Source: an uncultured Bacteroidales bacterium (GTDB lineage Bacteria > Bacteroidota > Bacteroidia > Bacteroidales > F082). Taken from it: 64,000 bases of DNA. The position numbers and the translations under genes are program-made. The notes below the pieces were generated by a model, which saw only the letters and a program-made list of their open reading frames with translations, searched no databases and was not told the DNA's origin. The DNA lies in assembly GCA_905234765.1 (NCBI GenBank), contig CAJOIF010000002.1:31009-95008 (forward strand), given 5' to 3'. Below are positions 1-64,000 of this stretch, piece after piece. Numbering within the stretch: position 1 is the first letter of the stretch; every line of letters starts with the position of its first letter.

Positions 1-2060
1 TGCAAAGAAAACACCTCAGAGAGGTCAAAATGGACGGTGTCGGCAGCATAACTACAATACGACCATGCCTCAAGTACCAAATCCACACAACCCAAAGCAA
101 TATCCTGAGGGCCAGGATAATAAACAGTATTCAGGACATGGAAATCATCGAAGTGCCCATCCCTAAGGCTGTGCCAAGCAATCGAGTCGTAGTTGACGGC
201 CCATGCTTCGGAAAGGGTCACGGGCTGGTCAAGATCACTAAAAGAATCGCCTCCGGCATATACTTCCAATTGCTGGCGGAACTCAAGCTGCATTGCGTCG
301 GTCTTGGTTTCTCCCAGACAAGTAACATGGAGGGACAAAGTCACAGAACCCGCCTCAAAATCCTCAGCTGAAGGATAATACACCGGACTCAGTGAAAGTG
401 AGTCGGAGAACACGCCCGTGCCTGAAGTACGCCATACAAAGCGATTGTAAGTGTATGGAATATTGGCGTTTTCCAAAGCAAAACCAGTCTGAGGTTCACA
501 AAGCTCGGCATCAGGGCCCGCATAGGGATAATAGGATGCAAACGCATACGCACTTTGGCCCATCGAGGCATAGACATCAAAATCAAAAGCATGGTCGCAT
601 GCCGCGACAGCAATCATACCAGCCTGTTGAACAGCAAGCGTTATTGAGGTGTCGAAGATGGAATCAATGTGCTTCGTGAATTTGTAATGGTCAAAGTCAC
701 CATAGAAAAGGACATAATGGTCAAAATCACGCTCTTGATTGTCTTCCCATGAAATCAGCCACTGCCCATCAACAAACTGTTTCTTTACCATGTATGGAGG
801 CGCAACAGGGACTTCCGTCAAACACTCGGAGAGGTAACCATCAATAAGCACCTCGCCCAAAGCTGGCGAGTCGTGCTTGTCGATGATGGCACTCTCTATG
901 ACATCAATGTCATCCGTATCCCAAAAGTTGTCACGCATGTCAATGTCGTCCGAAGACACATTGGCAAAAAGCGTGGTCGAGAAGTTACATTTCATGAAGT
1001 TGTTGCCATTCAGCCGTGACAATCCCGATGGGAAGCTGGCGATACGTTTTTGTGCCTCGCTAATCACATTTCCAGTAAAGGCCATCGAACCAGATGCTAA
1101 TAGGTTGGTTACCACCAACTTGTTATCATAAAAGGTATTGTCTTCTACCACAAGATGACACACTCTCAACATGGTAATGGCTTCATCATTGCTCCAAAAA
1201 ATGTTGTTGCGAATGACCAGCGAGTCCATAGCTGCTTTGACGCCATAAGAAGTATAGCCTGAGCCGCCTTCCGGCAGTTCCGAAGAAATGACATTATTCA
1301 AGATATAGTTCACCGCATCCGTATCGGAAAGGCCGCCCACCGATTCGAAGCTGATGGCCGTGGTCGCGCCCTGGAAACAATTGTCGGAAATGACCGTATT
1401 GTTACATTTGTACCCATAGCCCACATTCGAAACCTCTATGTTGATTTGTCCCTTATCGAAAATGCTATGCGCGATGCGGTTGTTTTCGCTATGTGCTACC
1501 CTAGCCTTCAACTCAACTCCCGACACGCAGTTGTCAAAGAAACAGCTGTCTATGTCAAAGTTGCTACAATCAACGATGGCGACACCCTTTCCAGCATAGT
1601 AATTGTTGAAAGTACAATGTTTTACGCTGACATTCATACAATTGGAGACATCCAATGCCGTAACGGCACCCACCACATAAACATAGGAAAACCGTATGGA
1701 GTCGGCTTCGGTGGCGTTTTTCAACTGTACCCCTGCCCAATCATGTGAAAACTCGTAACAGTAAAGGCAGATGGAGTCGGTAGCCGTGCCGTTCATTTGC
1801 AAACTGCCTCCGTCGACACGAAGACAGGCCGATTGACCGAAATAGATGCGCACGCCCGCCTCAACAATCAACTGGCCACTTTCAGTCACCGTCAGCGCAT
1901 TGTTGACGAGATAGGTAGAATCGGCGCCCAAACGGGGGAGTACCATCACCGTATCAACCTCACCGTCAATGGCAACATAGTGCTGTGCACCAACGGGTAA
2001 GGCCACGGCCATGAGCAACACAAGCCCCAAAATGCGTCCTATCGTCGAAAGTGGTTTCAT
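1..2060 (-). CDS. Right-handed beta-helix surface protein, partial (C-terminus beyond window)
   Basis: The reverse strand stays open from an ATG at 2060-2058 to the window edge, giving at least 686 codons. The N-terminus is a signal peptide (MKPLSTIGRILGLVLLMAVA, ending near VGAQ), so export is expected. Residues of roughly 30-400 are Asn/Asp-rich short repeats with phrases such as SVKHCTFNNYYAG, NNTVISDNCF and NNIFWSND, the pattern of parallel beta-helix (pectate-lyase-like) folds. A fibronectin/Ig-like stretch follows. The start lies 2 bases after the stop of the STN gene, so translation is probably coupled. Substrate or ligand is unknown. A T9SS sorting domain may lie outside the window. 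Confidence 0.8.
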   Translation of the reverse strand, partial: MKPLSTIGRILGLVLLMAVALPVGAQHYVAIDGEVDTVMVLPRLGADSTYLVNNALTVTESGQLIVEAGVRIYFGQSACLRVDGGSLQMNGTATDSICLYCYEFSHDWAGVQLKNATEADSIRFSYVYVVGAVTALDVSNCMNVSVKHCTFNNYYAGKGVAIVDCSNFDIDSCFFDNCVSGVELKARVAHSENNRIAHSIFDKGQINIEVSNVGYGYKCNNTVISDNCFQGATTAISFESVGGLSDTDAVNYILNNVISSELPEGGSGYTSYGVKAAMDSLVIRNNIFWSNDEAITMLRVCHLVVEDNTFYDNKLVVTNLLASGSMAFTGNVISEAQKRIASFPSGLSRLNGNNFMKCNFSTTLFANVSSDDIDMRDNFWDTDDIDVIESAIIDKHDSPALGEVLIDGYLSECLTEVPVAPPYMVKKQFVDGQWLISWEDNQERDFDHYVLFYGDFDHYKFTKHIDSIFDTSITLAVQQAGMIAVAACDHAFDFDVYASMGQSAYAFASYYPYAGPDAELCEPQTGFALENANIPYTYNRFVWRTSGTGVFSDSLSLSPVYYPSAEDFEAGSVTLSLHVTCLGETKTDAMQLEFRQQLEVYAGGDSFSDLDQPVTLSEAWAVNYDSIAWHSLRDGHFDDFHVLNTVYYPGPQDIALGCVDLVLEAWSYCSYAADTVHFDLSEVFSL

Positions 2061-2062
2061 CT

Positions 2063-3331
2063 TTAGAAATAATACATCAAGCCCAAACGGAAATCCCAAT
2101 AATGCGGACGCACATCCATCATCACCTCCGGTCGACAAAGCGATCCTATCATCCCTCTATAACGTACCTCAGGAACAAGTTCAAAATGATTGCCCAGCTT
2201 CAAGCCGACTCCCAAACCACCATAATAGGACATTTTCAATGGAGCGGCTTGTTGCCTAGTCAAATCTTCATGATAAGGCGTTTCTGAAAAGAGCGTCGAC
2301 CCTGAACACGACAGCAAAACATCGGCAGAAAGACCCGCCTTGGCAAAAACCCTAAAGTATTCCAACTTCACAAAGTCAACCGAGCCAAAGAGTCCGATAC
2401 TAAGATAATCGAACCGATTGACATCACGGTAGTTGACATCGGTGAATGTCAACGGAATGTACGTCGAGTCAAGGATATACTGATAAGTAGTGTCCCCTTC
2501 GGAATGCACAACATAATACGTGTCAAGCGTATCGGTCACATAGCAATCGCCGCCCGAGACGTTTTGGTCCAAAGCGAAACGATACTTCAACGACCTGTAT
2601 GCCAGCGTCATTCCCACGGTCATCCGATTGTGTTTGTAGCCGCCGTCAACACCAACTCCAAAGGTTGAAACAGGCGCTATCTCAACCGATTGTTCCATGT
2701 CGGGAAACTCCGCCTTCAAGCCAAGAACACTGACCGTCAACGCTGGTGTAACGAACCAGCCGTTGTCTTTAAAGGCTGGCCACGGGAAGGTCAATCCCCT
2801 GTATTTCAGCGTATAGATTGTGTCGTGTTGTGTCTCCACCCGAACGACGGTATCATAGCGCATCACTGTACGGACGACGCATACTGTGTCGACTAAGCGA
2901 ATCGTGTCGGCTGCTATGTTGACAACAGTATCAGTTTTCACCGTCACCGTCTCTTCAGGAAGTACTGTCACTGGGTCTTGAGGGTCTTGATTGTCAGGCC
3001 GAACGGGAATATACTTCTGCATCCTCCTGATGACATATTGCTTCCCGACTTTCTTGAAAGCATAGCCAGTGCCTTGCAGCAAGTCTGAAAGCACTTCTTC
3101 GACCGATTTATAGGAGCACGAGTAGCTCTCGATGCGGATTTTGCTCAATTCGGCTTTGCTGAAAGCCACATTCAGTTCGTATTCGGCAAACAACTTCTCA
3201 AGGGCCTCGTTAAGGTTGCATGACTCTACTGAAAACGAAATCAAAGGATTAAGAGGCTGCGAATATGCCTTGTGAAACAAGGCGCATGACATAACCAACA
3301 AGAAAAATATGATGAATTTATTGGGTCTCAT
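2063..3331 (-). CDS. STN-domain outer-membrane protein of a sigma/anti-sigma operon
   Basis: 422 residues. There is a signal peptide (residues 1-25, ending AYSQ), then an STN domain at about 33-107 (LNEALEKLFAEYELNVAFSK followed by the VLSDLLQGTGYAF half). This fold is found at the N-terminus of secretins and TonB-dependent receptors. A linker rich in DTV/DTI repeats follows, then a region of alternating hydrophobic strands ending in an aromatic residue (MYYF), as in small outer-membrane barrels. Located after fecR and before the beta-helix gene on the same strand. By analogy with FecA-like N-domains the STN domain may contact FecR; this is inference. It is too short to be a full TonB-dependent transporter. 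Confidence 0.7.
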   Translation of the reverse strand: MRPNKFIIFFLLVMSCALFHKAYSQPLNPLISFSVESCNLNEALEKLFAEYELNVAFSKAELSKIRIESYSCSYKSVEEVLSDLLQGTGYAFKKVGKQYVIRRMQKYIPVRPDNQDPQDPVTVLPEETVTVKTDTVVNIAADTIRLVDTVCVVRTVMRYDTVVRVETQHDTIYTLKYRGLTFPWPAFKDNGWFVTPALTVSVLGLKAEFPDMEQSVEIAPVSTFGVGVDGGYKHNRMTVGMTLAYRSLKYRFALDQNVSGGDCYVTDTLDTYYVVHSEGDTTYQYILDSTYIPLTFTDVNYRDVNRFDYLSIGLFGSVDFVKLEYFRVFAKAGLSADVLLSCSGSTLFSETPYHEDLTRQQAAPLKMSYYGGLGVGLKLGNHFELVPEVRYRGMIGSLCRPEVMMDVRPHYWDFRLGLMYYF

Positions 3332-3371
3332 TTCTGAAAAGAATTCACAAACAGGCCGCTAATATACGACA

Positions 3372-3394
3372 AAAAACCGAGATACTCGGTTTTT
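3372..3394 (-). terminator. Hairpin between fecR and the STN gene
   Basis: Ten-base inverted repeat (AAAAACCGAG / CTCGGTTTTT) with a 3-base loop; T runs follow on either strand. It lies 35 bases after the fecR stop, so it may attenuate read-through from sigma/anti-sigma into the downstream surface-protein genes. Confidence 0.6.
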
Positions 3395-3428
3395 AGTTCA
3401 TTTTTTCAGAAATCCGTGATGAAACGAT

Positions 3429-4430
3429 TCAATGAATCGTATAGGTTTTGTCGGCCTTTGTCACTTCCATGTCGAACACGGTGGCAATGGTTTCAACCAC
3501 TTCATCGACTGAGTCTTCATCAGAGAAGCGCATCGTCACGCGTCTGGAAGCAAAGGCATCCGGGTATTTCACTTCGACACCGTAGATGTATTCCAGAGTC
3601 TCCACTATGGTTGAGAGGCTGACATCGTTGAAGTCGAGCACATGGTCGTTGCGCAACTCCTGTTCTTTCACCTCAGGATAAGTCATTATTGACAAAGTGT
3701 GGCTATCTGCCGTCATAACGCCTCTCTCGCCAGGCTGCATCTCAAGGCTTGACAAGACATGGCCGCGTTTGTCGACAGCCGTCAGTCTGACCGAGCCGGA
3801 ATAGAGGTCAAGCACAGACTGCTCCTCATCTGCCTCAAGGAGGAAACGGGTGCCCAAAACCTCTACATCAAGGCCGTCGCAATGAATCACGAAAGGACGT
3901 TCAGCTTCTTTGGCAATGTCGAAGACAGCCTTACCGTCAAACTTGACGGAACGGTTGTCGTCAGCAAACTGTTTTGGATAACGCACTACACCTTCGCCAC
4001 TGAAAGTGAACGAACTGCCATCGGGCAGTTGATATACTTGTTCCGGGCATGTGCTGTCGTAGGCCAGCGTCACTGTTGAGTCAAACGGTTTGGTAACGAG
4101 GAAGCCGAGGAACAAAGCCACCACTATGGCTGCGGCGGCGCTGACGTATTTGTAATTACGGCGGAGCCACGGCATTTCAACCGTCACGGTCTCCGTTCCA
4201 GCTTCTTCAATCTTCAGGTTAACGGCTTCAAGGGCGGCTTCCACGTCAAGATCCGTCTCGTCAAACGAGAAATCCGTCAGTGTCCACACGTCTTTCATCG
4301 ACTCGAAATAATCGCGGTTCTCTTCCGACTCGGCAATCCACGAAAGAAGCATAAGAGCCTCTTCCTGAGAGCATTGCCCCTCAAGATAGCTCTTAATCAG
4401 CTCATCATATCTTTCGTTTGTCAAGTTCAT
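3429..4430 (-). CDS. FecR-family anti-sigma factor
   Basis: 333 residues. A cytoplasmic N-terminal region (about 1-90) has the short helical anti-sigma domain (SYLEGQCSQEEALMLLSWI). One membrane segment follows at about 96-112 (VSAAAAIVVALFLGFLV), then a periplasmic FecR domain with the usual features: FTFSGEGVVRYPKQF, GKAVFDIAKEAERPF, VEVLGTRFLLEAD and SLEMQPGERGVM. The C-terminal 70 residues resemble an STN-like FecR_C domain (SLSTIVETLEYIYGVEV). It is encoded just downstream of the ECF sigma factor it presumably binds. A distinctive two-block promoter-like element lies 30 bases upstream of its start (4461-4490). Confidence 0.93.
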   Translation of the reverse strand: MNLTNERYDELIKSYLEGQCSQEEALMLLSWIAESEENRDYFESMKDVWTLTDFSFDETDLDVEAALEAVNLKIEEAGTETVTVEMPWLRRNYKYVSAAAAIVVALFLGFLVTKPFDSTVTLAYDSTCPEQVYQLPDGSSFTFSGEGVVRYPKQFADDNRSVKFDGKAVFDIAKEAERPFVIHCDGLDVEVLGTRFLLEADEEQSVLDLYSGSVRLTAVDKRGHVLSSLEMQPGERGVMTADSHTLSIMTYPEVKEQELRNDHVLDFNDVSLSTIVETLEYIYGVEVKYPDAFASRRVTMRFSDEDSVDEVVETIATVFDMEVTKADKTYTIH

Positions 4431-4460
4431 TTCAACCGTTTTTTTCGTCGATTCATTTAT

Positions 4461-4490
4461 ATGACTAATAACTCGGAATATACCCTTAGT
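4461..4490 (-). promoter_or_regulatory. Two-block element upstream of fecR, candidate ECF-sigma promoter
   Basis: On the minus strand it reads ACTAAGGGTA, then 8 bases, then GTTATTAGTCAT. A-rich tracts lie immediately upstream (complement of the T runs at 4500-4530). Both blocks recur exactly, with the same 8-base spacing, at 27086-27115 before the giant adhesin gene. It resembles no Bacteroidota -33/-7 promoter, which fits an alternative sigma factor; the assignment to the adjacent ECF sigma is inference. Confidence 0.6.
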
Positions 4491-4528
4491 CGAAAACTCC
4501 TTTTTTTGCTTTTTTTTCGACTTTTTTT

Positions 4529-5071
4529 CTAAAGGTATTCTTTAAGCCCTTCCCTAAGCTGTTTGATGGCGGCCATCATATGGGCCTCGACTGTTTTTTG
4601 CGATATACTGAGTTTTTCGGCGATTTCTGCATACTTCAAGCCATCGAAGCGGCTGGCAAGAAACACTTCGCGACGTTTTTCGGGCATGGAAGCCAACACC
4701 TTGCGATAGGACGACTCCAGATTGTCGGACTGAAGCTTGTCCGATGGGTCTATCTCGTCTGCCTCGCCACTGTAAACCATCAGATGTGCTTCATTGTGGG
4801 AACGCTGTGTATTAATATAGGTGTAGGACGCATTGCGCACCGAACTCAACAGATAGGAATCGAAGGAGGCATTTATTTTCAGCCTTTCGCGCCCCGTCCA
4901 TATCTTTACAAACAGATCCTGGACAATTTCGGCAGCCACATCCTCGTCCGCGACAAAACGAAAACAAAAACGCACCATGGGAGCATAATAGAGGCGGAAA
5001 ATACGGTCAAAAGACGACTTGTCACCCGTCTTCATCCGCTCAACCAGACTATTTAACTCGCGTGTGTCCAT
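4529..5071 (-). CDS. ECF-type RNA polymerase sigma factor
   Basis: 180 residues, the normal ECF length. Region 2 is at about 20-90 (FDRIFRLYYAPMVRFCFRFV, then EIVQDLFVKIWTGRERL). Region 4 is at about 120-175, with the helix-turn-helix YAEIAEKLSISQKTVEAHM. It matches the Bacteroidota-expanded ECF family that pairs with FecR-type anti-sigma factors, and a fecR gene follows on the same strand. A housekeeping-type -7 box (5106-5114) precedes it, so the sigma gene appears to be driven by the primary sigma factor while fecR has a second, different promoter element. Confidence 0.93.
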   Translation of the reverse strand: MDTRELNSLVERMKTGDKSSFDRIFRLYYAPMVRFCFRFVADEDVAAEIVQDLFVKIWTGRERLKINASFDSYLLSSVRNASYTYINTQRSHNEAHLMVYSGEADEIDPSDKLQSDNLESSYRKVLASMPEKRREVFLASRFDGLKYAEIAEKLSISQKTVEAHMMAAIKQLREGLKEYL

Positions 5072-5105
5072 TAATTTAATAAGGTGCAGCCTTTACAATT
5101 GGCTT

Positions 5106-5114
5106 GCAAAGGTA
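5106..5114 (-). promoter_or_regulatory. -7 promoter box for the ECF sigma gene
   Basis: TACCTTTGC on the minus strand matches the Bacteroidota -7 consensus TAnnTTTG, 35 bases upstream of the sigma start. A TTG lies upstream at 5132-5134. Confidence 0.55.
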
Positions 5115-5263
5115 CACTTTTTCGACTTACACAACGCAACCCAGGAAGAAAAGTACGTCATTAATCAGGGTTAACACATTACTTATTACATTGAAAATCA
5201 TTTTTTTAACAAACAACAAATCAAATTTCAAATAAAAAATTATAGAAAAAGGGAAATAAAATC

Positions 5264-5293
5264 TTGTTGCATTGAAAAAAGTTGTATTTTTGC
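5264..5293 (+). promoter_or_regulatory. Promoter of rplU-rpmA
   Basis: TTG at 5264-5266 and TATTTTTGC at 5285-5293 with an 18-base spacer, a good Bacteroidota -33/-7 pair, giving a leader of about 40 bases before rplU. The AT-rich stretch 5160-5260 upstream holds no gene. Confidence 0.65.
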
Positions 5294-5337
5294 AGTCCGA
5301 AAAAAAAGAGAGTATCTATCTTATAAAGACATAGAAA

Positions 5338-5649
5338 ATGTACGCAATAGTAGAAATCGCAGGACAGCAATTCAAAGTGACGAAAGGACAGGAAATCTTC
5401 GTCAACAGGCTGCATGAGGAAGAGGGAAGCAAGGTTTCCTTCAACAGAGTTTTATTGATCGACAATGAAGGTTCGACGAAAGTGGGAGCCCCGACGGTAG
5501 ACGGTGCCAGTGTCGAAGCCACTGTGATGCAGCACTTAAAAGGCAACAAAGTTATCGTCTTCAAGAAGAAGAGAAGAAAAGGCTATCAGACTTCTAACGG
5601 TCACCGTCAGTATCTGAGCCAGATCAAGATTGAAAATATCACTGAATAA
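5338..5649 (+). CDS. rplU: 50S ribosomal protein L21
   Basis: 103 residues, the usual length of L21. It begins MYAIVEIAGQQFKV and contains the signature GNKVIVFKKKRRKGYQ and GHRQ near the C-terminus. L21 binds 23S rRNA domain I in the large subunit. It is followed 23 bases later by rpmA, the conserved rplU-rpmA order, and both are read from the promoter at 5264-5293. Confidence 0.98.
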   Translation: MYAIVEIAGQQFKVTKGQEIFVNRLHEEEGSKVSFNRVLLIDNEGSTKVGAPTVDGASVEATVMQHLKGNKVIVFKKKRRKGYQTSNGHRQYLSQIKIENITE

Positions 5650-5672
5650 AAAACCGAAAAAACTGAAGAGAT

Positions 5673-5945
5673 ATGGCACACAAGAAAGGCGTTGGTAGTT
5701 CCGATAACGGTCGCGAGTCCGCCAGTAAACGACTCGGAGTGAAACTTTTCGGTGGTCAAGCTGCAATCGCTGGCAACATCATCGTACGTCAGCGCGGCAC
5801 GAAGCACTACCCGGGCAAGAATGTTGGCATGGGCAAGGATCACACCTTGTATGCCAAGTGCGACGGCATCGTGGAATTTCAGAGAAAGAAGGGCGACAGA
5901 TCGTTTGTCAATATCGTCCCCGTCACAGCTGAAATCACCGAATAA
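5673..5945 (+). CDS. rpmA: 50S ribosomal protein L27
   Basis: 90 residues starting [16 protein letters not shown], the highly conserved L27 N-terminus, with [18 protein letters not shown] in the middle. L27 reaches towards the peptidyl-transferase centre. There is no N-terminal extension of the Firmicutes type. The gene is closed by a strong terminator 29 bases downstream. Confidence 0.98.
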
Positions 5946-5974
5946 GGCTTTTATTCATACCCATACAAAACATT

Positions 5975-6007
5975 CCCGACTGTCATTCCAATGCAGTCGG
6001 GTTTTTT
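5975..6007 (+). terminator. Rho-independent terminator of rplU-rpmA
   Basis: Stem CCCGACTG (5975-5982) with CAGTCGGG (5994-6001), an 11-base loop that can pair further, and a T6 run at 6002-6007. Confidence 0.9.
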
Positions 6008-6029
6008 AGTATAGTTACAACAAAATATG

Positions 6030-6038
6030 TATCTTTGC
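6030..6038 (+). promoter_or_regulatory. -7 promoter box for the lipoprotein/TPR gene pair
   Basis: TATCTTTGC lies 19 bases before the ATG at 6057 and decides the start, because the upstream in-frame ATG at 6027 overlaps the box. Confidence 0.6.
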
Positions 6039-6056
6039 ACATCTAAACATGCACCC

Positions 6057-6551
6057 ATGAGAACCATCAAGACAATTGCGGCCCTTGCCTGCATTCTGCT
6101 CGTCAGCTGCCACAGCCAGCCGACAACCTCTGTCGAAAAGATTGAGGCGCTGAAAAAGCAAGTACAGTCAGACGCCAAAGCACTGCAAGACCTTGACGAC
6201 ACCTATTTCCCAAAACTGCAACAAGACTTCCTGTATTGCGACTCACTGCTGCAATACCTCCCTGCCGAGCAAGTGGATGCCGATTTCGCCCAACTTAACC
6301 TGGCTCAAGCCTACATGGGCCAATTCGGCGACGTGAAGCCCATGATGCAACACAAAATGGACTACCTCCTCCTTCAGCTTGACCGACTCAAATCGGATGC
6401 CGAAAGCCACTATCTCAGCGATTCGCTGGTGCTCGTCTACCTCGAAACAGAACAACGTGTGGCCGACACCATCCACGCCCAGTTGGAGTATTTCCAAACC
6501 CGACTTCAAGGTAGTGAAGAAACGTTTGACAAACTGAAAAAGAGCAACTAA
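6057..6551 (+). CDS. Putative lipoprotein, coiled-coil
   Basis: 164 residues from the ATG at 6057. The lipobox LLVSC places the lipidated Cys at residue 18. The mature part is alpha-helical and charged (VEKIEALKKQVQSDAKALQDL and RVADTIHAQLEYFQTRLQ), consistent with a short coiled-coil periplasmic lipoprotein. No family is recognised. It ends 5 bases before the TPR gene, so the two are probably co-transcribed and may act together at the envelope. Confidence 0.75.
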   Translation: MRTIKTIAALACILLVSCHSQPTTSVEKIEALKKQVQSDAKALQDLDDTYFPKLQQDFLYCDSLLQYLPAEQVDADFAQLNLAQAYMGQFGDVKPMMQHKMDYLLLQLDRLKSDAESHYLSDSLVLVYLETEQRVADTIHAQLEYFQTRLQGSEETFDKLKKSN

Positions 6552-6556
6552 CAAAT

Positions 6557-8404
6557 ATGAAGTCACGTTGTATCTATATCATCGCCCTGCTTCTCGCCTT
6601 CCTGCAAGCAAACGCGCAAATCACCACCCCACCCAAAGGCAAGAGACAAAAGGCCGACCCCAACTGGGAGCAGCGGCAGATTGACGAACAACTGGCTGGA
6701 CAATATTTCCGCGAACAAGACTACGAAAAAGCGCAGGAAATATACAAAAAACTATACAACAGCAGCAAGCAGTACTACCATTTCCAACAATATATCGAAT
6801 GCTGCCTCCGACTGAGTCAATACAAAGAAGCCGAACATGAGCTGAAGGGTTTCGTCAAAGCCAATCCATCCCATAGCAAAAGTTTCGTTGACCTCATTTA
6901 CGTCTATACACTTGAAGAGAAAAACGACAAGGCCCAAAAACAATTCAACGAGATCTTGAACACGCTCCCCGAAAACGCCAGCGTCATTCGAAACCTGGGA
7001 AGTCAATTCCTGTCTCGGCAATTATACGAAATGGCAGCCGCTGTCTACGAAAAAGGCAACAAGATTCTCGCTGGCAAGGAAAGCTTCAACATGGATTTGG
7101 CTTACCTGTTCCATTCGATGGCCAATTATCAAGAAGCCTTTCGTTATTATTTCATCGAATTGGAAGCTAACCCTGGACAATACAACAACATCAAAAACCG
7201 ACTTCAGAACCTTCTGTTTTATGACGTGAACAAAAGCATCACTGACGAACTACGTATCGCGCTGCTGAAACGCACACAGGAGAAACCTGACAACATAGAG
7301 CTAGCCCAACTGTTGACCTGGCTCGCCATTCAAGAAGGCGATTATGACATTGCCTTGGCCCAATGCCTGAGCATCGACCGAAAGACCAACAGCCAAGACG
7401 GGCAAATCAACAATCTGTCGGCCATTTGCCTCAACAACAAACAGTTCAGCATCGCCAAGGAAGGCTACGACTATCTTGTTGACAAAGGCAAGAGCTGCCC
7501 GTTTTACGGACAAGCCCTTGCAGGATCCATCAACGCAGAATACCAGCAACTGAAAGCAAACAACAGTAGCAACAACAAGACTTATGAACGCCTCTTGAAA
7601 CGGATTGACGAAGCCTACAGCAGCATCAACACCAACGACTTGACCAAACTGACGGTGATACAATCCGACATCTTGGCCTATCAACTGGATCGTACAGACG
7701 AGGCCATTGCCTTACTAACCAACACCTTATCCAAAGTCGGAAACAATCAGGACAAAGCCTCGCTGAAACTCAAGCTTGCCGACATCTATCTGAACAAGAA
7801 TGAGGTTTGGGAAGCCACTCTGCTTTACAGCCAAGTCGACAAGAGCATGAAAGAAGAGCCATTGGGACATGAGGCCCGATTCAAAAACGCGCAACTCCGT
7901 TATTTCATAGGCGAATACGAATGGGCGGAAAGTCAGTTGAAAGTGCTGAAAGCCGCCACCTCCAAGCTCATCGCGAACGACGCCATGACGCTCTCGCTTG
8001 TCATTAAGGACAACCTCGAAGTCGACACTACAGGTAGAGAGCTCAAACGATTGGCGCAAGCAGATTATAAGATTTACCAACAGCGCGACGACGAAGCCAT
8101 TACCCTACTTGACGAGATTATAGGCAACGGGAACGAAGTCAGCAAGCCACACGCACTGTTCCGCAAGGGTGAGATCATGGAGAAGCGCAAACGTTTTGAG
8201 GAGGCAGAGCAATTGTATTTGCAGATCGTGGAGCAATATTCCGACAGCTATATGGCTGATGCCGCCTTGATGCAAGCCGCTTTGATTGAACAGAACCATC
8301 TAAAAAACAAGGAATTGGCCAAGCAACATTACGAGAAGTTGATTGACGATTACCCGACGAGCATCTATACCGCGCAGGCGAAGAAAAACTATAGAAAGTT
8401 GTAA
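6557..8404 (+). CDS. Secreted tetratricopeptide-repeat protein
   Basis: 615 residues with a signal peptide (MKSRCIYIIALLLAFLQANA). Almost the whole mature chain is TPR-like helical pairs, for example AGQYFREQDYEKAQEIYKKL, AVIRNLGSQFLSRQLYEMAA and HALFRKGEIMEKRKRFEEAE. The last repeats (YMADAALMQAALIEQ, AKQHYEKLIDDYPTSIYT) resemble YbgF/BamD-type outer-membrane assembly repeats. It follows the lipoprotein gene by 5 bases. It probably acts as a periplasmic scaffold; its partner is unknown. Confidence 0.85.
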   Translation: MKSRCIYIIALLLAFLQANAQITTPPKGKRQKADPNWEQRQIDEQLAGQYFREQDYEKAQEIYKKLYNSSKQYYHFQQYIECCLRLSQYKEAEHELKGFVKANPSHSKSFVDLIYVYTLEEKNDKAQKQFNEILNTLPENASVIRNLGSQFLSRQLYEMAAAVYEKGNKILAGKESFNMDLAYLFHSMANYQEAFRYYFIELEANPGQYNNIKNRLQNLLFYDVNKSITDELRIALLKRTQEKPDNIELAQLLTWLAIQEGDYDIALAQCLSIDRKTNSQDGQINNLSAICLNNKQFSIAKEGYDYLVDKGKSCPFYGQALAGSINAEYQQLKANNSSNNKTYERLLKRIDEAYSSINTNDLTKLTVIQSDILAYQLDRTDEAIALLTNTLSKVGNNQDKASLKLKLADIYLNKNEVWEATLLYSQVDKSMKEEPLGHEARFKNAQLRYFIGEYEWAESQLKVLKAATSKLIANDAMTLSLVIKDNLEVDTTGRELKRLAQADYKIYQQRDDEAITLLDEIIGNGNEVSKPHALFRKGEIMEKRKRFEEAEQLYLQIVEQYSDSYMADAALMQAALIEQNHLKNKELAKQHYEKLIDDYPTSIYTAQAKKNYRKL

Positions 8405-8420
8405 ACCACTCTGCCCATAG

Positions 8421-8446
8421 ATTGCCACGCTTCGCTCGCAATGACA
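8421..8446. repeat. REP-like intergenic hairpin
   Basis: ATTGC (8421-8425) pairs with GCAAT (8438-8442) around the core cacgcttcgctc. The sequence resembles the short palindromic repeats with GCGAAGCG cores that are scattered in many Bacteroidota genomes. Only one copy is in this window. The rest of the gap 8405-8488 is simple AACTGAATAACTGA repeats. Confidence 0.45.
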
Positions 8447-8488
8447 TAGGCAAACTGAACAACTGAATAACTGAATAACTGACAACTA

Positions 8489-9268
8489 ATGCAAGAAGTA
8501 CGACCCAAGAAAGCCCTAGGCCAGCATTTTTTGACCGACCAAAACATAGCCCAACGCATCGTGGAGCAACTGTCGCCCGACGTGGAGACCGTCATCGAGG
8601 TGGGTGCCGGCACGGGCGTTTTGACCCAATACATGGTGAACGACATCCTTGACAAATTCTACGTCATCGAAATCGACAAGGAATCCATCGCCTATTTGGA
8701 GAAGCATTTCCCCATGCTTGGCGAGCGGCTGATTGAGGGCGATTTCCTCCGCACCGACCTCAGCCAATTCGGGCAACACAACACGGCCATCATCGGCAAC
8801 TTCCCCTATAATATCAGCAGCCAGATTTTCTTCCAAGTGCTAAAATACAAGGAACAGGTCATCGAAGTTGTTGGCATGGTGCAGAAAGAGATGGCAGAGC
8901 GCATGGCCGCCAAGGAAGGCAGCAAAACCTACGGTATCCTGAGTGTATTAATGCAAGCTTGGTACGACATCGAGTATCTGTTCACCGTACACGAGAATGT
9001 CTTCAATCCGCCACCAAAGGTGAAGTCGGCGGTCATCAAAATGCGGCGCAACGCCGTCACCGACTTGGGCTGCGACGAAAAACTGTTTGTGAGCATCGTC
9101 AAGCAGGCCTTCAACCAGCGCCGCAAGACCATGCGCAACTCGCTGCGCCCGATGCTCAGCCCTGAAATCATCGAAAACGAAGTCTTCAACAAACGGCCGG
9201 AGCAGTTATCGGTGCAGGAGTTTATTGATTTGACAAATCTGATTGGGGAAAAACCAATACAGCATTAA
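8489..9268 (+). CDS. rsmA: 16S rRNA dimethyladenosine transferase
   Basis: 259 residues. It N6-dimethylates A1518 and A1519 of 16S rRNA (E. coli numbering) using S-adenosylmethionine. Visible motifs: KKALGQHFLTD at the start, the SAM motif EVGAGTGVLTQ, the catalytic NFPYNISSQI loop, and FNQRRKTMRNSL near the C-terminus. The 3' end overlaps the convergent permease gene by 4 bases. Confidence 0.97.
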   Translation: MQEVRPKKALGQHFLTDQNIAQRIVEQLSPDVETVIEVGAGTGVLTQYMVNDILDKFYVIEIDKESIAYLEKHFPMLGERLIEGDFLRTDLSQFGQHNTAIIGNFPYNISSQIFFQVLKYKEQVIEVVGMVQKEMAERMAAKEGSKTYGILSVLMQAWYDIEYLFTVHENVFNPPPKVKSAVIKMRRNAVTDLGCDEKLFVSIVKQAFNQRRKTMRNSLRPMLSPEIIENEVFNKRPEQLSVQEFIDLTNLIGEKPIQH

Positions 9269-10500
9269 TTGGCTTTCAGTGAAGTACTTTCTTTCCGCAT
9301 TGCGTGGCGCACCGTGAGGAAAGCCGAAGTGCAGCCCACCACCAGAATCGTGGCGAAAATCAGCAGCACGTCCTTGAGTTTCAACATGACGGGATAGGCA
9401 TCCACGACATAGTTGCCATCCGTGCCAAACTTCACGAAACCGAATTGCTGCTGCAACAACACCAAAACAACACCCAGCAGCAGGCCGATAATACCACCTG
9501 CCACTGAAATCAGCAGGCCTTCATTCATGAAGATGCGCTGAATCAAGCGTTTGTCGGCACCCATCGACTTCAGAATTTCAGTGTCTTTACGCTTGTCAAT
9601 CATCAACATAGAAAGCGATCCGACCACATTAAAGGTAGCCAAAATCAGAATAAACGTAAGGATAACATAAACCGCCCATTTCTCAGAGCGCATGATTTTG
9701 TATAGGGTTTCCTGTTGCTCCTGTTGGTTCTTCACGGAATAGTCAGCCCCAATGATAGCCGTAACCGATTTTTTCACCTTTTTAATGTCGGCATTCGGGG
9801 CAGCAAAAACCTCTACATTCGTTGCTTTATCCTCATATTCAAGCAATTCTGAAAGCCAATCAAAGGGCACAAGCACCAGTTTCTCGTCCTGTTCCTGCCC
9901 AGTAGAGAACACGTTGCGCACCGTCAGCACATCGGAGTTGAAACTGTTTTCAAGGCTCATCATGGAAGCATTGCCTCGCTTAGGCACATAGACGCGCACC
10001 ATCGCATAGGGATTGTAAGCACTGATGCCGAGATACCATGCCACACCTGCGCCGGGGATGGCGAAATCATAGTCGCCATCAGAGAGCAACAAGCCTTCTT
10101 CGTTGAGAACGACCTCATCCAAACGGCCAATTTCCTGGTACTCCAGTCCAACGCCCTTCACCTGACCGATATGCTGCTTGTCGTTGGCTCGGAAAAGGGC
10201 ATCCTCGGTTATCGTGGGAATCACATAATCCACGCCTTGGATTTCTTTGAGCTGACCCAAAGGGAAAGCCGCCAAGTCGATGGTCTTGCCCTTTACTGCT
10301 GCAATTTGCAGGTCAGGCGTGAGGCGGTTGTTCATCGAGGAAATCACCTTCTCCAAGCCGTTGAATGCCGATAGCACTACGATAAGCGCAAACGAGCCGA
10401 CACTAATACCCAAAATGGAAATCCATGTGATGATATTAATGAGGTTGTGGCTCTTTTTGGCCAACAGATAACGGTTTGCTATGAACAACGGGAGTCTCAC
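9265..10500 (-). CDS. FtsX-like / LolC-LolE type ABC permease
   Basis: 411 residues. One N-terminal membrane helix follows the conserved start (LPLFIANRYLLAKKSHNLINII, membrane part ISVGSFALIVVLSAF). A long periplasmic MacB-like domain follows, with three C-terminal helices (WAVYVILTFILILATFNVVG, GLLISVAGGIIGLLLGVVLV, VLLIFATILVVGCTSAF). This is the layout of lipoprotein-releasing LolC/E permeases that move lipoproteins from the inner membrane to LolA. No ATPase gene (lolD) is adjacent. The start overlaps the rbfA stop as ATGA. Confidence 0.87.
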   Translation of the reverse strand: MRLPLFIANRYLLAKKSHNLINIITWISILGISVGSFALIVVLSAFNGLEKVISSMNNRLTPDLQIAAVKGKTIDLAAFPLGQLKEIQGVDYVIPTITEDALFRANDKQHIGQVKGVGLEYQEIGRLDEVVLNEEGLLLSDGDYDFAIPGAGVAWYLGISAYNPYAMVRVYVPKRGNASMMSLENSFNSDVLTVRNVFSTGQEQDEKLVLVPFDWLSELLEYEDKATNVEVFAAPNADIKKVKKSVTAIIGADYSVKNQQEQQETLYKIMRSEKWAVYVILTFILILATFNVVGSLSMLMIDKRKDTEILKSMGADKRLIQRIFMNEGLLISVAGGIIGLLLGVVLVLLQQQFGFVKFGTDGNYVVDAYPVMLKLKDVLLIFATILVVGCTSAFLTVRHAMRKESTSLKAN

Positions 10501-10841
10501 TTGTCGGGATGCAACAGATTGTCAATGTTTTCGATATAGTCGAGCGAGTCGTCCTCGATAAAGCGCAACTCAGGCACGACGCGCATTTGGTGACGGATAC
10601 GGTTGCCGAGCAAGCCTCGAATGGCTTTGCCGTTTTGGGCGACTTCCTCTACGACTTTCTTCTTGTCATCCACGCCAAAAACACTCAGATATACACGCGC
10701 ATACGAGAGGTCCGATGTAACATTGACGCGGGTTACGGTGATCATCAGCGAAGGCACTTTGGGCTTCAGTTCCTTCTGGAAAATATCACCTAGTTCTTTC
10801 AGTATCAGCTTGTTTACTTTTTCTAATCTTTTTCCGTCCAT
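10497..10841 (-). CDS. rbfA: 30S ribosome-binding factor A
   Basis: 114 residues, typical length, with a KH-like fold. Features: RLEKVNKLILKELGDIFQ at the N-terminus, MITVTRVNVTSDLSYARVYLSVF in the centre, and IRHQMRVVPELRFIEDDS near the C-terminus. It acts in late maturation of the 30S subunit. It overlaps the permease start by 4 bases, so the two are translationally coupled. Confidence 0.95.
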   Translation of the reverse strand: MDGKRLEKVNKLILKELGDIFQKELKPKVPSLMITVTRVNVTSDLSYARVYLSVFGVDDKKKVVEEVAQNGKAIRGLLGNRIRHQMRVVPELRFIEDDSLDYIENIDNLLHPDK

Positions 10842-10928
10842 AATTCCAAATTCAAAGATTCAAAATTTAAAGATTTAAGATTCAAAAATTGATGAGGTTG
10901 CAAAAATAGGCAATTCTTTTGAAACCAA
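10842..10928 (-). promoter_or_regulatory. rbfA promoter and ATTCAAA-repeat leader
   Basis: Minus-strand -7 box TATTTTTGC is at 10908-10900, with TTG at 10928-10926 (17-base spacer). The leader 10842-10890 is a run of imperfect heptamers ATTCAAA/ATTTAAA, a simple tandem repeat that contains no gene. Confidence 0.5.
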
Positions 10929-10996
10929 TCGGAAAAGCACTCAGTAAACTGAAATTGTTTATTTTTGCTGAACGAAACATAAAGAAAAGCATCCCA

Positions 10997-12571
10997 ATGA
11001 GAATCAGCATTAAATCCTTATCCATCCTGACCATAATGGCTTTGTCTGTGGTGTCTTATGCACAAAAAACACAAGAATCAACCACTTATGTGGAGAATGA
11101 ATTCATCATTTGGTTGGAGCAAGACGTGGATGCCTCGACCTTTGCCGCCAATTCCAATGTCGGAATCGTGCCAAAGAGAGAGCTATCCAAAAGGCTGAAT
11201 ATCTGGCTTTTCGAAATCACCGACGACAAAGAGTCAAGAGCGGAAAAAATGCACCTCTTGACAAGAAACGCTGATGTGCGAGTCATTCAGAACAACCACA
11301 CCAACATCGCTTTGCGCGAAGCCATTCCTGATGATCCCTACTACGGACAGCAATGGGCACCTGCCATTATGAGCCTGCCGCAAGCATGGGAAGAGTTTAC
11401 CACAGGCGGTGTCACGGCAACGGGCGACACCATCGTGGTGGCCGTCATCGATGGAGGTACTGATTGGACCCACGAAGACCTGAATTGCTGGGTCAACACC
11501 CATGAAATTCCCAACAACCACATTGATGACGATGAAAACGGCTACGTCGACGACTATCACGGCTGGAACGCATACAACCACAATGGATATGTAGGCAGCA
11601 GCTACCACGGCACGCATGTCTCAGGCATCATCGGGGCGGTCGGGAACAACGGGAAGGGCGTTTGCGGCGTGAACTGGGATGTGCGAATCATGCCCATCGG
11701 TGGCAGTTCGGGTGACGAGTCCATCGTTGTGGAAGCCTACGCATACGCTTTGGAGATGCGGGCGCGATACAACGAAACCAACGGCGAAGAAGGCGCTTTC
11801 ATCGTGGCCACCAATTCGTCTTTTGGCGTTGATTACGGCAATCCTGACGACTACCCTATCTGGTGCTCAATGTATGACGAAATGGGCAATGTCGGTATCT
11901 TGAGTTGCGGTGCTGGCCCGAACATGAATGTGAATGTGGATGTGGTGGGCGATGTCCCGTCGACCTGCCCTGGGAATTATCTGATTGGCATCACGAACAC
12001 CAATTCATCCGATGAGAAGTTCGGCAGCGCAGGTTATGGCGTCAACAACATTGACATTGGCGCTCCAGGAACATCCATTTATTCCACCACGCCCAACAAT
12101 GGATACAACAATTCCACTGGAACCTCCATGGCCACTCCACAAGTCTCTGGAACCATCGCGCTGATGTACGCTGCTTTGCCCGAGGAAATGATGCAAGCCT
12201 GCAAAAGCGATCCTGCCGGCTTTTGCCTTTCCGTGAAGCAATCCCTCTTTGCCGGAGCCGACCATCTGCCCTCTCTTGATGGTTTGGTGGCTGAGGGAAG
12301 AAGGCTGAACTCCTACGGTGCGATAGAAGACATTATCAGCAATTGGCTACCCTCACAAACGGGTGAGATGGAGACAGACAGGCTCTCGGTTTACCCCAAT
12401 CCCGCCAAAGGCGACATAACGGTTGAAGGCACAGGCACCATGACCGTCACAAACGCCCTCGGGCAAACCATCCTGACCAAGGAAATCAAAGGGAAAGAAA
12501 AACTACAATTGCCGCAGGGATTGTATTTCGTAAAATTGGGTGGCGAGACGCGGAAAGTTGTGGTGGAATAA
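10997..12571 (+). CDS. Subtilisin-like (S8) serine protease with T9SS sorting domain
   Basis: 524 residues from the ATG at 10997, which begins a signal peptide (MRISIKSLSILTIMALSVVS, ending YAQ). An in-frame upstream ATG at 10919 would put 26 charged residues before it and is less likely. The catalytic triad is visible: Asp152 in VIDGG, His204 in YHGTH, and Ser377 in GTSMATP. The last ~75 residues are a type A T9SS C-terminal sorting domain (LSVYPNPAKGDITVEG ... LPQGLYFVKL ... KVVVE). It should therefore cross the outer membrane through the type IX system and be anchored or released. Substrate unknown. Confidence 0.93.
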   Translation: MRISIKSLSILTIMALSVVSYAQKTQESTTYVENEFIIWLEQDVDASTFAANSNVGIVPKRELSKRLNIWLFEITDDKESRAEKMHLLTRNADVRVIQNNHTNIALREAIPDDPYYGQQWAPAIMSLPQAWEEFTTGGVTATGDTIVVAVIDGGTDWTHEDLNCWVNTHEIPNNHIDDDENGYVDDYHGWNAYNHNGYVGSSYHGTHVSGIIGAVGNNGKGVCGVNWDVRIMPIGGSSGDESIVVEAYAYALEMRARYNETNGEEGAFIVATNSSFGVDYGNPDDYPIWCSMYDEMGNVGILSCGAGPNMNVNVDVVGDVPSTCPGNYLIGITNTNSSDEKFGSAGYGVNNIDIGAPGTSIYSTTPNNGYNNSTGTSMATPQVSGTIALMYAALPEEMMQACKSDPAGFCLSVKQSLFAGADHLPSLDGLVAEGRRLNSYGAIEDIISNWLPSQTGEMETDRLSVYPNPAKGDITVEGTGTMTVTNALGQTILTKEIKGKEKLQLPQGLYFVKLGGETRKVVVE

Positions 12572-12580
12572 TCGTCAATA

Positions 12581-13033
12581 TCATTCTCGATTCTTCGAGT
12601 CCATCAAAATCGTCACTGGTCCATCATTCAGCAGTTCCACCTCCATCATGGCGCCGAACTCGCCGCTCTGAACCTCGCGACCTGAGATTTCGGCAAGGTG
12701 TTTCAGAAATAGTTCATACAGCGGAATGGCCACCTCGGGGCGGGCGGCACGAATGAAACTTGGACGGTTGCCTTTCTTGGTCAAGGCGTGGAGAGTGAAC
12801 TGGCTCACTACGAGGAAAGAGCCACCTACTTGGTTGATGTCCAAGTTCATGGCATCGTTCTCGTCACTGAAAATGCGGAGTTTGGTGAGTTTTTGGCACA
12901 GCCAATCGACATCCTCTTGCGTGTCGGCTTCCTCGATGCCGAGCAGAATCAGCATTCCCAAGCCGATTTCCGACTTCACATTGCCGTCAATCGTGACAGA
13001 TGCGTGCGTAACCCGTTGTGCAACAATTCTCAT
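12581..13033 (-). CDS. dtd: D-aminoacyl-tRNA deacylase
   Basis: 150 residues from the ATG at 13033, the family length; the longer frame up to 13126 runs into an intergenic repeat. It begins MRIVAQRVTHASVTIDG and contains SQFTLHA, KGNRPSFI and the C-terminal cross-subunit motif GEFGAMMEVELLNDGPVTI. It hydrolyses D-aminoacyl-tRNA and mischarged Gly-tRNA(Ala), protecting translation. Confidence 0.96.
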   Translation of the reverse strand: MRIVAQRVTHASVTIDGNVKSEIGLGMLILLGIEEADTQEDVDWLCQKLTKLRIFSDENDAMNLDINQVGGSFLVVSQFTLHALTKKGNRPSFIRAARPEVAIPLYELFLKHLAEISGREVQSGEFGAMMEVELLNDGPVTILMDSKNRE

Positions 13034-13040
13034 TTTATTT

Positions 13041-13124
13041 GACTTCGGGACTTCGAGACTTCGAGACTTCGGGACTTCAAGAAACACATTGTCTCGCAGT
13101 CCCGTAGTCTCGCGTCTCGCAGTC
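13041..13124. repeat. Imperfect palindromic repeat of GACTTCGGGA units
   Basis: The left arm is five near-copies of GACTTCG(G/A)GA. The right arm (13091-13124) is the complement of GACTGCGAGAC-type units, so the whole can fold into one long imperfect hairpin. A second member lies at 14159-14225, and the two flank holA. Confidence 0.65.
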
Positions 13125-14124
13125 AATGCATTAATTTGAATATCATCTCTCTATACAAATCCTTTTCGCTCACCTCGCCGCTTTCGTAGCCCTTCGACTT
13201 CAAATCGAACTCGCGCAAGATGGAGATATTGCGGATGCAGACCTGTGGCAAATAATTGCGGGCTGCCGTCTGATAATCCCTTACGAAATAAGGATTCACA
13301 CCCAACAGACTCGCCAAGGCACCTTGCGATTTGTCGGTAGCTAGATGCAGTTTGAGAATCTTCGTGAAATAGCCGTACAGCGTTATTGTCGTGACCAACA
13401 GCGGATTGTCCTTTCCATTGTCACCGAAGTAGTTCACAATACGGTTGGCTTTCATCACATCGCGAGTGCCGATGGCGTTCTGCAACTCGAAGACGTTGAA
13501 ATCCTTTGAGATGCCTATGTTGCGCTCCACATCAGCGTCGTCGATGCTTTTGTTTTTGGGCAAGGCGATGGTCAGTTTTTTCAGTTCGTTGGCGATTTTG
13601 TGCAAATCCGTGCCCAGGAAATCGGCCAACATCTGTGTGGCTTTGGGCGTGATGGAATAGCCTTCAGCCTTCAAGTAATTCTGAATCCAGCCAGGAATGT
13701 TGCTGTCGTACAGCTTCTTCGACTCGAACCAAACACCTTTTTTGTCAATCTTCTTGGCCAAGGTCTTGCGCTTGTCGAACTTCTTGTATTTGTAGATGAA
13801 GACGAGCAGGGTGGTTTCGGGAATCGTGTCGAGATAGGCCTCGAAGTTCTCCAGATTCTTCACATCTTGCGCCTCCTTGACGATGACCACCATGCGCTCG
13901 CCCATCATCGGGAAGCTGCGGGCGTGGTTGGCGATTGTCTCCACATCCACATCACGACCATAGAGCACGATTTGGTTGAAGGCGCGGTCGGCTTCGTCCA
14001 AGGCTTCGTTCTCGATGGTATCCGAAATCATGTCGATGAAATACGGCTCCTCGCCCGTCAAGAAATAGATGGGCGCGAAGTTCTTCTTGTGGATTTCGAA
14101 AAGAATCTGTTCGTAAGTCATCAC
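13123..14124 (-). CDS. holA: DNA polymerase III delta subunit
   Basis: 333 residues, the usual delta length. The N-terminal part is IYFLTGEEPYFIDMISDTI; the clamp-loader AAA-like core and C-terminal helical domain follow (DLHKIANELKKLTIALP, FELQNAIGTRDVMKANRI). Delta opens the beta sliding clamp as part of the clamp loader. The start may be the first or second of two adjacent ATG codons. The gene lies between two members of one intergenic palindrome family. Confidence 0.95.
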   Translation of the reverse strand: MMTYEQILFEIHKKNFAPIYFLTGEEPYFIDMISDTIENEALDEADRAFNQIVLYGRDVDVETIANHARSFPMMGERMVVIVKEAQDVKNLENFEAYLDTIPETTLLVFIYKYKKFDKRKTLAKKIDKKGVWFESKKLYDSNIPGWIQNYLKAEGYSITPKATQMLADFLGTDLHKIANELKKLTIALPKNKSIDDADVERNIGISKDFNVFELQNAIGTRDVMKANRIVNYFGDNGKDNPLLVTTITLYGYFTKILKLHLATDKSQGALASLLGVNPYFVRDYQTAARNYLPQVCIRNISILREFDLKSKGYESGEVSEKDLYREMIFKLMH

Positions 14125-14158
14125 AATAGTTTATCAAAGTTTAATGTCATTTGTTAGT

Positions 14159-14225
14159 GACTCGGGACTGCGGGACTGCGGGACGCGGGACGAATCCTAT
14201 GTCTCGTGTCCCGAAGTCTCGCGTC
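14159..14225. repeat. Second GACTNCGGGA palindromic repeat
   Basis: Left arm: GACTCGGGACTGCGGGACT and neighbours. Right arm (14201-14225): the complement of GACGCGAGACTTCGGGAC. Same unit and same hairpin layout as 13041-13124. It touches the stop codon of the AMP nucleosidase gene. Confidence 0.6.
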
Positions 14226-14994
14226 AAAACTTCAGATGTTTCACCGTAATACCATTATTGATGAGTTGCCGCAGTGAATCGATGCCAATGCGTAGGTGCT
14301 CGCCGACATAGTTCTTGCTGACTTGCTTGTCGCTCTCTTCCGTCTTGACACCCTCGGGCACCATGGGGTTGTCGGACACGAGCAGCAGCGCACCTGTCGG
14401 AATTTCGTTATGGAAGCCGACAGAGAAGATGGTCGCGGTCTCCATGTCAACGGCCATGCAACGGATTTTGCGCAAGTAGTCCTTGAACTCGTCGTCGTGT
14501 TCCCACACGCGGCGGTTAGTGGTGTAGACCGTACCCGTCCAGTAGTCGCGTCCATAGTCGCGGATGGTGGTGGAGATGGCTTTTTCGAGGCTAAAGGCCG
14601 GCAGCGCGGGCACTTCGGGCGGAAAGTAGTCGTTCGATGTACCTTCACCACGGATAGCCGCGATGGGCAAAATCAGGTCGCCGACCTTGTTGATTTTCTT
14701 CACGCCGCCGCATTTGCCGAGAAACAGTACGGCCTTGGGCTTTACGGCACTCAACAAGTCCATGATGGTGGCAGCGTTTGCGCTGCCCATGCTGAAATTA
14801 ATAATGGTGATTTCGCCATCGGTGGCGCAAGGCATCGAGCGGTCGCGCCCGACGACTTCCACGCCCTGCCATTCGGCAAAACGGTCGACATAATTCTGGA
14901 AATTGGTCAGCAGGATGTATTTCCCGAACTTCTCCAACGGCAAGCCCGTATAGCGGGGCAGCCAGTTTTCAACTATTTCTTGCTTGGTTTTCAT
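14224..14994 (-). CDS. amn: AMP nucleosidase (short form)
   Basis: 256 residues of the phosphorylase/nucleosidase superfamily. Recognisable parts are VLFLGKCGGVKKINKVGDLI, IRGEGTSNDYFPPEVPALP and the MAVDMETATIFSVGF segment, where the glutamate contacts the ribose. It matches the short AMP nucleosidase found throughout Bacteroidales, which lacks the N-terminal domain of the enterobacterial enzyme. Expected reaction: AMP + H2O to adenine + ribose 5-phosphate. The window also encodes two related purine-nucleoside enzymes, LOG and MtnN. Confidence 0.88.
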   Translation of the reverse strand: MKTKQEIVENWLPRYTGLPLEKFGKYILLTNFQNYVDRFAEWQGVEVVGRDRSMPCATDGEITIINFSMGSANAATIMDLLSAVKPKAVLFLGKCGGVKKINKVGDLILPIAAIRGEGTSNDYFPPEVPALPAFSLEKAISTTIRDYGRDYWTGTVYTTNRRVWEHDDEFKDYLRKIRCMAVDMETATIFSVGFHNEIPTGALLLVSDNPMVPEGVKTEESDKQVSKNYVGEHLRIGIDSLRQLINNGITVKHLKF

Positions 14995-15012
14995 TTACAT
15001 TCAAATATTTGT

Positions 15013-15066
15013 GCAAAAGTAGGAAAAAAACTTATTGCACATTCCATGAGTTTTTAGTATTTTTGC
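15013..15066. promoter_or_regulatory. Divergent promoters between amn and the AbiEii operon
   Basis: Minus strand: TACTTTTGC at 15021-15013 (for amn). Plus strand: TTG at 15035-15037 and TATTTTTGC at 15058-15066 with a 20-base spacer (for the toxin-antitoxin genes). The plus box ends 8 bases before the ATG at 15075, so the mRNA leader is very short. Confidence 0.6.
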
Positions 15067-15074
15067 GGAAAAAT

Positions 15075-15398
15075 ATGTCCATGCCTTTTGAGGACTACAC
15101 ATATCATAAAGATGCCAAAGTGAGGCCAAATTTACTTTGGGAATACGACCTCGAACGGTTCGACTGGCAACAAATGCGCGATGAAGTTGTTCAACGCGTG
15201 TTGGAACGTGGTCGAATGGATGATTTTTATGCCATCCTCAACATGTATGGCATAGAGGGCGTAAAGACAGCTTTGTGCGAAATTCCCTATATGAACGACA
15301 AGGACATGAACTTTGCCTGCGTCACGTTTGGATTAAATAAGGAGGAATTAAAATGTTACACAAAGAAACGGTCGATGCCGCTACATTGGAACTCCTAA
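15075..15398 (+). CDS. Putative antitoxin upstream of AbiEii-type nucleotidyltransferase
   Basis: 107 residues from the ATG at 15075; a second ATG is at 15081. The chain has LLWEYDLERFDWQQMRDEVVQ and DDFYAILNMYGIEGVK. This resembles the small DUF6922-like proteins that precede AbiEii nucleotidyltransferases in Bacteroidota; the family name is from memory. It overlaps the toxin reading frame by 46 bases, a tight coupling typical of toxin-antitoxin operons. Confidence 0.65.
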   Translation: MSMPFEDYTYHKDAKVRPNLLWEYDLERFDWQQMRDEVVQRVLERGRMDDFYAILNMYGIEGVKTALCEIPYMNDKDMNFACVTFGLNKEELKCYTKKRSMPLHWNS

Positions 15399-15988
15399 AA
15401 AAACTAATGAACGATGAGCACTTGCAAGATTTTGTGCTTGTCGGTGGGACTTCGCTTGCACTTCAAATCGGACATCGGATCAGCGTTGATTTAGACCTGT
15501 TCATAGATAAAGATTTTGAAGCGACTGAATTGCGCAGCTTTTTGGAAAAGAAATATCACTTGCAGACTGACTATATGGCTTTTGCAACTGTCAAAGGGGA
15601 AATCGAGGGTGTTCAAGTCGATTGCATAGCTCATTCCTATCCTTGGCTGAAGCCTTATGTCATGGAGGAAGGCATCCGTTTGGCCAGTCTGGATGACATT
15701 TGCGCAATGAAACTGAATGCCATTGCAGGCAACGGCACACGGATGAAGGATTTCGTGGATGTGGCATATCTTTCCTCGTTTTATTCACTTGAACAGATGC
15801 TAATATTTTATGAAGAAAAATACCATGCCAACCCATTAATGCCGCTAAAGGGGATCGTGTATTTCGCTGATATTAATAAAGCAACACCCATAAAGATGAG
15901 TGACGGGAAACCATTAGATTGGAACAAGATAGAGAAACGGCTGTTGGCGATGGAAAAATTTCCACAAAAGGTTTTCCCAAGTTTTTAA
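15353..15988 (+). CDS. AbiEii/AbiGii-type nucleotidyltransferase toxin
   Basis: 211 residues. The N-terminal nucleotidyltransferase signature is complete: FVLVGGTSLALQIGHRIS followed by VDLDLF, i.e. GG(T/S) and the two metal-binding aspartates. KLNAIAGNGTRMKDFVDVAYL matches the conserved second half. Members of this family act as toxins of type IV-like systems (AbiE) by transferring nucleotides to tRNA or other targets. A strong ribosome-binding site, GGAGGA, lies 8 bases before the start, inside the upstream gene. Confidence 0.85.
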   Translation: MLHKETVDAATLELLKKLMNDEHLQDFVLVGGTSLALQIGHRISVDLDLFIDKDFEATELRSFLEKKYHLQTDYMAFATVKGEIEGVQVDCIAHSYPWLKPYVMEEGIRLASLDDICAMKLNAIAGNGTRMKDFVDVAYLSSFYSLEQMLIFYEEKYHANPLMPLKGIVYFADINKATPIKMSDGKPLDWNKIEKRLLAMEKFPQKVFPSF

Positions 15989-16001
15989 TGGAAGTATAAC
16001 A

Positions 16002-16403
16002 ATGACCCATTACCCAATAAAAATCTTGATGGCCTTCGGCTGCACTTTTGAGCCAGAAGGCGACGAGTTCTTCGAGTGGCTGATGCGTAACGGCTATCCC
16101 GAGTTGGGCGCGTTGAGTCGCACCATACAAGGCGACACCAAGGCCAAGGACTGGCTCATGGAACATGGCTTCCCCCATTTGGCAGCCATTGACAGCGTCA
16201 TCGACAAGGAAGAAAAAGCCGAGGAATGGCTGGTCAAAAATCATTTTGAAGTCAACCTCGCTTTTGCGAAAGCCATCAATCGGGACGACGACGCCACCCT
16301 TTGGCTCGAAAAAAACGAACTCGGCATTTTTCTCATTCTCGCCGACAAGATTCGCAAGTATTTGGACGACAAATATTTAGACTATCACAAAATTCATTTT
16401 TAA
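16002..16403 (+). CDS. Small protein of four 25-residue helical repeats
   Basis: 133 residues, family not recognised. After about 20 residues it consists of tandem 25-residue units beginning EWLMRNGYPELGALSR, DWLMEHGFPHLAAIDS, EWLVKNHFEVNLAFAK and LWLEKNELGIFLILAD. Each has a WL pair, a basic/His position and an aliphatic second helix, with acidic linkers (GDTKAK, KEEKAE, RDDDAT). The pattern recalls ankyrin or other short helical solenoids. It starts 13 bases after the AbiEii-type gene, so it is probably the third gene of that operon. Confidence 0.7.
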   Translation: MTHYPIKILMAFGCTFEPEGDEFFEWLMRNGYPELGALSRTIQGDTKAKDWLMEHGFPHLAAIDSVIDKEEKAEEWLVKNHFEVNLAFAKAINRDDDATLWLEKNELGIFLILADKIRKYLDDKYLDYHKIHF

Positions 16404-16444
16404 TTTGACTGAAAAAAAGTTGTGTTTCGTAACGGAAAAAATCC

Positions 16445-16453
16445 TAACTTTGC
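16445..16453 (+). promoter_or_regulatory. -7 promoter box
   Basis: TAACTTTGC lies 41 bases before the start of the gene at 16495; a GTTG at 16419-16422 is a loose -33 match. Confidence 0.5.
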
Positions 16454-16494
16454 CGCCAATCAGACGAAACAATAATTAGAAAAACCATACGAAA

Positions 16495-17136
16495 ATGAAA
16501 AAAGGATTATCCATCATCATCAACATCATTCTGTTTGCCGTCATCGTGCTGTTAGCATGGCAAGTCGTCAAGAGCATTCAGGCTCCCATCAAATTCAGCG
16601 CCGAGCAGAAAGCCCGCGAGACCAAAGTCGTGGAACGCCTCATCGACATCCGCAATGCCGAGGTGCTTTACAAAAACGCCAACAACAAGTACACGAACAA
16701 CTTCGACTCGCTGATCAGCTTCTGCCAAACAGCTGAAATCCCGATCGTGAAAATCGTTCCCGACCCGACCGACACCACCTTCACCCGCACTATCAACGAC
16801 ACGTTGGGCTTCGTGAAAGTGATGGACTCCATCAGAGGCAGCCGCGAGAACTTCAATATCAACGACCTCAAATGGGTGCCTTTCAGCGAACCGCAGCAAA
16901 ACTTCGAACTTGAAGCTGGCACCATCAGCCGCAACGGTATCGACATCCCCGTGTTTGAAGCCCGCACTCCTTATGAGGTGTATCTGGCCAATCCGGGTGC
17001 TGCCTTCACCGAAAAGGAATGGAACCAGCGCCGCGACAATGCCAAAGCCGAGAAAGAAAGCATCAACCGCTATGCCGGTCTGAAAGTCGGATCGATGGAA
17101 GAAGCCTCCACCGACGGCAACTGGGAGAAACTCTAA
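16495..17136 (+). CDS. Membrane-anchored protein of unknown function
   Basis: 213 residues. A single N-terminal membrane helix (LSIIINIILFAVIVLLAWQV) is followed by an extracytoplasmic region that starts with a charged helix (AEQKARETKVVERLIDIRNAE) and YKNANNKYTNNFDSLISFC. The helix followed by a small globular domain resembles a pilin-like or periplasmic anchor layout, but no prepilin cleavage site is evident. Conserved hypothetical proteins of this form are found next to DUF3822/rsmD in Bacteroidota. It lies 11 bases before the next gene, in one operon with rsmD. Confidence 0.75.
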   Translation: MKKGLSIIINIILFAVIVLLAWQVVKSIQAPIKFSAEQKARETKVVERLIDIRNAEVLYKNANNKYTNNFDSLISFCQTAEIPIVKIVPDPTDTTFTRTINDTLGFVKVMDSIRGSRENFNINDLKWVPFSEPQQNFELEAGTISRNGIDIPVFEARTPYEVYLANPGAAFTEKEWNQRRDNAKAEKESINRYAGLKVGSMEEASTDGNWEKL

Positions 17137-17147
17137 TCTTGTTGTGA

Positions 17148-17993
17148 ATGGCGACATCACTGAATCCTACTATCTCCAAGTTCGATACGGGTTTTGACGC
17201 CGAAAAGACAACGCAATACAGACTGACCATCCAATTCCAGTTGGGTGGTCTTTCTTTTGCCCTTTTCGATGCCACCGACAACCGTCTCGTCGGATTTGAG
17301 TGTCTCCAGTCGGACTTGTTGGCCGACAGCAACGACCTCTTCAGAGCCTTGGAACGCGCCTTGGAATTGAAAGGATTGAACCACAAAGCCTTTCAATCCG
17401 TGACATGCATCGTTGACGGACGCACCGCCACGCTCGTCCCAGAGGCCTTATACAGCCCCGACAACTCCGAACAACTATTGGGCTTCCACTTCAACCTCCC
17501 ACCCGACTGCGTCATCCTTTCCGAACAACTGCCTACACACCGTGCCGTCCTCCTCTATGGGTTGCCTTCGGCTTTGCAGAGCAAGATGAAGGCAAAATGG
17601 CCTGATGCCCGCATCACCCATTCCAGTGCCGTTCTGCTCAACCACCTCCCAACAAGCGACAACGCCACCGTATATGTCAACGTGCGCAATCGCGATTTCG
17701 ACATGGCTGTAATGAAAGACAAGTTATTGTTCTTCAACAACTTCAAGTTCAATACCGCCGACGACTTCGCCTATTTCCTGCTCTTTGCAATGGAACAACA
17801 CGGTCTGTCGGGACAAGACACTCCCGTTCTGTTTTCGGGATTCATACTGCCTTCGTCTGACATCATCAGCCTATGTGGGAGGTATGTGCGCGACATCCAC
17901 TTCGTAGACAAACCCAATGAGCTCCTTGTCAGCGAGAATATGGCCGAAGTGCCGTATCAGTATTACCACAATTTCTATCAAGCCACAAAATGA
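17148..17993 (+). CDS. DUF3822 family protein
   Basis: 281 residues, a Bacteroidota-specific protein with an actin/ASKHA-like feel (QLGGLSFALFDATDNRLVGFE at the N-terminus, VYVNVRNRDFDMAVMKDKLLFFN in the middle, PVLFSGFILPSSDI near the end). Matches the DUF3822 family as I recall it; its biochemical role is unknown. It overlaps rsmD as ATGA, so the two proteins are made together, as in many relatives. Confidence 0.75.
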   Translation: MATSLNPTISKFDTGFDAEKTTQYRLTIQFQLGGLSFALFDATDNRLVGFECLQSDLLADSNDLFRALERALELKGLNHKAFQSVTCIVDGRTATLVPEALYSPDNSEQLLGFHFNLPPDCVILSEQLPTHRAVLLYGLPSALQSKMKAKWPDARITHSSAVLLNHLPTSDNATVYVNVRNRDFDMAVMKDKLLFFNNFKFNTADDFAYFLLFAMEQHGLSGQDTPVLFSGFILPSSDIISLCGRYVRDIHFVDKPNELLVSENMAEVPYQYYHNFYQATK

Positions 17994-18544
17994 GAATCAT
18001 CAGAGGAAGATACCAACGCCGTCAGATTACGGCACCCAGCAACCTGCCCGTTCGACCCACCACAGACATGGCCAAGGAGAGTCTGTTCAATATCATCGAC
18101 AACCACTATGACCTTGAGGAGACCGAAGCCATGGACCTCTTTGCCGGAACGGGCAACATCTCCTATGAGCTGGTGTCGCGCGGCTGTCCCAAAGTGGTGG
18201 CCGTCGACCAAGATTTCGGCTGTGTGAGGTTTATCCGTGAAACCGCCACCAAACTCAACATGAAGGAGTTGCTCGTGGTGCGTTCCGAAGTGTTCCGTTT
18301 CTTGGAGAAACACAAAATGCAATACGACCTCATCTTTGCCGACCCGCCTTACGACTGCAAGCAATACCATGAGTTGGTTCAACTCATCTTCGACAACAAC
18401 CTTTTGCGTGAAGGCGGCATGTTCGTGTTGGAGCACGACAAATACCAGAACTTCGAGGAGCATCCTCATTTCATGGAACAGCGGCATTACGGCAAGGTGA
18501 ACTTCACTTTCTTTGCCCAGACCATCGAAGAGGAAGAAGAATAA
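17990..18544 (+). CDS. rsmD: RsmD-type 16S rRNA (guanine-966-N2) methyltransferase
   Basis: 184 residues. It begins MRIIRGRYQRRQITAPSNLP; RPTTDMAKESLFNII and MDLFAGTGNISYELVSRG form the SAM-binding site, and the catalytic tetrapeptide is in IFADPPYD. It modifies G966 of 16S rRNA. It is the last gene of the operon, followed by a terminator at 18567. Confidence 0.93.
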   Translation: MRIIRGRYQRRQITAPSNLPVRPTTDMAKESLFNIIDNHYDLEETEAMDLFAGTGNISYELVSRGCPKVVAVDQDFGCVRFIRETATKLNMKELLVVRSEVFRFLEKHKMQYDLIFADPPYDCKQYHELVQLIFDNNLLREGGMFVLEHDKYQNFEEHPHFMEQRHYGKVNFTFFAQTIEEEEE

Positions 18545-18566
18545 ACCACTGGTGATGACACATAAA

Positions 18567-18605
18567 AAGGGCGGCTCCCGATTGGAAGCCGCCCTTCGTT
18601 TTTGT
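18567..18605 (+). terminator. Rho-independent terminator after rsmD
   Basis: Ten-base stem AAGGGCGGCT (18567-18576) / AGCCGCCCTT (18587-18596) followed by CGTTTTTG. It lies between convergent genes and the A-run on its other side could serve the minus strand as well. Confidence 0.88.
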
Positions 18606-18611
18606 GTTGGT

Positions 18612-18647
18612 GTTTGTAGATACGCGGCTAGCCGCGTATCTACAAAC
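18612..18647. repeat. Perfect 36-bp palindrome
   Basis: The sequence from 18612 to 18647 equals its own reverse complement, centred on GGCTAGCC at 18629/18630. The symmetry continues outward with one extra base (GTTGGT on the left, ACCAAC on the right). It sits 10 bases after the 3' end of the giant adhesin gene. Confidence 0.85.
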
Positions 18648-18657
18648 CAACCGTCAT

Positions 18658-21600
18658 TTATCTAACGACTGTGACACGATGTGTGCTCACGCCGTTAGTG
18701 GTGGCGATACGAACCATGTACATGCCAGATTCGAACTCAGCCATGTTGATAATCATCTCATCGGTGTCGACATCCATGTCGTAGAGCACCTGACCCACCA
18801 GGCTCACCACCGTGACGTGCTGCATTGCAGTAGCCTTGATGGTCACATTACCATTGGTCGGGTTCGGGTAGAGGGCAATGTTGCCATTGAGCTCATCCAC
18901 ACCCGTGGTCGAGATAATCACATAGTTGACAGCCGGGTTCTCGCCAGAGATGGCGGGTTCTGACTCGCAATAGCCGTAGTCGGCGCGGACCTGATAGTAG
19001 TAAGAACCAGAGGTCTCAGGCGTGTCGATGTACTCGTAGTAGGTCATGCCTTCCACCACTTCAACTTCACCGATCAAGGTGTAGTTGCCGTTGGCTGAGG
19101 TCGAACGATACACGTTGTACTTCAAGAGGCCAGAGCTACGATCCGGGTTCTCACCCCACCAAATCCTGATCTGTTCGGTTCCGACAAGAGCTTCGCCGTA
19201 GATCGGTGCACCAGCAGCGCAGAGACCTTGAGCACCTTGGCAGACCGGGCAGCCCATGGACCAACCGTAGTTGTGGTCGGGCAGGGTCATTTCACCAGGA
19301 TAGATCGGGCGGACACAATACTCATGCTCACCAAACTCACCTTCGTGCATGAAGTCGCGGTCGGTCGGGCTGGCAAAGGCGAGGTATTCGCCATCCATCG
19401 TGATGAGGAAGCCAATGATGTCGACAGGAGGCAGGATACCGCAGTCGGTGCTGCCAGTACCGTTCACCATGCTGAAGTTGATGTTGCAAGGACTGTTGGA
19501 GTAGTTGGTGATAACGAGGATGTAGTATTCACCAGACTGAGCATTTTCGATGATGCAGTGCTCGGTATCATAGATGGAGTAGCTGCAGTCAACAACCTTA
19601 TCAGCGGTCAAGCCGTTCGGGCAAGGCGTGGTCGGGTCGTCGAAGGGGCCCCAGCAGCAGAAGTCGATGTCTTCCTGCGGAGTGCTATACATGTAGATAT
19701 CCAGGTCACCAGGATCACCTATACGCATGTAGTACCAAGCCGGGTTCGGCGTGGAGTACAGGCAGTCATAGTAAGGACCAGGCTCGCCGCTACCAGCGTT
19801 GACGCCAGCCGGGAACTCGTACATACCATTGTCGGTGCAGAACGGATCAGCGAATTCGCACATGTTGTTCTCACGCGATTGGATGTACATATCCATCATC
19901 AGCGAGTTGACGAAGCTCATCGGCATTTCAGCCTTGTAGGTGCGAGCCATCATAGCGGCTTCAGCCTTCTCCATTTGACCGAATGCGATGTTGTTGTTGT
20001 AACCGAACTCAGCGATAGCCTCTTCGAGGTTGATGTCTTCATAACCAGCAGCGGGGCTCACGATGAACATGCCAGCGGCTTCGCCGTTGATGACATCGAA
20101 ACGAACATCATTGCTCAGGTTGTGGAGGTAGATCACACGCTCGTCGAAGTTGGCGACATCGGTGATGTTGAGGGCATAAGTGCCGTTGGGCAGCATGCCG
20201 CTTTCGAAGGCTTCGTATTCGACACCGCCCTTAGCACCGCCACCGGCGTAGGGGTTGAAGCCGTTTTCAAACGTCCACTCGATGTGGTTACCTTGGTTGG
20301 TGAGGTCAACATTGACTTCATCAACAGGTCCCCAGTGATCGCAAGGCTCATACACCCATTCAACGGGATCGCACCAAGGACCTTGGCCAGTGCTGTACAT
20401 GCAAGCGACCTTGCAGAGGTAGTGTTCACCCTCAACCAACGGAGCGTTGTAAGGCTCGTTGTAGGACAGCTGGCAGAACGGATAGATGGTGTTGTGGTTG
20501 AAGATCGGCACACCGTCGATGCTGGTGCACATCACCTTATAATACTCAAGGTGACGGTCGCCACTCTTGGCACCGGTAGTCAGTTCAACGTCGTCGATGC
20601 ACATGATGTACTGGTCGTAGCAGTTGAAGTGACGGATGGCGATGTACTTCTGGCCAGCGTAGGCGCTCAGGTCGACAGAGTAGTTGTACCAGTTGCCGAG
20701 TCTGTTGCCGGCACCGTCGCGCGAAGCGCGAATGTCACCGCTCTTGGCACCGCTCTTGGCTGTCAGCGTCCACTCGTTGACCATCGTCCAGTCCGTACCG
20801 TTGTCGGAAACAAACACGCCGAAGTGGTCAGCTGCATAGCTGGCGTCAGTGGCAGCAGCCCAGAAGCTGAAGGTTGAGCCGTTGACGATGTTCACCTGAG
20901 GCGAAACGAGATACTCATCCGGATTGATGGCACCCACACCGTTGATGTAGGAACCGCTGCACATGGCATCGCTGCCGCTGTGGTACCAGTCAAGCGTCAG
21001 GCTTGCATAGTAGGTCCAAGTGGTCGGGATGGCACTAGTAGCGCACCAGGTGTAGCCATCGTTGTTGCCGTCAATGACAGTCCAGTCAGCCGGCAGGCCA
21101 CCTTCGAAGTCAACGCTGAAGGTATCGCCGTTGCCGCCGCCAGTGCCGCCACCGCCGCCACCAGGCAGACCATTGCCGCCGATTTGCGGGTCAGTGGAAT
21201 CCCACATGGCCCAACCAGTACGGCTGACGTAGAGGTTCTCAACGCCGTAGATGATCTCAATCATCACATAACGGAGGTCAGTGGGCGTCCAGATGCTCAC
21301 GCTGTCATAAATGGTCTCGTAACCAACGTGTTCAACCACCACTTGGTATTCACCCTTGCGGAAGTTATCCCACAGGTAGTAACCAGACTCATCGAGAGTG
21401 ATGTCATAGCCACCGTAGGTCAGTTGCTCATACTCGTTGTAGTTGGTGAAGGTCACCGTGGTGCCCTCCGGGCTGTCGGCGCTGTTCAACAGGACGTTGA
21501 CAGAGACGTGGTCGAGGTACATATCCTTGTCGAGGCAGTTCGACCAGACGGTCTCACTTTCGCGCTCAAGGGCGAGTTGGTTGAGGTTGTTGGTGTTACC

Positions 21601-24600
21601 ACCAGTGTTGCCACCGCCGCCACCGTTACCAGCGGTGATAGTGACATCGTCAATCCAGATTTCATATTGGTCATAGTTCACATCGTGGAAGGCAATCCAC
21701 ACTTCTTGACCAGCATAAGCGCTCAGGTCAACGATGTGAGCACGCCAGTTCTCATAACGGTCAGCCATGTGGCGCGATTCAGCCTTGGCATTACCAGCCT
21801 TGGCACCGCCGTTCCAGACTTCTGTGAAGTCAGCAGCTGTCGGGTTGGCAGCAGTGGCAACGCAGATTGAGAAGTTTTCAGGATAGCTGTCGTTGGCATT
21901 GTCAGCAAAGAAGGAGATAGTGGAACCAGCTCCAATGCTGTACTTCTGAGGCGACACGAGATAACTATTGGTACTGTAGGCGCCAACATAGTCAACGTAC
22001 GAGTAGCACATGGCAAAGCCACTACCACCATGGGCAAGAGTGGTGTAGTCATAGCCACCAGGGTTGTCATCGCTATGCAACCAGGTGCCTTCATTAGCAT
22101 TGACGTCGATGACAGTCCAGCCATCGAGGCCGCCTTCGAAGCCGTAGGTAAACTCAGCGCGAGTGCCGCCCATAGCGACAGGCTCAGTCCAGCTGATTTC
22201 GCCTTCGATTTCTTCACCGCGGTTGCCGCTATACACGGTACCGACACCCCACTTGTAGACACCAGCCGGGAGGTCAGCCCATTCAACGTCGATGTAGACG
22301 GTGTCAGGCACCCAAACGGTGGCCAAGAGGACGGTGTTCTCCTCGGTGTAAGGACCGTCGTTGTAGCAGTTCGTACGATACACTCTGTAGTGATCCAAGC
22401 TACGGGTTTCAGGCATACCCTTGCCAGGCTCGCCAATGGTGATGTCGTCGACATCGAGATAGAACATGTCGGTGCAGTTGAAGTGACGGATAGCCACATA
22501 ACCGTTGCCGCTATAGGCGCTCAGGTCGACAGTGTATTCGTACCATTCGCCTTGAGCACGACCGCTGCGGCTGTGGATAGCAGCCTTACCGCCATCGCTC
22601 ACGCTCTTGGCACTCATCGTCCATTCCTGAACCATGGTGAAGGAGCTCGGGTTGGTGTTGGTAGTAGAGACGGCCACGCCGAAGTGCTCAGCAGCGTAGC
22701 TGGCATCCTGGGCGCAAGCATAGAATCTCACAATACCACCGAGTTGCACCTGAGGCGAAACGAGGTAGTTGTCGGGATAGAGGGCACCGTAGCTGTTGCT
22801 GTAGCTCTGGCTCAGCACGCAGTCGTTGGAGCCGTTGTGACCGTAGCCAGTGCTCATGATCTCGCTGGCAACATACCAACCGAAACCGTCACCGTCGGCA
22901 TCGACGCTGGTCCAGCCTTGCATGCTGCTGTCTTCGAAGTCGTAAGTCATGCCCGGAACAGCGGGTTCGGGTTGCTTGTAGAAGCTGATGTAGTCAACAT
23001 AGAAGCAGTCGTCGTTGCTGTTCACGCTGCCGTCCTTGGTGTATCTCCACTGGAAGGTGTGGGTACCGGCGGTGATGTCGAAGGTTCTCTCAGCCCAGTT
23101 GCCGTTGCCGGTGTAGCTGCCTCTCTGGACACCGTCGATGTAGAAGTAACCGTAGTCCCAGCTGCTCTCGCAGGAGATCTTGCCGTAGAAGCTCATCAGG
23201 CCGTCGGCGGGGATTTCAACCTCAACGGTCATGTTGCTCACCACGTTGGCCACGCCGGCGCCGCCGCTCTTCATGCAGTATTGGCCTTCATACGGGTTGG
23301 TGGTGGTGATGCTCCAAGGATAGGTAGGATCGATCTGCCAATCGAACAGGCTGAAGTCGCCAGTCTCGAAGGGCTCGATGATATCGCTGCCAGGCAGGCC
23401 GCAGCCCCAGTACACCTTCACGAACGGGCTGTTCGGATCCAGGCTGTCGGGGAAGTACTCAGCGATGACAGCGCAGACAGGATCGAAGTTCTCGTCGAGG
23501 ATGTAGTCATACGGGCTGGCCGTCTGGTTGTAGTTGATGTTGATCGGGTTGCCCTGGACAGGCTCGTAGATGGTCTGATAACCAGTGCAGCTGGCCTGGC
23601 CGTTGTAAGTACCGGCATAGATGTGGCCGCTGTAGTAGCCTTGAGCATTGGTCGTCAAGTTGTAAGTGTGGCTGTCACCGAACTCGTCGGTACCAATCAT
23701 AGTAACGGTGGCGTTGGCGATGCCGGTGGTGCCGTCCTGCTCGTAGACGTGACCGTTCACGTCGCCGTAGCCAGAAACCTTCACGGTAACGGTGTTGGAC
23801 GGAGCGCTCTCACCTTCGTCGTACACGGCGGTCACATAGTAGACATAGCCAGCCATGTTGTAGGCCAGAGGACCGTCGGTGTAGGTGGTGGCACCGATGT
23901 TGTTCACCTGGGTGCTGCCGATGAGTTCACCGTCACGGTACACGTTGTAGAAACGGTAGGTGCGGTCGACAACGGCGTTCCAGTTCAGGGTGATGGTCTC
24001 GTCGTTGAAGACAGTGTAGTCAACAGCGGTGAGGTTCTGAGGAACGTTGAGGTGGGTGGTGAAGCCCCAAACCGGGCTGCTCACGCCATCCGGGCAACCG
24101 TCATTCTTGAATTCCACTCTCCAGAAGTAGTTGGTGTTGTTCCAGAGGTTGGTGACGGTGTAGCTGTTGGCCATGTTCTCCGACCAGTCGGTCATGACGG
24201 TCTGAGGATGGCTGGGCTCCGGGTGGTAGGTGCTACCGAAGATCAGACGCCAAGCAGTGGCGTATTCGGGAACCATCCAACGCAGCGTGACGCTGGCGGG
24301 TTCAAGATCGTCAGCATTGTCTGCAGGTTCCGGGTTGAGGAGGGTGTTACCTTGGGCATCAGCAATGATCGGGCAAGGCATGTTCTCAACATTGATGTTC
24401 ACGGTGTAATCAGCCTGCGTGGCGGAGGCAACCAGATAGTAGGTGCCAGCCGTCAGGCCAAGGTTCTCGATGACGGGACCAGCGCTCACGTTCAGAGCGG
24501 TGCTGCCACCACCAGGAGTGATGTTGAGTTGGATGTTGCTGCGGTAGGTGTACAGCGTCTTGCTGCCACCGTAGCTGGCCAGGTTGTACGGGTCAGGATT

Positions 24601-26922
24601 GGTGCTGTCGCTGTAGTAACGCAGAGCCATGTTGGCCGAGTTGGGCGACGTGGTCTGACGCCAGGTGTAGCTCGTGCCAGGATAACCGCTCGTGCCGTCG
24701 TAGAAGGCCACCAGCAGGTTGCTCGTGCCGTCATACTGGAACGGGGTGTCGAGGTCGAAGGTGTACCAACCGGCAGCGGTCGGGGCGATGCTACCCGTCC
24801 ACACGACGTCGCTGGCTGCGAGAGGCTCGCAGTCGGTCGTGCTGGCGAAGCTGTCGCGAGTCACGTTCTTCATGTACATCGTCACATTGTTGGCGGTGTA
24901 GGCAGTGCCGTAGTTGTAGTAGAAGCTAATGCTGTTGATGGTACCGGCGGTGCCAATCTCATCGGCAGTGTAGATCTGCTCCGTGCAGGAGTAGTTGAAG
25001 TAGTTGTCGATGGGGAAATAGTAGGTCGTGCCAGTGCCTTCGCCAATCTCAACCAAGTCGCGGTTGCCGCCTTCGCGGTTGCCACCCTTCATGATGGTGT
25101 TGGCGCGGTTGGTGGTGGTGCCACCGTAGCTGTAGCCACTGCTACCAAAGGTGTAGGACGTGGTAGCCATGTTGTAGGCACCGTCCGAGTCGTTGTAGGA
25201 GTAGCCGCTAGCGGTGAAGTCCTGGTCACTCACTTGCCAGTTGATGCCAGAAGCCCAAGCGCCGTTGTTACGCTGCACAGAAACAAGGATGCTGCTGTGG
25301 CCGTCCCAAGCGAAGCTGCCTTGGTTGAAGATGAACTCGTTCCACTGGTTGGCAGTGGGAGTCATGTTGCCTTCATACACCTTGGTCATGCCGCCAGTCA
25401 CCTCAGAGGAAGAGCCGATGGAAGTCATGTCCACGTTGCCCATCCAGATGGTGATGTTGCTCTGCAGGTTGCCGTTGGAGGCCGTGCAGTACCAGCTGAG
25501 GCTGGTCATGGGGGCGCGGGTCACGCCAGCTTCCTGAAGCTCGGCAGCGAGATAGAGCTGCTGGCTGATGGAATAGTTGTAGAAGCAGTAGAACGGCATG
25601 TAACCAGAAGTGCTGGTACCCGTGCCGAGTTGAGCCTCAAACGGGCCAGCGGCAGCACCGCCACCAGCGGCGGCGTTCAGACCTTGGTAGTTGTTGTCAG
25701 CCATGGGGCCGCCTTGGCCGTAGAAGTCCTCGGTGTAGAGGGCCACCTTGCCGTTTTCGTCGTTCTCATCAACGTTGGCGCTGATGATCACATCGTTGTC
25801 AACCGTGAACTTGTAAACGGCATCCACGCCTTCTTCGATTTCGGGGAAGGGCAGGGTGTAGTCGTTGTGCAGTTCGGTGGGAGTGATTTGTGAAGGAATG
25901 CCTTGGTAGCTGAAGCCAGGAGTCACAGTGCCGAGGTCGTAGGCCATTTCAACCACATCCGGGATGGCGGGGTTGTAAGGCTCCACGTTGATGTTCCAAA
26001 TGGCGGCAGTACGGCCGGTGCCATAGATGGCGACCATCTGCCAATCGGTGTAGTTCGACTCGCCGGTGTTCAGCAACACATCGATGTCTTCATCGTGGCC
26101 AATCTGAACGGGGAGTTCGGGAGCTACGAGGGTGAAGTACTCCTCAGGAGTCCAATCGAGGTTGGTGATTGTCGTGGCAGCGCCATCGTTGTGAATCTGG
26201 AAGGTGAAAGGTTCCATCCAGCAGCCATTCGGGCGAGGACCAACGAAAACGGTGTCGACCTGTACGCCGTCTTGGTAAGCGAAAATCTGTTCACCAGCGC
26301 CAGCACCACCGCCACCACCAGGAGTGATGTCGAGAGCCACAACGTTCTTTTTAGCCACTAGAGTACCAGTCACACCAGGAGTGGTGGGATCATACACAGT
26401 GCCGTCTCGATAAGCATAAATGGCTTGGTTGCCATTAGCTGCCATTTCAACACCACCCAGGCCGCTGCTCCACTGGCCAGTCACATCCTGGAAGCAAATC
26501 ACCAGGTTGCCGTTGCCGCTGTAGGCAAAAGGCGTGCTGAGGGTGATTGCCGTCTCAACGGGGGTGGAAACACCGTTGGGCATGGTGAACGAGGCGACCA
26601 TGTCGCTGGCCGTCATGCTCACCCATGAGGTGGCGCTGGCAAACGTGCTTTCGCTCACTTCCTTCATATAAACATTGATGTTGCGAGCGTAGCTGGAGCT
26701 GTTCTTCAGCCACATCGTGAGTGTGTTAATCGTACCCGCCATGCCAATCTCGTCAGCAGTGTAAATCTGCTGCGAAATCGAATAATCGTACAGGGTGTAC
26801 CCTGGCAAGTACGCATTCGTCGTGGTTGACGTAGGATCTCCTATCGTCACCACGTCCGCCTTCGCCACGCCAATAAAGGCGAGCAAAAGCGTCATCATCA
26901 AAGAAAATACTTTCTTTTTCAT
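18658..26922 (-). CDS. Giant T9SS-exported adhesin with cleaved-adhesin domains
   Basis: 2754 residues. A signal peptide (MKKKVFSLMMTLLLAFIGVAKA) is followed by three related modules with the phrase YSISQQIYTADEIG or close variants (about 24-200, 430-620, 625-815). Next come a fibronectin III domain (about 960), a carboxypeptidase-regulatory-like domain (about 1050; GHVYEQDGTTGIANATVTM), and a MAM/jelly-roll-like region (about 1180). Three cleaved-adhesin domains start near 1326, 1589 and 1937 (DFEDSSMQGW, GFEGGLDGW, DFEGGLPADW, each with YLVSPQ). The end is a T9SS type A sorting domain (IALYPNPTNGNVTI ... VTVVR). Cleaved-adhesin domains are those of the gingipain/HagA haemagglutinins of Porphyromonas gingivalis. 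No protease catalytic site is seen, so adhesion to protein or glycan is the likely role. Upstream element 27086-27115 links it to the ECF sigma operon. Confidence 0.93.
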   Translation of the reverse strand: MKKKVFSLMMTLLLAFIGVAKADVVTIGDPTSTTTNAYLPGYTLYDYSISQQIYTADEIGMAGTINTLTMWLKNSSSYARNINVYMKEVSESTFASATSWVSMTASDMVASFTMPNGVSTPVETAITLSTPFAYSGNGNLVICFQDVTGQWSSGLGGVEMAANGNQAIYAYRDGTVYDPTTPGVTGTLVAKKNVVALDITPGGGGGAGAGEQIFAYQDGVQVDTVFVGPRPNGCWMEPFTFQIHNDGAATTITNLDWTPEEYFTLVAPELPVQIGHDEDIDVLLNTGESNYTDWQMVAIYGTGRTAAIWNINVEPYNPAIPDVVEMAYDLGTVTPGFSYQGIPSQITPTELHNDYTLPFPEIEEGVDAVYKFTVDNDVIISANVDENDENGKVALYTEDFYGQGGPMADNNYQGLNAAAGGGAAAGPFEAQLGTGTSTSGYMPFYCFYNYSISQQLYLAAELQEAGVTRAPMTSLSWYCTASNGNLQSNITIWMGNVDMTSIGSSSEVTGGMTKVYEGNMTPTANQWNEFIFNQGSFAWDGHSSILVSVQRNNGAWASGINWQVSDQDFTASGYSYNDSDGAYNMATTSYTFGSSGYSYGGTTTNRANTIMKGGNREGGNRDLVEIGEGTGTTYYFPIDNYFNYSCTEQIYTADEIGTAGTINSISFYYNYGTAYTANNVTMYMKNVTRDSFASTTDCEPLAASDVVWTGSIAPTAAGWYTFDLDTPFQYDGTSNLLVAFYDGTSGYPGTSYTWRQTTSPNSANMALRYYSDSTNPDPYNLASYGGSKTLYTYRSNIQLNITPGGGSTALNVSAGPVIENLGLTAGTYYLVASATQADYTVNINVENMPCPIIADAQGNTLLNPEPADNADDLEPASVTLRWMVPEYATAWRLIFGSTYHPEPSHPQTVMTDWSENMANSYTVTNLWNNTNYFWRVEFKNDGCPDGVSSPVWGFTTHLNVPQNLTAVDYTVFNDETITLNWNAVVDRTYRFYNVYRDGELIGSTQVNNIGATTYTDGPLAYNMAGYVYYVTAVYDEGESAPSNTVTVKVSGYGDVNGHVYEQDGTTGIANATVTMIGTDEFGDSHTYNLTTNAQGYYSGHIYAGTYNGQASCTGYQTIYEPVQGNPININYNQTASPYDYILDENFDPVCAVIAEYFPDSLDPNSPFVKVYWGCGLPGSDIIEPFETGDFSLFDWQIDPTYPWSITTTNPYEGQYCMKSGGAGVANVVSNMTVEVEIPADGLMSFYGKISCESSWDYGYFYIDGVQRGSYTGNGNWAERTFDITAGTHTFQWRYTKDGSVNSNDDCFYVDYISFYKQPEPAVPGMTYDFEDSSMQGWTSVDADGDGFGWYVASEIMSTGYGHNGSNDCVLSQSYSNSYGALYPDNYLVSPQVQLGGIVRFYACAQDASYAAEHFGVAVSTTNTNPSSFTMVQEWTMSAKSVSDGGKAAIHSRSGRAQGEWYEYTVDLSAYSGNGYVAIRHFNCTDMFYLDVDDITIGEPGKGMPETRSLDHYRVYRTNCYNDGPYTEENTVLLATVWVPDTVYIDVEWADLPAGVYKWGVGTVYSGNRGEEIEGEISWTEPVAMGGTRAEFTYGFEGGLDGWTVIDVNANEGTWLHSDDNPGGYDYTTLAHGGSGFAMCYSYVDYVGAYSTNSYLVSPQKYSIGAGSTISFFADNANDSYPENFSICVATAANPTAADFTEVWNGGAKAGNAKAESRHMADRYENWRAHIVDLSAYAGQEVWIAFHDVNYDQYEIWIDDVTITAGNGGGGGNTGGNTNNLNQLALERESETVWSNCLDKDMYLDHVSVNVLLNSADSPEGTTVTFTNYNEYEQLTYGGYDITLDESGYYLWDNFRKGEYQVVVEHVGYETIYDSVSIWTPTDLRYVMIEIIYGVENLYVSRTGWAMWDSTDPQIGGNGLPGGGGGGTGGGNGDTFSVDFEGGLPADWTVIDGNNDGYTWCATSAIPTTWTYYASLTLDWYHSGSDAMCSGSYINGVGAINPDEYLVSPQVNIVNGSTFSFWAAATDASYAADHFGVFVSDNGTDWTMVNEWTLTAKSGAKSGDIRASRDGAGNRLGNWYNYSVDLSAYAGQKYIAIRHFNCYDQYIMCIDDVELTTGAKSGDRHLEYYKVMCTSIDGVPIFNHNTIYPFCQLSYNEPYNAPLVEGEHYLCKVACMYSTGQGPWCDPVEWVYEPCDHWGPVDEVNVDLTNQGNHIEWTFENGFNPYAGGGAKGGVEYEAFESGMLPNGTYALNITDVANFDERVIYLHNLSNDVRFDVINGEAAGMFIVSPAAGYEDINLEEAIAEFGYNNNIAFGQMEKAEAAMMARTYKAEMPMSFVNSLMMDMYIQSRENNMCEFADPFCTDNGMYEFPAGVNAGSGEPGPYYDCLYSTPNPAWYYMRIGDPGDLDIYMYSTPQEDIDFCCWGPFDDPTTPCPNGLTADKVVDCSYSIYDTEHCIIENAQSGEYYILVITNYSNSPCNINFSMVNGTGSTDCGILPPVDIIGFLITMDGEYLAFASPTDRDFMHEGEFGEHEYCVRPIYPGEMTLPDHNYGWSMGCPVCQGAQGLCAAGAPIYGEALVGTEQIRIWWGENPDRSSGLLKYNVYRSTSANGNYTLIGEVEVVEGMTYYEYIDTPETSGSYYYQVRADYGYCESEPAISGENPAVNYVIISTTGVDELNGNIALYPNPTNGNVTIKATAMQHVTVVSLVGQVLYDMDVDTDEMIINMAEFESGMYMVRIATTNGVSTHRVTVVR

Positions 26923-27085
26923 AATGAAATGATAGTTAGTTAATAATTAAGTGAATTGAATTGTTTCTGTGTGTAGAAATGAGAAACGCACCAGTGCCAA
27001 GGGGCATGGTGACAGCATTTTTGCTAGGCATCGAAGAAAAAAAGTAATGCATAGTAAACGCGTTTAACATTTTGTCGACATCTGT

Positions 27086-27115
27086 ATGACTAATAACTTG
27101 TGTTTTACCCTTAGT
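27086..27115 (-). promoter_or_regulatory. Second copy of the two-block element, upstream of the giant adhesin
   Basis: Minus strand: ACTAAGGGTA, 8 bases, GTTATTAGTCAT, preceded by long A-runs (complement of 27123-27160). 22 of 30 positions are identical to 4461-4490, all differences being inside the 8-base spacer. It lies 163 bases before the adhesin start; the rest of 26923-27171 contains no gene. Confidence 0.6.
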
Positions 27116-27171
27116 GTGAAATGCAATTTTTTTTACTTTTTTTTATTTTTATCATTTTTTTGTTCAAAACC

Positions 27172-27669
27172 TCATTCAAAATGGTTGTTTTCCTCGCAGT
27201 CGCGGATGAGTTCGTAGTGGGTGCGGTTGAACAGTCCCTGCCGACACAAATCCTCGATTTCGGCAATGCTCATCCAACTGATGCTCTCCACCTCCTCAGG
27301 CTGAAGCCTCAATTCCTCCACCCTCACATTGCTCCGCAACAGATAGAGGAAAGTGAACTTATACTCGTACCTTCTGATTTTCACCAATTTAAGTTCCTGC
27401 CTGTTCACCCTGAGTCCTATCTCCTCCTCCATCTCTCGCATCATGGCGAGGGTGAAATCGGTCTCGCCGCTCTGCACATGGCCTGCCGTGGAAGCATAGT
27501 AGTTGCCCTTCGACGGGGCCACCTTCTGGATGAGATACTGCCCGCGGTCGTTGTACACCAGAACCGCCACGATGGGGATGAGGTAGCCGAACGGGACATG
27601 CTGTCCGCGCTCGATGGTCTTCCCCGTGCGTTTCAAGTTCATATCGTACAAGTCGAGCAGTTCCATCAT
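27172..27669 (-). CDS. NUDIX hydrolase
   Basis: 165 residues. The Nudix box is GHVQSGE ... REMEEEIGL at about residues 63-86. The spacing between its first Glu and the Arg-Glu pair is 8 residues rather than the usual 7. The flanks (AVLVYNDRGQYLIQKVAPSKG, VESISWMSIAEIEDLC) resemble the IPP-isomerase/ADP-ribose-type subgroup. It hydrolyses an unknown nucleoside-diphosphate-linked compound. Its start is 9 bases after the stop of the dCMP deaminase fusion, so the two are one operon, consistent with nucleotide clean-up. Confidence 0.88.
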   Translation of the reverse strand: MMELLDLYDMNLKRTGKTIERGQHVPFGYLIPIVAVLVYNDRGQYLIQKVAPSKGNYYASTAGHVQSGETDFTLAMMREMEEEIGLRVNRQELKLVKIRRYEYKFTFLYLLRSNVRVEELRLQPEEVESISWMSIAEIEDLCRQGLFNRTHYELIRDCEENNHFE

Positions 27670-27678
27670 TGCATCACT

Positions 27679-28710
27679 TTAGCACTTTTGGCCTTCGTAT
27701 TGCTGCACTTCGTCGTATTTATACTCCAACTGGATGCCCACCTGCTTGAACATCTCCTCGGTCTCGGCACCGTCGTGATAGCGGCGTTCGCACACCACGC
27801 GCACGATGCCGCAGTTGATGATGAGCATGGCACAGGTGCGGCAAGGGGTCATACGGCAGTATAAGGTGCTGCCGTCCAGCGCGATACCTCTTCTGGCTGC
27901 TTGGCAGATGGCGTTCTGCTCGGCATGGACGGTGCGCACGCAATGTTGGGTGACAGAACCGTCCTCGTGGATGGTTTTGCGGAACAGGTGTCCCACGTCG
28001 TCGCAGTGCGGCAGGCCTTTCGGCGAGCCGACATAGCCCGTCACCAGGATTTGCTTGTCCTTCACGATGACGCAGCCACTGCGACCGCGGTTGCAGGTGG
28101 CGCGCTCGCTGACGGTGTCGGCGAGGTTGAGGAAGTAGTCATCCCAAGAAGGGCGCACGTGGAGTTGGCGCAAGGCCTTCTCGACCTGTTCGTGCAGTTC
28201 GGGGATGCTGCCGTCGTTGGTCAGCACGAAGTCGGCCTCCTTGATGCAGGCGCCGAGGTTCTGCTTGTTGGGGTCGGTGGCGGTCATCTCGCGTTCCTCG
28301 TTGGCCACGAAGGTCTCGAAGCTGACGTGGTCGGTCTCGGAGCCGCGCTGGTAGATGCGGTCGTAGCGGATGCGACGGTCGGCGTCGACGGCGAAGAGGT
28401 AGAACTCGCCCTTCTCGCGCAACGAGTGAATCTCGCCCGGAGTGCGCACGCTCTCGATGACGGCGTTCTTGCCTTCGGCCTTGGCGCGCTCGAAGAGCTG
28501 GTCGGTGATGTAGCTCGGGCAATGTGCGGCGCGCAGATCGTTGCCCACCTGGGTCAGCGTGTCACGGTTCACTTCGAGGCCACGACGTTGGCATTCTTCG
28601 GTGATGTAGGCCCGTACGGAGTAGTGCACGAAGCCCTTTTCCTTGACGAGGTAGTCGACGATGGTGCCTTTGCCGGCGCCGAGTGTTCCTGTGATTCCTA
28701 TGATGATCAT
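27679..28710 (-). CDS. Fusion of P-loop nucleotide kinase-like domain and dCMP deaminase
   Basis: 343 residues in two parts. Residues 1-185 form a dephospho-CoA/adenylate-kinase-like P-loop domain: GTLGAGKGT at 8-16, VIESVRTPGEI as a lid/Walker B area, VDADRRIRYDRI. Residues 190-343 form a zinc-dependent deoxycytidylate deaminase: His262-Ala-Glu264 and PCRTC with Cys290 and Cys293 as zinc ligands, plus GYVGSPKGLPHC. dCMP deaminase makes dUMP for thymidylate synthesis. The fused layout recalls the anti-phage deaminase AvcD, but this protein is shorter and its neighbours (NUDIX, LOG) look like housekeeping nucleotide metabolism. Confidence 0.85.
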   Translation of the reverse strand: MIIIGITGTLGAGKGTIVDYLVKEKGFVHYSVRAYITEECQRRGLEVNRDTLTQVGNDLRAAHCPSYITDQLFERAKAEGKNAVIESVRTPGEIHSLREKGEFYLFAVDADRRIRYDRIYQRGSETDHVSFETFVANEEREMTATDPNKQNLGACIKEADFVLTNDGSIPELHEQVEKALRQLHVRPSWDDYFLNLADTVSERATCNRGRSGCVIVKDKQILVTGYVGSPKGLPHCDDVGHLFRKTIHEDGSVTQHCVRTVHAEQNAICQAARRGIALDGSTLYCRMTPCRTCAMLIINCGIVRVVCERRYHDGAETEEMFKQVGIQLEYKYDEVQQYEGQKC

Positions 28711-28740
28711 GTTGTTCTGTGTTTGTTCTCTCTTGTAAAA

Positions 28741-28843
28741 ACAGGGGTTTCGCTGCGCTACACCGCCTGCTTAATGTCCTGTCGTCCCTACGGGACTTTG
28801 TCTCTACACACGGTAGGCGTCCCGGTGCCCGAAGGGCGGGGGA
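28741..28843. repeat. Intergenic hairpin-rich segment
   Basis: Contains GTCCC-TAC-GGGAC (28784-28796) and G/C-rich stretches (TTTCGCTGCGCTACACCGCC) of the kind found in dispersed Bacteroidota intergenic repeats. No reading frame of interest; separates the deaminase and LOG genes. Confidence 0.35.
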
Positions 28844-29437
28844 TTAGCTTTTTACTTGTTCCTTAATCTCTACTACCCATTTCTTCACGTCTGCGGGTTG
28901 GAATTGTTCCATCTTTTCCAGAAGGTCTTTGGGGTCATTGCTGACGATGAGGTTTTCGGCGTGTTCCTTACGCACGAAGCCTTCCTTTGCTGCCTTGTCG
29001 ATGAAACGGAGGATGTCGTCGTAGTAGCCGTTCACGTTGAAGAGCGCGACGGGCTTGTCGAAAACGCGCAACTGGCTGAGCACATAGCTCTCGAAGAACT
29101 CGTCCATCGTGCCGATGCCGCCTGGCAAGGCGATAAAGCCATCGGCCATGTCCTCAAGGATTTTCTTACGCTCCGCCATCGACTCCACCACGATGAGCTC
29201 ATCGATGTCGTCATAACCCACCTCCATATCCATCAGGTGCTGGGTGATGGTGCCTGTGACCTTGCAATGGTTCTCCAGCATCACGTCGGCGATGACTTTC
29301 ATCAGGCCCACGCTACCACCACCGTAAAGCAGCTCGCAACCACGTTCCGCCATGACCTGTGCGAGTTCAGCCGCTTTCTGATGGTAGATCGGGTCGAAGC
29401 CCATGCTGCTACCACAAAAAATGCAGATTTTCTTCAT
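28844..29437 (-). CDS. LOG-family nucleotide 5'-monophosphate phosphoribohydrolase
   Basis: 197 residues. Family motifs: ICIFCGSSMGFDP at the N-terminus, LLYGGGSVGLM, and the catalytic PGGIGTMDEFFE. Proteins of this family (often misnamed lysine decarboxylases) cleave AMP-type nucleotides or cytokinin nucleotides into base and ribose 5-phosphate. The gene starts 62 bases from mtnN in the opposite direction, with interlocked promoters. Confidence 0.93.
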   Translation of the reverse strand: MKKICIFCGSSMGFDPIYHQKAAELAQVMAERGCELLYGGGSVGLMKVIADVMLENHCKVTGTITQHLMDMEVGYDDIDELIVVESMAERKKILEDMADGFIALPGGIGTMDEFFESYVLSQLRVFDKPVALFNVNGYYDDILRFIDKAAKEGFVRKEHAENLIVSNDPKDLLEKMEQFQPADVKKWVVEIKEQVKS

Positions 29438-29448
29438 TCGGTAAATTT

Positions 29449-29477
29449 TTGCAAAGGTAGGAAATTTTTATTTTTGC
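29449..29477. promoter_or_regulatory. Interlocked divergent promoters of LOG and mtnN
   Basis: Minus -7 box TACCTTTGC is at 29459-29451; plus -7 box TATTTTTGC is at 29469-29477 with TTG at 29449-29451. The plus -33 overlaps the minus -7, so RNA polymerase can occupy only one at a time. Confidence 0.6.
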
Positions 29478-29498
29478 AGCGTAAAACTTATACACAAA

Positions 29499-30254
29499 AT
29501 GAACAGAAACATTGGCATATTAGGCGCCATGGCGCAAGAGATCGACGAGGTGAAGGCCCTGTTGACCGACAAGACCATCGTGAAAATCGCGAACCGCGAG
29601 TTCGTAGTAGGCAAAATCAACGGCATCGGCTGCGTGGTGGCCTTCTCCAAATGGGGCAAGGTGGCTGCCACCATCACTGCCACCTTATTAATACAGGAGT
29701 TCGGTGTCACTGACTTGTTCTTCATCGGCACGGCAGGTGCTCTGGCAGATGGACTGAAGGTGGGCGACATCGTCGTCTCCAAGCGTCTTGTGCAGCATGA
29801 CTTGGATGCCCGTCCCATCATCTCGCGCTTCGAGCTGCCCCTGCTCAACCGCATCTACATCAACAGCGACCCCGAACTGAGCGCGTTGGCAGGCCGTGCC
29901 GTCAGCAGCCTTATTAATAAAGGTGTGGAAAAGATGGTCAGCGAGGAGGCTGTCAAAGAATTCGGCCTCGCCCCCACCCTGCATTTCGGCGACATCGCCA
30001 GCGGCGACCAGTTCATCAACAGCGATGCAAAACGCAACGAAATACTTTCCTTATTACCTGACGTTCAATGCGTTGAGATGGAAGGTGCAGCCGTGGCGCA
30101 GGTCTGTCTGGAATTCGGTGTGCCCTTCACCGTCATCCGCACCATCAGCGACACCGCCGACCACAACGCCCGCGTCGACTTCGGTAAGTTCATCGTCGAA
30201 GTGGCCAATGCCTATTCACGGGCCATTGTCGCCGAAATCATGCGCGAAATTTGA
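29499..30254 (+). CDS. mtnN: 5'-methylthioadenosine/S-adenosylhomocysteine nucleosidase
   Basis: 251 residues. It begins NIGILGAMAQEIDEVKALL and contains FIGTAGALADGLKVGDIVV, the substrate-binding VEMEGAAVAQVC (catalytic Glu region) and TISDTADHNARVDF with the catalytic Asp. It recycles methylthioadenosine and S-adenosylhomocysteine to adenine, supporting methylation and quorum-signal chemistry. It is slightly longer than the enterobacterial enzyme (about 232 residues). Confidence 0.95.
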   Translation: MNRNIGILGAMAQEIDEVKALLTDKTIVKIANREFVVGKINGIGCVVAFSKWGKVAATITATLLIQEFGVTDLFFIGTAGALADGLKVGDIVVSKRLVQHDLDARPIISRFELPLLNRIYINSDPELSALAGRAVSSLINKGVEKMVSEEAVKEFGLAPTLHFGDIASGDQFINSDAKRNEILSLLPDVQCVEMEGAAVAQVCLEFGVPFTVIRTISDTADHNARVDFGKFIVEVANAYSRAIVAEIMREI

Positions 30255-30337
30255 CGACTTTCATCATGGTATGGAAAAAAGCACTATATTTGCGCCCAAA
30301 TAGCCAACTCCCAACGGAGTTAAATACCATTTGAAGA

Positions 30338-31546
30338 ATGTCAGAAAACAACGTTTCCAATATCCATTCGGCAGACTATACCGACTTCAAGCCGCTCTAT
30401 GAGTCGCGCTTAGGCAACAGTCGTGTCTTCACTGCCCAATACAACGGCAGGAAGGTGATCGTCAAGGCCTTGAAAGAGCAATTTGCCGACGACCCGAAAA
30501 GTCGCGCCAAGCTCCACGAGGAATACGACATCACCAGTCTGCTCGACCACCGCTTCATCCGCAAGGCCATCGACTTCGTCAACATCGAAGGCTTGGGTGA
30601 CTGCATCATATTCGAATACATCGAAGGCAAGTCGCTGGCCGAACATGTGCGCATCGGCACCCTCTCGGAGAAACAGGTCAAGAATGTGCTCGTCGACGTG
30701 TGCGACGCCCTGTCGTATATGCACCGCAACCAAGTGGTGCACTGCAACCTGAAGCCGGAAAACATCATCGTCACCGCCAACGACTGCCGCGCCAAGCTCA
30801 TCGACCTCGGTGCGCCCAAGACGGAACAGGACGCCGACCGCGAACTGCTCATCAAGGAGATGGCTTTCGTGGCTCCCGAAATCATCAAGGGCGAGGACTA
30901 CGACTCACGCGCCGACATCTTCTCGATAGGAAAGATCATCGAATTCTTCAACGAGCGCAACATCACAAAACAGTTCAACGCCGTGGCCACCCACTGCACC
31001 CAGTTCTCGAAAGAGCAACGCTACGACAGTATCTCCGAGGTGCGCTCCGGCATCACCAAAGGCCATCCCGTGGTAAAGATCATCATCGCCGCCGTGGCAG
31101 TGGCCCTGCTCATCATGCTGGCAGCCATCTACATCCCGAGAATCAAGGCCAACGTGGAGAAAGAACGTGCCGAAAGGATGGAAAAGGACTTCGCCCGCGA
31201 ACTCACCAACATCAAGAACGAGCTACCCACCCTCTGCGAAAAATACAAACTGAACTCCCTTGACGAGCCCATCGCATTCAGCTGGGCCGAAGACAGCCTG
31301 CGCTACACCCAAAGCCTCATGCCTTTCCTCAACTCGGACAGCTATAAGGCCCAAGCCATGAAAGCCTTGAGCGAACAGAGAAATGGGATAGAGAAAAGCC
31401 GCCGCGCCGACTTCGACCAACTGCTCATCGACGAATTCAAGCAAGCCACCGACAGCGTAGCCATGCAACTCAAATCGGCCCTATCCGACCCCACTCAAGA
31501 CCAACTCCTGATCGTTGCCGACAAATGGTACAACCAAATGAAATAA
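30338..31546 (+). CDS. Membrane-anchored Ser/Thr pseudokinase
   Basis: 402 residues. The N-terminal half is an Hanks-type kinase fold: Lys43 in VIVKAL, FEYIEGKSLAEHV, DLG at 156-158, and FVAPEI with RADIFSIGKII. The catalytic loop reads His135-Cys136-Asn137-LKPEN, so the essential Asp is Asn and the Arg is Cys; the glycine-rich loop is also degenerate (ESRLGNSRVF). Phosphotransfer is therefore unlikely. One membrane helix at about 245-267 (IIIAAVAVALLIMLAAIYI) is followed by a helical extracytoplasmic domain of about 135 residues. It lies 41 bases upstream of porW, so a scaffolding or sensing role in T9SS is plausible but unproven. Confidence 0.85.
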   Translation: MSENNVSNIHSADYTDFKPLYESRLGNSRVFTAQYNGRKVIVKALKEQFADDPKSRAKLHEEYDITSLLDHRFIRKAIDFVNIEGLGDCIIFEYIEGKSLAEHVRIGTLSEKQVKNVLVDVCDALSYMHRNQVVHCNLKPENIIVTANDCRAKLIDLGAPKTEQDADRELLIKEMAFVAPEIIKGEDYDSRADIFSIGKIIEFFNERNITKQFNAVATHCTQFSKEQRYDSISEVRSGITKGHPVVKIIIAAVAVALLIMLAAIYIPRIKANVEKERAERMEKDFARELTNIKNELPTLCEKYKLNSLDEPIAFSWAEDSLRYTQSLMPFLNSDSYKAQAMKALSEQRNGIEKSRRADFDQLLIDEFKQATDSVAMQLKSALSDPTQDQLLIVADKWYNQMK

Positions 31547-31587
31547 TAGCAGCAAAACGGAGTTATTGAAACAAAACGACAACGAAA

Positions 31588-34248
31588 GTGCTGAAGAAAA
31601 CCAACTTCATATTATTTTGCGCGACGGTGCTACTGCTCTTCAGCGGTTGTTCCACAAAGAAGAACACGCTGCCCCGCCGAATGTACCATAATCTGACCAG
31701 CCACTACAACGTGTATTGGAACGGTGAGGAGAGCCTCAAGAACGGTGAGCAGCAGCTGAAGACCACTGCCAAAGACGACTTCTCGCAAGTGCTTAGGGTA
31801 TACAACTACGGCACCAAGGAAAACGGCATGAGTCTCAACCAACCCATGAACCGAGCCATCGAGAAGTCGGCCATCTGTATACAGCGACACGCCATGAAAT
31901 TCGGTGGTCGCGAGCGCATCAAATGGATTGACGACGCTTATTTCCTCATGGGAAAAGCCCATTTCTACAAACACGACTACATCCCCGCCCGCCGCACCTT
32001 CGACTATGTGGCCTCCGAGTTCTACTACAACGACATCACGTACGTCGCCAGCCTCTGGCTCATTAAGACTTTCATCCAAACCGAGCAGTATCCCCGCGCC
32101 ATCGCCGCCATCGAGCAACTGCAGGCCAAGACCGCTGGCATCGACAAACTGCCAAAGGAATTGATGCGCAACATGGACTTCACCCTCGCCGACTATTACA
32201 TCGCCACCAAGGACTACAACAACGCGATGAAATACCTGCAAAACGGCCTGCTGCTCAACAAAGACCGCGACACACGCACCCGAGCCATGTTCATCATCGG
32301 TCAGATCTACATGTTCCAGGACGACTCGGAACGCGCCATCGCCCAATTCAAGAAAGTGGTCAAACGGCACCCAGAGTACGAGATGGCCTTTGAAGCGCGC
32401 ATGAACATGGCCAAGATGGGTTCGTCCGACAATGCCGAAGAGCTCTATAAGATGCTGAACAAGATGCTGCGCGACCCCAACAACGAGGAATACCGCGACC
32501 GCATCTACTACGCCATGGCTGAACTGGCCTTGCGCGAAGGTGATGAAAACAAAGCCCTGAACTACCTCCGCAAGTCGGTGGCTGCCTTTAGAGACAACCG
32601 CATCCAAAGGACACAATCGTCGCTCAAGGCTGCAACGATGTACTTCGACCGCAACAACTACGAACTGGCGCAGGCCTACTACGACACCGCCGTCAGCAGC
32701 ATGACGCGCGAGACGAAAGGCTACGACAGCATCCTCAACATCTCACAGACCCTCAACGAACTGGTCAGATACCTCATCGTCGTCCACGACCAAGACAGCC
32801 TGCTGCGTGTGGCCGCCATGGATTCCATTGAACGCAACAAACTCATTGACAGAATAATAGCAAAAGTCATTGAGCAAGAAGAAATACAAAAAGCCCAGCA
32901 AGAATACGAAGAACAGCTGGCTTTGATGGGTGCCGCCACTGGCGATGCCCCCAAGATATCCGAACCCACGCAAGGCGGAGGCTCATCGTGGTATTTCCAC
33001 AACTCGACCACTGTCTCCAAAGGCTTCACCGAGTTCACCCGCAAATGGGGCATGCGTAAAAACGAAGACAACTGGCGCATCAGCGACAAGCAGAGCATGA
33101 ACGCCTTCTTCAACGGTGGCATCGACGACGATGAACTCACCGAGGCCAAAAACGCCAAGGCCAAACAAGACTCGCTCAACGAGTCCTACACCAACCACGA
33201 CCGAGGCTACTATTTGCAAGACCTGCCCTTCAGCCCGGAACAAAAAGCCGTGGCCGACTCACTCATCGCCGACGGCCTCTACAACCTTGGCTTCCTCTAC
33301 ATGGACCGTCTCGAAGACCTGCCTCGCTCCATTGACGCCTACACCCAATTGGATACCCGATACCCCAATAACGAGAAAGAGTTGCCCTGCTGGTATGCCC
33401 TTTACAAGATGTACAAGGACCTTGGAGACGAAAGCAACTCCCTGATCTACAAACAGAAGATATTCGACAAATACCCCGATTCGAGTTACGCCAAATTCAT
33501 CAACGACCCAGATTACTTCAAAAAACTGCAAGAGCAGGAGAAAGAATCGTCAGACTTCTACTCCAAGACCTACGAGGCCTTCGAGCAAGGGCAATACCAC
33601 CGTGTCAAGATCAACACCGAACGGGCGGCTGAACTCTACTCTGCCGACACCGCTCTGATGCCTCGTTTTGCCTTCCTCCATGCCGTGGCCAGCGGAAAAC
33701 TCGTCTCCATTGACACCATGGCCTTCGAGTTGTACAGACTGATACAAGACTATCCTCGCAGCAGCATCACACCCTATGCCCGACGTGTCCTTGAAAACAC
33801 CAACCAAGAATACCAACTCGGCATTGTGTTGGACAAGATCGACGAAGGCGACAAAGGCGATCCCGAGGTCAAGAAAGCCTCGCCTTACACCTACACGCCC
33901 AATTCAGAACATTTCGTGATGGTCGTGTGCAACTCGAAACTGGTCCGCATCGATCCTTTGAAGATCCGCATCGGCGACTTCAACAAACGCGAACACGGCA
34001 ACCGCAGTTTCAACATCCGTGATGTCATTCTCGACGACGAACGGACACTCATCACCATCGGCAACTTCGAATCGCAGCAGGTTGCCGACGACTACATCAT
34101 CTCACTCTTCCTCACCGATTACGTCTTTGGCGGCATCGACAAGAGCAACTACACCGTCAAGTCCATTTCGGGCAGCAACTATCCCATCTTCTACCAGTCG
34201 AAAGACCTTGAAGAATACCAGCAATTCATCGAATCCAATAATAAGTAA
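31588..34248 (+). CDS. porW: PorW/SprE-like T9SS-associated TPR lipoprotein
   Basis: 886 residues, GTG start, lipobox LLFSGC (Cys at about residue 21). The mature N-terminus has the hallmark of this family, RRMYHNLTSHYNVYWNGEESL, then many TPR repeats (MGKAHFYKHDYIPARRTF, ALYKMYKDLGDESNSLIYK). The C-terminal ~120 residues (HFVMVVCNSKLVRIDPLKIRI) form a separate conserved domain. PorW/SprE is needed for type IX secretion and gliding in Porphyromonas and Flavobacterium. It fits with the T9SS cargo genes in this window. Likely operon with the pseudokinase upstream and bactofilin 6 bases downstream. Confidence 0.87.
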   Translation: MLKKTNFILFCATVLLLFSGCSTKKNTLPRRMYHNLTSHYNVYWNGEESLKNGEQQLKTTAKDDFSQVLRVYNYGTKENGMSLNQPMNRAIEKSAICIQRHAMKFGGRERIKWIDDAYFLMGKAHFYKHDYIPARRTFDYVASEFYYNDITYVASLWLIKTFIQTEQYPRAIAAIEQLQAKTAGIDKLPKELMRNMDFTLADYYIATKDYNNAMKYLQNGLLLNKDRDTRTRAMFIIGQIYMFQDDSERAIAQFKKVVKRHPEYEMAFEARMNMAKMGSSDNAEELYKMLNKMLRDPNNEEYRDRIYYAMAELALREGDENKALNYLRKSVAAFRDNRIQRTQSSLKAATMYFDRNNYELAQAYYDTAVSSMTRETKGYDSILNISQTLNELVRYLIVVHDQDSLLRVAAMDSIERNKLIDRIIAKVIEQEEIQKAQQEYEEQLALMGAATGDAPKISEPTQGGGSSWYFHNSTTVSKGFTEFTRKWGMRKNEDNWRISDKQSMNAFFNGGIDDDELTEAKNAKAKQDSLNESYTNHDRGYYLQDLPFSPEQKAVADSLIADGLYNLGFLYMDRLEDLPRSIDAYTQLDTRYPNNEKELPCWYALYKMYKDLGDESNSLIYKQKIFDKYPDSSYAKFINDPDYFKKLQEQEKESSDFYSKTYEAFEQGQYHRVKINTERAAELYSADTALMPRFAFLHAVASGKLVSIDTMAFELYRLIQDYPRSSITPYARRVLENTNQEYQLGIVLDKIDEGDKGDPEVKKASPYTYTPNSEHFVMVVCNSKLVRIDPLKIRIGDFNKREHGNRSFNIRDVILDDERTLITIGNFESQQVADDYIISLFLTDYVFGGIDKSNYTVKSISGSNYPIFYQSKDLEEYQQFIESNNK

Positions 34249-34254
34249 ACTAAT

Positions 34255-34623
34255 ATGAAAGTCATGGAATCACCAGTACGCAATCTCATAGGCGCGGGAA
34301 CCGTGTTCAAAGGCGATATCGAATCGAACGGCGACATCCGCGTTGACGGGCAACTTATCGGTTCCCTCAAGTCGAACGGCAAAGTCGTGGTCGGTCAAAC
34401 CGGCTCCATTGAAGGCGATCTTTCCTGCAAGCAGGCAGAAATATCCGGCACAGTCAAAGGCATCATCAACACCGAAGAGCTGACAGCCTTGAAAGCCACC
34501 TCGAAAGTCGAAGTCGACCTCACCACCAAGCAACTCCTCATCGAAGTCGGTGCCCAATTCACCGGCAAATGTGTCATGGGTCAACAATCCACCGTTGCCA
34601 TGCCCAAGCAAAAAATCGGCTGA
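34255..34623 (+). CDS. Bactofilin (polymer-forming cytoskeletal protein)
   Basis: 122 residues. The central right-handed beta-helix is visible as repeats of [33 protein letters not shown] and [19 protein letters not shown], with short polar tails. Bactofilins assemble without nucleotides into filaments that position envelope enzymes. The stop TGA overlaps the folE start by one base (TGATG). Confidence 0.95.
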
Positions 34624-35246
34624 TGATGACAGAAGAGAGGCTGAAACATTTCGGCTACAAACTCACCGAAGAATACAACCCCGAGACGCTGGCCAAGCTT
34701 CAGGAGCATTACACGGCCATTTTGGAGCTTTTGGGCGAAGATCCGCAACGCGAAGGTCTGCTGAAGACCCCTTACCGCATGGCACGGTCGATGCAGTTTC
34801 TCACCCAAGGCTACCAACAGGACCCGATGGAGATTCTACTCTCGGCCAAGTTCAAGGAAGACTACCGACAGATGGTCATCGTCAAGGACATAGAGGTGTA
34901 TTCGCTATGCGAACATCATCTCATCCCCTTCATCGGCAAGGCACACGTGGGCTACATCCCCAATGGTTACATCACAGGGCTGAGCAAGATAGCCCGCGTG
35001 GTGGAAGCCTATTCGCGCCGCCTTCAAGTGCAGGAACGCCTGACCACGCAAATCAAGAACGCCATCAACGAAGCATTGCATCCCTTGGGCGTGGCTGTCG
35101 TCATCGAGGCCAAACACCTCTGCATGTCGATGCGTGGCGTGCAGAAACAAAGTGCCGTGACCACCACCAGCGACTTCATCGGTGCTTTTGAGCGCGAATC
35201 GACCCGAGAAGAGTTTTTCCAACTGATAGGTTCTAATCTACACTAA
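34623..35246 (+). CDS. folE: GTP cyclohydrolase I
   Basis: 207 residues from the ATG at 34623 (an adjacent ATG at 34626 is equally possible). Zinc and active-site residues are present: [38 protein letters not shown] and CMSMRGVQ. It converts GTP to 7,8-dihydroneopterin triphosphate, first step of folate/pterin synthesis. The start overlaps the bactofilin stop, so translation is coupled. Confidence 0.96.
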
Positions 35247-35270
35247 ACCAAAATTTTAAGTTTTGAAACT

Positions 35271-36155
35271 ATGATAAAAGCATACGTTTTCCCCGGACAA
35301 GGGGCTCAATTTGTGGGAATGGGCAAGGACTTGTATGACAAGTCGTCGAAAGCCAAGGACATGTTCAAGAAAGCCAACAACATCCTGAAGTTCAAGATTA
35401 CCGATGTGATGTTTGAGGGCACTGACGAGGACTTGAGGCAGACCAAGGTGACGCAACCCGCCATCTTTTTGCACTCGGTCATCCTTGCCACGCTGCTTGA
35501 GGACTTCGACCCCACCATGGTGGCCGGCCATTCTCTGGGTGAATTCTCAGCTCTGGTCGCCAACAAGGTATTGAGCTTTGAGGACGGCCTGCGTTTGGTG
35601 AGCAAACGTGCCATGGCCATGCAAAAGGCTTGCGAGGCACAGCCTGGCACGATGGCCGCCGTCATCGGAGCCGAAGATGCACTGATTGAGAGCGTCTGCG
35701 CCTCCATCAAGGACATGGTCGTGGTGCCCGCCAACTACAACTGCCCTGGACAATTGGTCATCTCTGGCTCCATCGAAGGCGTGGCCGCCGCTTCTGAGAA
35801 ACTGAAAGAAGCTGGTGTCAAACGCGTGGTGCCACTCAGCGTGGGTGGCGCGTTCCATAGCCCGCTGATGGAACCTGCCCGTGTGGAACTGGCCGAAGCC
35901 ATCAAGGAGACCAGTTTTAGCCAAGGCATCTGCCCCATCTACCAAAACGTCACTGGACAGTCGGTCAATGACCCGGAGATCATCAAGAAAAACCTTATCG
36001 CCCAGCTGACCTCGCCCGTGCTTTGGACGCAAACCATGAGCAACATCTTGGCCAACGGTGTGCGTTCCGTCGTCGAAGTAGGCCCTGGCACTGTACTGCA
36101 AGGATTGTTCCGCAAGATGGACAGAAACTTGGAACTTTCAAGCGCAACCGTCTGA
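35271..36155 (+). CDS. fabD: Malonyl-CoA:ACP transacylase
   Basis: 294 residues. It begins KAYVFPGQGAQFVGMGKDLY; the active-site Ser is in AGHSLGEFSAL and the catalytic His in GGAFHSPLM. It loads malonyl groups on acyl carrier protein for fatty-acid synthesis. It follows folE by 24 bases. The family is the normal length, with no fused domain. Confidence 0.96.
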   Translation: MIKAYVFPGQGAQFVGMGKDLYDKSSKAKDMFKKANNILKFKITDVMFEGTDEDLRQTKVTQPAIFLHSVILATLLEDFDPTMVAGHSLGEFSALVANKVLSFEDGLRLVSKRAMAMQKACEAQPGTMAAVIGAEDALIESVCASIKDMVVVPANYNCPGQLVISGSIEGVAAASEKLKEAGVKRVVPLSVGGAFHSPLMEPARVELAEAIKETSFSQGICPIYQNVTGQSVNDPEIIKKNLIAQLTSPVLWTQTMSNILANGVRSVVEVGPGTVLQGLFRKMDRNLELSSATV

Positions 36156-36171
36156 TAGACAACATAAAAAA

Positions 36172-37758
36172 ATGGATAACTACAGAATGAGACCCATTAT
36201 GACCGCCTTGCTGCTGATGGCAGGCATCGTGATGGGTCTTTATATTAATAAAGGTCTTCGGCGCAACGCTCCCATCGTGGAAGGCGGAAGCAAGTTCGAC
36301 GAAGTGATGTGGTATGTAGGCAACGACTACGTCGACGTGCCCGATGCACAAAAACTGCAAGACGAAGCCATCGCCGCGCTGATGGAAGACCTTGACCCGC
36401 ATAGTGCCTATATCTCTCTTGAGGAATTCAAGGAAGTCAATGACCCGCTGTTGGGCAGTTTTGAAGGTGTCGGGGTGCAGTTCCGTATTGAGAACGACAC
36501 CATTGCCATCGTGAATGTCATCAAAGGTGGTCCGTCAGAGAAGGTTGGCATCATGGCAGGTGACCGTTTCGTGTATGTCGACGACTCGCTCGTGGCCAGC
36601 TCCAAACTGAAGAATGAAGATGTGATGCGCCTGCTGAAAGGTCCAAAAGGCACAAAAGTGAAAGTGCGTGTTTTCCGCCGTGGCGTTGACGGCTTGATGG
36701 ACTACACCATCACCCGCGATGTCATCCCGACCTACAGTGTCGACATCGCCTATATGCTTGACGATGAGATTGGCTACATAAAACTGAGCAAATTCTCTGC
36801 CACCACTTACGACGAATTCCACCACAGCCTCAAGAAGTTGAAATCAGAGGGCATGAAACAACTCATCTTCGACCTACGAGGCAACGCGGGCGGCTACCTC
36901 AACGCCGCCGTCGATGTGGCCGATGAGTTCCTTCCCCGTGGCAGCATGATCGTTTATACAGAAGGCCGCAACCGAGCCCGCCGCGACATGAAAGCACGTC
37001 GTCACGGCACGATGGAAGACCTGCCCGTCGTGGTGCTCATTGACGGTGAGTCGGCCAGCGCAAGCGAGATCGTGGCTGGCGCGTTGCAGGACAACGACCG
37101 AGGCACTCTCATCGGACGCCGCTCTTTCGGCAAAGGATTGGTGCAGGAACAGATTATGCTTAGCGACAACTCAGCCATCCGCCTCACTGTGGCGCGCTAC
37201 TACACCCCAACTGGACGCTGCATCCAGAAGCCTTACAGCAACGATGTTGAGAAATACATGCTTGAGTCATACGAACGTTATGAAAACGGAGAGCTGTTCC
37301 ATGAAGACAGCATCCATTTTGCCGATTCGCTGAAATATACCACGCCAAAAGGCAAGACGGTGTATGGCGGCGGCGGCATCATGCCCGACATCTATGTGCC
37401 GCTCGTCGACGACAGCACGAAGTATTACTTCAACCGCATCGTCAACCTGGGATTACTCTATCAATACGCCTTCGACTACACCGACCGTCACCGCGCCGAG
37501 TTGCAACGTTACAAATCCGTCGAGGCATTCAGCACGCAGTTTTCGGTAAGCGAGACCATGTTCAACGAATTGGTGAAAAAGGCTGAAGAAAAAGGAATCA
37601 AGGGTAGTGATGAGCAAAAGCAAGAAGCTCGTCGTGAGGCCAACATCTTACTGAAGGCCTATATCGCCCGCAACCTCTTCAATGACGAAGGCTTCTATCC
37701 GATTTATGCTCCGATGGACGAAATCTTGCAACGGGCGATAGAGGAACTGAAACAATAA
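36172..37758 (+). CDS. C-terminal processing (S41) peptidase
   Basis: 528 residues. An N-terminal membrane anchor (MTALLLMAGIVMGLYI) is followed by a PDZ domain at about 85-165 (SFEGVGVQFRIENDTIAIVN, GIMAGDRFVYVDDSLV) and the tail-specific protease core. The Ser/Lys dyad is Ser296 in GESASASEIVAGAL and Lys321 in RSFGKGLVQ. A C-terminal helical region of about 150 residues follows (KAYIARNLFNDEGFYPIY). It degrades or trims periplasmic proteins. The gene ends 7 bases before a strong terminator. Confidence 0.94.
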   Translation: MDNYRMRPIMTALLLMAGIVMGLYINKGLRRNAPIVEGGSKFDEVMWYVGNDYVDVPDAQKLQDEAIAALMEDLDPHSAYISLEEFKEVNDPLLGSFEGVGVQFRIENDTIAIVNVIKGGPSEKVGIMAGDRFVYVDDSLVASSKLKNEDVMRLLKGPKGTKVKVRVFRRGVDGLMDYTITRDVIPTYSVDIAYMLDDEIGYIKLSKFSATTYDEFHHSLKKLKSEGMKQLIFDLRGNAGGYLNAAVDVADEFLPRGSMIVYTEGRNRARRDMKARRHGTMEDLPVVVLIDGESASASEIVAGALQDNDRGTLIGRRSFGKGLVQEQIMLSDNSAIRLTVARYYTPTGRCIQKPYSNDVEKYMLESYERYENGELFHEDSIHFADSLKYTTPKGKTVYGGGGIMPDIYVPLVDDSTKYYFNRIVNLGLLYQYAFDYTDRHRAELQRYKSVEAFSTQFSVSETMFNELVKKAEEKGIKGSDEQKQEARREANILLKAYIARNLFNDEGFYPIYAPMDEILQRAIEELKQ

Positions 37759-37764
37759 AAACAA

Positions 37765-37797
37765 GAAACCCACTGGAATCCAGTGGGTTTCTTTTTG
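37765..37797. terminator. Bidirectional terminator between the S41 peptidase and tRNA-Ala
   Basis: Twelve-base perfect stem GAAACCCACTGG (37765-37776) / CCAGTGGGTTTC (37780-37791) with a 3-base loop; T5 on the plus side, and A-rich left flank giving T's for the minus strand tRNA gene. Confidence 0.92.
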
Positions 37798-37871
<74 letters not shown>

Positions 37872-37998
37872 TCGTTTAGCTACGCTGAATCTTTCGATTT
37901 GCGGCTGCAAAAATACAACTTTTTTCAATCCGCCAAACATTTTCACGAAAAATTTTCTTTTTTTTCTTCAAAACACCCACTAAAGCCCAATAAAACCG

Positions 37999-38007
37999 TA
38001 CCTTTGC
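37999..38007 (+). promoter_or_regulatory. -7 promoter box of sdaA
   Basis: TACCTTTGC ends only 3 bases before the ATG at 38011, so the transcript is nearly leaderless. Confidence 0.55.
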
Positions 38008-38010
38008 AGC

Positions 38011-39213
38011 ATGAAAACCATCAAAGACATCTATAAGATTGGTGTCGGCCCGTCGAGCAGCCACACTATGGGGCCTCAAAAGGCCGCCAAAATCTTCAAC
38101 GAGCGGTATCCCAACGCCGCTTCTTTCGAGGTGACGCTCTACGGCAGCCTCGCCGCCACAGGCAAAGGCCACATGACCGACTGGGCCATCCTCAATACCC
38201 TACATGCTCCCACCGAAATCATCTGGGAACCTAATATCATCTTGCCATTCCACCCTAACGGAATGCTATTCAAGGCTTTTGATGCGGAGAAGAACCTCCT
38301 CGGCGAATGGCAGGTGTTCAGCATTGGGGGAGGTAATTTGGCTGAAGAAGGCAAAACTGACGAGGCACCGGAGGTTTACCCCCTCTCGAAAATGACAGAC
38401 ATCATCAACTGGTGCGGGAAAACAGGACGCACCTATTGGGAATACGTGTACGAATATGAGAACCAGAAAGAGATTGAGGACTACATGATGGAGGTCTGGC
38501 AGGCGATGAAAGCTGCTGTGGAGCGGGGCTTGCAGGCCGAGGGCGTTCTGCCTGGACCGCTCAACCTGAGCCGCAAAGCCGCCACCTACCACATCAAGGC
38601 CTCGGGCTACACGCATACCTTGAAGAGTCGTGGCTTGGTGTATTCCTACGCCTTGGCCGTCTCCGAAGAGAACGCCTCGGGCGGTATTGTCGTGACCGCA
38701 CCGACCTGTGGCTCATGTGGTGTACTACCTGCGGTATTGTACCACTTATCAAAGAGTTACGAATTCTCCGACCAGCGCATCATACGTGCTTTGGTGACTG
38801 CGGCCTTAGTGGGCAACATTGTACGTACTAACGCTTCCATCTCGGGAGCCGAGGTAGGCTGTCAAGGCGAGGTGGGTGTGGCCTGTTCTATGGCTGCCGC
38901 TGCCGCCAACCAGCTGTTTGGGGGCAGTCCCACCCAAATCGAATACGCTGCCGAGATGGCGCTTGAGCACCATCTGGGCATGACGTGCGACCCGATGTGC
39001 GGCCTCGTCCAGATTCCCTGCATCGAGCGCAACGCCTACGCCGCCGCCCGCGCCCTCGACTCCAACATCTACTCTACCTTCTCCGACGGCTTCCATCGCG
39101 TGTCGTTCGACAAGGTGGTGGAGACCATGAAAGAAACCGGCAAAGACATTCCTTCGCTCTACAAGGAGACCTCGCAAGGCGGTCTGGCCCGCGATTACAC
39201 ACAAAAGGATTAA
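38011..39213 (+). CDS. sdaA: L-serine ammonia-lyase, iron-sulfur dependent
   Basis: 400 residues, single-chain form with both beta and alpha parts. The N-terminal half starts IGVGPSSSHTMGPQKAA. The C-terminal half has the Fe-S cysteines: TCGSCGVLPAVLY, GCQGEVGVACSMAAAA and CDPMCGLVQIPCIERNA. It converts L-serine to pyruvate and ammonia, oxygen-sensitive through its [4Fe-4S] cluster. sufE follows 5 bases later, which fits the need for cluster assembly. Confidence 0.95.
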   Translation: MKTIKDIYKIGVGPSSSHTMGPQKAAKIFNERYPNAASFEVTLYGSLAATGKGHMTDWAILNTLHAPTEIIWEPNIILPFHPNGMLFKAFDAEKNLLGEWQVFSIGGGNLAEEGKTDEAPEVYPLSKMTDIINWCGKTGRTYWEYVYEYENQKEIEDYMMEVWQAMKAAVERGLQAEGVLPGPLNLSRKAATYHIKASGYTHTLKSRGLVYSYALAVSEENASGGIVVTAPTCGSCGVLPAVLYHLSKSYEFSDQRIIRALVTAALVGNIVRTNASISGAEVGCQGEVGVACSMAAAAANQLFGGSPTQIEYAAEMALEHHLGMTCDPMCGLVQIPCIERNAYAAARALDSNIYSTFSDGFHRVSFDKVVETMKETGKDIPSLYKETSQGGLARDYTQKD

Positions 39214-39218
39214 CAGAT

Positions 39219-39638
39219 ATGACCATCAAAGAGATACAAGACAGCATTGTAGAAGACTTCTCCATGTTCGACGACTGGATGGATCGCTACGCCATGCTGA
39301 TAGAAATGGGTAAGGAATGTCCGATTATTGACGACCAATACCGCAACGACCAATACCTGATTAATGGTTGCCAGTCGCGTGTTTGGCTTCACGCCGAACT
39401 CAAGGACGGCAAGGTATATTACACCGCTGACAGTGATGCCGTCATCACCAAGGGCATCGTGAACCTATTAATAAAGGTATTTTCGGGTCAGACCCCGAAA
39501 GATATTTTGTCAGCCGACTTGTCGTTTATGGACGAAATCGGCTTGAAAGAGCATTTAAGCCCGACTCGTTCCAACGGCTTGCTCTCGATGCTGAAGCAAA
39601 TGCTGCTTTACGCCGAGGCGTTTAGTTTGAAATCATAA
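39219..39638 (+). CDS. sufE: SufE-type sulfur acceptor for Fe-S assembly
   Basis: 139 residues from the ATG at 39219. Sulfur-accepting Cys lies in LINGCQSRVW, preceded by the conserved KECPIIDDQYRNDQ and followed by ADSDAVITKGIVNLLI. SufE takes persulfide from SufS. It is transcribed with the Fe-S enzyme gene sdaA. The upstream extension of the same frame lies inside sdaA and is not coding. Confidence 0.94.
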   Translation: MTIKEIQDSIVEDFSMFDDWMDRYAMLIEMGKECPIIDDQYRNDQYLINGCQSRVWLHAELKDGKVYYTADSDAVITKGIVNLLIKVFSGQTPKDILSADLSFMDEIGLKEHLSPTRSNGLLSMLKQMLLYAEAFSLKS

Positions 39639-39676
39639 GTAGATGAGCGAATATAGCTTACATAATCGATAAGTTG

Positions 39677-39808
39677 AGATTCCCTTACAGGGAATGGAGG
39701 TGAGACATAGTTTATTAAGCGGCGGCATGAACAAGTTGACTGTTCGTAAACCTTACAAGCCGCCGCACGTAGAAAAACGAACGAACTCCATTCCCTACAA
39801 GGGAATCT
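39677..39808. repeat. Nested inverted-repeat element in a 300-base gene-free gap
   Basis: Three nested inverted pairs: outer arms 39677-39699 and 39786-39808 (each itself a small hairpin ATTCCCT/AGGGAAT), middle GCGGCGGC (39719) / GCCGCCGC (39759), inner GAACA (39729) / TGTTC (39741). No convincing gene occurs in 39639-39941. It could be a miniature mobile element or a structured RNA. Confidence 0.55.
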
Positions 39809-39941
39809 ATTATAAAATTTGAATAGTTACTTAAAATAACAGATGTATAAAAAGACTTACCGTATCGAATGCCATCGTCAGGAGTGTATGTCATCCTTGT
39901 CAATGGCTATGCGCCGCGGAAGGTAATGGTGGTGAGATGAT

Positions 39942-40301
39942 TTAATACAGAAAATCCATCGGGGAATAATTGGCATAATCGCCATCCAAGCCCAAGTCGG
40001 CCTTGGCCTCGTCGGATAACATGCTAATATCCCAAACGGGGTCGAACGTCAGTTCGACCTCGACTTTTTTTACACCCATGATAGCTTGCACGCGAGTTTT
40101 CACCTCTGCGGGCAAGGTCTCCGCCACAGGGCAGTTGGGTGCCGTTACCGTCATCACAATCTTAACATTAGCTTCTTCATCCACATCAACGCCATAGATA
40201 AGATGAAGGGTCCAAATATCTATCGGAATCTCAGGGTCGTAAATGGTTTTTAAGACACTGATGACGGTTTCCTTCAGGTTATTTCTTTCTTCTTCGTTCA
40301 T
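39942..40301 (-). CDS. MIP18/DUF59 family Fe-S assembly protein
   Basis: 119 residues. The family motif is present as IYDPEIPIDIWTLHLIYGV, along with VTVTAPNCPVAETLP holding the conserved cysteine and VELTFDPVWDISML. These proteins (SufT/PaaD-like) help deliver or mature Fe-S clusters. Close to sufE and sdaA, though on the other strand. The start overlaps the kinase stop as ATGA. Confidence 0.9.
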   Translation of the reverse strand: MNEEERNNLKETVISVLKTIYDPEIPIDIWTLHLIYGVDVDEEANVKIVMTVTAPNCPVAETLPAEVKTRVQAIMGVKKVEVELTFDPVWDISMLSDEAKADLGLDGDYANYSPMDFLY

Positions 40302-41155
40302 TTCTCAAGTAAATCTTTTGCCATACCCAAGAACATCAACGCCACAGCATTGAAATCCATATTCAAATCCTTACTCAGGCCTACTTTATCCTTGAAGATG
40401 GCCACATTGTACCATTGCAGGCACTGGAAGGCACGGTGGAAATAAAGACGTTTCAATTCTTCCTCTGTAGGTTTATGTCCTACGTAGGCCTCAAGCAGTG
40501 AAAGGGCTTTGTCGAAACCTGCATTGCCGTAGCAAGCGATGTCATAGAACGGATCGTTCATGCCAGCAAACTCCCAATCCAACACATACAGCTTGTCACC
40601 GCTGATGACGAGGTTGGTGGGCTGGTAGTCGCAGTGGCAGGGTACCATCGGTACGCTGACGTATTGCTTGCGCAACTCTTCCAGCTTGTTACGTAGATCA
40701 AGATATTCTTGAGGGTGAGTGAAGCCCATCTCTATGCAATAGTTTTGGTAAGTATCGAGGCGGCCAAAAGCATTGTAGTCCTTGAACTTCAGGTCGCTGT
40801 TATGGATTTTCTTCAGTGCAGCCACCGACATGGCGTTGTAGGATACCACATCCGTGGTGCTCATGATGGTGCCTTCCACATATTCTGCCAACTTTTCGCC
40901 CGAGCGGATTTCCACGTAGGTAGTCACATTGTTCAAGCCCAAATGGTCTACTTCTTGGATATTGGCCCATTCTTCGTTGCGGTCGACGAATCTTTCGGCG
41001 AACTTGCCGGGCACGCGGTAGGTGTATTTTTTGCCTTGGCATTCAACGACATAGGTGTAGTTGCTCATGCCACCTTCGAGGCGCATCACGATTTTGGCGT
41101 CGTGGGCCTGGAGTAAAGCATTGACTCTAAAGACGATATATTCTTCGATATTCAT
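40298..41155 (-). CDS. Choline/ethanolamine kinase-like phosphotransferase
   Basis: 285 residues from the ATG at 41155; the longer frame is excluded because the -7 box at 41187-41179 lies inside it. The aminoglycoside-phosphotransferase fold shows the Brenner motif HCDYQPTN, LYVLDWEFAGMNDPFYDIA with the metal-binding Asp, and a nucleotide-binding GGMSNYTYVV. It resembles LicA-type choline kinases that supply phosphocholine for surface decoration, but the substrate cannot be read from sequence. Confidence 0.82.
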   Translation of the reverse strand: MNIEEYIVFRVNALLQAHDAKIVMRLEGGMSNYTYVVECQGKKYTYRVPGKFAERFVDRNEEWANIQEVDHLGLNNVTTYVEIRSGEKLAEYVEGTIMSTTDVVSYNAMSVAALKKIHNSDLKFKDYNAFGRLDTYQNYCIEMGFTHPQEYLDLRNKLEELRKQYVSVPMVPCHCDYQPTNLVISGDKLYVLDWEFAGMNDPFYDIACYGNAGFDKALSLLEAYVGHKPTEEELKRLYFHRAFQCLQWYNVAIFKDKVGLSKDLNMDFNAVALMFLGMAKDLLEK

Positions 41156-41178
41156 AGTACTACAATTTAATTTGGTCG

Positions 41179-41187
41179 GCAAAATTA
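41179..41187 (-). promoter_or_regulatory. -7 promoter box of the choline-kinase-like operon
   Basis: TAATTTTGC on the minus strand, 23 bases before the ATG at 41155; fixes that start. Confidence 0.55.
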
Positions 41188-41290
41188 CACTTTTTCACAA
41201 GACCAAATACCTGTTTTGGAGGATTTGTAATTTATTTCTATTCAGAGTGCCTCTACAAGCGAAATTTTTGTAATTTTGCCGCCACTAAAC

Positions 41291-41363
41291 GGGGATTTAG
41301 CTCATCTGGTAGAGCGTCAGGTTCGCAATCTGAAGGTGGCCGGTTCGAGTCCGGTAATCTCCA
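41291..41363 (+). tRNA. tRNA-Ala(CGC)
   Basis: 73-base cloverleaf. Acceptor GGGGATT/AATCTCC has the G3-U70 alanine determinant and A73. Anticodon stem TCAGG/TCTGA with loop TTCGCAA gives CGC, reading GCG. A -7 box TAATTTTGC is at 41271-41279. The 3' CCA is not encoded. Confidence 0.88.
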
Positions 41364-41370
41364 CAGTATC

Positions 41371-41406
41371 AAGGCAATCGAAACAAATTTCGGTTGCCTT
41401 TTGCAT
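41371..41406 (+). terminator. Terminator after tRNA-Ala(CGC)
   Basis: Thirteen-base stem AAGGCAATCGAAA (41371-41383) / TTTCGGTTGCCTT (41388-41400), 4-base loop, then T-rich TTGCATTTTTT. Confidence 0.88.
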
Positions 41407-41438
41407 TTTTTCTCCCTTTTTTAATGCACGAAACGTTT

Positions 41439-41469
41439 TTGGCCTTATTTTTGCGCTTTATAATCTTTG
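41439..41469 (+). promoter_or_regulatory. Promoter of the two lipoprotein genes
   Basis: TTG at 41439-41441 and TAATCTTTG at 41461-41469 with a 19-base spacer, an ideal Bacteroidota spacing; 26 bases before the ATG at 41496. A second -7-like TATTTTTGC is at 41446-41454. Confidence 0.6.
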
Positions 41470-41495
41470 TGATTCACGCAGAAAAACCTAAAAAC

Positions 41496-42023
41496 ATGAA
41501 AAAGACACTTATCATCACATTGTGCTGCATCATTGCAGTGATGGCAGCCTGCAAAAAAGACCCTGTAGAACCCACACCCGAACCAGTTGACATCAGCGAA
41601 CTCTATGTCGGCGACTTTCTAGGCAATCTGACTATTTCCGTCACAGGAACGTTATACGACACCCTTGGCAATGAAATACCCGTCACTACGCCAATGGATT
41701 TCCCAATCGACAACATTACGATGCAAATCATGGAAGGCGCTAGCGACGATGTTCTCAACATGAGCGTTACTATAGACAATGAAACCTATGAGTCTCCAGG
41801 AACTGCCACCAAAGAATCTGCGGTCTTTGAGAGAGTTCCCCTCAACCTCGACAAACCCGGATACATCATCAACGGCGACATTCAACTGATTGTCTTCCCA
41901 ACCGAAAGCGACACCCTCAATCTGGGCGGCGACTTCAAGGGAGCAGGTACGGCATCTCTTTTTGGCGCAACCTACGACCTTGATGCCTCGGGTGTCATCA
42001 ATGGAAAACTAACGAAACAATAA
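41496..42023 (+). CDS. Lipoprotein of unknown function
   Basis: 175 residues from the ATG at 41496. The signal peptide MKKTLIITLCCIIAVMAACK has a lipobox Cys at about residue 19. The mature N-terminus KKDPVEPTPEP is shared with the next gene product. Beta-rich body with LYVGDFLGNLTISVTGTLYD and a C-terminal LFGATYDLDASGVINGKL, resembling calycin-like or DUF4840-type small barrels; not firmly assigned. Likely a surface or periplasmic lipoprotein. Confidence 0.75.
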   Translation: MKKTLIITLCCIIAVMAACKKDPVEPTPEPVDISELYVGDFLGNLTISVTGTLYDTLGNEIPVTTPMDFPIDNITMQIMEGASDDVLNMSVTIDNETYESPGTATKESAVFERVPLNLDKPGYIINGDIQLIVFPTESDTLNLGGDFKGAGTASLFGATYDLDASGVINGKLTKQ

Positions 42024-42043
42024 TCTCATAAACACACATTAAT

Positions 42044-42847
42044 ATGAAAAAATCAACATTGATTTTGGCTTGCCTCGTCGGTTTGGCGATGCTTGCAAGT
42101 TGCAAAAAAGACCCAGTAGAACCCGAAAAAGATCCTACAGCACCTACCATTAGTGCTGTCAGCGCCAACTACGACGAGGTGTACTCGGGCGACGAAATCA
42201 CCGTCGGTTTTAACGCCACTGGCGAGAACCTGACCAAAATTGATATGACCGCCTCATTGAATGGCGAAGTCATATACAGCCATTCGGAAAGCATAGACAA
42301 GGCTGCCAGCTACAACTATTCGCACACCTTCACCGTTGAAGGCGTCGGCATCGTGACCATCAGCGGCACCGTGTCCGATGCAGCAGGCCAAACGGCCTCC
42401 GCCAGTTTCGACCTCACCACGCTTGAGAAACCCAACGCCAAGTTTATCGGCCATTACGAAGGCGATGCCTTGTTCACTGGTTCCATGGATGTTTCTACAT
42501 TCAGTTATCATCAAGAGTTAAACAACGAACCCCTTCCCTCCTCGCTTGACATCGTTGCTGGCGACAATATGAATGAAGTGGTGGCCACTTTCAAGGTTGG
42601 TGAACAATCCGACACGGCAACGGGCGTTGTTGACGGTAACACCATCTCTTTTGGAACTATCAACGGCACCGTCGTACAAGAACTTCCCTATGTTGGCAGC
42701 CAAACTATCAACATGACTTACAACAACATAACAGTGACACTCAACGGAAACGAACTTCTTCTTGATGGCAGTTGTTCAGGAAACGGTGTAGGTGGAATGC
42801 TCACATTGTCTGGTACTATCGGAGGTTCTCTGACGAAGACCGAATAA
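42044..42847 (+). CDS. Lipoprotein with Ig-like domain, partner of the preceding gene
   Basis: 267 residues. The signal peptide has lipobox LASCK with Cys at about residue 20, and the mature N-terminus starts KKDPVEPEKDP. Residues 35-130 look like an Ig/PKD-type beta domain (PTISAVSANYDEVYSGDEIT ... GTVSDAAGQTASASFDL). The C-terminal part (GHYEGDALFTGSMDV, LLLDGSCSGNGVGGML) resembles the body of the preceding lipoprotein, which suggests a duplication with added Ig domain. The gap between the two genes is 20 bases. Confidence 0.75.
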   Translation: MKKSTLILACLVGLAMLASCKKDPVEPEKDPTAPTISAVSANYDEVYSGDEITVGFNATGENLTKIDMTASLNGEVIYSHSESIDKAASYNYSHTFTVEGVGIVTISGTVSDAAGQTASASFDLTTLEKPNAKFIGHYEGDALFTGSMDVSTFSYHQELNNEPLPSSLDIVAGDNMNEVVATFKVGEQSDTATGVVDGNTISFGTINGTVVQELPYVGSQTINMTYNNITVTLNGNELLLDGSCSGNGVGGMLTLSGTIGGSLTKTE

Positions 42848-42876
42848 AAATCGAAAAAAAAAATTCTTGGAATCGG

Positions 42877-42906
42877 TTGCACAATTCAAAAAAAACGTAT
42901 CTTTGC
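42877..42906 (+). promoter_or_regulatory. Promoter of tRNA-Gln
   Basis: TTG at 42877-42879 and TATCTTTGC at 42898-42906, 18-base spacer, 13 bases before the tRNA. Confidence 0.6.
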
Positions 42907-42918
42907 AGCCGATTTCAG

Positions 42919-42991
42919 TGCCCAATGGTGTAATTGGCAACACGACTGACTCTGGATCAGTAAAGTCCAGGTTCGAACCCTGGTTGGGCAA
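42919..42991 (+). tRNA. tRNA-Gln(CTG)
   Basis: 73-base cloverleaf with acceptor TGCCCAA/TTGGGCA (the weak first U-A pair typical of Gln tRNA). Anticodon stem ACTGA/TCAGT with loop CTCTGGA gives CTG. T-arm CCAGG TTCGAAC CCTGG. No encoded CCA. Confidence 0.95.
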
Positions 42992-43000
42992 CAAAACGAA

Positions 43001-43040
43001 TCCCTAACTTGTTGATTTTCAAGTTAGGGATTTTCTTTTT
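43001..43040 (+). terminator. Terminator after tRNA-Gln
   Basis: Eleven-base stem TCCCTAACTTG (43001-43011) / CAAGTTAGGGA (43020-43030), 8-base loop, then TTTTCTTTTT. Confidence 0.9.
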
Positions 43041-43111
43041 GCACCGAATTTGCCCCAAATCATGTCCACATGGTGTCCACCGATTGTTTGAAAATTGGCG
43101 ATTTCATGTCA

Positions 43112-43720
43112 TCATTTCTCCAAATGCATTCGGATGCGTGAGGCCAAAATATCGACCACTACAGGGCTGGAACCTCGCGGCAGGATGATATCGGCACTGC
43201 GCTTGGTGGGCTCGATGAACTGTTGGTGCATGGGTTTCACGAAAGTCTGGTAGTGACGCAGTACATCTTCCCAAGTGCGGCCACGCTCGGCGATGTCGCG
43301 GCGGATGATACGCATCAGGCGCTCGTCACCATCGGTATCCACAAACACCTTGATATCCATGCGTTTGCGCAATTCTTCCTGTGTCAGCACCATGATACCT
43401 TCCACGATAATAACCTCTGTGGGATGTACATAGATGACTTCTTGTGAACGAGCACAAGTAACATAGGTATAAATAGGCATCGGGATGGTCTCACCATTTT
43501 TCAGGCGGTCGAGATGGTCGATGAGCAGGTCCCACTCGATGGCATCGGGATGGTCAAAGTTGATCTGCTTCTTCTCCTCGGGCGTCTTGTCGCCATTGTC
43601 GAAGTAATACGCATCTTGTGAAATGACTGATACTGAATTCTCTGGCAGCTGATTGACTAATTCTTTAACGACGGTGGTCTTTCCTGAACCCGAACCGCCT
43701 GCAATTCCTATGACTAACAT
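43112..43720 (-). CDS. udk: Uridine kinase
   Basis: 202 residues from the ATG at 43720. P-loop GIAGGSGSGKTTVVKEL, substrate region SQDAYYFD, FDHPDAIEWDLLIDHL and the lid RDIAERGRTWEDVLRHY. It phosphorylates uridine and cytidine in pyrimidine salvage. A -7 box TATATTTG lies at 43749-43742 on the minus strand, which excludes the longer reading frame starting at 43744. Confidence 0.95.
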   Translation of the reverse strand: MLVIGIAGGSGSGKTTVVKELVNQLPENSVSVISQDAYYFDNGDKTPEEKKQINFDHPDAIEWDLLIDHLDRLKNGETIPMPIYTYVTCARSQEVIYVHPTEVIIVEGIMVLTQEELRKRMDIKVFVDTDGDERLMRIIRRDIAERGRTWEDVLRHYQTFVKPMHQQFIEPTKRSADIILPRGSSPVVVDILASRIRMHLEK

Positions 43721-43828
43721 AATACTATGATTTTGGACGCACAAATATAGTGGTTTTATCCGATTTAGTTAATGAGCTTGTCAAATTATTCTTTACTTTT
43801 GCACGAAATTTCAAAACAGAATCAAAAG

Positions 43829-44386
43829 ATGAAAACCTTAAGAACCCTTACTTGTGCCGTGTCCTTTGCCGCCACAATCGCTTTCAGCAGCTGTGGCACA
43901 GCCCCAGTTCGTTTGCCCGAACTGCCTTTGGACCGAGTCACTCCGTATTTCAGTGAAGCCGCTGAGGTTCAAACCATTGACACATCGTATTATCAAGTCA
44001 AAAATGACCAGGGCGAGCTTATTGGCACCCTTTTGTACACCATGCCTTACGCCGAAACAGTGAAAGGCTACAACGGCAACACACCTTTATTAATCACCTT
44101 GGACGCCGACGGACGCATCAAACAGGTCGTCATGCTACCCAACCACGAGACCCCCCGCTTTGCCGAACGCGTCGAAGAAGGCGGCCTCTACCATGCGTGG
44201 GACAGCCTTACCGTTGAAGAGGCCCTGGCAAAACAAGTGGATGCCATCAGCGGTGCCACCTACACCTCCAACGGCGTGAAAAACAGCCTCACAGTACGCC
44301 TGGAAGCCTACCAACGCCAACTTCAAAAAGACTACAACGTCAAACCTAACTTCTGGCAACGGATTTTCGGGAAACTGGCAAAATAA
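43829..44386 (+). CDS. FMN-binding-domain lipoprotein
   Basis: 185 residues from the ATG at 43829. Lipobox FSSCG with Cys at about 22. The FMN-binding domain occupies the C-terminal half: NTPLLITLDADGRIKQVVML, RVEEGGLYHAWDSL and DAISGATYTSNGVK. The SGAT(Y)T segment is where RnfG/NqrC proteins carry covalent FMN on Thr. It may shuttle electrons at the periplasmic face. Unlike RnfG no full rnf operon is nearby. A -7 box TACTTTTGC is at 43794-43802. Confidence 0.85.
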   Translation: MKTLRTLTCAVSFAATIAFSSCGTAPVRLPELPLDRVTPYFSEAAEVQTIDTSYYQVKNDQGELIGTLLYTMPYAETVKGYNGNTPLLITLDADGRIKQVVMLPNHETPRFAERVEEGGLYHAWDSLTVEEALAKQVDAISGATYTSNGVKNSLTVRLEAYQRQLQKDYNVKPNFWQRIFGKLAK

Positions 44387-44391
44387 GACCC

Positions 44392-45099
44392 TTATTCTTG
44401 GTCGGAATCGTCATCGTCGGGACGGGTTGTCACAGCGCCCTCCAACACGATGACGATTTCGCCTTTTATGTCCTTTTTGGAAAAGTGCTCCATGACCTCG
44501 GCCAAGGTGCCGCGGGCGTTTTCCTCGTGGACTTTGGTCAGCTCGCGCGAAACACAGACTTGCCGCTCAGGGCCACACACCTCGGCCAGCTGCTGCAAAG
44601 TCTTCAGCAGGCGGAACGGCGACTCATACAAAATAGTCGTATAAGGATAGTTGGCCACAGCCTGAAGCTTGGTCTGACGGCCTTTCTTGTGCGGCAAGAA
44701 TCCCTCAAAGATGAACTTCCCGGCGGGCAGCCCCGAGTTGACCAAAGCAGGGACAAAAGCCGTCGGGCCAGGCAGACATTCCACTTCAAGGCCACGTTTC
44801 ACGCACTCGCGCACCAAAAGGAAACCCGGGTCTGATATGGCGGGAGTGCCGGCATCCGTCACCAAAGCCAAGGTCTCCCCTGCCTCGATACGGTCGGCGA
44901 TACGTTCCACCACCTGATGTTCGTTGCGGATATGGAACGCCGTCATGGGCTTGCTGATATCAAGATGACGCAGCAGGTTGCCAGAGGTACGGGTGTCTTC
45001 CGCCAAAATAGCGTCCACCTCCTTCAAAACACGGATAGCCCGAAGGGTGATGTCCTCCAGATTACCGATAGGCGTAGGAACGAGATATAACTTGCTCAT
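44392..45099 (-). CDS. rsmI: 16S rRNA (cytidine-1402-2'-O)-methyltransferase
   Basis: 235 residues of the tetrapyrrole-methylase superfamily. LYLVPTPIGNLEDITLRAI at the N-terminus, LAEDTRTSGNLL, VTDAGTPAISDPGF and ESPFRLLKTL are RsmI landmarks. It 2'-O-methylates C1402 in the decoding centre. The C-terminal tail TTRPDDDDSDQE is acidic. It ends 6 bases from the convergent FMN-binding lipoprotein gene. Confidence 0.95.
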   Translation of the reverse strand: MSKLYLVPTPIGNLEDITLRAIRVLKEVDAILAEDTRTSGNLLRHLDISKPMTAFHIRNEHQVVERIADRIEAGETLALVTDAGTPAISDPGFLLVRECVKRGLEVECLPGPTAFVPALVNSGLPAGKFIFEGFLPHKKGRQTKLQAVANYPYTTILYESPFRLLKTLQQLAEVCGPERQVCVSRELTKVHEENARGTLAEVMEHFSKKDIKGEIVIVLEGAVTTRPDDDDSDQE

Positions 45100-45107
45100 G
45101 TTCAGGA

Positions 45108-46145
45108 TTATTCGAATTTCCTTTTGACCAATTCGGCGAGTTTTTGGTAGGCCTCGTTGCTACTATTCCACTGAAGCTCAATCTTCAACTCGTTGAGGTA
45201 AATCATGGCACCGTTAAGGGTCTTCAAGTCGTTGAGGTTTTCGATGGACTTGTTGTATTTCTCCATACTTCCTCCAAACAACTCATTGACAAACAAAAAC
45301 TTGTCATTGATTCCGATAACCGATTTCAGGTCTCGGACGGGATTCTGCTGCAATTTGGCGGCCAGCGAGTGGTCTTCCTGCATTAGACTCTCGCCCAATG
45401 TCTCGTTAGCCATCTCAAAATCAAGTTCATCGCTGCTGTCGTCCATGCGAGGCATTTCGAACGGATTGTCGCGCACGATGCTGTCGCCATCGACAAGGTC
45501 ACGGGCAGGAATCTCTTCCTCTGGCACCTCTTCCACAAAATGCACCAATTTGCCATCTTCCTCTACTACCGGCTCATCATGATACTCCACAACAGGCTCA
45601 TTGGAAGAAATCGCTTCAGGTTCAGGTTGCGGCTCCTCAGCAGGCAGGTCCTCTTCGAAACGGAAGAAGAAGCCATATTCGTCACCAGCAGGCTGTTCAA
45701 TCGGTGCGGGTTCCTCTGCAACAGGCTCCGGTTCAGGCTCAACCACAGGTTCAGGTTCTATTTCGGGTTCAGGTTCTACCAATGGCTCTTGCACGGGCTC
45801 TTCGTCAACGGGTTCGACAACTTCTTCAACATCAGATGCTTGCTCTTCAACCTCAGGTTCTTCTTCAACGGTTTCTTGTTGAGGCGTTTCTTCGGTCTTA
45901 TCACCAAACAGCCCCGCCAAGGCTTCTGGAGCAATGTCAAAGTCTTCCTCCTCAGCCTGATCGCCCATATGAATGGCGCAAAGCATGTCGTAAACGGTAT
46001 GGGTGCGGTTCATCAGCACGTCCAAATCAAGCAATTCGAGAGGCTTCTCATTCCTTAAAAGATAGTTGACCTGCTGCTGTAACAAACTGATTTCGTGCTT
46101 CAAAGAAACTAATTGTTCTTTTTGTTCGCTGAATTTGTCGTTCAT
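45108..46145 (-). CDS. Bacteroidota conserved protein with long Pro/Glu linker
   Basis: 345 residues from the ATG at 46145. Three parts: a coiled-coil N-terminus (EQLVSLKHEISLLQQQVNYL), a middle of about 150 residues made of repeated VEPEPE/VEEEP segments, and a conserved C-terminal helical domain (RDLKSVIGINDKFLFVNELF, KYNKSIENLNDLKTLNGAMI). The acidic, disordered middle joins two folded ends. No function is known to me. It lies 8 bases upstream of rsmI and is co-directional. Confidence 0.78.
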   Translation of the reverse strand: MNDKFSEQKEQLVSLKHEISLLQQQVNYLLRNEKPLELLDLDVLMNRTHTVYDMLCAIHMGDQAEEEDFDIAPEALAGLFGDKTEETPQQETVEEEPEVEEQASDVEEVVEPVDEEPVQEPLVEPEPEIEPEPVVEPEPEPVAEEPAPIEQPAGDEYGFFFRFEEDLPAEEPQPEPEAISSNEPVVEYHDEPVVEEDGKLVHFVEEVPEEEIPARDLVDGDSIVRDNPFEMPRMDDSSDELDFEMANETLGESLMQEDHSLAAKLQQNPVRDLKSVIGINDKFLFVNELFGGSMEKYNKSIENLNDLKTLNGAMIYLNELKIELQWNSSNEAYQKLAELVKRKFE

Positions 46146-46159
46146 ATCGGAATAATCTA

Positions 46160-46168
46160 TATTTTTGC
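46160..46168 (+). promoter_or_regulatory. -7 promoter box of tdk
   Basis: TATTTTTGC lies 45 bases before the tdk start, in the gap shared with the divergent Pro/Glu protein gene. Confidence 0.5.
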
Positions 46169-46213
46169 TTTGAAAGAAAGCGTAAAAGTACACAAAATCT
46201 TAAAGCGCAAGGC

Positions 46214-46843
46214 ATGTATATAGAAAAAGATTCTCACAACAAATCGCAAGGCTGGATTGAGGTAGTCTGCGGATCCATGTTTTCAGGCAAGACGGAAGAA
46301 CTCATCAGACGCTTGAAGCGTGCCAAAATCGCCAAACTGAAGGTGGAGATTTTCAAGCCAGGTGTGGATACGCGCTACAGCGATGAGGACGTGGTGTCAC
46401 ACAACGCCACCGCCTTGCATTCCATCCCAGTGGAGAGTGCCAACGAGATCCTTTTCTACGCCAACGATGTCGACGTCATCGGCATCGACGAAGCGCAATT
46501 CCTTGACGACGAGCTGCCTAACGTATGTCAGCAACTGGCCAACCAAGGCGTGCGCGTCATCGTGGCGGGCTTGGACATGGACTTCATGGGCAACCCTTTC
46601 GGCCCGATGCCCAAACTGATGGCCATCGCCGAAGACGTGACCAAGGTACATGCCATCTGTGTCCGTTGCGGCAGCCAAGCGCAATATTCACACCGCACCA
46701 TCGCTGGCGACAAATTAGTAGTACTCGGAGAAACAGAAAGTTACGAACCTTTGTGCCGCGCCTGCTATCTCAAAGCTAGACAAGAACGGTTGAATCCGGC
46801 AGAGGAGCTATCGAATCCGTCTCCGGAGCAGCAGGCTCGTTGA
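46214..46843 (+). CDS. tdk: Thymidine kinase
   Basis: 209 residues, type II enzyme. P-loop CGSMFSGKTEELI, DEAQFLDDELP with the catalytic Glu, AGLDMDFMGNPFGPMPKLMA, and a zinc site in CVRCG ... CRACY. It makes dTMP from thymidine. The last 68 bases overlap the 3' end of the convergent cvpA-like gene, a long coding overlap. Confidence 0.96.
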   Translation: MYIEKDSHNKSQGWIEVVCGSMFSGKTEELIRRLKRAKIAKLKVEIFKPGVDTRYSDEDVVSHNATALHSIPVESANEILFYANDVDVIGIDEAQFLDDELPNVCQQLANQGVRVIVAGLDMDFMGNPFGPMPKLMAIAEDVTKVHAICVRCGSQAQYSHRTIAGDKLVVLGETESYEPLCRACYLKARQERLNPAEELSNPSPEQQAR

Positions 46844-47339
46844 AGTCGTGGATAACCCCCTTCACCAAATCAAAGCCCTGATAGAGATAAGGTACCGTCT
46901 TTTCGACGTAAGGATAGAGGAAGGAGTTCTTCTTCACATCTTCCTTGATGAGTCCCGTAAACTGCAAGTTGTTGACAACCAATAAAAAGGCACTGCACAA
47001 CAACACCCCTTTTGCGACTCCGACAAGGAAGCCGCCCAAGCGGTCAAGCAAGCCAAGATTCATGGCCTGCAGCATTTTTTTGACCATACGACCCAGCAGA
47101 TTGACCCCGATGACCAAAAGAATGAAAGTCAAAATGAAAGCGATGGTGTTCAGGTACTTGGGATTGACATTCATCACTTCCTGCAAACGCTCGGCAGTGA
47201 AATCAGAGAAGTGCATGGCACCATAAATGCCTACACCCAAGGCCAACAACGTGACCACCTCGATGACCAAGCCCTTGCGGAACCCCCTGAAGCCAAAGAG
47301 GAAGAGGATGATGGCGATAATGATATCTAAATAATTCAT
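46776..47339 (-). CDS. CvpA family membrane protein
   Basis: 187 residues with four membrane helices (YLDIIIAIILFLFGFRGF, EVVTLLALGVGIYGAMHF, IAFILTFILLVIGVNLLG, GFLVGVAKGVLLCSAFLLVV), the layout of the CvpA family. Originally named for colicin V export, the family has roles in envelope homeostasis and antimicrobial-peptide or bile resistance. Its start overlaps the stop of the M64 peptidase gene as ATGA. Its last 22 codons are antisense to the end of tdk. Confidence 0.9.
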   Translation of the reverse strand: MNYLDIIIAIILFLFGFRGFRKGLVIEVVTLLALGVGIYGAMHFSDFTAERLQEVMNVNPKYLNTIAFILTFILLVIGVNLLGRMVKKMLQAMNLGLLDRLGGFLVGVAKGVLLCSAFLLVVNNLQFTGLIKEDVKKNSFLYPYVEKTVPYLYQGFDLVKGVIHDFNEPAAPETDSIAPLPDSTVLV

Positions 47340-48607
47340 TTCGAATAATACAAAATCATTCGTTCAATAGCGCGTTGGCAGACAGGACAGAACTCGTGTC
47401 CTTTGAAGGTCTTCATCAGACAGTCCATGTGAGGGCTGTACATGCCTTTCGCCTCGTAGCCGCCGCCCTCAAACACGCCAATGGTCTGCTCGTATTTCGG
47501 CTCACGCGGTGTCGGAATGGGTGTTTTCTTATTGATCATGTCGCCCCACTTGTTGCTAAAGTCCTTCAAAGTGGTGAGGTTAGGCTCCCATGGCTCCAGT
47601 TCAAGGTTGTACATGTGGTCGTAACCCGTTTCGTCGGTGTAGTACTCGTCGGCGAGGCCCGCGAAGCCATGCCCGAACTCGTGTATGATGACATCGCCCG
47701 AGAAGTTATTGCTGCTTGCGCTGGAGCAGTAGAAGTTGTAGATGCCACCACCGCCGTACTTGTCCGTGTTGACGAGCACATAAATCTGGTCGTAAGGCAC
47801 CTGTCCAGCCAAATCACGAATGTCGCGGTTGTCGGTGCTCATGCAGTAGCGCTCCGAGTCGAAAGTCCAGAAGCTGAAGCGCATAGCCGTATTCTTGTAG
47901 ATATGGTCGCCAGGCATAGTACAACCCGACTCCTCGGAAGCCACCATCACGCCTCGCACGTTGAAGCTTTCACGGTAGCGGTCGTAAGGTGCGAAACTGA
48001 ACAGGCTCTCCACGAAAAAGTCGCAGTCCTTGATGAACTTACCCATCTCGGCCTGCGTGTAGCCTTCTGGAAGTATCACAATGTCAACGGCTCTCGTGTA
48101 GTCCTTGTTGCCAATCCAAGCATCATAAACAGGCAGGTTGAGGTTGTTGTAGTTGCGGATGAAATAATCCTTGGGGTCAACGGTAATACGCATCCCTTCC
48201 ACGAGTTTGCCTTCCCAAGTCTTATAGGACAAGACGATGTCGACCTTCGCTTTTGGAAAAGGCACGATGACCGACTCCTCAAAGGTTTTGGTGAGGTTTA
48301 AGGCCTCGGGCGTAGTCTGCCATTCGCCGTATAGGTTTTGATAGCCCTTGGAAAACAACAACTTATCCGTGCCAGCATCAAAGACCTTGACGATGTAGTT
48401 GCCGAATTCGAGGCTGTCGATGAGGTTGGTCTTGGAACCACTCCAATACGGCTCGTGAATCAGCTCCTTGAGCGAGAAGGTAGTCTGCGCACGGTTGCCC
48501 GTCAGACAATAATCCACGCGAAGGGACGACTCGGCAAAGTATTGGTCAAACTGCGCCCAAGCCATGCAAGGCAAGAAGGCGAAAAGTAATAGCAAATGTT
48601 TTTTCAT
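47336..48607 (-). CDS. M64-family (IgA-peptidase-like) metallopeptidase
   Basis: 423 residues from the ATG at 48607, which begins the signal peptide (MKKHLLLLFAFLPCMAWAQ); another in-frame start is three codons upstream. The zinc site is His309-Glu310-FG-His313 followed by GFAGLADEYY. The N-terminal ~140 residues form the M64 N-domain (GNYIVKVFDAGTDKLLFSKG). The prototype is the Clostridium ramosum IgA protease; Bacteroidales homologues are common and their substrates mostly unknown. Secreted by Sec; no T9SS tail is seen. Confidence 0.92.
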   Translation of the reverse strand: MKKHLLLLFAFLPCMAWAQFDQYFAESSLRVDYCLTGNRAQTTFSLKELIHEPYWSGSKTNLIDSLEFGNYIVKVFDAGTDKLLFSKGYQNLYGEWQTTPEALNLTKTFEESVIVPFPKAKVDIVLSYKTWEGKLVEGMRITVDPKDYFIRNYNNLNLPVYDAWIGNKDYTRAVDIVILPEGYTQAEMGKFIKDCDFFVESLFSFAPYDRYRESFNVRGVMVASEESGCTMPGDHIYKNTAMRFSFWTFDSERYCMSTDNRDIRDLAGQVPYDQIYVLVNTDKYGGGGIYNFYCSSASSNNFSGDVIIHEFGHGFAGLADEYYTDETGYDHMYNLELEPWEPNLTTLKDFSNKWGDMINKKTPIPTPREPKYEQTIGVFEGGGYEAKGMYSPHMDCLMKTFKGHEFCPVCQRAIERMILYYSK

Positions 48608-48636
48608 GGCTGTCAAACACCTATTAGATTCGGGTA

Positions 48637-49281
48637 TTATTCAAAGTATTCGATAATTCGGGTCTCTTCTGTCTCGTCGGTAAAATCGACGGAGGCATCT
48701 ATATACTTTGCTATTCTGCGAGTCCAGTTACCGTGATCGTCGAACTCAAGATAGGTGTATTCCGTTGTCGAAAAAAGCCACTTGTCGTCCTTTGTCACTT
48801 CTTCATCTTCCATACCATTATACATAGTCTGCTTCACCAAGCGTCCTTCTTCATCATACTCGTTGACAGTCAACGTCTTTTGAGCTTCAAAATAGGAGAA
48901 GGACTCCATCACGTGCCCATTGCTCCACGTGAACTCCTCGCCACCTTCAAAACAAGTGAGGGAGGAAATTTGGCCTTCACTGTTACGATTCCATTTGCAA
49001 TACTCTGCGAAATCAAACGTCACCGTATCAAAGTCTCGATAAGGCTCATCGATGGCAAAGGGATCATAGCCATCCATTTTCACCATCTTGCCAAGACGGT
49101 CGAATTCAACTCCGTTGCATCTCTTCACGGGGCCTTGCAGGTCCCAATAAGCCAGGTCGGGTGAGATGGTCATCGTAGTTTCAGTAGTGTCTTCTTGTTC
49201 CTTTTGGTTTTGACTGTTGCCGCACGCACCGAAGACGAGGAACATCGCGCAGGTCGCCAGTAAAATTGTGACTTTTTTCAT
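48637..49281 (-). CDS. Lipoprotein of unknown function
   Basis: 214 residues. Lipobox VFGACGN puts the lipidated Cys near residue 20, followed by an acidic Gln/Glu/Thr linker. The mature chain has YD/RHS-like strand phrases: VKRCNGVEFDRLGKMVKM, TVNEYDEEGRLVKQTMYNG and YLEFDDHGNWTRRI. This is the repeat type of Bacteroidales YD-repeat lipoproteins. It is read in the same direction as the M64 gene, 29 bases upstream, so possibly co-transcribed. Confidence 0.78.
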   Translation of the reverse strand: MKKVTILLATCAMFLVFGACGNSQNQKEQEDTTETTMTISPDLAYWDLQGPVKRCNGVEFDRLGKMVKMDGYDPFAIDEPYRDFDTVTFDFAEYCKWNRNSEGQISSLTCFEGGEEFTWSNGHVMESFSYFEAQKTLTVNEYDEEGRLVKQTMYNGMEDEEVTKDDKWLFSTTEYTYLEFDDHGNWTRRIAKYIDASVDFTDETEETRIIEYFE

Positions 49282-49396
49282 GTTGATATTTCATTAAGTG
49301 TTCTTCCCAAACCAGTTTTGATGATAGATTCGACAAAAGTAATAAAAAACTCAACAAACCAGCATTTTTCTCTATTTTTGCACCAAATCTCACGCG

Positions 49397-51148
49397 ATGC
49401 CGACACCTTTACTGACAGTACGCAACCTCAAGGTCTCCTTCTCCCGCGACGGAAAGTGGAGCGAGGCCGTGCATGGCATTGATTTGGACGTGTTTGCGGG
49501 CAAGACGCTGGGGCTGGTGGGCGAGTCGGGCTCGGGAAAGTCGGTGAGTTCGTTGGCCATCATGCGCCTACTCAACGAGAAAACCAGCCGCATCAGTGCC
49601 GACAGCATCCAAATCGAAGGTATGGAAATCAAGGACTTCGACGAGAGCCAGATGGCCGACGTGCGTGGCAAGCGCATTTCCATGATTTTCCAAGAGCCCA
49701 TGACCTCACTGAATCCGGTTTACAAATGCGGTTTCCAAGTCAGTGAGATGATTTTGCAGCACGAGAAAGTGAGCAAGAAAGTCGCCAAAGAACGCGTCAT
49801 CAGACTCTTCAAACAGGTGATGCTACCGCGACCTGAAGCCATCTACGACAGCTACCCCCACGAGCTTTCGGGCGGACAGAAGCAGCGCGTGATGATTGCC
49901 ATGGCCATCGCCTGCAATCCCAAACTGCTCATCGCCGACGAGCCGACCACCGCCTTGGACGTGACAGTACAGCTGGAAATCTTGAAGTTGCTGCGCAAGC
50001 TGCAAACCGAGACGGGCATGGGCATGATTTTCATCACCCACGACCTTGGCGTGGTAGCCGAAATCGCCGACGATGTCGCCGTGATGCACAATGGCGAGAT
50101 TTTGGAACGCGGCACGGTGCAGCAAATCCTCAACCATCCGCAACATCCTTATACACAAGGCCTTTTGGCTTGTCGTCCGCCGATGGATGTGCGCCTCAAA
50201 CGCTTGCCTATCGTGAAAGAGTTTTTGGACGGACAATGGCAAGGCGGCAAGGAACAGATTCTCCACGACTTACAAATCACTGAAGCCGAGCGCAAGGCAC
50301 ATTTGGAACAACTTTATTCCAAAGAACCTTTGCTGAAAGTGGAAGGTCTGAAGACTTGGTATCCTTTGCGCAAGGGTGTGTTCAGTCGCGTCTATGGCCA
50401 TGTGAAAGCCGTCGACGACGTAAGCCTTGAGGTTTACAAAGGCGAGACTTTGGGCTTGGTGGGTGAGTCGGGCTGCGGCAAGACTACTTTGGGACGAAGC
50501 ATCCTGCGTTTGGCCGAGCCCACAAGCGGCAAGGTGTGGCTCGACGGCATCGAGGTGACCGCCTTGAAAGGCCAAGCCCTGCGCGACTTCCGCAAGCAGG
50601 CCCAAATCGTGTTCCAAGACCCCTACTCTTCCCTCAACCCCCGCATCACCATTGGCGAAGCCATCGCCGAGCCGATGCAAGTGCATAACATCGAGAACGA
50701 TAAAAAGAAATGCCGCGCCTTGGTTTGCGACCTGTTGGAACAAGTTGGCCTGCAAGCCGCGCATTACGACCGTTATCCCCATGAGTTCTCGGGCGGTCAA
50801 CGCCAGCGCATCTGCATCGCCCGCGCCTTGGCGGTCAATCCGCGATTGGTCATCTGCGACGAATCGGTGTCGGCCTTGGATGTGTCGGTGCAAGCCCAAG
50901 TACTCAACCTGCTTAACCGCCTGAAGGAAGAACGCCACCTCACCTACATCTTCATTTCCCACGACCTCAGCGTGGTCCGCTTCATGAGCGACCGCGTCGT
51001 GGTGATGTACAACGGCAAGCCCGTCGAGATGAACGACGCTGACGAGTTGTTTGAGCATCCGCAGAATGATTACACGAAGAAATTGATTGCGGCACTGCCG
51101 GGGAGAAAAATTTCAGGCAATGGGCAAAGGCTTCACTTCTTGCTATAA
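49397..51148 (+). CDS. Fused oligopeptide-type ABC ATPase (DppD-DppF-like)
   Basis: 583 residues with two complete ABC cassettes. Cassette 1: Walker A GESGSGKS, signature LSGGQKQRV, Walker [10 protein letters not shown]. Cassette 2: Walker [10 protein letters not shown], signature FSGGQRQRI, Walker [10 protein letters not shown]. Both end in the peptide-transporter C-domain ([15 protein letters not shown] and [16 protein letters not shown]). The arrangement matches YejF-like ATPases for peptide or nickel import. No permease or binding protein is adjacent, so the partners are encoded elsewhere. A -7 box TATTTTTGC is at 49373-49381. Confidence 0.93.
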
Positions 51149-51510
51149 CTGCGGTTCTTGTTTGCCCCATGTGCCTCTAAATAGCCAAACTCGGTAAGCT
51201 GACGAAGGTAGCGTTTGGCAGTGGTGGGATTGAAGCCAAAGTGATTAACGAGGGTTTCCGTCGTTATCTGGTCTTTATCAGCCACAAAATCCAAAATATC
51301 GACCAATTTCTCCGCCAAAGAAGGTTTTATCGACCATTTATCGACCATTTCCTCGTCGATCACAGTGCCGTATTCAGAATCAACAAGAGCCACGGAATTG
51401 GCAACGAGCGAATCCAGATAGAACTTCTCAAAGTCAATCTGATCCGAAATGCCCAGCGCCTTATGTTGCTGAAGCAGCCTCAACAATATATCCTTGTTCT
51501 CTTGCGTCAT
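51133..51510 (-). CDS. Winged-helix protein, possibly a Fic remnant
   Basis: 125 residues from the ATG at 51510, fixed by the -7 box TATCTTTGC at 51526-51518. The C-terminal 60 residues form a winged helix ([39 protein letters not shown]), as at the end of Fic-family proteins. The N-terminal phrase QIDFEKFYLDSLVANSVAL resembles the start of Fic proteins that carry the S..EGS inhibitory helix, but the HPFxxGNGR core is absent. It may be an internally deleted Fic gene or a stand-alone regulator. The 3' end overlaps the ABC gene by 16 bases. Confidence 0.6.
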   Translation of the reverse strand: MTQENKDILLRLLQQHKALGISDQIDFEKFYLDSLVANSVALVDSEYGTVIDEEMVDKWSIKPSLAEKLVDILDFVADKDQITTETLVNHFGFNPTTAKRYLRQLTEFGYLEAHGANKNRSYSKK

Positions 51511-51569
51511 ATCGTTTGCAAAGATACTCATTTTTTGAAATAAAAAGGATATTTCTTTACGTCCCAGCA

Positions 51570-51637
51570 AGCTCTGCGAAGCATGTCATCCCAACGTGGG
51601 CTTGTGGGATGGCAAGGGATCTATGTTTTGCGGAGCT
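51570..51637. repeat. Intergenic hairpin element
   Basis: Outer arms AGCTCTGC (51570) and GCGGAGCT (51630) plus inner ATCCCA (51588) / TGGGAT (51605). Resembles dispersed REP-like sequences. The remaining gap to 51787 is AT-rich without a convincing gene. Confidence 0.45.
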
Positions 51638-51787
51638 GTCCATCACATACACAACATTATATTGATTATCAACAATAAAGCCGACAGCAAACGACAACAA
51701 ACGACTACTGTCGACAACAAACGTTTATTCAACGGCTTTATCTTGACAATTGCTTTTCCTTTGCGGAATAATACTAAACAAACCACT

Positions 51788-52216
51788 ATGGAAGCACAAG
51801 ACAACAAGACCATTGAAGTCCCCATGGGGAACACCAAAGAGGACATCACCGCAAGAGAAGCCATTATTTCCGATGTCTATAGACGTTGGTATGAGGCGAA
51901 CCCTTCGAAAGCAGCGTATAACACAAATTTGAAAGACTATATCAACGTACGATTCCTGTCAATAAATGAGACCATTCACCATGCTTCAATGTCATATTTA
52001 TCAACTTTAGCAGTTCTTCAATTAGATCTGATTTTAAAAACAGCTCATCAAGTTGGAAAACCAGCAAAACCAAACAACAAAAACCAAGCTGATTTTTCAA
52101 AGATACTCATCATGGAGTGTCCTTTAATTGGTATTGGCACAGCAAAACTAACTGTTGGAGTGAAAAAGAAAACTGGTATGAAAATTCAGTATTGCATTAC
52201 AGCGATAGAGACATAA
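51788..52216 (+). CDS. Small protein of unknown function at the island edge
   Basis: 142 residues from the ATG at 51788; a longer upstream extension exists but crosses the hairpin repeat. Phrases: DVYRRWYEANPSKAAYNTNL, FLSINETIHHASMSYLSTLA and a C-terminal TAKLTVGVKKKTGMKIQYCI. I have the impression of similar proteins in Bacteroides and Prevotella accessory regions, and of some likeness to small RelE/Barnase-type nuclease domains at the C-terminus, but neither is secure. Possible toxin or nuclease of the neighbouring defence island. Confidence 0.6.
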   Translation: MEAQDNKTIEVPMGNTKEDITAREAIISDVYRRWYEANPSKAAYNTNLKDYINVRFLSINETIHHASMSYLSTLAVLQLDLILKTAHQVGKPAKPNNKNQADFSKILIMECPLIGIGTAKLTVGVKKKTGMKIQYCITAIET

Positions 52217-52217
52217 A

Positions 52218-52273
52218 AAAACCGTCGGAGTTATAAAGGGCTTGGCAGTCGCCATTTCCCGTCCGACGGTTTT
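52218..52273. terminator. Long hairpin terminator between convergent genes
   Basis: Twelve-base arms AAAACCGTCGGA (52218-52229) and TCCGACGGTTTT (52262-52273), 32-base loop. Serves both directions by symmetry. Confidence 0.75.
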
Positions 52274-52340
52274 CTGCCTGCAAAATTACAACTTTTCCAT
52301 GAACCCGCAAGGGGATACGGCTTTTTTGGTCAAAAAACAG

Positions 52341-53468
52341 CTATCTGACCATCAGATATACCGCCAAAGCCAACGCCAATACGAGCCCAATACTCAGCCA
52401 GATGATTTTGCGCTTCTGCTCGTTCAGCTTGGTGGCCATCCACTTCACCTTGCCCTTCATGTCGGCCATCTCCTCCACGTTTCGCTTCTCTCGCTCCACA
52501 TATCCAGCGCGTTCCTCCTTGAAGTCCTTCTCCTGCTTCGTGATGCGTTTCTCCAGGTTGGCGATTTGGTCGGCATACTGCTTGCTCACCTGTTGCACCA
52601 GCAGGGCCTTCGACTTGGCTTTCATCTCAGCCACGCGTTCCACCAACTCGTTGAGGTACTGTCCCAAGGCTGTGGGTGTGGCCACTTCCTTGTCGGCAAT
52701 TTCCTTGAAAGTGAGACGTTCCTCGGGGTGACCCACGGCAGCGACGACGGGCGTGTTGAGGTGGCTAAGGGTCTCGAGCACGTCAAGGTGGTCAAGGCGT
52801 TCTATGCCGATGCCGCCGCCGCGCACCACGGCCATCATGTCGAAGCCCTGGCTGTCGATCTCGCAGAGGCATTGGCACAATGGTGCCGCCTTGAAGAAGT
52901 CGGAGCGGAACTCGGTGAAGTCGATGGCGGCCTTGGCGGCCTGTATGCCCGCCTCGAAATCCGACATAGTGATGGAGTTGTTGGCCAGCAGCAGGGCCAC
53001 GCGAGGGCGTTCGTCGGCGAGCAGGCGTTTCTCCAGCACGCCGTCCACATTGCGGAAGCCGGCTTGTGCCTTATGGCGGCGCAGCTCGGCCTTCTTTTGG
53101 TCGGCGAGGCTGACGGCTTGTTCCTGCAGCTTCTCGACACGGGTCACGTTGAGGGTGATCTGCACGCTGGCGCGCGGGTCGATCTTGCGGTCGAGGATGC
53201 CGCCCACGGTGACGAGGTTGCCGTCGGCGAGGCTCTCATATAGCTCTTTGGGGATGCGGAGCGTGATTTCCTCTTGCGAGGACTCGTCGCGCAAGCCAGC
53301 GTAGGCATAGGCCCACTGCGGGTTGTTCTGGCGTTGCTGGTAGATGCCGCGAAGGCTGACGAGCTTGGCGAACTCGTTCTGTCGGCCCAGGGCCGCGCTG
53401 AAGATGGCGATGAGCTCTGAGGGCTTGTAGGTTGGGAAATTGTCGTTGGTAGTGGGTTTGTCGGACAT
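52341..53468 (-). CDS. XseA-like (exonuclease VII large subunit) protein with membrane tail
   Basis: 375 residues. N-terminal OB-fold-like region (about 12-110; YKPSELIAIFSAALG, EITLRIPKELYESL). Catalytic-type domain: MMAVVRGGGIGIERLDHLD at about 220 and NTPVVAAVGHPEERLTFKEI at about 245, equivalent to RGGGS and GHE in XseA. A long coiled coil follows (about 260-340), then a C-terminal membrane helix (IIWLSIGLVLALALAVYLMV, 355-374). Canonical XseA has no membrane anchor. There is no xseB nearby. With AbiH upstream, a specialised defence role is plausible. A -7 box TATCTTTGC at 53503-53495 gives it its own promoter. Confidence 0.82.
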   Translation of the reverse strand: MSDKPTTNDNFPTYKPSELIAIFSAALGRQNEFAKLVSLRGIYQQRQNNPQWAYAYAGLRDESSQEEITLRIPKELYESLADGNLVTVGGILDRKIDPRASVQITLNVTRVEKLQEQAVSLADQKKAELRRHKAQAGFRNVDGVLEKRLLADERPRVALLLANNSITMSDFEAGIQAAKAAIDFTEFRSDFFKAAPLCQCLCEIDSQGFDMMAVVRGGGIGIERLDHLDVLETLSHLNTPVVAAVGHPEERLTFKEIADKEVATPTALGQYLNELVERVAEMKAKSKALLVQQVSKQYADQIANLEKRITKQEKDFKEERAGYVEREKRNVEEMADMKGKVKWMATKLNEQKRKIIWLSIGLVLALALAVYLMVR

Positions 53469-53494
53469 GAGTGACTGGGGTTAGATTAGTTGCG

Positions 53495-53503
53495 GCAAAG
53501 ATA
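53495..53503 (-). promoter_or_regulatory. -7 promoter box of the XseA-like gene
   Basis: TATCTTTGC on the minus strand, 26 bases before the start at 53468, between AbiH and this gene. Confidence 0.55.
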
Positions 53504-53546
53504 AGAGTTTTCTTTGGCTTTATGGTATAGTATCACACCGCTAAAC

Positions 53547-54824
53547 TTATGAAACCTTTTTACTTAGGTCGCTATATGGCTCACAAAACTCTTTGTTCAC
53601 CACCCTATCGCGCATCAACTTCATATCGGTGAAGTTTCGGGATATATTTTGAATAAGATCCATGTAATTGTCTTTCCCATCTGGTTTTATGTAATAAAAC
53701 GGCTTTATGGAAACGCAGTTCTTATGCTCAAACAATGTATTTAACAATGTCCTGTCGGAATTTCCACAGGAATGACCCATAATGAAGACCTGATATGTAT
53801 CCGATTCAATAAAATCAAGGAGATTACGATAGTTTGGTGATTCCAAGTATTTGATGGATTTGATGTTGTTCAGATACTCATTGTCGTTCTTGTTTGAGAG
53901 TTTTTTGTAGTTCTCATCCATCTCATCTCCATAACCAAATATCACACTTTCAGGGTTTGACAGCTCGCCATGGATGTGGTTTACATTAAACCTTTCAATA
54001 TTTGGAAGATATGAATCTGCAACATTCGTATAATTGAAATTTACCATCAGTATTCTATCGGGAAAGAAAAACCCTTTTGGAATACTACTGTTTTCCATTT
54101 TCTCTATACCAACCTTTTTAATTCTTTCAGAATTATCACTCAAATAATTATACACATCACTAGTGGCATTTTTCTGCTGTTCATTATGTAAATATGATGA
54201 AATCAACATATCCCATTGCTCGCCACGATAATTGACTCGTTGTTGTAACATATTTCCCCACAAATCCATTGAGCCAATGGCCATATCCCTTTTATTGAAA
54301 GGCGCAAGCATCATCTTTTTTATAATTTCCTTAACTAACTCTTTTGGAGCAGCATTTTGAATCTCATTTAAATAATCAATAAGCCTATTTCTAATTACCG
54401 ACAATTCAAAGTTGACCTTTTCCGGTTTCTCATTATCGTTGCTCAAATGCTTAAAATATACATTCTCTATATCAACCCACTTTCTTTTATTTAGTTGTTT
54501 GCATAATTCTTCCAAAATCGGACTTGTGATAACAACATCGGACCATTCCTTATTGCTTTTGGCAAATTCAAGAATCTCTTTGTTTTTCCATGGTTTATAC
54601 GGATCTTTTATTCTGATATACCAGTCCCAAATAGAAACCCAATTAATCTCACTATTGCTACCATTTAACCTAAAAGACACCAAGCCATCTTCTTCCAATC
54701 TGCTTTCACTATGCAATAACTGTTTCTTCCACTCGCCCCAATACCAATCAATAAAATCTGCATAACTTGTTTTCAAGCCATGCGCCAAATCAAAGCCGTT
54801 TCCTACGAGAATAATTCTATTCAT
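53547..54824 (-). CDS. AbiH-type abortive-infection protein
   Basis: 425 residues. It opens with the AbiH signature RIILVGNGFDLAHGLKTSYA followed by DFIDWYW, and later has MVNFNYTNVADSYLPN and HIHGELSNPESVIFGYGDEM plus FIMGHSCGNSDRTLLN. AbiH proteins, first found in Lactococcus, provide phage resistance and are related to SIR2-like folds; mechanism is not settled. Markedly AT-rich relative to core genes. It sits 50 bases downstream of the GIY-YIG gene. Confidence 0.92.
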   Translation of the reverse strand: MNRIILVGNGFDLAHGLKTSYADFIDWYWGEWKKQLLHSESRLEEDGLVSFRLNGSNSEINWVSIWDWYIRIKDPYKPWKNKEILEFAKSNKEWSDVVITSPILEELCKQLNKRKWVDIENVYFKHLSNDNEKPEKVNFELSVIRNRLIDYLNEIQNAAPKELVKEIIKKMMLAPFNKRDMAIGSMDLWGNMLQQRVNYRGEQWDMLISSYLHNEQQKNATSDVYNYLSDNSERIKKVGIEKMENSSIPKGFFFPDRILMVNFNYTNVADSYLPNIERFNVNHIHGELSNPESVIFGYGDEMDENYKKLSNKNDNEYLNNIKSIKYLESPNYRNLLDFIESDTYQVFIMGHSCGNSDRTLLNTLFEHKNCVSIKPFYYIKPDGKDNYMDLIQNISRNFTDMKLMRDRVVNKEFCEPYSDLSKKVS

Positions 54825-54874
54825 TTTACTTTAGTTACAAATATTTGTTTTCTACCTAGATTTTGTAAAAGAAA

Positions 54875-55660
54875 CTATATTCCAGCGGATGCAAGTCTGT
54901 AATCATTTATGACCTTGTTTTTGTGACTCATAACTTCTTTCCAGATAGTTTGTCTTATATCTTCAATCCAATTATCTTCAATAGCTCTTTTGATTAACTT
55001 GTCAAATAGATATTTCTCTTTCTCGGCACCTATTGGCTCTTCTAACTTACCATTCTCATCATAACCAAAATCGCCGATATCATACACGAAAGGAAAGTCT
55101 CTATATCTCTTAAAATAGCCGCAAAAGGTCGTTTCTTTCATTGTTGTATCATCCATAAACTTATAACCATACCAAACATATCTTTCATCTTTATCGAGTT
55201 TTTCATGGGTTTCACAGACTTTTGGCTTTATGCGCTCAAAAAGCATATACTCAAAGTACGACAACGCTTCACCCCATTTTTGTTCATCAAACAATTCATA
55301 CCATTTCTCATCAAGAATCTTTTGTGCCAATGGTTTTCTCTCACCACCTAGGAGCATGTTATAACCTTTGGCAATGTTTGCTGAATCATACTCTGAAATA
55401 TACTTCCTCTCTAATTTATTTAGTTTTTCAACAAGTAATGTCGGCTTCTTTTCATCAACTTCGACCTCTTCCAACACCTCTATTTTGATGTTTTCATTCC
55501 CATATTTGCGAATTGCGGCATCACATACCATTTTTGAGCGTAATCTTTTAGAATTACTAACATGTTCCTGCCATCGTTTCTCAACGCTTGTTGAGGTTTG
55601 CCCGATATATACTTTGCCATTCGGGTATGTGTACTTGTATATGTATCCTTTTAATGACAT
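54875..55660 (-). CDS. GIY-YIG endonuclease domain protein
   Basis: 261 residues. The ATG at 55660 has GGAGGG 11 bases upstream, while the longer frame would need a TTG start. The N-terminal GIY-YIG domain reads KGYIYKYTYPNGKVYIGQT, SVEKRWQEHVS, ERKYISEYDS and KGYNMLLGGE. The C-terminal ~150 residues are an uncharacterised extension (YVWYGYKFMDDTTMKETTF). Possibly a homing-type or defence nuclease. AT-rich. It follows hsdR by 44 bases on the same strand. Confidence 0.85.
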   Translation of the reverse strand: MSLKGYIYKYTYPNGKVYIGQTSTSVEKRWQEHVSNSKRLRSKMVCDAAIRKYGNENIKIEVLEEVEVDEKKPTLLVEKLNKLERKYISEYDSANIAKGYNMLLGGERKPLAQKILDEKWYELFDEQKWGEALSYFEYMLFERIKPKVCETHEKLDKDERYVWYGYKFMDDTTMKETTFCGYFKRYRDFPFVYDIGDFGYDENGKLEEPIGAEKEKYLFDKLIKRAIEDNWIEDIRQTIWKEVMSHKNKVINDYRLASAGI

Positions 55661-55704
55661 TCTTTGTTGTTTTATCCCTCCAAACAACTCATCTATCTTC
55701 GCCT

Positions 55705-58700
55705 TTATTCCTCAGCCGCCATAGAAACGGGACTCTCATTATTGAGTTCATAACTAACAGGTCTGATCCCTAAATTCATTGTTGGCGTGTGGCTTTTGTA
55801 GTTCTCCACCTGTTCAAGTACTTTTTCAAACACTTCTTCGTCCCACTCGGGCGGATAACCTTCTTTATAGATAAGATACGTTAGCTGTGAAGCCAACTCG
55901 TTTCTAAGATTTGTGTTGTTTAACCAATCCGCGTAGACAGCAGTGTCATCGATGAGCAATTTGATTTTCTTAGCAAGCTCTATGCAGCGTTCGTCAGCAT
56001 ACTCAAAGTGATGAGTGTCCCGCACTTCTGTCAACACGTCATAAAATGCCTTTTCCTCAAAGGTGATGCCCAACTCTTTGAATTTTTCACTGTCCACCTT
56101 CAAATCGTTCAATATTTGAAGCAGTTGGTCTGAAAGAGCATTCACCTTGTCTTCCACTATGCTCACCACACCCGTTACAACACCTTCAGTGACCTCATTG
56201 GTAAAGGTCAGCTTGTCGCGTGTGTTGTATTCGTCGATGGTTTTTTCCAACATAGCCTGGAATTTTTCAGATTGCAGCTTGTTGGTTCTGCTATAGGCTT
56301 TGATAGCCCTGGCCACCAACTTACATAACAATTGGAACTTCGTGTATGGCATTTTCACATCTTCCAACTCTTGAACAAAGGTGTCGCCAAAAATGTTCTC
56401 TTCTTGTCCTTCGTCAAGAACGCGTTCCACTCCACTGGCCATTATTGCCTCTTTCACCATCTGCTCCACATGTTTGTTCATACTTTCCGTGTCGTGTTCC
56501 GTAGCAGTCATCTTGATGACATAAGAACAAATCCCCATGAAGCACTGGCTCCACATCACCTCTTCATCTGACAAAACACCAGCAGGACTACAGATATTGA
56601 AGGCAGAACGAAGTCGTTTCACATGAGCTTTGAATTGCTTCATAAACGACACCTCTCCTTTCTTTTCCACACTGTTTGCCAAAATATACTCGGCTGCTAC
56701 TTGCAGGAACTGAAGCCTGGCAAGGTCGTTGTCGCCAAAGAAGGGTGTGAAGTCCAACTTAACCAACATTTCTTGCAGGATTTTCAACTCGTTTTGCAAG
56801 ATTTCGTGTGCCGCATCCACATCTTCTTTAGGGCCAACCTCGCCACCATATTGTTTCATGGCTTTCTTCATTTCCTCACGGATTCCGATATAATCAACTA
56901 CAAAGCCAAACTCTTTATCCTTGTACCTGCGGTTGACACGAGATATGGTCTGAATCAAGGTGTGTTTCGACAATGGTTTGTCGTTATAAAGGATGGTAAG
57001 GCTGGGTACATCGAAGCCTGTAATCCACATATCTACCACGATAGCGATATGGAAATTTGATTTCTCTGATTTGAATTCCGTGTCAAGGAATTTGCGATAT
57101 TCCTTGCTTCCGGCTCCGCCAAGAAGCTGATATAGTTCCTTTTCATCGTCCTTGTCGGTGGTCATCACCATATTCACAAAGGCCACGTCGTTCAGTTTCT
57201 CTTTCTCATCGGCAGTCAAAGTCAGTTCATTAAGCGCCTTTTTCTTCTCAAACCACTGAGGCATAAAATCGCGCATCTTCCTATAAAGCTTGAAAGCCGT
57301 TGGACGGTCGATACATGTAATCATTGCCTTTTGCAGCCGTGGCTCACCTTCTGTGCGATTGATGTAGTCAGCAATGATATCTTTGGCCACACGTTCCAAA
57401 ACGTCATCATCGCCGATGATGACTTGCATGCTCGACATGGCTGCCTTGCTTTTCTCAATATCCTCCTTGGTGGCTCCTTCATCGGCGCAAAGCCTATAAT
57501 AAGCCTCAACCTTTTCTGCTTCCTCTCTGTTCAAGAACACACGAGCCAAACGCGGGTCATACTTGATGGGCACCGTAATGCCATCAGCCTCCGACTCACG
57601 CATGGTGTATTGATCAACCACCTCTCCAAACACGTGGACGGTTTCGTCAATAGGTGTTCCTGTGAAACCGACATAAGTTGCATTAGGCAGCGCATCGCGC
57701 AAATACTTGGCGAAGCCAAAAGTTACCTTGGCACCAATCTTTTCATCAGCGACCATTGCTTCAGCATTCTTGTTACCTTCATTGATAACCAGGTGTGTAC
57801 CCAAGTTGTTTTGAGTACGATGGGCCTCATCGCTCATGCATATCACATTGCTGCGTTCCGTCAACAGGCCTGTGCTTTCGGCAAACTTTTGTATGGTGGT
57901 GACATACACGCCGCCAGACTTTCTTAACGACATCTCTTCAGCCAACTGCTGTCGGCTCTCGAACACTTCCACCGCATCGTCCTCCAAGAATCGTTTCGAG
58001 CGGCCAAAGAGTTTGCCGCTTTGCGTTTCCAAGTCCTCACGGTCAACGATAATCAATATGGTTGGACTTCCCAGCTGGCTCTTGCAGCGCAAGGCCAATT
58101 GACGAGCCAAGAAAAGCATCGTGTATGTCTTACCGCATCCAGTAGCGCCAAAATAAGTGCCACCCTTTCCGTCGCCGCCAACAGAGCGCAAATGGGTCAG
58201 GATATGATCGCGGAGTTTACGAGTTGCAAAGAATTGCGGATAACGACAAACAATTTCCGTATTGTCGTCCTCTTTTGATGGGTCGGGGAAATAGACAAAG
58301 TCGCGCAATAATTCTAAAATACGTTCAGGCGACAAGGCTCCTTTGATTAGCGTTCGCAAAGTGTCGAGTCCTTTACCTGCCTTGTCTTCATTTTCCACCT
58401 TTTTCCATTCGTAGAAGAACTCGAAAGGGGTGAAAGGTGTGCCCAATTGGTTCTTGGCACCATCGCTGACAACGGCCAAGGCACAAAAACGCAAAAGTGA
58501 CGGAATGTCGCGCATATAGCGGGTGCAGATTTGTGTATGGGCATCTCTTACCGTGGCATTTATTTTGGTAGGATTCTTCAATTCCAAAATACACACGGGG
58601 ATGCCATTCACAAATAGTAAGATGTCGGGACGGCGGTTCGCCTGCCCCTGTTCCATAACAAACTGGTTTACACAACGGAAAATATTATGTCCAGGATGCT

Positions 58701-59040
58701 CAAAGTCGATATACTCCATACGGAAAGGCGTGCCTCTGTTGTCGCTATAAACAAAGTCAAAGCCGTCGCGATACAACAAGAAAGCGTTTTGGGCTGCATA
58801 GTAGTCGTTCTGGCCTCCCACATTCCTCAGGTTGGCTACCACCGTATCCAATTCGGCAGTCGTCAATTGCTTGTCCTTGTACTGCGCATTGAGGAATGTC
58901 CGCAAATCGTCTTCAATGATTGGGTCAGTATACTTCCTATGCACATCGTCGCCAAAGGTATAGGTCCACTTGACTTCCTTAAGCAATTGTATCGTAGCCT
59001 CCTCGAACTGGCTTTCGTAATATTTTCCTTTGTTGGACAT
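55705..59040 (-). CDS. hsdR: Type I restriction enzyme R subunit
   Basis: 1111 residues. An N-terminal PD-(D/E)xK nuclease (RRPDILLFVNGIPVCILELK, core at about 138-153) is followed by an SF2 translocase: Walker A GATGCGKT at about 303, DEAHRTQNNLG at about 402, VGFTGTPIDETVHVFG, then helicase motif VI TISRVNRRYKD. HsdR cuts DNA remote from the recognition site after ATP-driven translocation, in complex with HsdM and HsdS. It begins 6 bases after the OLD gene ends. Confidence 0.96.
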   Translation of the reverse strand: MSNKGKYYESQFEEATIQLLKEVKWTYTFGDDVHRKYTDPIIEDDLRTFLNAQYKDKQLTTAELDTVVANLRNVGGQNDYYAAQNAFLLYRDGFDFVYSDNRGTPFRMEYIDFEHPGHNIFRCVNQFVMEQGQANRRPDILLFVNGIPVCILELKNPTKINATVRDAHTQICTRYMRDIPSLLRFCALAVVSDGAKNQLGTPFTPFEFFYEWKKVENEDKAGKGLDTLRTLIKGALSPERILELLRDFVYFPDPSKEDDNTEIVCRYPQFFATRKLRDHILTHLRSVGGDGKGGTYFGATGCGKTYTMLFLARQLALRCKSQLGSPTILIIVDREDLETQSGKLFGRSKRFLEDDAVEVFESRQQLAEEMSLRKSGGVYVTTIQKFAESTGLLTERSNVICMSDEAHRTQNNLGTHLVINEGNKNAEAMVADEKIGAKVTFGFAKYLRDALPNATYVGFTGTPIDETVHVFGEVVDQYTMRESEADGITVPIKYDPRLARVFLNREEAEKVEAYYRLCADEGATKEDIEKSKAAMSSMQVIIGDDDVLERVAKDIIADYINRTEGEPRLQKAMITCIDRPTAFKLYRKMRDFMPQWFEKKKALNELTLTADEKEKLNDVAFVNMVMTTDKDDEKELYQLLGGAGSKEYRKFLDTEFKSEKSNFHIAIVVDMWITGFDVPSLTILYNDKPLSKHTLIQTISRVNRRYKDKEFGFVVDYIGIREEMKKAMKQYGGEVGPKEDVDAAHEILQNELKILQEMLVKLDFTPFFGDNDLARLQFLQVAAEYILANSVEKKGEVSFMKQFKAHVKRLRSAFNICSPAGVLSDEEVMWSQCFMGICSYVIKMTATEHDTESMNKHVEQMVKEAIMASGVERVLDEGQEENIFGDTFVQELEDVKMPYTKFQLLCKLVARAIKAYSRTNKLQSEKFQAMLEKTIDEYNTRDKLTFTNEVTEGVVTGVVSIVEDKVNALSDQLLQILNDLKVDSEKFKELGITFEEKAFYDVLTEVRDTHHFEYADERCIELAKKIKLLIDDTAVYADWLNNTNLRNELASQLTYLIYKEGYPPEWDEEVFEKVLEQVENYKSHTPTMNLGIRPVSYELNNESPVSMAAEE

Positions 59041-59046
59041 ATCAAT

Positions 59047-60879
59047 TTACTTTCTTATTCTTTCTACAATAGCTTCGGCCAACTTTTTTAAAAGTTTATT
59101 CTTTGATGCTAATGAAGTTTTAGTTGCATTAAACTCTTCTGACAACTGTTTCTTAAAAGCATCCATATCCCAATGCGAATATAGTTTTTTTGACTTCAAC
59201 AATTCCGACACTTGTCTAATTACAGGCAGAGTTGATTGTATCTCAAAGTCTTCAATATCTTCACCATAAGTTTGTTTATAAAACTTTTCAAATTGACTTT
59301 TCACAAAGCCCAAATCCAATGTATCCTCTATCGTGCCTTTATCCACTATATCACCTAACAATTCTCGAATAGTGAAAACATTTTCCTCAGTGTATATTCC
59401 TCCTGTCTTGATTATTTTTTCCTTATCCTTCCGACCTTCCTCATCATCATCAAGCACAACAAGAACTTTTATATTATCATAATTCAGTTTAGAAACTAAG
59501 GTTGTAATATTGCTGCCATACCCATTTGTAATTCCAATATCATCATATCCAATACAACTCAAGGTTTTTTGCAACAATAACTTATCCGAGGCTCCTTCTA
59601 CCAAAACACTATGAGGATTAAGCAAATCCTTATATACATCGATGCCAAAGGCTTCTCTTAAAACTTCATCATCAATAAGATTATCACTATCTTTTATTCT
59701 TTTAAGTTCCGTAATCGCCTTATTATTCTTTTTTACTATAAAATGTCTCTCCTTATATTTCTTATCAATCATGAAAGGTGAATGTGTTGCCAAGAAAACA
59801 TAATTATCTCTCCCAATTTTCAACAATTCTTTTGCCAAATCTCTAATTCCAGATGGATGTAGATGAACCTCTGGCTCATCAATCAAAATCAATTCATTTT
59901 TCCTTTCTCGGTTTTTCGTTTCAAGAGACAAGGATAAGATTAAAGATAAAAACTGTTGCGCCCCTTGGCTTCGTTCGGTTATGGAGAATCTATCATGCTT
60001 ATTTTCGTTGCCTTTGTCCTTAATCAGCAAAGAGAAATTACCCGTCTCGGTTATTTCCATTATCAAATCTATTTTATTATTCCATACTTTACTGATATAA
60101 TCATTCAATGCATCATTTAATCTACTCTCCAATCGGCTTCGGTTTCTCGCATTTGTTATTTTATCAATTGCTTCTTTGATGGCTTTCTTATCCTCATAGC
60201 CACTTAACTTAAAGATATTATACAGAGGCTTGTTAGATCCGATTTTTTCTTTAAAAGTGTTTAAATTCGCATTATATAACAGATATTCACTTGAGGGCTT
60301 CCAAACCGACACCAACGGCTCATGATCGGTAAAAAATGCAGTAACGATATCTTCAAAATAATCATCAAAGTTTTCTTTATTCAACAACACATAGCCTTCT
60401 GATAAACTATCTTCATCCACTACAGATATTGTGTTTTTTCCAGAAACAACCGAGGTTTTTATGTATAGATTATTACTATTAACTTCTACTTCATACTCAT
60501 AGACGACCTTAAAAGTAGAAGAATCATTTGACAAATATACATTCTTTACAATATTCGAGATAGTAAACTCAACGACAAAATCCGAAGTAATCGCATCATT
60601 AACTTTTTCTGATAATGATTCATCTTCTCCTTCTTCAAAGCCCAATGAGAAATAAAGATCACAGTACTTACTATCTTCCTTTTTTTGATTGCAATAATGG
60701 TCAAACGACACTTCATCTAATGGTGCATCAAAAAATGACAAAGCCTCAAGGATATTGCTCTTCCCCGACTCGTTGATGCCTACAAATATCTTTGTATAAC
60801 TATCTCCAACCTTATCAAACGGGATTTCTATTTTATCGATAGATTTAAAGTTCTCGATTTTTACCGATGTAATAATCAT
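59047..60879 (-). CDS. OLD-family ATPase/TOPRIM nuclease inside the RM operon
   Basis: 610 residues. N-terminal ABC/SMC-like ATPase: P-loop GINESGKSN at 34-42, signature SQGAQQFLSLILSL, Walker B LILIDEPEVHLHP at about 330, then LATHSPFMID. C-terminal TOPRIM nuclease: VLVEGASDK (about 426, catalytic Glu) and VLDDDEEGRKDKEK (about 477, metal Asps). OLD proteins exclude phages, for example P2 Old; some pair with UvrD-like helicases (Gabija), but none is here. Between hsdS (11 bases upstream) and hsdR (6 bases downstream). AT-rich compared with hsdR. Confidence 0.92.
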   Translation of the reverse strand: MIITSVKIENFKSIDKIEIPFDKVGDSYTKIFVGINESGKSNILEALSFFDAPLDEVSFDHYCNQKKEDSKYCDLYFSLGFEEGEDESLSEKVNDAITSDFVVEFTISNIVKNVYLSNDSSTFKVVYEYEVEVNSNNLYIKTSVVSGKNTISVVDEDSLSEGYVLLNKENFDDYFEDIVTAFFTDHEPLVSVWKPSSEYLLYNANLNTFKEKIGSNKPLYNIFKLSGYEDKKAIKEAIDKITNARNRSRLESRLNDALNDYISKVWNNKIDLIMEITETGNFSLLIKDKGNENKHDRFSITERSQGAQQFLSLILSLSLETKNRERKNELILIDEPEVHLHPSGIRDLAKELLKIGRDNYVFLATHSPFMIDKKYKERHFIVKKNNKAITELKRIKDSDNLIDDEVLREAFGIDVYKDLLNPHSVLVEGASDKLLLQKTLSCIGYDDIGITNGYGSNITTLVSKLNYDNIKVLVVLDDDEEGRKDKEKIIKTGGIYTEENVFTIRELLGDIVDKGTIEDTLDLGFVKSQFEKFYKQTYGEDIEDFEIQSTLPVIRQVSELLKSKKLYSHWDMDAFKKQLSEEFNATKTSLASKNKLLKKLAEAIVERIRK

Positions 60880-60890
60880 ATTCTATTCTC

Positions 60891-62006
60891 CTATTTGTTT
60901 TCTGAATGAATAATATGTTGCAGCAAAGCCGGACAAACTTCTCTCGAAAGTCTGTCTGCCTCTGCCGCTATTTGCTTTGCTTCATTGGCGCATTTGTATA
61001 TGTTTACTATGGCTTGTTGAACCTCTAGAGGTGGAAGAGGAATTTTCACTCTTCTCATTTCATCCATTTCAAAGAATTCATGCGCACTTCCCTTTGACAT
61101 ATATCGTGCATATCTATCAAATTCTGGACGAGACACCCACATCCATAGAAAGTATGGATTTAGGCTTTCTTCATCAATAACCTTAAACACACCATATGCA
61201 GATGAAACTGTACAATCTGGACCAGTCCTATATGCAATGGAAATCTTTTCACCATTTCTTGTTGTAGCTCTATTATACCCAAAAAAGCCAGTTCTTACAA
61301 TTTTGTCTGCTTTTGAATTTGCTGCAACTTGCTTTGGGTCTTGAAACACTTTCGTATTTGCAATTCCTTGTGATAATGTGATTGACAAATCACTATTTCT
61401 TTCGTCAACTTCCTCAATATACGGCCCAATCTCTTGAGCAGGATACTTATGCTTCAATTCCTGAATATAACTCTGGCAGAGTTGCATCAGCGGTGCGGCC
61501 TTGGCTTCGTTCTGCTCCTTGATTTCCCTGAATGCTTTCCATGCATTTACCACTTTTTGCTGGTCTTCCGGAGAAGGGACACAAACATTTGTCAACTTCA
61601 TACTCTCGAAAGTAAATGCCTCTCTTGCACTACCCCATGAATTGAAGCGAGCATACCTATCAAATTCCGGCTTGCTAAATATAAGATACAAATAGTCTGG
61701 AAGAAGTTTATGTTCATCTGTTATACGGAACACAATATAAGACGAAGAAACGATGTAAGTATCATTTGAAGTGTTTTGAGCCAAGGAGATTTTCTCACCA
61801 TTACGCGAGGTTATTGTAACGAAGCAAAACTCATTTGGTCTTACTAGTTTGTATGGAGTCAAAGAAACTCCATCCATATTTGCCTTTGATTCAATAAAAA
61901 CCTTATTAATGCCCACACCTCTTAATGCAGACAATCCATAGTTATTGTCCGTATTCCGATCGTCGCATTCGACAATGTATTTCCCTAACTTCTCATGGTT
62001 ACTCAT
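60891..62006 (-). CDS. hsdS: Type I RM specificity subunit
   Basis: 371 residues from the ATG at 62006, which overlaps the hsdM stop by 8 bases (ATGAGTAA). It has two target-recognition domains (about 1-145 and 195-330), each followed by a spacer helix (QQKVVNAWKAFREIKEQNEA; QQAIVNIYKCANEAKQIAAE). The two TRDs are clearly related to each other and share TSRNGEKIS/TTRNGEKIS and PEFDRYAR. HsdS selects the bipartite DNA site. AT-rich, as specificity subunits often are after exchange. Confidence 0.94.
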   Translation of the reverse strand: MSNHEKLGKYIVECDDRNTDNNYGLSALRGVGINKVFIESKANMDGVSLTPYKLVRPNEFCFVTITSRNGEKISLAQNTSNDTYIVSSSYIVFRITDEHKLLPDYLYLIFSKPEFDRYARFNSWGSAREAFTFESMKLTNVCVPSPEDQQKVVNAWKAFREIKEQNEAKAAPLMQLCQSYIQELKHKYPAQEIGPYIEEVDERNSDLSITLSQGIANTKVFQDPKQVAANSKADKIVRTGFFGYNRATTRNGEKISIAYRTGPDCTVSSAYGVFKVIDEESLNPYFLWMWVSRPEFDRYARYMSKGSAHEFFEMDEMRRVKIPLPPLEVQQAIVNIYKCANEAKQIAAEADRLSREVCPALLQHIIHSENK

Positions 62007-63582
62007 ATCCCAACACTTTAAAAGCATTCACCAGTGTACTTTCATTATCGTCCCAACGCTTTTTCAGGGCATCAAACTGCTGGCTCATTTCTGTAAGTGC
62101 CTGCTGATAGTCCATTTCCGTATCTCGGTCAACAAACTCAATGTAACGGCTGGGCACCAAAGAAAAACCTTTTTTTTTGATTTCGTCGATATGGGCGGCA
62201 TAATACAATTCAGGCTCGGCATAGTTCTTGGCCTTTGTGGTTGCCCAATCGAAATAGATCTTACAGACTTTGGCAATTTGCTCCTCCGACAACTTTACAA
62301 ACTTCTTTTCGTAGATGTTCTCGTTCCAAGTGCGCAAATCCACAAACAGTATCTCGCCCTCACGATTGCGCAACATTCGCCCATGACGCGGCCCACCTTT
62401 CTTGTTGTTGTTGAGAATCCACAATGTCACACTTATATCCGTGGAATAGAACATGTTTCGTGGCAGCACGATAATGGCTTCCACTTTGTCGTTCTCAATC
62501 AGTTTTTGGCGTATCTCCTTGGTGTCGTCGTCGTCCAAAGCACCATTGGCCAACAAGAATCCCGCCACGCCATCCACCACATTCAGTTTGTTCAACATGT
62601 GCAATATCCAAGCATAGTTGGCATTACTGGTTGGCGGCACGCCATAGCCCTGCCAACGGGTATCGGTCTCAAAAGTGCCGTATTCAGAATACTTCTTCAA
62701 GTTGAAAGGAGGATTGGCCATAATATAGTCAACCTTGATATCCTTGTGCTGGTCATCGCTAAAAGTAGAAACAGCACGGTTGCCCAGATGATAACTGATG
62801 CCGCGAATGGCGAGGTTCATCTTGGCCAACCGATAAGTAGCTGGCTCCGATTCCTGTCCGTACACATTGACCGCCTTGGTGTTGCCGCCATGCGCCTCAA
62901 TGAACTTCGCGGCCTGCACAAACATACCACCAGAGCCACAGCAGGGGTCATATACCGTTCCATCAAAAGGCTCGATAAGAGCGGCAATCAGTTCGACAAT
63001 GCTGTGAGGCGTATAAAACTCACCTTCCTCCTTGTCCGCATTGATGGAGAAAGCCTGCAAGAAATACTCATACACACGGCCAATCAAGTCATGCTCGTTG
63101 AACTTCTTTGGGTCGATCTTCTCAATCTCATCAACAACACCTTTCAGCACACCTGGCTCCAATTGCGTCTTTGTGAATATCTGTTGCGGAAGTGCATTTT
63201 TCAGTTTAGGCTCATTGTCATCCAGTTTCTTGATTGCCGTATCAAAAGCCACCGCCATGCCTGTGGCATTCACCTCTTTCAACTTGTCCCAGTTGGTCTC
63301 ATCGTTGAGGAAAAAAACACCGTCTTTCAGATATTGGTTCGGACGTTTGAGTTGAATCTGAATAAAAGCCTCGTCGTTAATGCCTTGCTCTTCGATGATT
63401 TCACGACGTATCTTTTCTTGCTGTTCGTTAAAACGATAGCCTATAAACTTGAGGAAAACCAAAGTCAGAAGCATGTCACGCTTATCTGTCATGGCTGCAC
63501 GTCCGCGCAGACTATTACGACAGTTGAACAATATCGTTTCCAGTGATTCTTCTTTGGTGGGTTTTGTCGTTTTTTTTGCCAT
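61999..63582 (-). CDS. hsdM: Type I RM DNA adenine methyltransferase subunit
   Basis: 527 residues from the ATG at 63582; the frame up to 63627 is excluded by the promoter box at 63624-63617. Helical N-domain (RDMLLTLVFLKFIGYRFNEQ), SAM motif VYDPCCGSGGMFVQAA at about 212, catalytic IMANPPFNLKK at about 288 (N6-adenine class). It methylates the adenine in each half-site and forms the M2S core. It is the first gene of the hsdM-hsdS-OLD-hsdR operon. Confidence 0.96.
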   Translation of the reverse strand: MAKKTTKPTKEESLETILFNCRNSLRGRAAMTDKRDMLLTLVFLKFIGYRFNEQQEKIRREIIEEQGINDEAFIQIQLKRPNQYLKDGVFFLNDETNWDKLKEVNATGMAVAFDTAIKKLDDNEPKLKNALPQQIFTKTQLEPGVLKGVVDEIEKIDPKKFNEHDLIGRVYEYFLQAFSINADKEEGEFYTPHSIVELIAALIEPFDGTVYDPCCGSGGMFVQAAKFIEAHGGNTKAVNVYGQESEPATYRLAKMNLAIRGISYHLGNRAVSTFSDDQHKDIKVDYIMANPPFNLKKYSEYGTFETDTRWQGYGVPPTSNANYAWILHMLNKLNVVDGVAGFLLANGALDDDDTKEIRQKLIENDKVEAIIVLPRNMFYSTDISVTLWILNNNKKGGPRHGRMLRNREGEILFVDLRTWNENIYEKKFVKLSEEQIAKVCKIYFDWATTKAKNYAEPELYYAAHIDEIKKKGFSLVPSRYIEFVDRDTEMDYQQALTEMSQQFDALKKRWDDNESTLVNAFKVLGYE

Positions 63583-63616
63583 TTCTATCTTTATTCTTTC
63601 CAATACAATTACCCTA

Positions 63617-63624
63617 CAAAAATA
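63617..63624 (-). promoter_or_regulatory. -7 promoter box of the RM operon
   Basis: TATTTTTG on the minus strand, 34 bases before the hsdM ATG at 63582. Confidence 0.5.
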
Positions 63625-63676
63625 CAAACATTTTCCAAAACATTATATGATTGTGAACTTGCACCCATAAAAAATC

Positions 63677-63707
63677 CTCCCCACAAGCCCTTTCGGCCCA
63701 TGGGGAG
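63677..63707 (-). terminator. Hairpin upstream of hsdM
   Basis: CTCCCCA (63677-63683) pairs with TGGGGAG (63701-63707); on the minus strand GATTTTTTA follows, so it likely ends the transcript of the edge gene before the RM operon. Confidence 0.7.
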
Positions 63708-63827
63708 ACTTTCAAAATTTTTATACAATGCAATTGAGCTTATCCCCTCTCCATCGTCTCAATCAACCGATAGACCTATGCGGAAGGATTCTTGTATTTC
63801 TCCAATCTCTTCGCCCTTTCAATGGCT

Positions 63828-64000
63828 TCAGGCGTGTTTTGTTGTTTTATCGGGGTCAGAGAATGCGTTTATCGAGTCAGGAACAATGCTTATCGGGTCA
63901 TTTTGGTTCGTTGACAGCGAACCAAAGATCGGCATCCACTCCTCATAGAACTTGCGCATCTTCTTAATATTCCCTTTCGAGAAACCACGAAGCCCTGGCA
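63828..64000 (-). pseudogene. Fragment resembling a DUF1016 N-terminal domain, open at window edge
   Basis: Minus-strand reading from the window edge gives 57 codons. GLRGFSKGNIKKMRKFYEEW matches the conserved core of DUF1016 (YhcG-like PD-(D/E)xK nuclease) N-domains. The frame stops at 63828-63830, far too early for that family (about 330 residues). In another frame the stretch 63776-63850 reads TPEAIERAKRLEKYKNPSA and then stops, which suggests a frameshift or deletion. The 5' part is outside the window. Confidence 0.5.

What the first reader, a model, noticed from the sequence alone, without database searches (positions are those of the whole stretch)
4461..27115. Identical two-block promoter-like element before fecR and before the giant adhesin
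On the minus strand, 4461-4490 and 27086-27115 both read ACTAAGGGTA + 8 variable bases + GTTATTAGTCAT, so 22 of 22 block positions are identical with exactly 8 spacer bases. In both cases long A-tracts lie just upstream. I see no third copy in the window. One copy precedes the anti-sigma gene of an ECF operon, the other a 2754-residue T9SS adhesin 22 kb away. The simplest explanation is the recognition site of the linked ECF sigma factor, making the adhesin part of its regulon and giving autoregulation of the anti-sigma gene. The sigma gene itself has a normal -7 box.
Basis: partly seen in the sequence, partly recalled or inferred. Interest (0 to 1): 0.82.

Follow-up and report, generated by a model that had tools for sequence, protein, structure and literature searches.

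The report
Sigma-factor promoter shared by fecR and adhesin
By comparison of many genomes, the repeated DNA element is very probably the start signal read by one dedicated sigma factor, which in related uncultured Bacteroidales controls its own surface-sensing operon and very large secreted adhesins and little else; no experiment has tested it yet.

Summary
In detail: two exact copies, none expected by chance. The exact 22-base motif occurs in 15 stretches among 84,980 species, all uncultured Bacteroidales/Bacteroidia or 'bacterium F082'. In one GTDB family (173 genomes), 40 of 42 genomes with the close sigma ortholog have the motif, against 3 of 131 without it (Fisher p = 3e-33); the two misses carry diverged copies before fecR. 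Of 103 distinct core sites (CTAAGGGTA-N15-GTCWT) 38 precede fecR, 57 adhesins of this family, 8 neither.

Four genomes with a sigma 47-50% identical keep the promoter core, also before putative secreted proteins.

Unexpected: adhesin mRNAs begin with paired perfect palindromes whose letters change but symmetry stays (19 of 28 leader types, 0.33 expected; 0 of 41 fecR leaders), and a leader ORF usually ends on the adhesin start codon (45 of 49; 13 nt short in the window). All evidence is comparative; sigma dependence is unproven.

The parts
27086..27115 (-). Promoter copy before the giant adhesin: ACTAAGGGTA-N8-GTTATTAGTCAT; core AAGGGTA-N15-GTC
4461..4490 (-). Promoter copy between the sigma gene and fecR
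4529..5071 (-). ECF sigma factor, 180 aa (TIGR02985 Sig70_bacteroi1, above cut-off)
5107..5114 (-). TACCTTTG, ordinary Bacteroidetes -7 box of the sigma gene (consensus recalled)
   Evidence: read
3429..4430 (-). FecR-type anti-sigma factor, 333 aa (FecR + FecR_C)
2063..3331 (-). STN domain joined by a linker to an 8-strand outer-membrane-type barrel, 422 aa; likely signal transducer
1..2060 (-). Right-handed beta-helix protein, cut by the window edge; full-length relatives of about 1000 aa end in a T9SS Por_Secre_tail
18658..26922 (-). 2754-aa T9SS adhesin (3 Cleaved_Adhesin stretches, CarbopepD_reg, Por_Secre_tail)
27073..27080 (-). Palindrome 1 of the adhesin leader (TGTCGACA), near the predicted transcription start
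27055..27066 (-). Palindrome 2 of the adhesin leader (TAAACGCGTTTA)
26989..27011 (-). Possible RNA hairpin in the adhesin leader, weak covariation support
26936..27070 (-). Leader ORF, 44 codons; stops 13 nt before the adhesin ATG here (in most relatives the stop overlaps that ATG)

Best explanation
The element is the promoter of the linked ECF sigma factor. RNA polymerase carrying this sigma reads AAGGGTA as the -35 element and GTC(A/T)T as the -10 element, 15 bases apart, helped by A-tracts upstream. Without a signal FecR holds the sigma at the inner membrane. A surface signal, probably sensed by the T9SS-exported beta-helix protein together with the outer-membrane barrel, passes through the periplasmic STN domain to FecR and frees the sigma. 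The sigma then transcribes (1) fecR, the STN/barrel gene and the beta-helix gene, resetting and renewing the sensor while its own gene keeps an ordinary promoter, and (2) one to a few giant T9SS adhesins. Shown by comparison: the motif, its placement, its near-exclusive link to fecR and adhesins, its co-occurrence with the sigma, and the operon order. Inferred: recognition by this sigma, the signal path, the feedback and the function of the adhesins.
For: Two exact copies, none in shuffles. 15 exact stretches among 84,980 species, all uncultured Bacteroidales/Bacteroidia or bacterium F082. 29 sites at up to 3 mismatches in 14 genomes, reversed control 0. 83 of 86 distinct sites at up to 2 mismatches precede fecR or an adhesin, 82 by homology and L116 by its signal-peptide start. 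95 of 103 exact-core sites do. Motif and close sigma ortholog co-occur 40/2/3/128 in 173 genomes, p = 3e-33 (reversed control 3 hits). 40 distinct sigma loci, window included, each have a promoter-like core within 3 mismatches just after the sigma gene (most of these loci were fetched through the motif). AAGGGT is near-invariant and GTC invariant in 39 fecR and 49 adhesin promoters. In 393 genomes of the order 6 match, 3 of them known members of the family; the reversed control gives 23 hits, so the other 3 are at or below chance. In four genomes with a sigma 47-50% identical, 9 of 10 sites precede fecR or a putative secreted protein, control 1. The STN/barrel gene follows fecR in 16 of 17 loci with at least 1.9 kb after fecR. 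SprA, a T9SS core protein, is in 12 of 12 sigma genomes tested, of 42.
Against: No transcription start, sigma deletion or in vitro transcription exists. G106 and G116 have a changed -35 (GGGTC), but the nine sigma residues that set both apart lie at positions 33-123, only the last at the edge of region 4 (Pfam match 123-172), so no matching change was found inside it. No promoter-bearing adhesin was found in G106 or G116; their adhesin homologues are mostly weak, one in G116 is 76% identical over 54 residues at a contig end, and upstream regions there were not read. G125 and G136 have promoter-bearing adhesins but no sigma hit at E <= 1e-30; completeness of these MAGs is not given. L087, in a sigma genome, has a core site with no recognised target. 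The exact-core search of 173 genomes had 9 reversed-control hits. Adhesin homologues occur in 93 of 173 genomes, so many must be controlled otherwise. The -10 flank is less conserved at adhesins than at fecR.
Confidence: 0.92

Rival explanations
1. The element is the operator of another DNA-binding regulator shared by the sigma operon and the adhesins, and the promoters are ordinary ones.
For: The motif is long and strict (CTAAGGGTAAA, AGTT), more than many ECF promoters need (recalled), and the -10 flank differs between the two gene classes.
Against: The constant 15-base gap between AAGGGTA and GTC, the fixed orientation towards the gene, the A-tracts, the close co-occurrence with this sigma and retention of the core next to a sigma of 47-50% identity point to sigma recognition. 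I did not search for a co-distributed regulator gene.
Confidence: 0.05
2. The two copies are a recent duplication or gene-conversion tract, or a dispersed repeat, with no regulatory meaning.
For: The blocks are identical and similarity runs about 27 bases upstream and 18 downstream, 77% over 77 bases.
Against: That extension is mainly A-tracts and common promoter context. Copies recur in dozens of genomes, 95 of 103 in front of the same two gene classes, while the spacer varies.
Confidence: 0.01
3. A different ECF sigma of the same genomes reads the motif, and the linkage to this sigma gene is incidental.
For: These genomes have 6-18 first-look candidates for ECF-like genes (not all need be ECF genes), and G125 and G136 have the promoter without a found ortholog.
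Against: One promoter copy sits directly after this sigma gene in 40 of 40 distinct loci examined, and a core persists at the same place in several distant relatives. Promoters inside ECF operons are normally read by the linked sigma (recalled).
Confidence: 0.03

Closest known systems
FecI/FecR/FecA-type cell-surface signalling (ECF sigma, FecR anti-sigma, TonB-dependent transducer)
   Same: ECF sigma, FecR-type anti-sigma and an outer-membrane-type protein with an STN signalling domain, encoded side by side.
   Different: The partner has an 8-strand barrel, not the 22-strand TonB-dependent receptor with plug (PMC11637429, passages seen); a T9SS beta-helix protein is added; the targets are giant adhesins instead of a transporter.
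Dma/Das dual-membrane-spanning anti-sigma systems of Bacteroides
   Same: ECF sigma controlled through an inner-membrane anti-sigma part and a barrel.
   Different: In Dma the anti-sigma domain, transmembrane helix, tether and barrel are one protein (PMC13088901, passages seen); here they are two proteins that could meet through STN and FecR. The terms STN and FecR do not occur in that main text.
PorXY-SigP regulation of T9SS genes in Porphyromonas gingivalis, with the T9SS-tailed protein PorA as surface input
   Same: ECF sigma tied to T9SS, with a protein bearing a T9SS C-terminal domain relaying a surface signal (PMC7712824, abstract seen).
   Different: SigP controls T9SS component genes through a two-component system; its suggested motif C(T)AAA(G/C/T)A(T)A(C)T(A/G)A differs, and the main text has no FecR or anti-sigma term (PMC4800418, passages seen). 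Here cargo adhesins are controlled.
HagA/gingipain-type Cleaved_Adhesin proteins (recalled)
   Same: Cleaved_Adhesin domains and a T9SS tail.
   Different: A 2754-aa protein in which Pfam finds no protease domain, with a shared leader and signal peptide in many paralogues, under a dedicated ECF-type promoter.

Membership tests
ECF sigma factor (sigma-70 family) | Regions 2 and 4 only, family profile above cut-off | tested here: met
   Sigma70_r2 and Sigma70_r4_2; TIGR02985 157.6 bits against a 126.4 cut-off
ECF-dependent promoter | -35 and -10 blocks with about 15-17 base spacing (recalled), upstream of its own operon and of target genes | tested here: met
   AAGGGTA-N15-GTC before fecR and adhesins
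ECF-dependent promoter | Transcription from it depends on the sigma | not testable with these tools
   needs transcription-start mapping and a sigma mutant
FecR-type cell-surface signalling | FecR-family anti-sigma encoded next to the sigma | tested here: met
   FecR and FecR_C domains; a FecR match follows the sigma in 40 of 40 distinct loci
FecR-type cell-surface signalling | Outer-membrane partner with an STN signalling domain | tested here: met
   STN above cut-off in the window and L015 proteins, just below it in L006 (26.2 against 28.4 bits); gene follows fecR in 16 of 17 loci with enough sequence. The STN part of the model has low confidence
FecR-type cell-surface signalling with a TonB-dependent transducer | 22-strand barrel with plug domain | tested here: not met
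   8 long strands in a 422-aa protein; PDB matches are small barrels, OmpA, NspA and OmpW with target TM-scores 0.62-0.71; model mean pLDDT 58.6, most barrel-strand blocks 84-96
[quoted passage not shown]
   FecR and the STN/barrel protein are separate genes
T9SS cargo | C-terminal sorting domain | tested here: met
   Por_Secre_tail in the adhesin and in two full-length beta-helix relatives; SprA in 12 of 12 sigma genomes tested
Known structured RNA leader | Match to an Rfam family at its gathering score | tested here: not met
   Only tRNAs reach gathering scores in the window and in 10 adhesin loci
Translationally coupled leader ORF | ORF ending at or over the next start codon, translated | tested here: inconclusive
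   45 of 49 leaders reach the adhesin start, 23 of 26 dissimilar ones against a null mean of 7.5; codon-position and synonymous-change tests are weak; the window copy stops 13 nt short

The most novel reading that the evidence does not exclude
The sigma-dependent adhesin mRNAs carry a new kind of leader: two or more loopless perfect palindromes starting near +1, whose letters change between copies while the symmetry is kept, followed by a translated leader ORF that ends on the adhesin start codon. Together they would form a second control layer, for instance mRNA-mRNA pairing through the palindromes or a dimeric protein bound at the start site, with ribosomes handed from the leader ORF to the adhesin, under a surface device in which an exported T9SS protein senses for the T9SS adhesins.
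Probability: 0.25. Interest if true: 0.8.

Novelty: new variant of a known kind. Interest (0 to 1): 0.62.

Why it matters
It gives a concrete promoter code for an ECF sigma of uncultured Bacteroidales and ties a FecR surface-signalling device to T9SS adhesins, not to nutrient uptake. The predicted regulon is small enough to test completely: one sensor operon and a few giant surface proteins. The small STN-barrel partner and the T9SS beta-helix protein suggest a transport-free form of surface signalling. The palindromic, ORF-bearing leaders are a separate puzzle whose strength across genomes makes it directly testable.

Tried and rejected
Recent duplication or dispersed repeat: rejected from the pattern across genomes, although similarity extends a little past the motif. 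Phage origin: 8 stretches in viral contigs match AAGGGTA-N8-GTTATTAGTCAT, but they share one sequence context unrelated to sigma, fecR or adhesin; treated as chance in one phage lineage, not pursued. Known RNA family: none beyond tRNA. Simple RNA hairpins for the palindromes: with no loop or a one-base centre the stem of site 1 would be only 2-3 bp in most copies; not accepted. Conserved consensus RNA fold: only 2 of 12 pairs show two-sided changes, covariation term -0.17; weak. Leader ORF as a conserved peptide: codon-position entropies 0.69/0.73/0.76 and synonymous fraction 0.297 against 0.285 and 0.211 in the other frames give no clear coding signal; only the position of the stop is striking, and the conserved AT-rich end shared by the leaders weakens the null. 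Sigma region 4 co-varying with the changed -35 of G106 and G116: not found. Common promoter with SigP: the published motif differs.

Limits of the counts. In some searches identical contexts were merged. The 49 leaders are those whose adhesin start fits a MKKK/MQKK pattern; eight adhesin leaders (L040, L048, L086, L088, L090, L186, L188, L189) were therefore missing, and one of the 33 fecR leaders was a wrong site in L079. One search repeats the palindrome count with all 57 adhesin leaders; these numbers are used. The leader-ORF count was not repeated. The palindrome windows were set after seeing the data, and leader types are defined by their palindromes. Single leaders are not all significant: L040 79, L086 313 and L088 403 of 2000 shuffles reach the observed value. 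Twelve of the 49 leaders (11 divergent ones and L046) were left out of alignment A3. The distant sigma loci read (8) are 8 of 43 such genomes, chosen mostly from the top of the list.

Full report
Observation. The two copies are present exactly as described and are the only ones in the window at up to 3 mismatches, with none expected from shuffles. Both point towards the gene that follows: fecR, starting at 4430, and the adhesin, starting at 26922. A core of CTAAGGGTA-N15-GTC(A/T)T also finds only these two. Similarity between the two places runs over 77 bases at 77%, mainly A-tracts and motif.

Distribution. The window's own genome is not held. The exact motif was found in 15 stretches of genome contigs, titled uncultured Bacteroidales, uncultured Bacteroidia or bacterium F082; where the title names a source it is buffalo, roe deer or horse. 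In 14 genomes there were 29 sites at up to 3 mismatches and none for the reversed control. In the GTDB family of one of them (173 genomes) 43 genomes matched at up to 2 mismatches; the reversed control gave 3 hits. In a sample of 393 genomes of the order 6 matched, 3 of them family members already counted; the reversed control gave 23 hits there, so outside the family the matches are at chance level.

What lies downstream. Of 86 distinct sites at up to 2 mismatches (the two window sites included), 83 lie before fecR of an ECF operon or before a homologue of the adhesin; the exceptions are L053, L054 (only 71 bases follow) and L087. Of 103 distinct exact-core sites, 38 precede fecR, 57 precede adhesins and 8 neither; 7 of these 8 lie in genomes without the close sigma ortholog, and one of the 7, in G031, later proved to precede a putative secreted protein beside a related sigma. 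The exact-core search had 9 reversed-control hits.

Link to the sigma. A close ortholog (61-83% identical; the next relatives are 50% or less) is in 42 of 173 genomes, and 40 of these carry the motif; of the 131 others 3 do (Fisher p = 3e-33). The two sigma genomes without a hit, G106 and G116, have a diverged copy before fecR. G125 and G136 have promoter-bearing adhesins without a sigma hit at E <= 1e-30. In 40 distinct sigma loci, window included, a promoter-like core follows the sigma gene each time, though most loci were fetched through the motif.

Promoter anatomy. Across 39 fecR and 49 adhesin copies AAGGGT is nearly invariant and GTC invariant; GTT before the -10 is invariant at fecR and looser at adhesins. 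AAGGGTA-N15-GTC has the same layout as GGAACTT-N15-GTC of sigma-E (recalled). A/T tracts precede both classes. Adhesin starts lie mostly about 160 bases and fecR starts mostly about 30 bases after the element. The sigma gene has an ordinary TAnnTTTG box, so the sigma most likely drives its anti-sigma and sensor, not itself.

The device. Behind fecR lies a 422-aa protein with an STN domain and a C-terminal barrel. An AlphaFold2 model shows eight long strands, mostly with high confidence; the STN part and linker have low confidence, mean pLDDT 58.6. Foldseek puts the barrel with OmpA, NspA and OmpW. The gene follows fecR in 16 of 17 loci with at least 1.9 kb after fecR; the exception is L104. 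The fourth gene encodes a right-handed beta-helix protein of about 1000 aa with a T9SS tail; in the window it is cut at the edge. It was found in 9 of 11 related loci examined; L104 has neither gene in the 1.95 kb after fecR and L162 ends too early. SprA is in 12 of 12 sigma genomes tested. Classical surface signalling uses a 22-strand TonB-dependent transducer whose signalling domain contacts the anti-sigma (PMC11637429, passages seen); the small barrel here does not look like a transporter.

Older origin. Eight loci around more distant sigmas (44-50% identical) keep sigma, fecR and STN/barrel; the beta-helix gene was found in 7 of 8, not in L216. An exact core lies between sigma and fecR in three (G028, G030, G031), one base off in G029; in G032 I read 16 bases of spacing, and the rest are degenerate. 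In G028-G031 the pattern TAAGGGTAAA-N13-GTC has 10 sites: 4 before fecR, 5 before proteins with signal-peptide-like starts (judged by eye) and 1 inside a gene; the reversed control gave 1. One of the five ends in a T9SS tail; three others were read for 1550-2173 aa and one for 346 aa before the DNA ends.

The adhesin leader. Near the predicted start and about 15 bases later sit perfect palindromes that differ between copies (site 1: TGTCTAGACA, TGTCGACA, TGTCTGACA, TGTCATGACA, TGTAATTACA, ACTAATTAGT, AAAGATCTTT; site 2: for example TAAACGCGTTTA, TTATCGCGATAA, TAACTGATCAGTTA, AAAAGCGCTTTT, TTTTATGCGCATAAAA). Of 57 distinct adhesin leaders 52 have site 1, 50 site 2 and 48 both; of 41 fecR leaders behind the same promoter 1, 5 and 0 do. 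Of 28 leader types 19 have both, against 0.33 expected in shuffles (an earlier, smaller count is). Some divergent leaders (L086, L088) lack them at these places. An ATG-started leader ORF reaches the adhesin start in 45 of 49 leaders, 38 ending in TGA overlapping the ATG and 7 in frame; 23 of 26 dissimilar leaders do so against a null mean of 7.5 and a maximum of 13 in 400 shuffles. In the window copy it ends 13 nt early. Evidence that the peptide itself is conserved is weak, and the covariation of the predicted RNA fold is small. Coupling between neighbouring ORFs is known (PMC12548453, abstract seen); for the palindromes I have no explanation.

Literature. I searched papers on ECF sigmas in Bacteroidetes, SigP and T9SS, Cleaved_Adhesin with sigma factors and rumen, leader ORFs and ECF, adhesin, T9SS and FecR together. 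In the listings and the passages seen I found no report of this motif, regulon or leader. The library holds only open-licence papers, so this does not show that none exists. The palindromes were not searched for in papers (one search failed).

Verdict. It is a variant of FecR-type surface signalling with a small-barrel partner and adhesin targets. The leader is the most novel part and the least understood.

Noticed in passing
L016-L023: Eight phage contigs share one context with AAGGGTAAAACAC(A/G)CGTTATTAGTCAT; it looks like a phage regulatory region, unrelated to this sigma.
   Followed up: partly
L175, L176, L193 (position 1500): A different conserved stretch with CTAAGGGTATTTTAC(T/A)TTT(T/A)AATTGTCTT in genomes G173, G169 and G171 (the same 29 bases also hit in G172), with no ORF of 90 aa or more starting within about 500 bases downstream.
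   Followed up: partly
L087:2001-2029: A core promoter site in sigma-bearing genome G099 with no recognised fecR or adhesin downstream; possibly a decayed adhesin locus or another target.
   Followed up: no
window 42919-42991, 41291-41363, 37798-37871: Three tRNA genes are the only Rfam matches in the window.
   Followed up: no
L148-L154 (genomes G120, G128, G103, G011, G089, G110, G001): A second set of adhesins whose promoter reads TCGCGCGTCTT or GCGCGAGTCTT where others have GTTRTTAGTC, with the same GTC and leader and nearly the same -35 (L154 reads AAGGGAA); perhaps a weaker promoter class.
   Followed up: partly
L084, L096, L106, L116: Several promoter-bearing adhesins lie close to contig ends, as expected if repeated adhesin sequence breaks assemblies; adhesin counts per genome are therefore lower bounds.
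   Followed up: no
L054 (G039): A two-mismatch site at a contig end reads GTAAGGGTAAAAAGCTAGTTGTTTGTCTT, close to the promoter of the distant sigma clade (AAGGGTAAA...TTGTTTGTC); it may be a real site of that clade.
   Followed up: no
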